Program-made: the position numbers and the translations under genes
NCBI GenBank assembly: GCA_013416795.1
Contig: RQSC01000025.1
Span: 98,327-133,831, forward strand
Direction: 5' to 3'
Source of the DNA: Prasinococcaceae sp. CCMP 1430
Taxonomy: Eukaryota; Prasinodermophyta; Palmophyllophyceae; Prasinococcales; Prasinococcaceae
Length of the DNA: 35,505 nt
The notes under the pieces: model-generated
Database searches by the model: none
Seen by the model: the letters and a program-made list of their open reading frames with translations, nothing else
Told to the model about the DNA's origin: nothing
Shown: positions 1 through 35,505 of the stretch, in pieces
Position numbering within the stretch: the first letter of the stretch is position 1
How the letters are laid out: every line of letters begins with the position of its first letter

Positions 1-305
1 CCCGCTCCCCCCCTGCCGCGGGTGCGCTCTGTGGCACCGCGACACGCCGCCGCCCCCTCCCTCCGACCGATCGCGTTCCGCCGTAAATGAACCCTACGCA
101 GATACTAACCTTTAAAAAGGTCTGCTGTACTGTAAAACCTCAACCCTCGCGGCGCTCGCGGTGGCACAGCCGCCGTGGGCGGGGGCTTGCTGCCGCGCCC
201 GCCACAGGGCGCACGCGCGGCGCGGGGCTGGCCGACCCGCGCCCCCCGCCTGCGTCCGCGCCGTGTCGTTCCTGTGCGCCGCGTGCGACGCGGCGCCGCG
301 CGCAG
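1..305. other. 5' flank and possible first exon region of eIF2B-alpha
   Basis: No conserved coding segment is recognisable here. A less GC-rich patch at about 84-145 holds a TACTAAC sequence (near 102-108) and TTTAAAAAGG, which could be promoter or intron material. An ATG at 87 opens a frame that reads into the first recognisable eIF2B-alpha exon, but the intervening residues are Arg/Ala/Pro-rich and do not resemble the family's N-terminus. An AG at 304-305 looks like a splice acceptor, so the true first exon may lie in this stretch or upstream of the window. Confidence 0.4.
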
Positions 306-1755
306 GAGGCGTCGGCGGTGCGCGCAGTGCAGCACCTCACGGCGCTCATCCGCAACAGCTCGGAGGGCACACTCATGGGACTCGAGCGCGAGCTCACGCA
401 GGCACGTGTCCGAGCGGCGCGCCTTCTCTCCTTCGCTCGCCCCCTCCCCCTCGTGCAACCGCACACATGCCGCCTCTCCTCTTTCGTGGTCGTGTCGCAT
501 GACCGACCGGGCCCCAGCGCAGTCCCGAATCTGCTACGTGCGATCGCTGACCCGGCGCGTGCGACCACGCGCTCTTCAGGGCGCCGAGGCGCTGAAGCGC
601 GCCAATCCGGCCCTCGCTGTGGGGCTGGGCGCGGCATGCGACCTCTTCATGCGCTACGTCACGCGGACGAGCGCGCTCGAATCGGGGGATTTCAGCACTT
701 GCAAGGTGCGCGTGCGCCTTACGCGCCTCGGACCTCACACCCTCGTACCCACGCACTTGCACGCCTGAGCGTATGTGCCCGCGCCCGCGCGCGGGCTGAC
801 GCGGCGCTGCGTTGCGGTCTGCGGCCCCCGCGCGCGTAGCTGCGCCTCATCGAGCGTGGCGAGGCGTTCGCGCAGACTTCGTCGGCTGCGCGCCAGAAGA
901 TCGCTGCGATGGGCACCAAGCTGCTCAGGGACAGCACGACCGTGCTCATCCACGGCTTCTCGCGCTGCGTGCTCGCCGTGCTATACGAGGCCGCCAAGGC
1001 GGGGCGGAACTTCTCCGTCGTCGTCACCGAGGGGCGACCCGACGCGCAGGGGCTTGCAGCGGCGCAGGCACTCCGGCAGGTAGGTGTGCGCGGACGCGGG
1101 CCAGCGCGCGGGCCAGCGTGCAGGCAACTTCTCGCCCCTCGTCCCCATCCGCATTTCCGCCCCCCCCCCCCCGTTTCCCCCCGTACACACACGCGCGCAG
1201 TCACTCGTGCCCATCCCATCCATGCGGTTGCTGACGGGCCGGCGTGTCGCCTGGCGCTTTAGGCGGGCGTGCCAGTGACCATCTGCCTGGACGCGGCGGC
1301 GGCGTACGTGATGGAGCGCGTGGACATCGTGCTGGTGGGCGCCGAGGGCGTGGTGGAGAATGGGGGGATCGTCAACAAGCTCGGCACGTACCAGCTTGCG
1401 CTGGCAGCCAAGGCGCTGGGCAAGCCCGTGTACGTCGCCGCGGAGTCGTTCAAGATGGTGCGGCTGTACCCGCTCAACCAGCAGGACCTGCCAGAGGCGG
1501 AGCAGCCGGTGGACTTTGGGCGAGCGCTCCCTGCGGAGGTGCGTGCCACCTGTACAGCGCGAGCGTATGCGCGCGGCGCTGCCGGCTCATGTGGTGCTGA
1601 CCGGCGCGATCCGCCCCGCGCGTGCACAGACGAGGATCCTCAATCCAATCAGGGACTACACACCACCCGAGCTGCTCACGCTGCTGGTGACCGATCTAGG
1701 GCTGCTTACGCCCTCCGCGGTATCGGACATGCTCATCACGCTGCACACGCGGTGA
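306..1755 (+). CDS. EIF2B1: Translation initiation factor eIF2B subunit alpha (5' end unresolved, five visible exons)
   Basis: This is the regulatory alpha subunit of eIF2B, the cytosolic guanine-nucleotide exchange factor for eIF2 (GCN3 in yeast). I read exons at about 306-401, 580-705, 840-1079, 1263-1538 and 1630-1755, all joined in phase 0. Together they give a continuous family match: helical N-terminal part ([22 protein letters not shown]), then the Rossmann-like C-terminal fold with [57 protein letters not shown] and [16 protein letters not shown]. Introns 2-4 have donors GTGCGC, GTAGGT and GTGCGT with AG acceptors. The first visible intron (402-579) begins GC rather than GT, and it is the only choice that keeps phase. 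The initiating exon is not identified; the C-terminus is complete. It is convergent with the carboxylase gene, 118 bases away. Confidence 0.87.
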
Positions 1756-1873
1756 GCCTCGCCGCCGACAGTGTATTCTAAAAGCAACCGGCCTTATTTT
1801 ATGCGGGCGGGTCACGACGGCATCGGCGGCAGCGTGCGCCCTCTTCGGCGCGCGGTCCGCTCCACTTCGGCGC

Positions 1874-4800
1874 TCAGTCCCCGAGTGCGCGCAGCTCCGC
1901 CTCCCAGGCGGCATGCATGCGCCGGGCGCGCGCGCGACGCAGCCTCATGCACGCCGCGTCGACGGTCGCGTGCGCGCGCTCAGACATTGCCCATCGCGCA
2001 ACTTCCGAGTCGTTCTCCCACGCCCTTGATGCGAGGGCCTCGTACGTCCCCTCTTCGTCCGCCAGGTAGTCATCGAGGAAGGCAGCACGCAACGTGTCGA
2101 CGATCGCCTCGGGAGTGAGGTCGGGGTCGCTCCTGCGCAGAGCGCGCATCAGCGCATCGACGAGCACGCGACGACGCAGGCGCATGCCCAGCTGAGCGCG
2201 CGCATGCTGCAGTGGCACGATGTCCCTGATGGCGCCCTTGGCCATCATGCGCTCGGGAACGTCGTGGAGCGCAGCAAATCGCGCAGCCGCCGCTCTGTAC
2301 GCAGGCGCGGCCGCCGTCATGCGCGCGAGCGCTTTTTGCGAGGCGCGTGCGGCTCCGACGGCGTCCCCTGCCGCGGAGAGCTGCGCGGCGTCTCGCGTTG
2401 CGGCAGCCAGAGTCGTATCGAAGCGCTGCGCGGCCTTGTCCAAGCGGTTTCCAGAGAGTTTGATCTCGATGAGCCCCTCGGGCTCGAGGATGGAGCCACG
2501 CGCGCTCGGGTCGGCGTAGACTTCGATTTTGTCCGGGTTGATGTTGGTGTCGATGACCACCCACGCGCCCCCACGGAGCTCACCAGAGGGGGGGATGTAC
2601 ACCGTGACGGGGTGCTCGTATGTCCTGAGCGCCTCGACGATGCCCGAGCCGTGCTGCAAAATACCCTCGTACAAGTCGCGCCGTCCGCCTGAGAAGCCGC
2701 GCCAACAGGCGAACACGACGACCGGAAGCGCCTCTCTGGCCATGTCCTCGAGTGCCTGCGCGGTCTTGGCGGCGCTGTCTGGATACCAGACCTGCCCGGC
2801 TTGCAGCTCGTCTACGTCTGTGGCCGAGTCGGACAGGCCTGGGTCGCCCGGCACGACCTTTGTCACCGCGGTTACCTGCGTGGCGATGACTCCAACGGGG
2901 ATGCCGCCGAGCGTCGCGCGGCCCACGACCACAGTCTGCGCCCAGCTCTCCATGAGCTCAACGAAGGAGCCGTCGTCAACGACCGCGGGGATGAGCTCGT
3001 GGGGCTCGGGCGGGGAGGAGCCCGCAGCAGCGCCGCCGGTGTTCTTGAGTATATCCGAAGCGCAAGGGGGCGGCCTCAGGAGTGCGTCGTATGCGTGCAC
3101 GGTGGCCGCGGTGGCCGCCTGGGTGCCGCTAGCAGCACCGTCGACGGTGGTGTGGTCGCCTCCCGCTCGGTGGGCGCGAGCAAGCGCCGCGTCCAAGTGG
3201 CGCATTGTGTTGCTCAGTTCATCTTTCGCGTACGACGTGGGTCCGGCGGAAGCTTCTGGGGTGTGGCGAACGATGGGCAGCGGCGGCGAGACTCCGGCCG
3301 TCCCTAGTACTAGATCGGGGACCGCCGCGCCTGGCGAATAGGGGCGTGGGTCGCTCGTCGAGGCTGTCGAGGCGTCGAAGGCAATGGCGCGCAGCGAGCA
3401 GGACCCATCGGCGCTCCGCTGCGCAGGATCGGCGCTGCGTGTGAGAAAAGCGGGTACGTGCTCGAGCCACTGGAGCATCGCCCGGAACCCCTGCTTGTCG
3501 TCTTCTACCACCATGTGGCTTAGACCGTTGTGGGCGTGGATCCTTGGACCCCCGAGCTGGTGGTGATTCGCGTAGACGTCTCGCCCAAGCAGTTTGTTCA
3601 GAGCGGCGGCACCGGTCAGGATAATGCTCGCGTCTTGCCTTTGGATGACCCGCCTGCCCAGCCTCGCCAGATAGGCGCCGATACCCACCGACAATCCCGA
3701 CACGTACGTGAGCGTGAAAGTTTCGTCGTAGGCACGCGAGAACGCCGTGGCGGCCTTCGCGCTGCCCATCAGCGACTCAACGCCTAGGCCGTCCTCGCTG
3801 CCTATCACCGCGTGCAGAACGTGCCGAACCTCGATGGCATCGGCCGAACTCGCCGGTGCGGCCACCTCCCTGCGCTCGGTGCGCACGGGCGCGGCGGCCT
3901 CCCCCCCCAACTCGCGCATGTCAGTTTCGCTGAGGTACAGGTAGTCGATGCCCAGAGTCGGCTGAGCGTCGTCCACCCACGCGACCTTGAAGCGCGCCTG
4001 AACGTCTCTGGCCAGGCCCATGCGCGCGCCCGAGTTGCTCGCGTGATAGAGCAAAGGGACGCCCTCGAGCGAGGCAGCACGCGCGACGCGCGCGAAGAGC
4101 TCGTCCTCCTGGGGTCCGAAGCTGCCGCTCGCCACGGTCACGTCGTTTGCCAGCAGATAGCATGGCCGTCCCGACGGGCACGAGGGCGTGCGCAGGACCA
4201 AACGCCAAGCGGCCATGGCAAGCTGCCCCTCCACTTCACGAGGGGTGGAGGGTGGTGCGAGACGCAGGCCGTCCGAGCGAGGGTTGATCTCGAGCAGTAC
4301 AGAGGACAACAGAGGCGCACCATCTTCGCACTCGCCGCCTGTTTTCATGCCCGCCTCACCCGCGACGCAGCTTCGGTCGGGTTGGCGTCCCTGGCCACGC
4401 CACACCTGCTGGAGGGCGAGCCTCAGTGCCTCCGGCAGGTCGTAAATCCACACCGTGTCATGGCGAGCTGCGGTGAGACGGCGCTGAGCGATTGGCGACA
4501 GCGCCTCGTGCGCGCGGAGCGCCGGTAAGAGATCGCACGCGTCACCAGCGGTAAGAATTGGGGTGTCCTCTGCTGGACCGGCGCTGGCTGCCGCAGTCAG
4601 GCCTGCGTTGGTGTCGACCACCATGCGTCGCAAAAGCGCCCCAGATGCGAGCCGCAACCCGCCCTCGCGAGGCCTGTTGCCATCAAGTTCTTCTCTGTAC
4701 ACGCCGGTGATGCGACCAGTGCGCCCGCCCCACGGGGCTTCGCCAATAACCCGCCACCAAGACGCGGCATCGAAGCTCGACGACTGCGCGCTAGGCTCTC

Positions 4801-7800
4801 CCGCCTTGGCTTTCACCGAGATGCGTACTTCCCACTCGCGTATGCCCTGAGCCTCAAGTGCTGCTCCTTCGTCGCTAGTAGCATCCGCCAGCGGCGCGAA
4901 GGTATTGGCAAGCACGCGCGCGATGCGCTCGCCTAGGCTGTGGTCAGCGCCGAGGCCCGAGGAAGTAGTCGAGACCGTCGAGGCGTGCGACGACTCGACG
5001 CACGCTGGCGACGTCCACACCGCGAAGCAGTGCGCCCACTCGGCAGAGCGGCTCGCCATGAGTTCCGGCATCGTTGCAGCGACCGTGTCGCTCACGCGCT
5101 GCGAAAGGCCGGGGAGGACGCTCGAGTGCGCTTCGCACAAAGGAGGCGGCGCGCGCATGACACATTGGGCGAACATGCGGCGGAAGGGGCGGCGTCCGGC
5201 GCCTTCAACCAGGGAGAAGGCGGCACCGGCGCGGTGGCGCATGGTTGACCCGTCTGCGCGCGCGCACGGCGACGGTCGGGAACCGCCACCGCCAGTGCCA
5301 GTCGTCGCGATAGTGCTGGTCGCAAGCTCCGCGTGCGCAAGCGGCTGCGTCAGATGCAGCACGCGGCACGTTTCCATGAGGTCGGCCTCGGCTGCCTCGA
5401 GGCCTTTCAGCTCGATCACTTCGTCGAAGTATCCCGTCCCTCCCACCGCGCGCCACCGGAAGGAGTGCCGGGCGGGCGCGGACGTGCCACGGCTGGCGAG
5501 CACAGTAACGAGCTCGACGCCTGCGGCACGGAGTGATGCAGACGCGGCCACCAGGGCGGGGCGGAGGCCCTCCATGACCACCTCGAGCGTCTCGCGTGCG
5601 CTGTTGTCGTTGGGGCCGTCGAAGGAATCCGACGCCGAGCCCCAGCTGCGCTGCCGGACGTGCCCGCGGCCGCCCGCTCCGGAGCGGCGGCGGGTCTGCT
5701 CCAGGAGCATGAGCGCGTCGAGAGATACATGTAGCACCGACACGCCGTTCGCTCCGCATGTGCTGGCGCGTGCTGCGCGGACAGCCGACACCGACGCGCC
5801 GATCGATGCCGCTCTGACCGCAAGGTCGGACGCCGCGCGGGGCAGGCTGTCCCAGGTGCGAATGACCAGCATCATGCCCGTCTGCGTCACTGAAGGCGCA
5901 CTAGCGGCATGCGCGGGTGCCGCACCGGCAGCACTGCGCGGTGCGCCGCTGGGGAGGTAGCGCACGCCGGGCAGAGCGAAGCCGACGTTGAACTCCCACG
6001 CCGCTGAATCGAAGTCTCCACCAAGCACGCCCACATCCGAGGCCAGCAATGGCCCGTAGATCCTCGCCACGTACGCTTTCATGGCGCGCGATCGCAGCGA
6101 TGGCGACGCGTGGTTGAACAGGGCCGGCAGCGCCTCTTCGATTGGGGCATCGCGAGCGAGCAGGCTGAGCAGGCCGGTGGTGCCATCGCGGGCGTCGTCG
6201 AGGAGCTGCGCCCCTGCCGGCGTTGCACCCTGCGCCAGCCTCGCGAGTGCCTCGGCGGACTGTCTCGAGTGCATCGTCCCGCTGGTCTCCTTGACGAGCT
6301 GCAGGTCAGAGAGCGCCCGGGCGCACACCGAGCGTAGCTCGGCGAGAGCGCCACGCTCCAGAATCGAGCGCGCCAGCGAGGACAGCGCCGCGCACTGCGG
6401 CGAGTGCGACATCATCGACGACAGGCGGCGCAGCTCGCTCACGTGCCGCGCGGGATTCGGCAGCACGACGCTTGAGAGCAGGACGTGCAGCATCGCCGCA
6501 GACTCCTCGGAGGCGGCGTGTGCACGTGCGGCGCCTACGATGTCGGCGATGCTGCTGTCCCACGGACCGATCTTTGCGCGAACGGACCCCTCGCTGGGCG
6601 CCCCGCCGGCAAACGCGTCCTGTATGCACAGGAATCTGCCTACGAGCTCGGCGATCACCCTGTGCGCGTGTCCCGCGCGGCCGCCTTCGAAGCGCCGCAA
6701 GCATTCGCATATGGACCTCGAGTTTGGATCGCTGCCGTCCGTGCGCTCCTCGACCCAGGCGAGCAGCTGGGCAGCCGGAAGCTCGGGCGCCGAACTGCTG
6801 CCACCAAGAGCGCGCTCGTACTCGCCCGTGATGGCAGCATCGCTTTGCACGAGGTTCCGCTCGAAGGTGTCGACTGCTCGCGTCAGGTGCTCGCGCACCT
6901 TTGAGGGCAGGCGGGCGCCGTGCTTGCCGAGCACGTCGCGGAACGCAAGCAGCGGCAGCCACGCATCGTCCATCGCCTCGACGAGGTCTTGGGCCGTCGT
7001 GGTGGGCGAATCGTTTGCGGGTGCGAAGCCGTCCACGAGCCAGCGCGCAGCCTCGTGCGCGTCAACGAATCGCCTGTGGGCGTTCGTTGACGTGGTGGAC
7101 GCGCCAGTGGAGCCCTTGAAGCCGCCGCGGAAGCGAGGCGTGCCGCGTCCCCCGCTCGTCCCGCTCTCTCCGTTGGCGGCGACGCGCGCCAGCTCGTCGC
7201 CCGCCGAGATGCTCTGGCCTTCGGAGGCCTTCCACGAGATGACGCCGCTCGCGCTTGTCAGCAGCGGCATGCACATCTTCATGACCTCGACCTCTGCGAA
7301 AGGTGTGCCCTCGACGACCTCCTCTCCGTCGGCCGCCAGACAGCGCACGAGGCGCCCGTTCGACGGCGCGACGAACACCGACGGGTCCTTTTCGTTGGCC
7401 AGCAAGCAGCGCCTTCCATCGATGATCAGGCGCGTGCCCGCGGGCTCCTCCTGCGCGTACACGACGTGGCTCGCATCGTCCAGACGCACGAGCAGTCCTC
7501 CGTCTCGCAGTCGATGCGCATCCACGTGCACTTGCTGGCGCTCGTCAGAGGTCTGCGTCGAGACAGAAGGTGCCAAGTGGAGGGGCGAGGCGTCCAGCTT
7601 TCCCGCTGCTGCCGCGGCGGCGGCCGTCGGACTGGTCGGTAGCGCGCCAGTGCTGCTTGCGTCGCCGGTGCCGGGAACCAGGCTGATAGTCCACCTCTCG
7701 GGGCCGTTCTGTGACACGCGCATGCTGACTCTGAATCCGCCGATCACCATCTCGTGCTCGTATACGGTGAGGGAGATGCCCTCGGGGGGCATCTGCCCCC

Positions 7801-9757
7801 GCGCGAGGAAGGCTGCGCACTCGGTGTGGCGCGCCGAGGAGTCATTGAGCGACCGATAGAGCCCGCCACAGGCCACTGCGAGGTGATACGGCGGTTGGCC
7901 CTCGGTGATTCGCATGGCGATGCGCTCGTCTAGCCAGCCCGTGTGGATGTCGTTGCTCGCGAATTCGGCGGTCTGCATGAGCTCGCTCACGTAGCTGGTG
8001 ATGGTGTGTATTTCGCCGCGAACCACGAGCGACTGCAGCGCTAGCACGAGCGATGAAATGGCCGTCTGCCGGTCGGCGCCGAAGCCAAAGATGTGCCCGA
8101 ATTGCGAGTCGCTGTACTCGTGGATGTGGCCGTCCGTCTTGATGCTAAAGTACCCCCACGCGGAGGGCGTTGAACGAAACATGAGCTCCGAAACCGCTCC
8201 TGTGGTCGGCTTGAAGCCGTCGTTCGGATCTTCACTCGTCACGCGAGCCGCGATGACGTGCCCACGTGGCGGTGCGGGCTCCGTGGCGTCGAAGTCGATG
8301 GGTGCGACGTCATCCCCAGCCGTCGCGCGACCACGCGCGCCGTAGAGCGCGCGAATGTCGTCCAGCGCCCAAAGCGGAGCGCCCATGGCGATGCACAGCT
8401 GCGCAGCTGGAATGTTGCACGACGTGATCCACTCCGTCGTTGGGTGCTCCACCTGCAGGCGCGGGTTGAGCTCGAGGAAGAAGAAGGCGTCGTCCTCGGG
8501 TATGTACAGAAACTCGGCGGTGGCAGCTCCTACGTACCCGACTGCTGCGGCGAGCGATCGGGCGGCCTGCTCCATCGCGCGGCGCGTGCCAGGGGGCACA
8601 GCCGAGGCGGGCGCCTCCTCGATCACCTTCTGGTGGCGGCGCTGCACGGTGCAGTCTCGCCCGTGCAGCGCGGCCACGTTGCCGTGGCTGTCGCACAGCA
8701 GCTGCACTTCGACGTGGCGGCACACGGGCGCGCAGCGCATGAGAAACACTGGGCTGCCCGGCACCTCAGCCGTCACCTGCGGGAATACCGCGCGGGCCTC
8801 CTCGGCGCTCTCCACGCGGCGGATGCCGCGCCCCCCGCCGCCAGCGCTGGCCTTGATCATGAGGGGGAAGCCCACCGAGACGGCCCTCGCGGCCGCCTCG
8901 TCGGCGCTGGCGACGCACGCCGCCTCGTATGCTTCCTCGGGGATCTCCAGGCGCCGACACTGCTCGTAGGAGCACTCGACGTGCGAACCAGACCACGGGA
9001 GGGTGGGCACGCCCGCGGCCTGCGCGAGGATCTGGGAGGCCACCTTGTCGCCGAGGGCGGCCATCGCGTGCGCGGGCGGGCCCAGAAAGGCGACCCCGAT
9101 GGCATCCAGCGCACGCGGGAGTTCGGGATTTTCTGAGGCGTGTCCCCAGCCGGGCCAGACGGCGTCGCAGCCGGCGCTGGCCGCGACGTCGGCGATGAGC
9201 GCCGGATTGCCGTAGTTGTTGGCGCTCGTGCCGCCGGGCACCTCGACGAAGTGGTCCGCCATGCGGATGTACTCCTGATTGGAGGCCAGATCCTCGGGTG
9301 TGGCCATCGCCACGATGCTCAGGGCGGGCTCGGCGGCGCTCGTCGCCGCGGCCGCGCTCGCGTACGACAGCGTGGCGCCGGCAGGGCCCGCAGCAGCGGC
9401 GGCGGGGGCCGCCACATCGCCGGCGCCGCCCGCGCGCTGCGCGAATGCCCACTGTCTCACGGACCTGATGAATTTGCACGCCGCCATGCCATTGTTGGCG
9501 ACGAGCACGCGCCGCAGCGCGCGCGTCGCACGCAGGCGCGACGCCAGCGCCGGCGGCCCGCCTCCTACCCGCTGGGGGGCGCCGCTGGTGACGACGTCGA
9601 CCTCGTCGCCGCCTCCGCCCGTCCGCCCCTCGGCCTCACTGATGAAGAAGCTGTCGTTGCTCATCGCCGAGCCGCCGGAGCCGCCCGAGCCGCCCGAGCC
9701 GCCCGAGCCGCCGGAGCCGCCGGAGCCGCTGTCGCTCACCGGGCTATCCAGCCCCAT
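1874..9757 (-). CDS. ACC1: Multidomain (homomeric) acetyl-CoA carboxylase, intronless
   Basis: This enzyme makes malonyl-CoA from acetyl-CoA and bicarbonate, the first committed step of fatty-acid synthesis. All parts lie in one 2,627-residue chain. Residues about 25-45 are Gly/Gly/Ser repeats. Biotin carboxylase spans about 80-600 (RRVLVANNGMAACKFIRS; ATP-grasp FLELNPRLQVEHPTTEW near 430). The biotinyl domain carries VMKMCMPL with the acceptor lysine near 827. A long, poorly conserved central region (about 880-1620) follows. The carboxyltransferase halves include DGLRLAPPSTPREVEGQL near 1830, TGAAALNKLLGRDVYANHHQ near 2045 and GQVWYPDSAAKTAQAL near 2325. The chain is longer than animal or yeast enzymes (about 2,200-2,400), mainly from linkers. 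An in-frame TAG just upstream of the ATG at 9757 fixes the start. No transit peptide is obvious, so cytosolic location is likely but a plastid form is not excluded. Confidence 0.96.
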   Translation of the reverse strand: MGLDSPVSDSGSGGSGGSGGSGGSGGSGGSAMSNDSFFISEAEGRTGGGGDEVDVVTSGAPQRVGGGPPALASRLRATRALRRVLVANNGMAACKFIRSVRQWAFAQRAGGAGDVAAPAAAAAGPAGATLSYASAAAATSAAEPALSIVAMATPEDLASNQEYIRMADHFVEVPGGTSANNYGNPALIADVAASAGCDAVWPGWGHASENPELPRALDAIGVAFLGPPAHAMAALGDKVASQILAQAAGVPTLPWSGSHVECSYEQCRRLEIPEEAYEAACVASADEAAARAVSVGFPLMIKASAGGGGRGIRRVESAEEARAVFPQVTAEVPGSPVFLMRCAPVCRHVEVQLLCDSHGNVAALHGRDCTVQRRHQKVIEEAPASAVPPGTRRAMEQAARSLAAAVGYVGAATAEFLYIPEDDAFFFLELNPRLQVEHPTTEWITSCNIPAAQLCIAMGAPLWALDDIRALYGARGRATAGDDVAPIDFDATEPAPPRGHVIAARVTSEDPNDGFKPTTGAVSELMFRSTPSAWGYFSIKTDGHIHEYSDSQFGHIFGFGADRQTAISSLVLALQSLVVRGEIHTITSYVSELMQTAEFASNDIHTGWLDERIAMRITEGQPPYHLAVACGGLYRSLNDSSARHTECAAFLARGQMPPEGISLTVYEHEMVIGGFRVSMRVSQNGPERWTISLVPGTGDASSTGALPTSPTAAAAAAAGKLDASPLHLAPSVSTQTSDERQQVHVDAHRLRDGGLLVRLDDASHVVYAQEEPAGTRLIIDGRRCLLANEKDPSVFVAPSNGRLVRCLAADGEEVVEGTPFAEVEVMKMCMPLLTSASGVISWKASEGQSISAGDELARVAANGESGTSGGRGTPRFRGGFKGSTGASTTSTNAHRRFVDAHEAARWLVDGFAPANDSPTTTAQDLVEAMDDAWLPLLAFRDVLGKHGARLPSKVREHLTRAVDTFERNLVQSDAAITGEYERALGGSSSAPELPAAQLLAWVEERTDGSDPNSRSICECLRRFEGGRAGHAHRVIAELVGRFLCIQDAFAGGAPSEGSVRAKIGPWDSSIADIVGAARAHAASEESAAMLHVLLSSVVLPNPARHVSELRRLSSMMSHSPQCAALSSLARSILERGALAELRSVCARALSDLQLVKETSGTMHSRQSAEALARLAQGATPAGAQLLDDARDGTTGLLSLLARDAPIEEALPALFNHASPSLRSRAMKAYVARIYGPLLASDVGVLGGDFDSAAWEFNVGFALPGVRYLPSGAPRSAAGAAPAHAASAPSVTQTGMMLVIRTWDSLPRAASDLAVRAASIGASVSAVRAARASTCGANGVSVLHVSLDALMLLEQTRRRSGAGGRGHVRQRSWGSASDSFDGPNDNSARETLEVVMEGLRPALVAASASLRAAGVELVTVLASRGTSAPARHSFRWRAVGGTGYFDEVIELKGLEAAEADLMETCRVLHLTQPLAHAELATSTIATTGTGGGGSRPSPCARADGSTMRHRAGAAFSLVEGAGRRPFRRMFAQCVMRAPPPLCEAHSSVLPGLSQRVSDTVAATMPELMASRSAEWAHCFAVWTSPACVESSHASTVSTTSSGLGADHSLGERIARVLANTFAPLADATSDEGAALEAQGIREWEVRISVKAKAGEPSAQSSSFDAASWWRVIGEAPWGGRTGRITGVYREELDGNRPREGGLRLASGALLRRMVVDTNAGLTAAASAGPAEDTPILTAGDACDLLPALRAHEALSPIAQRRLTAARHDTVWIYDLPEALRLALQQVWRGQGRQPDRSCVAGEAGMKTGGECEDGAPLLSSVLLEINPRSDGLRLAPPSTPREVEGQLAMAAWRLVLRTPSCPSGRPCYLLANDVTVASGSFGPQEDELFARVARAASLEGVPLLYHASNSGARMGLARDVQARFKVAWVDDAQPTLGIDYLYLSETDMRELGGEAAAPVRTERREVAAPASSADAIEVRHVLHAVIGSEDGLGVESLMGSAKAATAFSRAYDETFTLTYVSGLSVGIGAYLARLGRRVIQRQDASIILTGAAALNKLLGRDVYANHHQLGGPRIHAHNGLSHMVVEDDKQGFRAMLQWLEHVPAFLTRSADPAQRSADGSCSLRAIAFDASTASTSDPRPYSPGAAVPDLVLGTAGVSPPLPIVRHTPEASAGPTSYAKDELSNTMRHLDAALARAHRAGGDHTTVDGAASGTQAATAATVHAYDALLRPPPCASDILKNTGGAAAGSSPPEPHELIPAVVDDGSFVELMESWAQTVVVGRATLGGIPVGVIATQVTAVTKVVPGDPGLSDSATDVDELQAGQVWYPDSAAKTAQALEDMAREALPVVVFACWRGFSGGRRDLYEGILQHGSGIVEALRTYEHPVTVYIPPSGELRGGAWVVIDTNINPDKIEVYADPSARGSILEPEGLIEIKLSGNRLDKAAQRFDTTLAAATRDAAQLSAAGDAVGAARASQKALARMTAAAPAYRAAAARFAALHDVPERMMAKGAIRDIVPLQHARAQLGMRLRRRVLVDALMRALRRSDPDLTPEAIVDTLRAAFLDDYLADEEGTYEALASRAWENDSEVARWAMSERAHATVDAACMRLRRARARRMHAAWEAELRALGD

Positions 9758-10120
9758 CCTTACTCGCTACGGCCTCGCGATGGCTCGCAAGCCGCCCGCC
9801 CGCCGCCACGCGGCCCCGGTCGCCGCGGGCGGTTCCCTGCTCGGAGTCCACTAACAGCCGGGCCGCGCTGCGCGCGCCAAACAGCCGTCGGCGGCCCGCG
9901 GGCAAACAGTCGGCGGCCTGTGGCTCCCACCCTCCGCTCGCTCCGCAACGCGGGCGCGCCGGCCGCGCGCAGGCGCGATCGAATGTCGCCGCGCGAAAAA
10001 TGGACGGCCGCGGTCGCCCGGCCGGCGGCCGCATCGAAACGCAAGGGAAGCTTTTTTTCTTTTTCCCCCTTTTCATAAAAATCCAAGTCCTCCTCGGTGG
10101 TGGTGGCTGAGGACCTACCG

Positions 10121-10329
10121 TCAGATGGTACCGTACCATCACGATACCATGATGGTACATGTCGCTCAAACTCAAGCAACGTCACGTCTTCTTTGTTGGG
10201 GCCTCGATGCCGCCCGATGGCGATGGTCAGTCAACCCCAGCCCATCGGAGGCATACAGTACCATCATCGTACCATCATGATGGTACAGTACCATCATGAC
10301 GGTACGATCAGTGGTACCATCAGATGGTA
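10121..10329. repeat. Cluster of GGTACCATC/GATGGTACC palindromes
   Basis: Half-sites GTACCATCA and TGATGGTAC occur repeatedly in both orientations. GTACCATCATGATGGTAC at 10269-10286 is a perfect 18-base palindrome. A near-identical copy follows at 10288-10305 with one substitution. TACCATCAGATGGTA sits at 10315-10329, and further half-sites lie at 10124-10158 and 10258-10267. The same 15-base form recurs at other gene starts in this window (25017-25049, degenerate at 27624-27638, 34579-34594), so this is probably a regulatory binding-site cluster rather than random satellite sequence. Confidence 0.8.
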
Positions 10330-10848
10330 TGCGCCTGGGTGCCAGATGGCAGCGCCTCGCACCTCGGTCCTTTCGGGGCATGCGTTGCTGGCGAGGCTCG
10401 TGAGGAATTGCAATTGTTCGCGCGCGCGCTATACGCGGCGCCATATTGCGGCTGCGGGGCGCTCGCCGGGGGCTGCGGCCCCCCTGCAAGAGGGGGGGGG
10501 CAAGGGGGGGGAGGGCAGCATACAGGCTGCCGGGCGGTTCGGCCGCAGGGACGGGCGCGGCGAGCCTGCGCGGCCAGGGACGCGGCGGAGATGTCGGACG
10601 AGTCCGACGCGGACGTGGCCGCGGCCGCGGCGCTCGCCGTCGCGCGCTGTGCGCGGCCCTTTTTTTTCCGGCGCGGCGCCTCGGAGAGCGCGGAGGTCAA
10701 TTGTGAGAGGGCAGGGGCGGGCCGGGCGGCGAGCAGGGGTAGGGTGAGAGGGGGTGCCCAGGCGAGGCGCAGGCGGCGGGTGCGCGGCCGCCCGCCCGGC
10801 GGCGCTCGGCACGGGCGCTCCCCACGGAGGGTGCCGACGCGCACACAA

Positions 10849-10856
10849 TTTATACA
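10849..10856 (+). promoter_or_regulatory. TATA-like box of the protease gene
   Basis: TTTATACA lies 40 bases upstream of the ATG at 10896 in otherwise very GC-rich DNA. The position would give a short 5' leader. Functional use is inferred. Confidence 0.45.
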
Positions 10857-10895
10857 GAAGTCAGGAGAGCTGATCCCTCGCGCGGGGCCTCTGCC

Positions 10896-13800
10896 ATGCC
10901 GTGGCGGCGGCGACGCGGCGCGGGTAGCGACGCGGCTCGGGGAGGGAGGGCGACAGGCACGACGCTGGCGCGCTGTGCGGTCGCTGCCGCAGCCGTGGCG
11001 GCGGCCGAGCGTGCGTTGGCCGCTGCTGCAGACAAAGCACCCGCTGCCTCGCATCGGCATGATAAGGCGGCGCCCGACGATGCGGCGGCGCAAGCGATTT
11101 TTTTCCCCCTCTCCGTGAACGCGTCGGAGTTGACCACGGGCATCGGCAGCGAGGAGTCTGAGGAACACGCCAATCTCGCGGCGAATATCACGCTCTCCGC
11201 ACCGCTGGTCACCGCAGTAATCGACGCGCCCGCTGCGACCTCGCCCCTGGACTCGCCTGGCGACTTTGAGCTCGTGACACGTGCACCGCAGGCTTCGCAG
11301 CCGTCGGCGGCCTTCCATCCAGCGTCTGGCACGGTGGAAGAGATGGCGGCGCGCAGGACGATCGTGGTGTTCCAGTCGGACATCGTCAGCGATGAGGACC
11401 TAGGGAGCTTATGCACCGGTCGACTTCCAGACACATGGGAAGACAGAGTGCTGGAAGAGCCACCTGCCGAGGGCGTCTCGAGGCAATGCAGCGAGGCGCT
11501 GCCCGAGATCGTGCGGCGAAAGCCGGAGCGGGTGGCGTGCGACGAGGCGGCGTGCTGCAGACGCACCTTCGACCCACTGCTGCTGCTGGGTGTGACGATC
11601 GAGGGACCTGCGCCAGCGGTGGATGCGTGGCTTTTCTGCAGCGGGGAGTACGTACTCTTTACGGAACCGGATGCCGTGGTATTAGGGCCGTCGCTCGGAC
11701 GCCCACCAATGAGCGACCCAAGCGGGGGTGCGGACGGGGGCGGCAATGTCAGCAGCGGGAGCGGGCCTGACAGCACTGATGCGAATGATGGTCCGACAGT
11801 TGCGAATACGGAAGAGCCCGAGGCCGAGCCCGCGCCCGAGCCCGAGCTCGAGCCCGAGCCCGAGCCCGCGCCTGAGCCCGAGTCGACCCTCATGTTTTCT
11901 CCTCCGTCGCCCTCATTTGCACCCACACCTACACCAGCGGGGTCACCCATGCTCGTGCCCGAGCCCGAGCCCGTCTCCGTCCCCGAGCCCGAGCCCGAGC
12001 CTGTCTCCATCCCCGAGCCCGAGCCCATCCCCGCCGCTTTGCCCGAGCCTCCGCCCGTGCCCGTCCCCGAGGCCCCGCCCGCGCCCTTGACAGAGCCTCC
12101 GCCAGCGCCCGGGCACGCGGTCGAGCAAAAGGCCGAGGAGGAGCCCGAGATCCAAGACAAAGACGCCGCAACCGATGACGCGGGAGCTCCAGACGAGAAT
12201 GCACTGAGCGAGGACACACACTTGGGACGCCGAGCGCTGCTGACGCACACCCATGACTCCCCCAGCCTCGAGGCACAGGCCGGCGATGCCGTCGACAACC
12301 TGCTCGCGTCGCCCACCTGCCAGGACCCGTCCACGACCTCGTGGGCGCTGGATAGGATGGACCAGCGGCGGCGGCCTGACCTGCAAGCTCCCGCGAGGTA
12401 TCGTGGGCTCGGCTGCGAGAGCGAGAGCGCGGCACCGAGCGGCGGCGGCGGCGGACCCGAGCTGCAGAACGCGACTGGCTTGGGGGTGTTCATCTATGTC
12501 ATCGACACCGGCGTGGACGCGCTTCATGCGGAGTTCCGCACGCAAGACGACAGGACGCGCACGGTCAAGGGCTACGACTACGTCGACGACATCGCCTCGG
12601 TGGTGGATTACGACGGGCACGGCACGGCGGTGGCTGCACTTGCCGCGGGCTCGACCACAGGCACGGCGCCGCGGGCAACGATCGTGCCGCTGCGCGCGCT
12701 GTCGAGGGGCACTGGGCTGAGTTCGCACCTCATATTGGCGCTCCAAATGGTCGCGACAGAGCATCACTTTCGGCCAGAGAATCCTTCGCTGGTGGTCATG
12801 TCGTTCACGACCCCAGCGAGCAACTCGCTCGCTCTGGCCAAAGCGATTGAGCGCGTCGTGGCGCTTGGGGTGACCATCGTCGCGGCGGCGGGGCAGACAA
12901 TCTTTGGCCCGGGAAGCGATGCGTGCGATGTCACACCCGGTGGGCTGGATTCCGTGATCACAGTGAGCGGCTCGACGCCAGGCGATGAGTTCATGAACCA
13001 CGCGAATATGGGCCCCTGCGTCGACTTGTTTGCGCCGGCGGTGGACGTGCGAACGGCGTGCACGCGAAACTCAGCCTGCGAGGAGGTGCCGCCGGACGTG
13101 CCGGGCCTGAGCTCAGCCGGGTCGAGCGGCGTGGACCTCTCGTCGCAGGTGTTTCGCACGGGGCATTCGATCCCGTCCGGAGCAAGTGCGAACATGACCA
13201 CGGGATATGCCTCCGTGACAGGCACGTCGTTCGCCACGCCGCTCGTGGCGGGCGTCGTCGCCAGAGTGCTTTCCCGCTATCCCTTCGCACAACCGGCGGA
13301 GATCAAGGCGTTCCTGAAGCTGCACGCGACGCGCGGGGCCATCCGAAGCGCTCCTCCCCAGATGGGCGCAGGTGACAGGAACGTCACCACGAACCTGCTC
13401 GTCCATACCTTGCTCGAGAGCGAGAAGCTCGCGGCCATCCCGTCGCTGGTGTCCCAGTGGCGCTGCTTGACGCATCCGGAGTGTCACGCCACCCTGTACG
13501 GCGAGGACGAAGCGGCAGACGCGACAGGCGACGACTCGCAGGGCGCCGCGCAAGGCCAAGGGGGTGAGAGCGAGGCCGCCGCGGGCCTCGACGCGAGCGC
13601 CATGACGCCCACGAAGGACGAGAAGCCGGAGATGGACTTAATTGGCACCGCGTGGTCCGAAGAGATATCGCCCAGTGCGTTGCCCACGTTCGCATCGACG
13701 CCGCTCGGCACGCGTGTGGCGGTCGAGGGCGGCCTGGTCAGGGACGGAAAGGTGCAGGGCGTCTACGAGCTCGTCGACGGCCAGGAGGAGGGCGCGGGCT

Positions 13801-15476
13801 TCCGGCTCTTTCGCTCGAACCGGGCGGACCAGCGCAGGTATCGGCTGTATTTGTACGCCGCATTCGTGGCGTCCATGCCGGCGTGTTCGCCTGAATCCCT
13901 ACAGGTGTGCCTCGTGATCGACCATGACACCGACCCCACCAACGGCGTCATCGCCGTCAACCCGGACGCGATACCCTCCCCCACGTCGAAGAGCAAGGCC
14001 GACGGGAGTCGTATGGCTCTCAGCGATGGCGACTCGCTGGGCGCGATCGCCGCGGCGGCCGCGTCCATCGATGTGGGTAACTCGCGCGCCGTGTGTCCGT
14101 TGTCGTGGTACAGCCTGAGCGCATCGAAGGACGTCGTCGTGCCCGGCGCCCCACCCCGATGGGTGCAAGACCCCATCTTCATCACGCACGCAAACGCGCC
14201 GTGCGACACGGCGCTGACGGTGCGTGCACTCGGCAACGATGGCAACGCGTCGACGGGCACGGCGGAGGTGGATGCGCTCCACGGCGTGGCGCTCAACTCG
14301 CTGTACCACCCGGGCGCCGCACAGCAGCACGGCGGCGGTGCCGGGAGTCACGACGGCGTCATGACGGGGGAAGGCAATGCGAGCGAGACGACCGCCGGAG
14401 GGCAGCTCGCGTTCACTGCCAGTTCCGAGCTGTCCGCGTTTCGGGAGAGCGCAGCAGCCTCGAACGACGAGCGCGCGACCTACGTGCTGCGATACGTCAG
14501 CGGAAGCGATGCCGGCTCGGGCATCGGCGAGGTCGGCGAAGAGTGCCAGGCGGCCGGGGGTTGCTTGACCATCCTCTCCGCTGCCGAGAGTGAAGAGGGC
14601 GAACCCGCCGGGCATCACAAGCTGGGCACGGCGGCCCCCAGCGTGACCCTCCTCGCGTACTTGCCAGCGGCAGAGGACAGCGATGGTGCACGGAGCGCTC
14701 TGCGGGCAGCGTCGGCGTCAGTCTTTGGGGCTGAGTGGAAGGTCTTGACGGGATCCCCTCAACAAGGGCGCCCTCAGTCAATCGCGCACGCCGGACAGAA
14801 CGGCACCGACCTCGACGGGTCGGCGGCAGGGCACGGCGGGGAGGTAGAAGACTCTCACGACGCCGGACCGCACTATTCCCCTCGGCGCCTCGAGACGAAA
14901 TGCTGGCCGGACAGGAGGACGCCGTGCACCGCCCTGCGCGTGGAGGGCTCGGGCGTGTTCGGGGGTCGCTTCAATGGACTGTACGTGCTGCACGGCTTCT
15001 TTAGCGGCGGTGGGGACGGCGGCGGCGGCGGCCTCATGGCCAATGGCTCCCTTCCGAAGGGCAACAAGACCGAGACCAGCTCGGCGTCCACGATGCTCGT
15101 CGTGCGCAGCACGCCCGATATGCTGCCGGACGACTGCGCCGCAAACGACTGCGCGCACCGCCATGGGCCGGTGTTCAAAGCGATCAATCAGACCACGGGC
15201 GATCCTCGGGCGTACCTGTACGCCTCGGGCCGCTGGTTTGGTCGCTGGGTGATAGACGAGGACGCCGACGAGTCCAATGGCGTGTGGGGGGTGGGCTACG
15301 GCACCACGCCGAACTCGACTATCGCGGACAGGCGCTATGCATTCAGCGCGGCGCTTGGGGCGGTCTTCGCGCGCGACAACGCCAAGCCGACGACCTGGGC
15401 GATGCGCACCCAAGAGCGCGAGCACGCGGGCGAGCCGTGGGAGCTCGAGCAGCTCGAGGTGCGCTGCGAGGGGTGA
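10896..15476 (+). CDS. Subtilisin-like serine protease (peptidase S8) with Glu-Pro-rich linker and repeated C-terminal module
   Basis: This is a 1,526-residue single-exon protein. The N-terminus is Arg-rich followed by an Ala-rich segment that could be a weak signal anchor. Residues about 305-410 are a Glu-Pro repeat linker. The S8 domain spans about 520-820: catalytic Asp 537 (VIDTGVD), His 575 (DGHGTAVA) and Ser 778 (GTSFATP) are all present. The position that normally holds the oxyanion-hole Asn (AAGN) reads AAAGQT, with Gln at 667. After the protease domain comes a module at about 937-1025 (VQGVYELV ... YLYAAF ... VIDHDTDPTNGVIAV) and a related one at about 1344-1490 (FNGLYVLH ... YLYASGRWFGRWVIDEDADESNGVWGV). 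Cys-rich pairs and location suggest a secreted or surface enzyme. The physiological substrate is unknown. Confidence 0.9.
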   Translation: MPWRRRRGAGSDAARGGRATGTTLARCAVAAAAVAAAERALAAAADKAPAASHRHDKAAPDDAAAQAIFFPLSVNASELTTGIGSEESEEHANLAANITLSAPLVTAVIDAPAATSPLDSPGDFELVTRAPQASQPSAAFHPASGTVEEMAARRTIVVFQSDIVSDEDLGSLCTGRLPDTWEDRVLEEPPAEGVSRQCSEALPEIVRRKPERVACDEAACCRRTFDPLLLLGVTIEGPAPAVDAWLFCSGEYVLFTEPDAVVLGPSLGRPPMSDPSGGADGGGNVSSGSGPDSTDANDGPTVANTEEPEAEPAPEPELEPEPEPAPEPESTLMFSPPSPSFAPTPTPAGSPMLVPEPEPVSVPEPEPEPVSIPEPEPIPAALPEPPPVPVPEAPPAPLTEPPPAPGHAVEQKAEEEPEIQDKDAATDDAGAPDENALSEDTHLGRRALLTHTHDSPSLEAQAGDAVDNLLASPTCQDPSTTSWALDRMDQRRRPDLQAPARYRGLGCESESAAPSGGGGGPELQNATGLGVFIYVIDTGVDALHAEFRTQDDRTRTVKGYDYVDDIASVVDYDGHGTAVAALAAGSTTGTAPRATIVPLRALSRGTGLSSHLILALQMVATEHHFRPENPSLVVMSFTTPASNSLALAKAIERVVALGVTIVAAAGQTIFGPGSDACDVTPGGLDSVITVSGSTPGDEFMNHANMGPCVDLFAPAVDVRTACTRNSACEEVPPDVPGLSSAGSSGVDLSSQVFRTGHSIPSGASANMTTGYASVTGTSFATPLVAGVVARVLSRYPFAQPAEIKAFLKLHATRGAIRSAPPQMGAGDRNVTTNLLVHTLLESEKLAAIPSLVSQWRCLTHPECHATLYGEDEAADATGDDSQGAAQGQGGESEAAAGLDASAMTPTKDEKPEMDLIGTAWSEEISPSALPTFASTPLGTRVAVEGGLVRDGKVQGVYELVDGQEEGAGFRLFRSNRADQRRYRLYLYAAFVASMPACSPESLQVCLVIDHDTDPTNGVIAVNPDAIPSPTSKSKADGSRMALSDGDSLGAIAAAAASIDVGNSRAVCPLSWYSLSASKDVVVPGAPPRWVQDPIFITHANAPCDTALTVRALGNDGNASTGTAEVDALHGVALNSLYHPGAAQQHGGGAGSHDGVMTGEGNASETTAGGQLAFTASSELSAFRESAAASNDERATYVLRYVSGSDAGSGIGEVGEECQAAGGCLTILSAAESEEGEPAGHHKLGTAAPSVTLLAYLPAAEDSDGARSALRAASASVFGAEWKVLTGSPQQGRPQSIAHAGQNGTDLDGSAAGHGGEVEDSHDAGPHYSPRRLETKCWPDRRTPCTALRVEGSGVFGGRFNGLYVLHGFFSGGGDGGGGGLMANGSLPKGNKTETSSASTMLVVRSTPDMLPDDCAANDCAHRHGPVFKAINQTTGDPRAYLYASGRWFGRWVIDEDADESNGVWGVGYGTTPNSTIADRRYAFSAALGAVFARDNAKPTTWAMRTQEREHAGEPWELEQLEVRCEG

Positions 15477-15874
15477 CGTAAACAACAGAAAATAACACAG
15501 ACGCGCGCGAAAAAGAGCCTCGCTCGCGTGCGCGCTAATTTTTTTTTGAGGTGGACGGTGCGCGCTCGACGCCGCGCGCCGCCCACGACCCCCTCTCCAT
15601 CCCTTGCCGCACGACGGCCGTGGCCTGCGCCGCCGCCGTGCGGGACCCCCGGCGGATTCGCAGCCGCATCGCTCTCGTTTCTCCCTCGGCTCCACAGCGC
15701 CCGCGCGCTTCCGCTGAACGAGGAAGAAGCTTCTTACTGTTTTCAGGCGCCTTCGAAGCGATCGATTCGCGGGACATTTAAAAAAAAACACGTGAGAGGG
15801 GGTGCGGAGGGGCGCGGCAGCATGGCCATCGCTGGCACACATTGGAGGCGCCGCGCGGCGCCGCCGCGGCGGGC
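15477..15874. promoter_or_regulatory. Intergenic region with G-box upstream of RpiB-type gene
   Basis: This 398-base gap has no convincing gene. A T run lies at about 15539-15547. Near its end TTTAAAAAAAAA (from 15777) runs directly into the palindrome CACGTG (15789-15794), about 80 bases before the ATG at 15875. The pair looks like a TATA-type element beside a G-box/E-box, but this is inference from sequence only. Confidence 0.45.
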
Positions 15875-16544
15875 ATGGAGGTGTACCTCGCGAGCGACGC
15901 CTTCGGCTCCGACCTGCGCGCCGCCGTGAGGGAGCGCCTCGAGGCGCAGGACCGCGTGTGCCGGGTGATCGACCTGGGGGAGGCCGCGTACTACGACGCG
16001 GCCGCGGCGGTGGCGCGCGCGGTGGCGGAGCGGCGGCTGGCGCGCGGCGTGCTCGTGTGCGGCACGGGCGCCGGCGTGTGCATGGTCGCCAACAAGCACC
16101 CGGGCGTGATGGCCGTCCTCGCGCGCGACGCGGACGACGCGGCCGAGGCGAGGAGCATCAGCGGCGCGAACGTGCTCTGCCTGGGGCAGATGCGCACCTC
16201 GCCAGACGTGGCCGGGGCGTGCGTCGACGCCTTCCTGGGCACTGGGGTGGGAGCCCCGTGCCGCGCCAGCGGTGGGGGCGCCTGGTCAGGTGCGTGTTGC
16301 TCGCGCGCGCACGGCGCACCGTCCTCAGAAGAGCTGACCCACGCCCGAGCGCGTCGTCGCCGCGTAAAATGCCGATTACAACGCAGCCGAGATCGAAGGC
16401 TTCATCGCGCAGAGCACCGGCGGTGCGAGCGGCGCGGAGGCCTTCCGACCCGAGGGGGCCCTGGCGACTTGCTGCGCGTCGCTCGCGGCGGCCGGCGGCG
16501 CGCCCTCTGAGGGCGTGGCAGCGGACGCATCGCGCGACGGCTGA
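15875..16544 (+). CDS. rpiB: RpiB/LacAB-type sugar-phosphate isomerase (two exons)
   Basis: RpiB interconverts ribose 5-phosphate and ribulose 5-phosphate in the pentose phosphate and Calvin pathways. Exon 1 is 15875-16289 and exon 2 is 16387-16544, joined in phase 1 across an intron with donor GTGCGT and acceptor GCAG. The conserved core is intact: VYLASDAFGSDLR at the start, the catalytic-Cys loop VLVCGTGAGVCMVANKHPGV with Cys near residue 62, and ARSISGANVLCLGQ. The second exon (EIEGFIAQSTGGASGAEAF...) is an Ala-rich tail not typical of bacterial RpiB. ATG 15875 is chosen because MEVYLASD aligns with the family start and the earlier ATG (15822) is out of frame. Other LacAB-family sugar-phosphate substrates remain possible. 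Confidence 0.85.
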
Positions 16545-16591
16545 GGCGACCACAGTCGACGAGTGAGGCACCAACACGAAGTAATAAGCGA

Positions 16592-16616
16592 GTACACTGT
16601 ACATGTATATATATAT
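16592..16616. promoter_or_regulatory. UGUA-rich palindromic 3' end element
   Basis: GTACACTGTACATGTATA followed by an AT run lies about 50 bases after the RpiB stop, in the 143-base convergent gap with the ABC transporter gene. It resembles the element directly after the deoxyhypusine synthase stop at 29120-29140. TGTA motifs are known polyadenylation elements in many eukaryotes, so a 3'-end role is inferred. Confidence 0.4.
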
Positions 16617-16687
16617 GGTCGCGACGCGTGCGGGCGCGAGCAACCCCCTTTTCACTCCTCTCTGGCTGGCGCGGCGCCACTGCTACG

Positions 16688-18044
16688 CTACGCGCTGTCC
16701 ATCGCCGAGCCGTCTGGCGGGGTGCTGCTGCCCGCAGTGCTGGCGATGCTGGCATCGGCGGCGCTCTCTCCCGCGGGGTCGGGCGCGAGGCCTCCGCTCG
16801 CGGCCGCCGCCACCTCAGCTGCGCTCTGTGGCAGCCCGGCGTCGTCGCGGGCGGGGTCCAACTCTGTCAACGACGCGGCCGAGCCTTCTTCGCCGCCGAT
16901 CATCTGCCTCCGCACCAGATTGGAGTACGGCCCGCCCTCGTTGGCCAGCAGCTCCGCGTGCGTGCCCTGCTCCAGCAGACGGCCCTTTGAGAAGACCGAT
17001 ATGGCGTCGCTGTCGATGACCGTGGCCAGTCTGTGCGCCACCACGATGGTCGTGCGCCCCTCTTGCAGCGTGTCGAGCGCATCCTGCACGAGCGCCTCCG
17101 ACTCGGCGTCCAGGGCACTCGTCGCCTCGTCCAGGAGCAGCACGCGCGGGGACCGTATGATGGCGCGAGCGATCGCGATGCGCTGCTTCTGCCCGCCGCT
17201 CAGCTGCGTGCCGCGCTCGCCCACGAGGGTCTCGTAGCCGTCCGGGAGGGCAGTCACGAACGAGTGCGCGTTCGCGGCCCGCGCCGCCTCCTCGATCTCG
17301 GCCTCGCTGGCCGTCGGCTTCCCGTACATGATGTTCGCCCGGACGCTCCCCGAAAAGAGCACGGGCTCTTGCGCCACCAGCCCCAGGTTAGAGCGCAACC
17401 AGTCCTGCGAGAGCCCCCTGAGGTCGTTGTCGTCCAGCCGGATCGCGCCGGCGACGGGGTCGTAGAAGCGCAAGAGCAGGCGGATGATGGTGCTCTTGCC
17501 GCTGCCGCTCGCGCCCACCAGGCTCATCTTCTGGCCGGGCGCCACGCGCATGCTCACGCCACGGAGGACCATCTGCTCCGGCCGAGCCGGGTAGAAGAAG
17601 TGCACGTCCTGCAGCTCCACCGCGCCCCTGAAGTCGCCCTTGGGCACCGCTATCCCGCTCCGGCTGTCGCCCATGGCCGGTTCTCGCGCCAGGAGCGCGA
17701 AGACGCGCTCGCTCGCGCCGAGAGCCTGAGCGAAGGACACGAAGAGGCCCGCGAGGAACCCGAACGAGCTGGCGATCTGGATGGCGTACAGCAGGAAGCC
17801 GCTCAGCCCGCCGGCGGTGATCTGGTCCGCCAGCACGAGGCGCCCGCCCTGCTCAGGCCAATGAGAGTGACGGCGGGGGGTGGGCGGATGGGGTGGGCGG
17901 GATTTGCGTCAGAGGGAGTGTCAGCGCTCGCGCGTTGCACGGAGGGCCACTCGCTCTCGCTCGCTGCGCAACCCCGAAGGGGACGCTGCGCGTGCGAGCG
18001 ACCAAAAGCTCACGACGTGTCAGAGCGCACGCGCGCGCGCGCGA

Positions 18045-18086
<42 letters not shown>

Positions 18087-19649
18087 CGCGCGCGGACGCA
18101 CGTAGGCCAGCACGAGCACCAGCGTGCCGAACGAAGCCGCATACGTAATGCCCTGGAACCCAGCGCCGGCGATGGTCATGCTCTTCCCGAGCGTCAGCGT
18201 GCTCAGTATGGCGGACGTGTACTCCCGGCAGGCGGTTCTCTCCGCGGCAAAGGCCTTCACCGTCCTCACGTTCGAGAGGGACTCCTCCGCCCTCGTGGCG
18301 GCCTTGGCCAGCTGGTCCTGGAACGCCTTGCGATAGGTGCGTATGTACCTGCCGAAGACGACCATCGAGACGGCGAGGATGGGCACGGACGTGACGACGA
18401 GCAGCGTGAGGCGCCAGGACGAGTAGGCCATGAGCACCATCGAGCCGATGATCTGAATTGCGTACCGGAAGAGCATCGACACGTTGGCCGTCGCGGCGTC
18501 CTGCAGAGTCTCGGTGTCGGAGCCGAGGCGGGAGATGAGGTCGCCCGTCTTCTCCGTGTCGAAGAAGGCGATGTCCTGGCGCACGATCGACCTGAAGAGC
18601 GAGTTGCGCAGCCTCGCCACGACGCGCTGGCCCGCGTAGTTGAAGCAGAACGCCCGAATGGACGTGGTGACGGCCGAGCCGACCACCACGAGCGTGAGCA
18701 CCAGTATGGCGACGTTCAGGCCGTGGATGGCCTCCTCGTGCGTGCGCGTGTCGGCGTTGGTGGCGACCGCGTCGATGACCCTCGCGACGCAGAGGGGAAG
18801 GGCGAGCGAGCCTCCCTGGCCCAGCAGCAGCATGACGAAGCCGAGCGCCAGGAGCCCCCCCTCGGGCTTGGCGAGCGCCAGCAGCCGGCGCATCGTGGAG
18901 CGAGCGCGCCCGCTGGACTCGCGCGCGCGCTCGATGGCCGCGGCCGCCTCGGCTGCGCCGCCCGCCTCGGCCTCCCCGAACAGGTCGTCGTCGCTCCTGC
19001 CGTCGGAACCGTCCGCGTCGTCGTCGGCCTCGCTCCCCGCGCCGGCCACCGCGAGCGGCATCGCGCAGCAGACGTGCGCCACGCTGAAGACCAGGGCGAG
19101 GATCGCGAGGGCGAGGTCCATGCCGTCGCACTCGGGGCGCGTCGTCGTCGCGTGCTTCTCCACGCGCAGGATGCACACGATCGCCGACGCCACGGACGTG
19201 CCGAGCGCGCCTGCGAGCAGGACCATCGCGAGGACGAGGCAGACCATGGCGGAGCGCGCGGCCTTCTTCCGGGCGCTCGGCGTCAGCGCGCTCGCGACGC
19301 CGGCGAGCGCGACGCGCGCCAGCCCGAGGACCAGCAGCGCGAAGGCGCCCCCGAAGCGATTGTGGCTGGGCTCGAGCATCTCCGCGGCGCACGAGCGGCG
19401 GACGAGCGCCACCGTGGCCAGGGACAGCCCGTCCGCGGCTGCCACGGACGACGCGATTGTGACCGCCCAGCCGCCGCGCGCGCGGCGGAGCGGCGCCGCG
19501 CCCGCCGCATTATTGTCCGCGGCGGAGGAGGGGGACCTCAGCACGCTTGAGTTGCTGCCGTTGCTGGGGAGGAGCGCCTCCCGCGCGCCTTCGTCGCCGC
19601 CGTCCCGCGCGGCGAAGTCCCAGTCGCGGCGGCGGCTCGAAGGCCCCAT
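16688..19649 (-). CDS. Half-size ABC exporter, ABCB/TAP-like (two exons)
   Basis: This is a membrane exporter half-molecule that should work as a dimer. Exon 1 is 19649-18102 and exon 2 is 17848-16688 (reverse strand), joined in phase 0 for 902 residues. The splice reads LVLAYV|GGRLVLADQITAG, as expected for the family. The N-terminal 190 residues hold several hydrophobic segments, an extra TMD0-like region. An acidic linker (EADDDADGSDGRSDDD) follows, then a six-helix core (FFDTEKTGDLISRLGSD, SNVRTVKAFAAE). The nucleotide-binding domain has Walker A GASGSGKST, signature LSGGQKQRIAIARAI and Walker B VLLLDEATSALDAE, all intact. The closest types are TAP/ABCB8-10 or plant ABCB27-like transporters of mitochondria or vacuoles; the substrate cannot be read from sequence. 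The tail is Ala/Ser-rich. Confidence 0.94.
18047..18086. repeat. 40-base G homopolymer (C on the transcript) inside the ABC transporter intron
   Basis: An unbroken run of 40 G on the plus strand, flanked by a GC/GA alternating tract (about 18026-18046) and GCGCGCG, lies within intron 17849-18101. In the transcript it is a C40 tract beginning about 15 bases after the GTGCGT donor. The run length may be approximate because homopolymers this long are hard to sequence. Confidence 0.9.
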
Positions 19650-20155
19650 CTAGAGTAGCCCCAGCGCCGCGTATGAGCAATGTGGTAGCTGGTCTCTGAG
19701 CGGTGCCGCGCCGGCGCGGCGCGGCGCCGCGCGAAAGCCTTTCCCTGTCCCGCTCGCCTGCGGGCTGCCACAGCGTGCGTGGGCGCGTGGGCCCTCCGGC
19801 GGCGCGACCCCGCGCCGCGGCGCCGCGCGCGCGCCCTGTGGCGCGCACTTCTCGCGCGATCGGCGGAGCGCGCGGAAAAAAAAAACATTGTGTATTGGGG
19901 TTTGATAGTTTAGGGTTTAAGTCAACGCGTTGTGGGCAGGGGCGCGCTCGGCTTGTGTACAGGGTGCCACAGCGCCCGCCCGCCCGCCCGGGAGGGGGTG
20001 TTCCGGATCGCGCACCCGTCTTTCCCGCGCCTGTGCCGTGTGGGCCGGTGAGAAAACAAAGGAAATGTGCGCAAAAAGCAACACCATCCGACCCTCAAGA
20101 TAATGGTGTCATTTACCCACGGGCGATCAATTACATGAGGCTTGCCTCGCCACAT

Positions 20156-20379
20156 ACAATCTGATGGTACTGTACAGCACCAGTTGGAATCATACGATGG
20201 CAAGTTTAACGCCCAGCAAATGCTTCGCAAAGTTTTCACCCTGGAGAGAAGCGGGCGCGGGGCGCGAGCGCGAAGCCCCGCCGCGGACCCAGGAATCGCA
20301 CGGACGCGGAGCGCTGTGGAGGTGGGCTTCCCGAACGCATCTGCCATCCGATGGTACTGTACTGTGCCATCGATGGTAC
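20156..20379. repeat. Palindromic motif copies upstream of the WD40 gene
   Basis: ACAATCTGATGGTAC (from 20156) and GCCATCCGATGGTAC (from 20343) each differ by one base from ACCATCNGATGGT. CCATCGATGG at 20367-20376 is a further palindrome followed by TAC. They belong to the same motif family as the clusters at 10121-10329 and 25017-25049, with weaker symmetry. Confidence 0.6.
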
Positions 20380-20508
20380 ACATGGAACTGAACTGGAACT
20401 GCTTTCGCGATGCCGATTCCGCACCTCCATCGATCCATGGGAGAGTGGCGAGAGGGCCCTGACGAAACGACCCTCGAGGGCCGCTGCTGGGTCGCACCAC
20501 CCTTTGCA

Positions 20509-20563
20509 TTTTGATGTGGGCGCTGTCGTTTCGCGTGCGCGTTCGCGGGCGATGTGACAGCGG
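20509..20563 (+). promoter_or_regulatory. Upstream block shared with the ankyrin-repeat gene
   Basis: TTTTGATGTGGGC, then TCGTTTCGCG, ending in CGATGTGACAGCGG (20550-20563) and followed by a T-rich GGGGCTTTTTT step and a GC-alternating tract. The same order, with an identical 14-base CGATGTGACAGCGG, occurs at 29166-29216. Here the 14-mer begins 148 bases before the chosen ATG. A shared promoter is inferred. Confidence 0.65.
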
Positions 20564-20697
20564 GGCTTTTTTGTGCGCGCGCGGCCGCGCGGCCGCGCGG
20601 CGGCGGCGGTGGCGGCGCCAGTGGCGCCACTGCGCGTGCAGCTGGCGGCCAAGGACAGGTGACCACTGCGCGCGCGCGGGGAGGCCCAGGACAGGCG

Positions 20698-21897
20698 ATG
20701 GACTTAGCGCGCATGATGTGCGTGTGGGGTGCGCCGACCGACGAGGCGGTGCACGTGCTCGAGGGGCACGAGGATACTGTGTTTTCGGTGTGCTGGAGCC
20801 CGGACGGCTCGCGCCTGGCCTCGGCGAGCTTCGACAGGACGGTGCGCGTGTGGGTCGCGGGGGACGCGTCGACCGGCACGGCGGTGCATGTGCTCGAGGG
20901 CACAGTTTTTGTGCGCTCACTGTGCTGGGGCCCGGACGGCTCGCGCCTTGCGGCGAGCGACGACAAGACGGTGCGCGTGTGGGACGCGTCGACCGGCGAG
21001 GCGGTGCACGTGCTCGAGGGACACGAGCATGTCGTGCGCTCGATGTGCTGGAGTCCGGACGGCTCGCGCCTGGCGTCGGCGAGCGACGATAAGACGGTGC
21101 GCATGTGGGACGCGTCGACCGGCGAGGCGGTGCGCGTGCTTGAGGGACACAGCCACTGCATGTACTCACTGTGCTGGAGTCCGGACGGCTCGCGCCTGGC
21201 GTCGGCGAGCGCCAACAAGACTGTGCGCGTGTGGGACGCGTCGACAGGCGAGGCGGTGCGCGTGCTCGAGGGACACGAGGATACTGTGACTTCGGTGTGC
21301 TGGAGCCCAGACGGCTCGCGCCTGGCGTCGGCGGGTTGGGACAACACGGTGCGCGTGTGGGACGCGTCGACCGGCAAGGCGGTGCACGTGCTCGAGGGAC
21401 ACAGACAATGGGTGCACTCGGTGTGCTGGAGCCCGGACGGCTCGCGCCTGGCGTCGGCGAGCGACGACAGGACGATGCGCGTGTGGGACGCGTCGACCGG
21501 CGAGGCAGTGCACGCGTTCCAGGGATATAGGGATTGTGTGGGTTCACCGTGTTGGAGCCCGGACGGCTCGCGCCTGGCGTCGGCGAGCGACGACAAGACT
21601 GTGCGCGTGTGGGACGCGTCGACAGGCGACGCGTTGCACGTGCTCGTGGGACACGAGGATACTGTGACTTCGGTGTGCTGGAGCCCCGACGGCTCGCGCC
21701 TGGCGTCGGCGAGCAGAGACTACACGGTGCGCGTGTGGAGATTCACTTTAGGACTACCTGACATTTACAAGCGCTTGCGCTCGCGCGAAGTCCAGCGTCG
21801 ATCCACTCGAGCGCACTGGAGCACTCAATCGGCGCGCGCACGCGCTTCGAGGCGAGAGCTCGCGCGCGGCAATGGCAGCAGCTCCGCTCCTCCGTAA
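20698..21897 (+). CDS. WD40-repeat protein with eight highly similar repeats
   Basis: From the ATG at 20698 the frame encodes 399 residues. Nearly all of it is eight WD40 repeats of the form HVLEGH-x-CWSPDGSRLASASxDxTVRVWDASTGEAV, enough for one beta-propeller plus a repeat. The repeats share most positions; variation concentrates between the GH and CWSPDG motifs (EDTVFS, EHVVRS, SHCMYS, RQWVHS, RDCVGS) and just before the TVRVW strand. The short tail (IYKRLRSREVQRRS...) is basic. No catalytic, NACHT or NB-ARC domain is attached, and no transmembrane segment is visible. The in-frame region upstream of 20698 is Ala/Gly/Arg-rich and lacks an ATG. The function is probably a protein-binding scaffold; the partner is unknown. 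It runs convergently into the gyrase A gene with 78 bases between stops. Confidence 0.85.
   Translation: MDLARMMCVWGAPTDEAVHVLEGHEDTVFSVCWSPDGSRLASASFDRTVRVWVAGDASTGTAVHVLEGTVFVRSLCWGPDGSRLAASDDKTVRVWDASTGEAVHVLEGHEHVVRSMCWSPDGSRLASASDDKTVRMWDASTGEAVRVLEGHSHCMYSLCWSPDGSRLASASANKTVRVWDASTGEAVRVLEGHEDTVTSVCWSPDGSRLASAGWDNTVRVWDASTGKAVHVLEGHRQWVHSVCWSPDGSRLASASDDRTMRVWDASTGEAVHAFQGYRDCVGSPCWSPDGSRLASASDDKTVRVWDASTGDALHVLVGHEDTVTSVCWSPDGSRLASASRDYTVRVWRFTLGLPDIYKRLRSREVQRRSTRAHWSTQSARARASRRELARGNGSSSAPP
20750..21744 (+). repeat. Tandem 126-base WD40-coding repeats
   Basis: The invariant TGCTGG (TGTTGG once) of each repeat starts at 20791, 20923, 21046, 21172, 21298, 21424, 21550 and 21676. The last five intervals are exactly 126 bases; the first two are 132 and 123. 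Long stretches are identical at DNA level, including synonymous positions, which indicates recent duplication or gene conversion. Confidence 0.9.
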
Positions 21898-21975
21898 GAA
21901 GCGTGTCTAGTGGCAGTCTTACGCGTCCTCGCCCACCGCGCCGCCCGGCCGCGCGCCGCCACCCGCCGCCGTCGC

Positions 21976-24132
21976 TCACTCGTCATCGCTGCCCGCCCTG
22001 GCTTCCTCGCCGGTCGCCAAGGTGATGCTGTGCACGGCGTCGCCCTCGTTGAGCGTGACGAGCTTGTGCCCCTTGGCTTGTCGCCCCGAGACGTTTATGC
22101 TGCTCAGCGGGATGCAGTTGACGATGCCTTCCTTGGTGGACACGATGATGCACGTGTCCTCCGCGGCGATGGTCTCCTGGTCGGGCGTGACCTGTATGGC
22201 CGCCAGGGTGGTGCCCCCGTCGAGCTTGAGCAGCTTGACGCCGACGCCTCCCCTGCTCTGCTCCCTGAACATGCTGAGCGGCACGCGCTTGGCCAGCGCG
22301 TTGGAGGACACCACCAGCAGCGAGGGCCCCTTGTAGTCGCTGGCGGACTCGCAGGGGTCCTCGATGGCCGCCGCCGCGTCCGCGGGGATGATGTCGCAGG
22401 CGACCACCTCGTCGTCGTCGTCGGTGATGGAGATGCCCTTCACGCCGCTCGACGAGCGGCCCGCCTGCCGGAGGTCGTCGACGCTGATGAGGATGGCCTT
22501 GCCCATCGCGGTCGCGATCGCCACGCGCGAGCCCGGCGGCGCCTCGGAGGAGAAGCACAGCTTGTCGCCGGGCAGCCGCATCTTCATGGCGATGATGCCC
22601 GCCCGGTTGATGTTCTCGAACTGGCCCAGCGCCGTGCGCTGCACCAGGCCCTTCCGCGTGACGTTGACGAGGGAGGCGTCGCCGCCGAAGTCGTGCACGG
22701 TGATGAGCGACTGCACCCGCGCGTCGGTGGGCAGCGACAGCAGCGAGGTCACGCGCTCGCCGCTCGAGGCGCGCGTGGCCTCCGGTATGGCGTGCGCCTG
22801 CAGGCGGTACGCCTTGCCCGTGTCGGCGAAGAGCAGCAGCGTGTTCATGGTGGAGCACTGGGTCATGCAGATCAGGTTGTCGGTCTTCGCGCGGTTGGAC
22901 GTGCCCGCCTGGAACTTGTGGCCCTTGGTGCCCTTGCGCTGCTGGCGCGCGATCGCGTTGGCGCTCATGCGCTTGAGGTAGCCCATCTCGGTGAGCGTCA
23001 CGATGCACTCCACGTCCTCGATGACCTCCTCCGGGTCGTCCTCCGCCGCCGCCTCGCTGCTGACGATGGCCGTGCGCCGCTCGGTCCCTATCGCCCCCGC
23101 GAGCGACGCCGTCTCCTCCCTGATGATGGCCATCACGCGCGCGTCGTCCGCGAGGATGCCCGAAAGCTCGGCGACGGTCGCCTCCAGCTCCGCCGCCTGC
23201 TCCCTGAGCTTGGCCAGCTCCAGCCCCGACAGCCTGCGCAGGGGCATCTCGAGCACCATCTCGGCCTGCTTGCGGCTCATGCCCAGGCGCTCGAGCATGG
23301 CGTGCGTTTGCTCCGCGCTGGTGCTCTCCTTTTTTTTTGTTGCGAGTGTTGGTGTTGGTTTCGTTTGTGTTGGTTTGTTGTTGCGTGTGGACGGGCGGGT
23401 GTGTGGGCGGGGTGTGGGTGGAATTGGGGTGGAACGCCGGCGTCAGCGGCGCGAGCCGGGCACGGAGCACGCCGGCCAGGCAGCGCCGCGCCGCGCTCCC
23501 GCGCGCACCTTGAGCTCGCGGATGATCTCCTCGGCGTTGACGCTCGCGAGGACGAAGCCCTGCACGCGGTGCAGCCTGCGCTCCGCCTCGCCCAGCGCGT
23601 GGCGCGTGCGGCGCTGCACGACGTCGAACCTGAAGTCGAGGTACGCGCGCAGCATCTCGCGCATCCCCATGAGCTTGGGCTCGCCGTCGTGGATGGCGAT
23701 CATGTTCGCCGCGAAGCGCGTCTCCATGCCCGTCAGCTTGTACAGCTGGTGCAGCACGCGCTGCGGCTCCGCGCTGCGCTTGACCTCGACCACCAGCCGC
23801 ATGCCGTCCCTGTCGCTCTCATCGCGGACGCCCGACACGCCCTCCAGTTTCTTGTCGTCGGCGAGCTCGGCGATGCGCTCGGCGAGCGACGCCTTGTTGG
23901 TGCCGTACGGCAGCTCGGTGATGACGATCGAATGGCGCCCGCGCTCCCCCTTCTCGAAGGCCGCCACGCCGCGCACCGTGAAGCGCCCGTTGCCCGTGCG
24001 GTACATGGCGCGCAGCCCGCCGTCGTCGACGATCTGGCCGCCGGTCGGGAAGTCCGGCGCGGGGAGGCGCGCCATGAGCGCGTCGACGCCGACGTCCGCG
24101 TCGTCGATGAGCGCCTCGAGCGCCGCGGCCAC

Positions 24133-24183
<51 letters not shown>

Positions 24184-24983
24184 CTGGCTGCCGTTGATGA
24201 GCAGGTTCGGGAGCTTGGCGGGCAGCACGGCGGGCTCGAGCGTCGAGTCGTCGAAGTTGGGCGCGAAGGGCACCGTGTCGCTCTCGAGGTCCGCCAGGAG
24301 CATGTCGGCGGCCGCGGGCTGCAGGCGGCACTCCGTGTAGCGCATCGCCGCGGCGCTGTCGCCGTCCATCGACCCGAAGTTGCCGTGGCCGTCGACGAGC
24401 GGCGTGCGCAGCGAGAAGTCCTGCGCCATGCGCACCAGCGCGTCGTACACGCTCTGGTCGCCGTGCGGGTGGAACTTGCCCAGCACCTCGCCCACCACGC
24501 GCGCGCTCTTGCGGTGCGGCTTGCGCGGGCTCAGGCCGAGCTCGTGCATGGCGTACAGGATGCGCCGGTGGACGGGCTTGAGGCCGTCGCGCACGTCGGG
24601 CAGCGCGCGCCCGACGATGACGCTCATCGCGTACGAGAGGTAGCTCGAGCGCGTCTCCTCGTGGAGCTCCTCCTCGATGATGTTCTCGTCGGCGCCGGCG
24701 GGCGGGGGTTTGTTCGGCGGCGCGGCGCCGCCCGCCGAGGCGGCGGCGGGGGCGGCGACGGAGCGNNNNNNNNNNNNNNNNNNNNNNNNNNNNNNNNNNN
24801 NNNNNNNNNNNNNNNNNNNNNNNNNNNNNNNNNNNNNNNNNNNNNNNNNNNNNNNNNNNNNNNNNNNNNNNNNNTGTGCCCGCGCCCGTGCCCGTGCCCG
24901 TGCCCGTGCCGGCGGCGGCGGCGGCGGCCTCCTTCGAACGCGCGCGGCTGCGACGGTCGAAGAAACCCCGGTTTCGAGCGCAT
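21976..24983 (-). CDS. gyrA: DNA gyrase subunit A, organelle-type (two exons, gap near the N-terminus)
   Basis: This is the breakage-reunion subunit of a type IIA topoisomerase that supercoils organellar DNA with GyrB. Exon 2 is 23325-21976; exon 1 ends at 23509, joined in phase 0 (ELK|STSAEQ) across an intron with donor GTGCGC. The N-terminal core reads [40 protein letters not shown] and [11 protein letters not shown]; the catalytic Tyr codon is at 24337-24339. The C-terminal half carries beta-pinwheel repeats with [10 protein letters not shown] where bacterial gyrase has the QRRGGKG box. Ahead of the core is an Ala/Pro-rich stretch and the sequencing gap. The start given, ATG 24983 ([16 protein letters not shown]...), looks like a targeting peptide but is out of frame with the nominal gap length, so it is provisional. 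Confidence 0.9.
24766..24874. other. Assembly gap (109 N)
   Basis: Unknown bases interrupt the 5' part of the gyrase A gene. The right flank is a (GTGCCC)-type tandem repeat followed by GGC repeats, which probably caused the gap. The nominal length is not reliable for reading frame. Confidence 0.99.
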
Positions 24984-25016
24984 GCGTTTTCAACTGCAAT
25001 TCGATCGGTTGGTGTG

Positions 25017-25049
25017 TACCATCTGATGGTAAAGTACCATCAGATGGTA
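25017..25049. promoter_or_regulatory. Two tandem TACCATCNGATGGTA palindromes between divergent gyrA and ABCF genes
   Basis: TACCATCTGATGGTA at 25017-25031 and TACCATCAGATGGTA at 25035-25049 are perfect 15-base palindromes around one central base, spaced 18 bases start to start. They lie just outside the candidate gyrase A start (24983) and 278 bases before the ABCF start. The symmetry suits a dimeric DNA-binding protein serving both genes; this is inferred. Confidence 0.75.
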
Positions 25050-25326
25050 GTTGGTCATGACGTGTGTGTGTGCTCCATACGCACAAGGTCCCGTCGCGTT
25101 CAAATTGACGTACGCAGGACGAACGCGTTCGCCGGTTTCGGTTTCGCGCGAAACGCCCGATCATGCGACGATCCGGACCGAGGCTGGGTTGCAGAGCTGG
25201 CCGGCGGCGGCTGCTGCGATGCAGGTGTGGCGCGGCGGGGCCGGCGCGCCACACGGGGCGGCCTCGGCCCCTCTCCCCCCCCGTTTCCCCTTCGCGCCCG
25301 GCGCCCCCTCGGCGGGGTCGTTGGCC

Positions 25327-27450
25327 ATGGCGGGCGCCGGGGCGGTGGGCGCGCTGCGCGCGGCCGTCGCGGACGTGCTGGAGGGCCTGGACGAGACGCT
25401 GCTCGAGTACGTGCAGGACGCGGTGATCGACGAGGAGAGCGGCGAGGTGCTGCCGCGCGACGAGCTGGTCGAGCTGGTCGCGCCCATGCTCGACGAGCTG
25501 TGCGGCGGCGACGGGGCGGCCGCCGAGGCGCGCGCCGACGACGTGTGGCGGCGGCTCACCGAGGGCGAGGGCGCGGCGACGGCCGCCGACGAGGAGCTCA
25601 CGCACCGCCTGGAGAGCGCCGTGCGAATCGGCGAGGGCGGCGGCGAGGCGGCGGCCTCCGACGTGGGCGCAACCTCCGCCGCCGCGCTCGCCTCCGAGAT
25701 GGAGGCCGCCCGCGAGCGCGCGGCGCGCCACCAGCTGCGCAACGGCCGCGGGGCGCTCGGCGCGCAGCAGATCGGGCCGTTCCAGGTGCCCAACCCGGGC
25801 GGCGGCGCCGACCTCATCCAGGACGCCAACCTGACGCTGGTGCCCGGCCACCGGTACGGGCTCATCGGGCGCAACGGCAAGGGGAAGTCCACGCTGCTGC
25901 GCGCGCTCGCCTCGCGCCGCGTGCCGGGCCTGGGGGAGGGCCTGTCGGTGTACTACGTCACCCAGGACGTCGCCCTGACGGCCGAGCAGGAGGGGTGGGA
26001 CGCCGTCGCGCTGGCGGTGCACGCCGACGTCGCGCGCCGGCTGCTGCTCGCCGAGGAGGCCGAGCTCGGCGCGCGCGCCGCCGCGGGCTCCGCGAGCGCC
26101 GAGGACGCCCAGCGCCTCGCCGAGGTGGAGTCCGCGCTCGAGGAGATGGGCGCGCGCGCGGCGCCCCAGCGCGCGCGCGACATGCTCTCCGGCCTCGGCT
26201 TCTCGGCGGAGATGCTCGCGCGGCCGCTGCGCGCGCTGAGCGGCGGCTGGCGCGTGCGCGCGGCGCTGGGCGCCGCGCTCTTCGCGCGGCCGGACGTGCT
26301 GCTGCTGGACGAGCCCACCAACCACCTGAGCATCGCCGCCGTCCTGTGGCTCGCGCGCGAGCTGAGCGACCGCTCGCGCTGGGCGGGCCGCGTGATCGTC
26401 TGCGTCTCGCACGACCGGGCCTTCATCGACGAGGTGTGCACGGACACGCTGCACATCAGCGGCGCGGCGCGGCGCCTCACGTCGCACCGCGGCAACTATA
26501 CGGCGTGGGCCGCGCGCCGCGCCGAGCAGCAGAAGGCGTGGCACCGCCGCGCGGAGCTCCGCCGCGAGCGCCAGGAGCGCCTGGAGGAGTTCGCCGGCCA
26601 CGGCTTCCGCTATGGCGGCTCGAGCAGCCAGATCAACATGATGCAGAAGAAGGCGCGCGAGGCCGAGAAGCTCGAGGAGGAGGCGCGCCAGGAGGCGCGC
26701 GAGCTCGCCGCCCTCAACGAGGACAGGGACCTGCCGCTCGCGCTGCGCGCCGGCGGCAAGGTGGCCAACTACATCGTGCGGCTGGAGGGCGCGGGCTTCC
26801 GCTACCCGGCCGAGGGCGCCGGCCTGCTCTTCTCGGGCGTGGACCTCTCGGTGGACTCGGCCACGCGGCTGTGCCTGCTGGGCGAGAACGGCGCCGGGAA
26901 GTCCACGCTGGTGAAGGTGCTCATGGGCGCGCTCGAGCCCACCGAGGGGCGCGTGTCGCGCGCGCCCGGCGCGCGCGTGGCGCTCGTCAACCAGCACCAC
27001 GCCGACCAGCTGGACCTCGACGCCACGCCGCTCGACTTCATGCTGGGGCGCTTCCCCGGCGACGGCTCGGACGCCCACGAGCGCGAGCTGCGCGCGTGCA
27101 TGGCCAGCGCGGGCGTGCTCGCGGAGCAGCAGGGCGCGGTGGTGCGCTCGCTGAGCGGCGGCCAGCGCTCCCGCGTGGCGATGGCCGCCGTGAGCTACGA
27201 GCGGCCGCACTGCCTGGTGCTCGACGAGCCCACCAACAACCTGGACCTCGAGGCGATCGAGGCGCTGGCGGACTGCATCGAGCGCTTCGAGGGCGCCGTG
27301 CTGCTCGTGTCGCACGACCAGTACTTCGTCGAGCGCGTGGCCGAGGCGGTGGTGGTCGTCGGCGGGGGGGCCGTCAGGAGGGAGGAGAGCTTCGCCGCCT
27401 ACAAGAAGCGCGTGGTCAGGGGGCTGACGGGCGCCGCCGGGAGGGCGTGA
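25327..27450 (+). CDS. ABCF-family ATPase, ABCF3/GCN20-like
   Basis: This is a soluble twin-ATPase with no membrane domain, of the family that includes GCN20 and human ABCF3, which act on ribosomes and translational control. From ATG 25327 it has 707 residues, close to ABCF3. The N-terminal helical region (VADVLEGLDETLLEYVQDAV) matches the ABCF3 start. ABC domain 1 has Walker A GRNGKGKST near 181, signature LSGGWR near 304 and LLLDEPTNHLS. A charged linker (QKKAREAEKLEEEARQEARE) follows. ABC domain 2 has GENGAGKST near 519, LSGGQRSR near 609 and LVLDEPTNNLDLEAIEAL. Both His-loops (SHDRAF, SHDQYF) are present. The frame is open further upstream, to an ATG at 25057, but 25327 has the best context (GCCATGGC) and family length. 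No introns are seen. Confidence 0.92.
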   Translation: MAGAGAVGALRAAVADVLEGLDETLLEYVQDAVIDEESGEVLPRDELVELVAPMLDELCGGDGAAAEARADDVWRRLTEGEGAATAADEELTHRLESAVRIGEGGGEAAASDVGATSAAALASEMEAARERAARHQLRNGRGALGAQQIGPFQVPNPGGGADLIQDANLTLVPGHRYGLIGRNGKGKSTLLRALASRRVPGLGEGLSVYYVTQDVALTAEQEGWDAVALAVHADVARRLLLAEEAELGARAAAGSASAEDAQRLAEVESALEEMGARAAPQRARDMLSGLGFSAEMLARPLRALSGGWRVRAALGAALFARPDVLLLDEPTNHLSIAAVLWLARELSDRSRWAGRVIVCVSHDRAFIDEVCTDTLHISGAARRLTSHRGNYTAWAARRAEQQKAWHRRAELRRERQERLEEFAGHGFRYGGSSSQINMMQKKAREAEKLEEEARQEARELAALNEDRDLPLALRAGGKVANYIVRLEGAGFRYPAEGAGLLFSGVDLSVDSATRLCLLGENGAGKSTLVKVLMGALEPTEGRVSRAPGARVALVNQHHADQLDLDATPLDFMLGRFPGDGSDAHERELRACMASAGVLAEQQGAVVRSLSGGQRSRVAMAAVSYERPHCLVLDEPTNNLDLEAIEALADCIERFEGAVLLVSHDQYFVERVAEAVVVVGGGAVRREESFAAYKKRVVRGLTGAAGRA

Positions 27451-27854
27451 CGCCCGCGCGACGTCCGCGCGTCGTCGGCGTTGGGGTTGGGGGCGGGTTG
27501 TGTGTGGTGTGTGTGTGTGTGTGTGTGGCGAATGCGTGCGGCGGGGGTGCGGGCCGCCACGGTGCCTGCTCACTCGTCGGGGCGTTTCGGCGTGTCGTGC
27601 ACACACCGATGGTACGTACTGTGTATCATCTGATGTTACTACATCGCCGCGCCTGCAATAAACCCTGTATACGAAACCTCCAACCTCAAATGTGGCGTTA
27701 TCGTTTTCGCGGCCGATTTGGTTTGGGTTTGGCCGGCGGCTGCGCGGCGGCCGGCCGCGCCGCACCACAGCGCGCGCGCGACACGCGAGGCGAGCGCGCG
27801 CGCCCGCCCGCGGTGGCGTCGCTGACCGCCGGCCGGCGCGCGCCCCTCCCGCAG
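27451..27854. other. Spacer between ABCF and deoxyhypusine synthase; missing 5' exon expected here
   Basis: This 404-base stretch begins with G/T-rich sequence and a (GT)n run at about 27507-27527, which fits a downstream polyadenylation element for the ABCF gene. At 27624-27638 lies TATCATCTGATGTTA, a degenerate but still symmetric copy of the palindromic motif. A less GC-rich patch at 27606-27725 looks like promoter sequence. I looked in all frames for the conserved N-terminal segment of deoxyhypusine synthase and did not find it. Confidence 0.5.
27624..27638. promoter_or_regulatory. Degenerate copy of the 15-base palindrome
   Basis: TATCATCTGATGTTA differs from TACCATCTGATGGTA at two positions placed symmetrically. 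It is preceded by CCGATGGTACGTAC (27606-27619), another half-site. It lies about 220 bases before the first visible deoxyhypusine synthase exon. Confidence 0.5.
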
Positions 27855-29119
<1,265 letters not shown>

Positions 29120-29140
29120 GTACAGTGTACATGTAATAAA
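29120..29140 (+). terminator. Polyadenylation region of deoxyhypusine synthase
   Basis: Immediately after the stop, GTACAGTGTACATGTAATAAA contains TGTA motifs, the green-algal-type TGTAA and a canonical AATAAA (29135-29140). A 3'-processing role is inferred from motif and position. Confidence 0.6.
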
Positions 29141-29165
29141 ACGCGTGCGGGATGGAGCTCAATGC

Positions 29166-29216
29166 GATTTGACGTGGGCTCGTTTGCGCGCGCGCGCGCG
29201 CACGATGTGACAGCGG
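29166..29216 (+). promoter_or_regulatory. Upstream block shared with the WD40 gene
   Basis: GATTTGACGTGGGCTCGTTT, a GC-alternating stretch, then CGATGTGACAGCGG at 29203-29216, followed by GCGCTCTTTTCGCGCGCG. The order and the exact 14-base core match 20509-20563. The 14-mer begins 128 bases before the ATG at 29331. Confidence 0.65.
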
Positions 29217-29330
29217 CGCTCTTTTCGCGCGCGCGCGCGCGCTGGGGGCGGGCGGGCCGTGGAGTGCGAGCGCGTGAGGGCAGGGCGCGCACGAGCGCGC
29301 GCGGGCTTGTGCGCAACCAGAGAGAGAGAG

Positions 29331-29914
29331 ATGTTTGGCGGCGGCGGCGGTGGCGATGACGCCGCGGCGGCCGAGCGCGCGCGCCAGGCGCTGCTGCTGG
29401 CGACGCGGGCGCTCGGCGTGAGCTGCACTACGCAGCTTGCTGGGACTCTCCCGACTGCCTGCGGCTGCTGCTCGAGGCGGGCGCCGACATTGAGAAGACT
29501 AGTTTCCACGGCGAGACGCCTATGCACGCAGCAGCAGAAATCGGCAGTGCAGACTGCGTGCGGGTGCTGCTCGAGGCGGGCGCCGACATTCAGAAGGCTA
29601 ATGTGGACGGCGAGACGCCTATTCACCTCGCAGCTCAATATCCACGCTCCGACTGCGTGCGGCTGCTGCTCGAGGCGGGCACCGACATGGAGAAGGCTGA
29701 CGTCGCCGGCAACACGCCCTTGCACCTCGCCGGAGAACGCGGCCGCGCCGACTGCGTGCGGGTGCTGCTCGAGGCGGGCGCCGACGCATCCGCCCGCAAT
29801 GCCAACGGCCGCACGGCGCTCCAACTCGCCGAGGAATCTGCCCACCAGTGGGAAGCGAGTGACCGCAAAGGGGCCACCGCGGCGCTGCTCAGACGCGCGC
29901 ACTCCTCCGGTTAG
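29331..29914 (+). CDS. Ankyrin-repeat protein with apparent frame break near its start
   Basis: The ankyrin frame reads ELHYAACWDSPDCLRLLLEAGAD, then four further repeats such as GETPIHLAAQYPRSDCVRLL and GNTPLHLAGERGRADCVRVL, and ends at 29914 with a Ser/His/Arg tail (ATAALLRRAHSSG). Repeats are about 33 residues and very alike in DNA. The nearest good start, ATG 29331 (MFGGGGGGDDAAAAERARQALLLATRALGV), is in a different frame. The two frames would join around 29415-29425 with a one-base change, and no intron of normal size fits between them. It is either a sequence error, a real frameshift that makes this a pseudogene, or a gene with another start. The likely role, if expressed, is protein binding; no other domain is visible. 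Confidence 0.6.
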
Positions 29915-30068
29915 GCGAGTGCGTTTTCTTGAACATGTTACAGTACAGGTTTGTGTAGACTACAGGGCCGCGCTGCTTCCCCCCCCCCCCCAGGCGCCCG
30001 CGCGGCGGCGGCGGCCGTGCGTGGGCCGCCGTCTCCGGCCGCTCAAAGCGGCGCGCGCCGCGAGCGCG

Positions 30069-31251
30069 TCAGGGCATCTGGCTCTTGCTGGCGCGCAGGC
30101 AGGAGGCCGACGGCGAGAGCAGCAGCTTCTCCACGCTCTCGGGCGTGCTGGACGCGTGCAGCAGGAAGACGCCGACGAAGACGGTGGTGAAGCCGCTGAG
30201 CTCGCTCAGCTTCTGCACGCCGCCCAGCCCGCCCAGCTCGTCGTACATGATGGCCTCGGCGAGGACGGTCAGCGTGGTGAAGAGCACGTAGTATATGGGG
30301 CTCACCACGGCCGTGTTGAACAGGTCGAGCGCGCGATTGAGGTAGTTCATTTGCTGCGCGCGCGCGCCGGCGCGCCGGCGCGCGTCAGCGCGAGCGACGC
30401 GGCGGGGATGGGGGGGATGGGGGCGTGGGGAGGCGCGCGCGGCGGCGCACCGTGACGACGCAGCACGCGACCACGAGCGCGAAGAACCAGGTCTCCGGGC
30501 GGCCCATCTGGTCGTCGCCGCGCGCGGTGAGCTTGAGCGCGATGCCGAGCGCCTTGCAGCTCATCACGCTCAGCGAGCCCATCAGCGAGCAGATGGACAC
30601 GTACACCAGGATCTGCGAGCGCCCGTGCCGCGGCGCGACGGCGCACGCCAGCGCCGCCGCCGCGCACGCGGCGCACGCGGCGTACGCCGCGAACGCGGGC
30701 GCCGTCGCCATCGCGAAGAGCTCCCGCACCGACTCGACGCGCGGCTCCTCGGGCGCGTGCGTGACGATCACGGCCGACCCCGCGACGCACAGCACGCACC
30801 CCGCCGCGCCCAGCACGTGCAGCCGCTCGCCGAGCAGCGCGCCGGCCAGCGCGGCGGTCACGAGGATCGACAGGGCGCCCAGGGGGGTGACGAGCATCGC
30901 CGGCGCGAACGCGTAGGCGACGAAGTTGCACGCCTCGCCCGCGGCCATGAGGAGGAGGCCCGACCACCACAGCGGCGAGCGCAGGTAGGAGTAGCCGCCC
31001 GACGCGGCGCGCAGGGCGTTTGCGTGGGTGCTCGCCGCCGCGCGCAGCCCCTTCTTCTTCACGATGAACGACGCGCCGATCATGAGGGCGCTGGCGAGGG
31101 CGAGGAGGGTGCCGATGGTGCGGTCGTTGTCGTCGGAGAGGTAGGAGTAGCTTTGTTGTTGTTGGGCGTGTGTGTGGGCGTGGGTGTGTGTGGGGGTGGG
31201 GGGGGTTGTCGCTGCTGCTGTTGTGGTGGCTGTGTGTGGGTGGGGGCGCAT
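30069..31251 (-). CDS. NIPA-like magnesium transporter (two exons)
   Basis: This is a multi-pass membrane protein of the NIPA (DUF803) family, which transports Mg2+ at the plasma membrane or endosomes. Exon 1 is 31251-30451 and exon 2 is 30353-30069, joined in phase 0 (VACCVVT|QMNYLNRALD) over a 97-base intron with donor GTGCGC. Total length is 361 residues, normal for the family. Diagnostic segments are GTLLALASALMIGASFIVKK, WWSGLLLMAAGEACNFVAYA, FAPAMLVTPLGALSILVTA and NTAVVSPIYYVLFTTLTVLA. Residues 1-34 are His/Thr/Pro-rich and may instead be a 5' leader or intron: A/C-rich sequence ends in CAACAACAACAAAG at about 31151, a plausible acceptor. The start is therefore uncertain. It converges with the ankyrin gene, 154 bases away, across a C13 run near 29980. 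Confidence 0.88.
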
Positions 31252-31755
31252 GGTCGTCGTCGCGAGTGCGGCGTTGTGGTGGGTGGGTTGTGGTGTGTGT
31301 GTGTGCGAGCTCGATGGGCTGACGCATGCGCGTGCAGCGCGACCAGCGCGAGCGCGAGCGCTCTCCCCGCGCCCCCGCGATGCCAGGGGGGGCGTTCGGT
31401 CTGCGCTGCCGGTTGTGCATCCGAGCGAGCAGCCCCGCGGCGTGATTCCTCCATCGGATCCTGTCTCCGCGGACGCGCGCCGCGCCGCGCCTCGCGCGCG
31501 ACTGGCCGCCCCTGGATCCGATTCAGCCTCCGCGCACGCTGGCCTGCATGCCGGTGTCGGACTCGGGCACCGGCGTGGTCGTGCGCGCCGGATTTCGTTT
31601 CGGGGCTATTTCGCACCCGTCCTGCAGTGAAAATGTACATAATTTTGAACGTAATATGCCCTCTAAACTGATCAAACATAATCCCGTGGATCACCGGGCG
31701 CGCGCGAAGGCTCCTCGTGGTGGATGGGTTGATTATCGGAGGGCATGGAAAGCGC

Positions 31756-32052
31756 CTAACGCCCGGGAACGCGCGTACGTGTATGTGCTCGTCCACGAAG
31801 TTGTGGAGGTGTCCTTGGCCACCGGCCATGCCTGAAAGCGTTGTTCATGTGAAGGTGAGTCGGCTGCTGCTTCCGCTCAACGCCCACCGCCCTGCTCGCC
31901 TCCTCCTCGATGCTGTCCTCGGACCTGCAATCGTTGGACATGCGGTCGTCGCACGTGCATGCGAAGAGGGCGGCGCCCTTGCTGTGGGTACAGCATGGCA
32001 CCCGGCCCCTCCTGGCGCTCTCGCCGCCCAGCGGCTCTTGGAACTGACGCAT
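31756..32052 (-). CDS. Candidate hypothetical coding segment, unassigned
   Basis: On the minus strand the frame from ATG 32052 reads MRQFQEPLGGESARRGRVPC, then CCTHSKGAALFACTCDDRMS and an acidic stretch (SEDSIEEEASRAVGVERKQQ). Third codon positions are almost all G or C over the first 60 codons, as in real genes here, and composition is balanced. The frame extends open upstream to about 32115 (LVDGGIIGHMRQF). The last part after about 31850 looks less like protein. I do not recognise it. It might be one exon of a gene or remains of a mobile element. An overlapping plus-strand frame (31717-32172) shows weaker codon bias. Confidence 0.25.
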   Translation of the reverse strand: MRQFQEPLGGESARRGRVPCCTHSKGAALFACTCDDRMSNDCRSEDSIEEEASRAVGVERKQQPTHLHMNNAFRHGRWPRTPPQLRGRAHTRTRVPGR

Positions 32053-32343
32053 GTGGCCAATGATGCCACCATCGACGAGGTCGTGATGGTGCGCTCTGCG
32101 TTCTTGTGCACGCGGTCACCCCATCCCGCCGCGCGCGTTTTCATTCGCGCCGAGGGCGACGGAGGCGACTGACGGAGAGGCACCCAGCAGTACGGGATCT
32201 ACATGGCATGCGAGGTATGATATACTAACGGGAGAGTCAGGCTCGTGATATGAGAATTATCGAGTCTGGGCAGATATCGCTTGGGCGCATGGCGCCCCGC
32301 GCGCCGCCCCGGTAGGCCCCGGGTAGGATCCGCGCATTCGAGC

Positions 32344-32380
32344 AAAAAAAAAAAAAGAACGCGTGGGCAGCAAAAAAAAA
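32344..32380 (-). terminator. Pol III-type oligo-T terminators of the tRNA-like locus
   Basis: Read on the minus strand, T9 (32380-32372) and then T13 (32356-32344) follow the acceptor end of the tRNA-like sequence by about 15 and 40 bases. Oligo-T runs are the normal RNA polymerase III stop signal. Confidence 0.55.
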
Positions 32381-32394
32381 CAGCAACCGAACGC

Positions 32395-32500
32395 TACAAA
32401 GAGGGAGGTTCGAACTCCCGACCTTTCGCCGGCCGGCATTCGCATGCCGGCCACTCGCGTGTGAGGCGAGCGTCATGAATCGTCACGAAAACTGTGCGCG
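32395..32500 (-). tRNA. tRNA-Val(CAC)-like gene with a 29-base hairpin insert; 5' half aberrant
   Basis: On the minus strand the anticodon arm is CTCGC-CTCACAC-GCGAG (32470-32454), loop 32465-32459, with anticodon CAC at 32463-32461. Next comes GGCCGGCAT-GCGA-ATGCCGGCC (32452-32431), a perfect 9-base-pair stem closed by a GNRA tetraloop. After it, GCGAAAGGTC repeats the 3' side of the anticodon stem and leads into a perfect T-arm, GGGAG-TTCGAAC-CTCCC (32419-32403), and TCTTTGT plus A. CTCACAC joined directly to GCGAAAGGTC matches the core of eukaryotic tRNA-Val(CAC), so the hairpin looks like an intron near position 37-38. The 5' side lacks a clear D-arm and the ACAAAGA needed to pair with TCTTTGT. 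It may be a pseudogene, a tRNA-derived repeat, or a gene whose 5' half lies elsewhere. Confidence 0.45.
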
Positions 32501-32913
32501 CACAGATTTGGTTCCAACTAGATTGAACGCATTACGTCTCCCCGAGACGTAAAATTCCATCCTTGCTCGGTTATGGTGGGGGTCGCTGATGCGACAGGTC
32601 CCGAAACCGGGGTATATAAACAGACAAGACGGTCACCAGACAGAGACACATCTCCATGCAATTCGATGGGCCGTGTCGCGCGCAAAAGCGCACGCACCCC
32701 GGTATCACCCCAAAATCAGTCCCCCCTCCCCGGCCGCGCAGCAGCGACGCCCATCAAACCCCCACGAAACGACCCAGGAATCCGCGCGGCTCCACCTCTG
32801 CGCCCCGCCAGACGGCCGGCATACCACTCCCGAATCGACGGCGCGCATCGACCACCGCAGCAGCGGGCGGCGCAGCGCCTGGCGAGATGCTTGCGGTTGA
32901 AAGAAACGCAGCG
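32501..32913 (+). promoter_or_regulatory. Upstream region of organellar L3 with TATA box
   Basis: TATATAAA at 32613-32620 is the clearest TATA box in the window. Further upstream are a hairpin ACGTCTC-CCC-GAGACGT (32534-32550) and the palindrome CTGTGCGCGCACAG (32492-32505). The first ATG after the TATA box is 32656, in the same frame as the L3 presequence, so translation could begin there; the residues between are Arg/Pro/Ser-rich. Confidence 0.55.
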
Positions 32914-34151
32914 ATGGCGCTGGCATGGCTGACGAGCTCCCGCTCCTCCTCCGCAGCTGACATGCCTGCCTCTCCCCGCCGCCCTTCCCCCTCCCCCACT
33001 CGCCGTGCGCTCGATCGCCGTGGGCCGCCACGCGCTGGCGGGGCTTCGCCGCCGCCTCGGGCACCCCCACCTCCTCGTCGCAGCAGCAGCAGCAGCAGCA
33101 GGAGGAGGAGGAGCAGCAGCAGCGGCAAGAAGGGCACCACACACACCAACCCTCCACACCATCACCACAGAAAACAACGCTCCCGGCGACGGCGCACCCA
33201 CACACCCCGACGACGCCACCACCACCACCAAAAACAACAACAACGAAAGGCTCGGTGCTGCGCGCCATCCACCTGGCGCGCAGCCGCTCGGCGCGCCGCC
33301 TCCCCGAGCGCCTCGCCCTGCACGCCTCCCTCAGCGACCGCCTCCTCGAGGACCCGTCGTCCCGCCCCGCGATGACCAGCCACTCTCAGAAGCGCACCGG
33401 CCTGATCGCGTACAAGTGCGGCATGACCGCCGAGTGGACCGAGCACGGCAACCGCATCGCGCTGACCATCCTGCACGTCGACAACTGCCAGGTCACGCAG
33501 GTCAAGTCCCCCTCCACGGACGGCTACAGCGCCCTCCAGCTCGCCGCGGGCTCCAAGCGGCCCAAGCGCGTCGCGGCCCCCCAGCGCGGCCACTTCGCCG
33601 CGGCGGGCGTGGACTGCAAGCGCACGGTGGGCGAGTTCCGCGTCACGGAGGACGCGCTGCTGCCCGTCGGCACGCGGCTGAACGCCACCCACTTCCGGCC
33701 GGGCCAGCTGGTGGACGTGGTGGGCACCAGCAAGGGCAAGGGCTTCGCCGGCGTGATGAAGCGCCACAACTTCAAGGGGCAGCCGGCGTCGCACGGCACG
33801 GGCATGGTGCACCGCCGGGGCGGCTCCATCAGCTCGCTGGGGCTCGGGCGCGTGTGGCCAGGCAAGAAGATGGCGGGCCACATGGGCAACGCCAGGACGA
33901 CCGTGCAGTCGCAGCGCGTGCACAAGATCGACCTCGCGCGCAACCTCATCTTCGTCGCCGGCGCCGTGCCCGGCCCGGTCGGCGGCGCGGTGTTCGTGCG
34001 CGACGCGCTGCGCGACCTGAGCCAGGAGGCGCTCGACGTGCCCTTCCCCGCCTTCGTCGAGGGGGTGGACGAGGTGCCGCACCTCGACGAGGCGCTCGGC
34101 GAGGCCAGGGCGCCCGCTGGGCGCAACCCGTACCACGTGTACCTCAAGTGA
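32914..34151 (+). CDS. Organellar (bacterial-type) ribosomal protein L3, uL3m-like (two exons)
   Basis: This is a large-subunit ribosomal protein near the peptidyl-transferase centre, of the bacterial/mitochondrial type. The conserved body starts at TGLIAYKCGMTAEWTEHG and includes VTQVKSPSTDGYSALQL, FRVTEDALLPVGT, the L3 signature GKGFAGVMKRHNFKGQPASH, KKMAGHMGNARTTVQSQRV and VAGAVPGPVGGAVFVRDA. Sequence style is closest to plant mitochondrial L3. I propose exon 1 ending at 33004 and exon 2 at 33250-34151: donor GTGCGC, acceptor after CAACAACAACGAAAG, both phase 1. The resulting N-terminus (MALAWLTSSRSSSAAD ... SVLRAIHLARSRSARRLPER) is basic, Ser/Ala-rich and lacks acids early on, typical of a targeting presequence. 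ATGs at 32656, 32914 and 32962 share the frame, so the start is uncertain. Confidence 0.85.
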
Positions 34152-34169
34152 CAACTCATGTACGCATGT

Positions 34170-34343
34170 ACAACTTCGAGGGGCAGCCGAGGGCTAGCGC
34201 TGCGCGACCTGAGCCAGGGGGCGCTCGACGTGCCCTTCCCCGCCTTCGTCGAGGGGGTGGACGAGGTGCCGCACCTCGACGAGGCGCTCGGCGAGGCCAG
34301 GGCGCCCGCCGGGCGCAACCCGTACCACGTGTACCTCAAGTGA
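34170..34343 (+). pseudogene. Partial duplicate of the L3 3' end
   Basis: 34197-34343 repeats 34005-34151 (last 147 bases including the stop) with two differences I can see, one changing Glu to Gly. Just before it, 34170-34189 repeats 33766-33785 (ACAACTTC-AGGGGCAGCCG) with one difference. So two separate parts of the L3 coding sequence are joined after the functional stop, with the middle deleted. The copy has no promoter of its own and is presumably 3' UTR sequence. Confidence 0.85.
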
Positions 34344-34578
34344 GCCGAGACGGGGCTTCGCCGGCGCCCGTTCCTCGCTTGCGCCCTCCCTTCCCTCCCT
34401 CCCTCCATTCTTTCCTTGCCCGCCCTCGCGGGCCCGCCGCGGCCGGGGCGCGCTGCCTGCGGACGCCACGCCGCCAGGCGATCGATGGCGCGATTTTTTT
34501 CTGCCCTCGACATTAATTTTTAATTTTTTAATTACCGACCAGCCCGTCCCAGCCCGAGCGCTCGTGAGCGAGTCGCGA

Positions 34579-34594
34579 TACCATCCGGATGGTA
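34579..34594. promoter_or_regulatory. TACCATCCGGATGGTA palindrome upstream of OGG1
   Basis: A perfect 16-base palindrome of the same family as the 15-base elements at 25017-25049 and 10315-10329, here with a CG centre. It lies about 290 bases before the first recognisable OGG1 codons, just after the AT-rich patch at 34493-34533. Confidence 0.65.
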
Positions 34595-34870
34595 TGTAAC
34601 TGCCGGCGCGGCGATCGCGCCCGGCGGCGCCGACGCCGACGCCAGCGGCCCCGACCGGCGCCGGCGGCGGGCCCGAGCTCCTCGAGACGGGGACGGGACG
34701 CGAAAACGCGCTCGTCGACGGAGGCGGAGGGCGCGCAGGGCGAGGCGGCGCGCCACCGGTCGCCCAACCAGCAGCAGCCCGACCAGCAGCGATCGCGCGC
34801 TCTCACCACCACCACCAAAACCACCACCAAAACCACCACCAAAACCACCAAAACCACGGAAGGAGAAGCA

Positions 34871-35505
34871 TGGACGCCCCTCCTGCCCCGCCGCGAGCTC
34901 GACCTCGAGCGCACGCTCACGTCGGGCCAGAGCTTCCGCTTCGCGGGCGAGGACGGCAAGTCCGGCCGCGGCGCGGCCTCCTTCCGCTCGGCGCTCGCGA
35001 CGCGCGACGTGGTCGAGCTCGCGTACGCGCCCGGCGGCGGGCCCGGCGGCGAGCCGTGGGCCGCCTTCCGGTGCCTCGCGGGCGACGCGGCGCGCGCCGA
35101 GGCGGAGCTGCACCGCCTGCTGCAGTCGCACGTCGCCCTGGAGCCCCTCGAGCTGGCGTTCAGCGCGGCGGACGCGCGCTACGCCTCGCAGCGCCGGCGG
35201 CTCGGCGGGCGCGTGGGCGTGCGCACGCTCGCCGTGGAGCCCTTCGAGGCGCTCGTGTCGTTCGTGCTCTCCAGCGTCAACAACATCCCGCGCATCTCGC
35301 AGCTCGTGGAGAGGCTCGCCGCGCAGTTCGAGGGGAACCTGCTGCTGCGCGCCGAGGGCCGCTCGTTCTACGCCTTCCCCTCGCCCGAGCAGCTGGCGAC
35401 GCTCCCGGAGCCGCGCCTGCGCGAGCTCGGCCTGGGCTTCCGCGCGCCGTACGTGCGCGCGGCGGCGCGCCGCTGCGCCGCCGAGCCCGGCTGGCTGGAC
35501 GCGCT
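34871..35505 (+). CDS. OGG1: 8-oxoguanine DNA glycosylase OGG1 (partial, truncated by window end)
   Basis: OGG1 removes oxidised guanine opposite cytosine, starting base-excision repair in nucleus and mitochondria. The frame reads WTPLLPRRELDLERTLTSGQ then SFRF, matching the N-terminal domain of the family. It continues through HVALEPLELAFSAADARY, GVRTLAVEPFEALVSFVLSS, VNNIPRISQLVERLAAQFEG and LPEPRLRELGLGFRAPYVR. The family motif SSNNNIARI appears as SSVNNIPRI. The helix-hairpin-helix and catalytic Lys/Asp lie beyond the window. The start is not resolved: the ATG at 34870 is in the wrong frame, and the correct frame is open but ATG-less back to about 34592. Upstream is an ACC/AAAACC repeat tract (34804-34856), like the A/C-rich introns elsewhere, so a first exon probably lies upstream and is spliced in near 34860. 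Confidence 0.85.

Follow-up and report, generated by a model that had tools for sequence, protein, structure and literature searches.

Recurrent inverted pairs of an 8-bp half-site in intergenic DNA of the green alga Prasinococcaceae sp. CCMP 1430: a putative binding site of a gene-control protein

To our knowledge, the cis-regulatory sequence of early-diverging green algae has been little described. Among elements known from other systems, the RFX X-box is an inverted half-site element with a flexible spacer; the palindrome described here likewise consists of two inverted half-sites separated by a short variable spacer, but the sequence of the half-site is different. In green algae and plants, SBP-domain factors (CRR1/SPL) recognize elements with a GTAC core, the site consensus being NNGTACR, in which N is often C (PMC3520712), and the SBP family presumably arose in the Viridiplantae ancestor (PMC7455551). 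The genome of Prasinoderma coloniale, of 25.3 Mb and 69.8% GC in 22 chromosomes, includes SBP as well as IFT genes (PMC7455551). The present palindrome resembles the SBP elements in having GTAC at the end of its half-site, in its clustered repeats and in the presence of an SBP gene in the genome. It differs in that the best-conserved core is GATGG, the base preceding GTAC is G, and inverted pairs with 1–2 bp spacers are the rule. Literature searches for TACCATC or GATGGTAC as a motif yielded nothing relevant, and those for palindromic promoter motifs in these algae yielded no paper.

The window, i.e., the whole 35,505-nt stretch of DNA that was analysed (G000:C71:98327-133831), has a GC content of 69.7%. 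A sequence-only reading had proposed that a palindrome, TACCATC-N-GATGGTA, recurs there in exact or near copies at gene starts as a promoter element. The recurrence is real: the window carries seven sites that match TACCATNNNATGGTA with no more than two mismatches, whereas 0.08 ± 0.27 are expected from dinucleotide shuffles, and the coordinates given in that reading were correct to within a few bases. The exact form TACCATC-N-GATGGTA is limited to three copies; the rest carry a mismatch or a 2-bp spacer. Beyond the seven copies, two further inverted pairs in the window are exact but have 2 bp at their centre (10270–10285 and 34579–34594).

A cluster of half-sites lies between the ACCase gene (− strand) and the subtilase gene (+ strand). 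Its left end is a palindrome with one mismatch, TACCGTCAGATGGTA (10116–10130), which has a half-site in common with an everted pair, GATGGTACCGTACCATC (10124–10140; type GATGGTACNGTACCATC). Lone half-sites GATGGTA (10151–10157, + strand) and TACCATC (10259–10265, − strand) are followed by the first of the 2-bp-spaced pairs, TACCATCATGATGGTA (TACCATC-AT-GATGGTA), a second everted pair of the same type, GATGGTACAGTACCATC (10279–10295), and an exact palindrome, TACCATCAGATGGTA (10315–10329). Between the ABC transporter gene (−) and the WD40 gene (+), two palindromes with one mismatch each, TACAATCTGATGGTA (20155–20169) and TGCCATCCGATGGTA (20342–20356), are accompanied by an inverted pair with a 0-bp spacer and one mismatch, TGCCATCGATGGTA (20365–20378). 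Between gyrA (−) and ABCF (+), the exact palindromes TACCATCTGATGGTA (25017–25031) and TACCATCAGATGGTA (25035–25049) are separated by 3 bp, and an everted pair, GATGGTAAAGTACCATC, spans 25025–25041. A run of N at 24766–24874 lies between these palindromes and the last called gyrA coding segment, which ends at 24690, and the 5′ end of gyrA is thus only partly visible.

The remaining sites lie upstream of + strand genes. Between ABCF (+) and the next + gene, which the sequence-only reading named deoxyhypusine synthase, a lone GATGGTA (27608–27614, + strand) precedes a degenerate palindrome with two mismatches, TATCATCTGATGTTA (27624–27638). The changes in this degenerate copy had been read as symmetric drift, a sign of selection for two-fold symmetry. 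They are C3>T and G13>T, which occupy mirror positions but are not complementary; the resultant T-T mismatch lowers the two-fold symmetry, and the argument from drift therefore fails. The chance that two random mismatches hit mirror positions is 1 in 13. The last site, upstream of a + gene named OGG1 in the same reading, is the second 2-bp-spaced pair, TACCATCCGGATGGTA (TACCATC-CG-GATGGTA), and is a true palindrome.

In total, 19 GATGGTA/TACCATC half-sites are present in the window, all of them within its non-coding part (~23%) and none in called genes. Three of four divergent and two of three tandem intervals contain them, and the four convergent intervals have none, in agreement with the earlier claim that coding exons and convergent intervals are devoid of copies. 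Three to five site-bearing promoters in 35 kb might seem remarkable; by estimate, however, when promoters are counted, the richest of ~690 genome windows might show about as many.

Over-representation extends to the whole 24.5-Mb assembly of 145 contigs, in which the reversed pattern of the same composition was used as the control. Strict palindromes number 30 with a 1-bp spacer and 36 with a 2-bp spacer, compared with no occurrence of either control; from composition alone, about 0.01 strict sites would be expected in the genome. When one mismatch is allowed, the 1-bp-spacer form is found 67 times (control, 1). Inverted pairs at spacings of 0–30 bp number 99 (control, 0), two thirds of which have a spacing of 1 or 2 bp. 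Everted pairs (19 versus 7) and direct half-site repeats (41 versus 4 on both strands) are also in excess, as is the half-site GTACCATC itself (555 versus 201 for its reverse). Viral contigs include seven single matches and no clusters, which by estimate is about the chance level. Several palindromes are located on short contigs (C30, 16.9 kb; C35, 28.8 kb) or no more than ~2 kb from a contig end (C131:427, C135:55322-55368, C1:397887 and C28:387), possibly in repeat-rich or subtelomeric regions.

These counts bear on the idea that the palindromes are artefacts of composition or mutation, either chance AT-containing words in AT-richer intergenic DNA or short inverted repeats copied by strand switching. 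The neighbourhoods of the sites are indeed AT-richer (59% GC, compared with 66% further away) and contain other short palindromic words. A chance origin is nevertheless refuted by the reversed controls of the same composition, which gave zero, and local strand switching cannot be the source of one specific 8-mer that recurs at unrelated loci. An artefact is thus very improbable as an account of the palindrome as a whole, although local duplication may be the source of some of the half-site arrays. Everted pairs at G000:C59:215911, C84:415881, C68:229927 and C82:339463 sit in longer nested palindromes composed of GTAC, CAGTAC and CTAG words, a possible sign of local inverted duplication in such patches.

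Alignment of the loci indicates that the unit is the 8-bp half-site GATGGTAC, paired in inverted orientation across 1 or 2 bp and often accompanied by extra half-sites. Its terminal C is kept in 81 of the 114 aligned half-sites, and a weak tail follows. Centres of the 2-bp type are mostly CG, AT, CT or AG, meaning that TACCATC prefers A or C as the next base. The inner GATGG is better kept than the GTAC end. Among the 20 single-mismatch copies listed, the outermost A is the most tolerant position, with eight of the changes (p 0.004), and none of the changes falls on G5. Within 100 bp of the anchor palindromes, 21 further copies of GATGGTAC are found versus 0.29 expected, whereas no single-base variant of it exceeds four copies, indicating that this word is both highly specific and clustered.

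This pattern of conservation is also informative about a known candidate factor. The genome includes one SBP gene (G000:C78:308649, E 1.9e-26), which places it in the green lineage, and the palindrome might accordingly be read as two inverted GTAC sites of this lone CRR1/SPL7-like factor, comparable to the copper response element of Chlamydomonas. GTAC is in fact abundant around the sites (101 versus 39.6 expected by composition), consistent with such a reading. However, in addition to the G that precedes GTAC where the SBP consensus often has C, the GTAC end, with its tolerant final A and its C kept in only part of the half-sites, is the loosest part of the site, and the site is therefore not assigned to SBP/CRR1. 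The Pfam-named flanking genes are mixed in function and include no classic copper target. The factor is present but the core is wrong, as an invariant GTAC is not seen, and assignment to SBP is improbable.

The relation of the sites to genes was analysed by a six-frame coding HMM trained on the window's large ACCase, subtilase and ABCF ORFs, which calls coding segments rather than annotated genes. The HMM also marks genes outside its training set, and Pfam confirms the ABC transporter, WD40, gyrase A, NIPA transporter and ribosomal protein L3 among them. The gene-called set consists of 41 loci, including five looser site variants (L016, L017, L023, L024 and L025) and the window's own two (L013 and L014); 18 strict loci are covered over about 0.84 kb or less, and eight strict loci with spacing 2 lie outside the set. 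In about half of the flanking segments submitted to Pfam, the called strand was confirmed. Genes that could be named in this way include those for IFT122, cobalamin adenosyltransferase, adenylate kinase, cytochrome c heme lyase, glutamine synthetase III and a protein kinase, among others, and no common function was found among them.

None of the 41 loci has its site in coding sequence, whereas composition alone would put ~70% of sites there (~77% of the window is coding). By a stricter filter, 19 loci are divergent, 18 tandem, three unclear and at most one convergent, the single convergent call (L062) resting on a doubtful 137-bp segment; the distribution is thus not uniform. Binomial tests give about p 0.002 for the depletion of convergent intervals when the window and loci together serve as the background (21% convergent) and about p 0.08 when the window alone is used (10% convergent). 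Convergent intervals are short, and the significance of the depletion is for this reason only moderate. From the site to the called start of the facing gene, the median distance is ~315 bp. In tandem pairs the site is mid-intergenic, ~310 bp from the end of the other gene, and the data accordingly show no leaning towards starts other than that implied by orientation. Of the proposal that the palindrome is a promoter element, the intergenic location and the preference for divergent and tandem over convergent intervals hold, but tandem sites lie about as far from the downstream start as from the end of the upstream gene.

Telo-box-like words provide a further, indirect indication of position. 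The plant telo-box (AAACCCTAA) is of a different sequence, and the palindrome is a separate element, but telo-box-like words, TAGGGT and AGGGTTT among them, are strongly enriched within ~100 bp of it. TAGGGT is found 14 times in this range, compared with 0.3 when scaled from far DNA and 4.8 by composition. In Arabidopsis, the TELO-box is preferentially positioned from −60 to +140 relative to the transcription start site (PMC2576244), and the enrichment of similar words here suggests that the palindromes likewise lie near transcription starts. Words of this kind (TAGGGT, AGGGTTT and GGGTCTA) were observed at L001, L002, L007, L009, L010, L021, L027, L034, L039, L043, L049 and other loci.

Dispersed, palindromic and TA-flanked sites would also be expected of a miniature transposon (MITE) or its excision footprints, e.g., the TA-flanked ends of Tc1/mariner-like elements. 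The resemblance extends to two window clusters of ~214 and ~225 bp with half-sites at both ends, and to TAC(A/T)GTA words that adjoin many of the sites. MITEs and Tc1/mariner footprints are similarly short, but the sites described here have neither an element body nor target-site duplications. All-against-all BLAST of the loci confines similarity to ~20–39 bp of motif, and flanking direct repeats of at least four bases are seen at three of 57 sites, compared with 4.1 when partners are shuffled. Spacer and cluster make-up vary from site to site, and coding sequence is avoided throughout the gene-called loci. A recent MITE family or Tc1/mariner footprint is excluded by the lack of a shared body and of excess target-site duplications, and an origin of the palindromes in transposition is, overall, most unlikely.

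A structural or chromosomal role, as a replication origin, insulator or boundary site placed in open intergenic DNA where promoters lie, fits several features of the sites: their low density, the arrays of alternating half-sites and the lack of a functional theme among neighbouring genes. The adjoining palindromes at 25012–25054 can pair perfectly over 15 bp around an AAG loop, giving a hairpin of −23.4 kcal/mol as RNA. Single palindromes, however, give weak hairpins (−6 to −7 kcal/mol, 3–4 nt loop), compensatory change is lacking in the degenerate 27624 copy, and spacing along contigs is very irregular, unlike that of evenly spread origins. A role of this kind is therefore given a small share of the probability. 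An RNA hairpin element was rejected on account of the weak fold of single palindromes and because the 27624 copy and the listed single-mismatch copies break pairing with no compensation; a search for an Rfam family or tRNA match to the palindrome gave none.

As the palindrome is far above chance and almost never located between two gene ends, it is most likely the site of a gene-control protein. We favour, as the probable explanation, a putative binding site for a sequence-specific DNA-binding protein in promoters or upstream regulatory regions, a function that we infer from sequence and position. Such a protein would read the 8-bp half-site GATGGTAC and would bind inverted half-sites 1 or 2 bp apart, the most probable form being a dimer or a pair of adjacent monomers, thereby acting on transcription of the adjacent genes. 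Extra half-sites, either everted at a distance of 3–4 bp or dispersed over the nearest ~100 bp, may form homotypic clusters that raise occupancy. A choice between 1- and 2-bp spacers is unusual for a rigid dimer, which counts against this explanation. Strict sites number about 100, compared with the thousands of genes expected, so that the palindrome is not a general core-promoter element.

The cis-element is itself undescribed but would be of a known kind, namely a homotypic transcription-factor site. A bolder version, which we consider unlikely, is that an undescribed lineage-restricted factor of this early-diverging green-plant lineage reads GATGGTAC, tolerates the 1–2 bp spacer and marks roughly 100–200 promoters or boundaries. 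If so, and if the DNA-binding domain of the factor were outside known families, it would represent a new class of regulator. The specific motif, together with the genome-wide list of sites, offers a direct bait with which to isolate its factor and delimits a set of genes on which a regulon can be tested. Also, in a genome of ~70% GC, AT-containing palindromes can be spotted by eye as regulatory candidates.

Two tandem repeats were also observed in the window. The WD40 gene includes, at 20720–21738, about eight tandem 126-bp units with ~80% match, which make it an amplified WD40-repeat gene. Just downstream of the so-called deoxyhypusine synthase gene, a 99-bp unit is repeated 3.5 times at 29443–29785 and has the appearance of ankyrin-type repeats.
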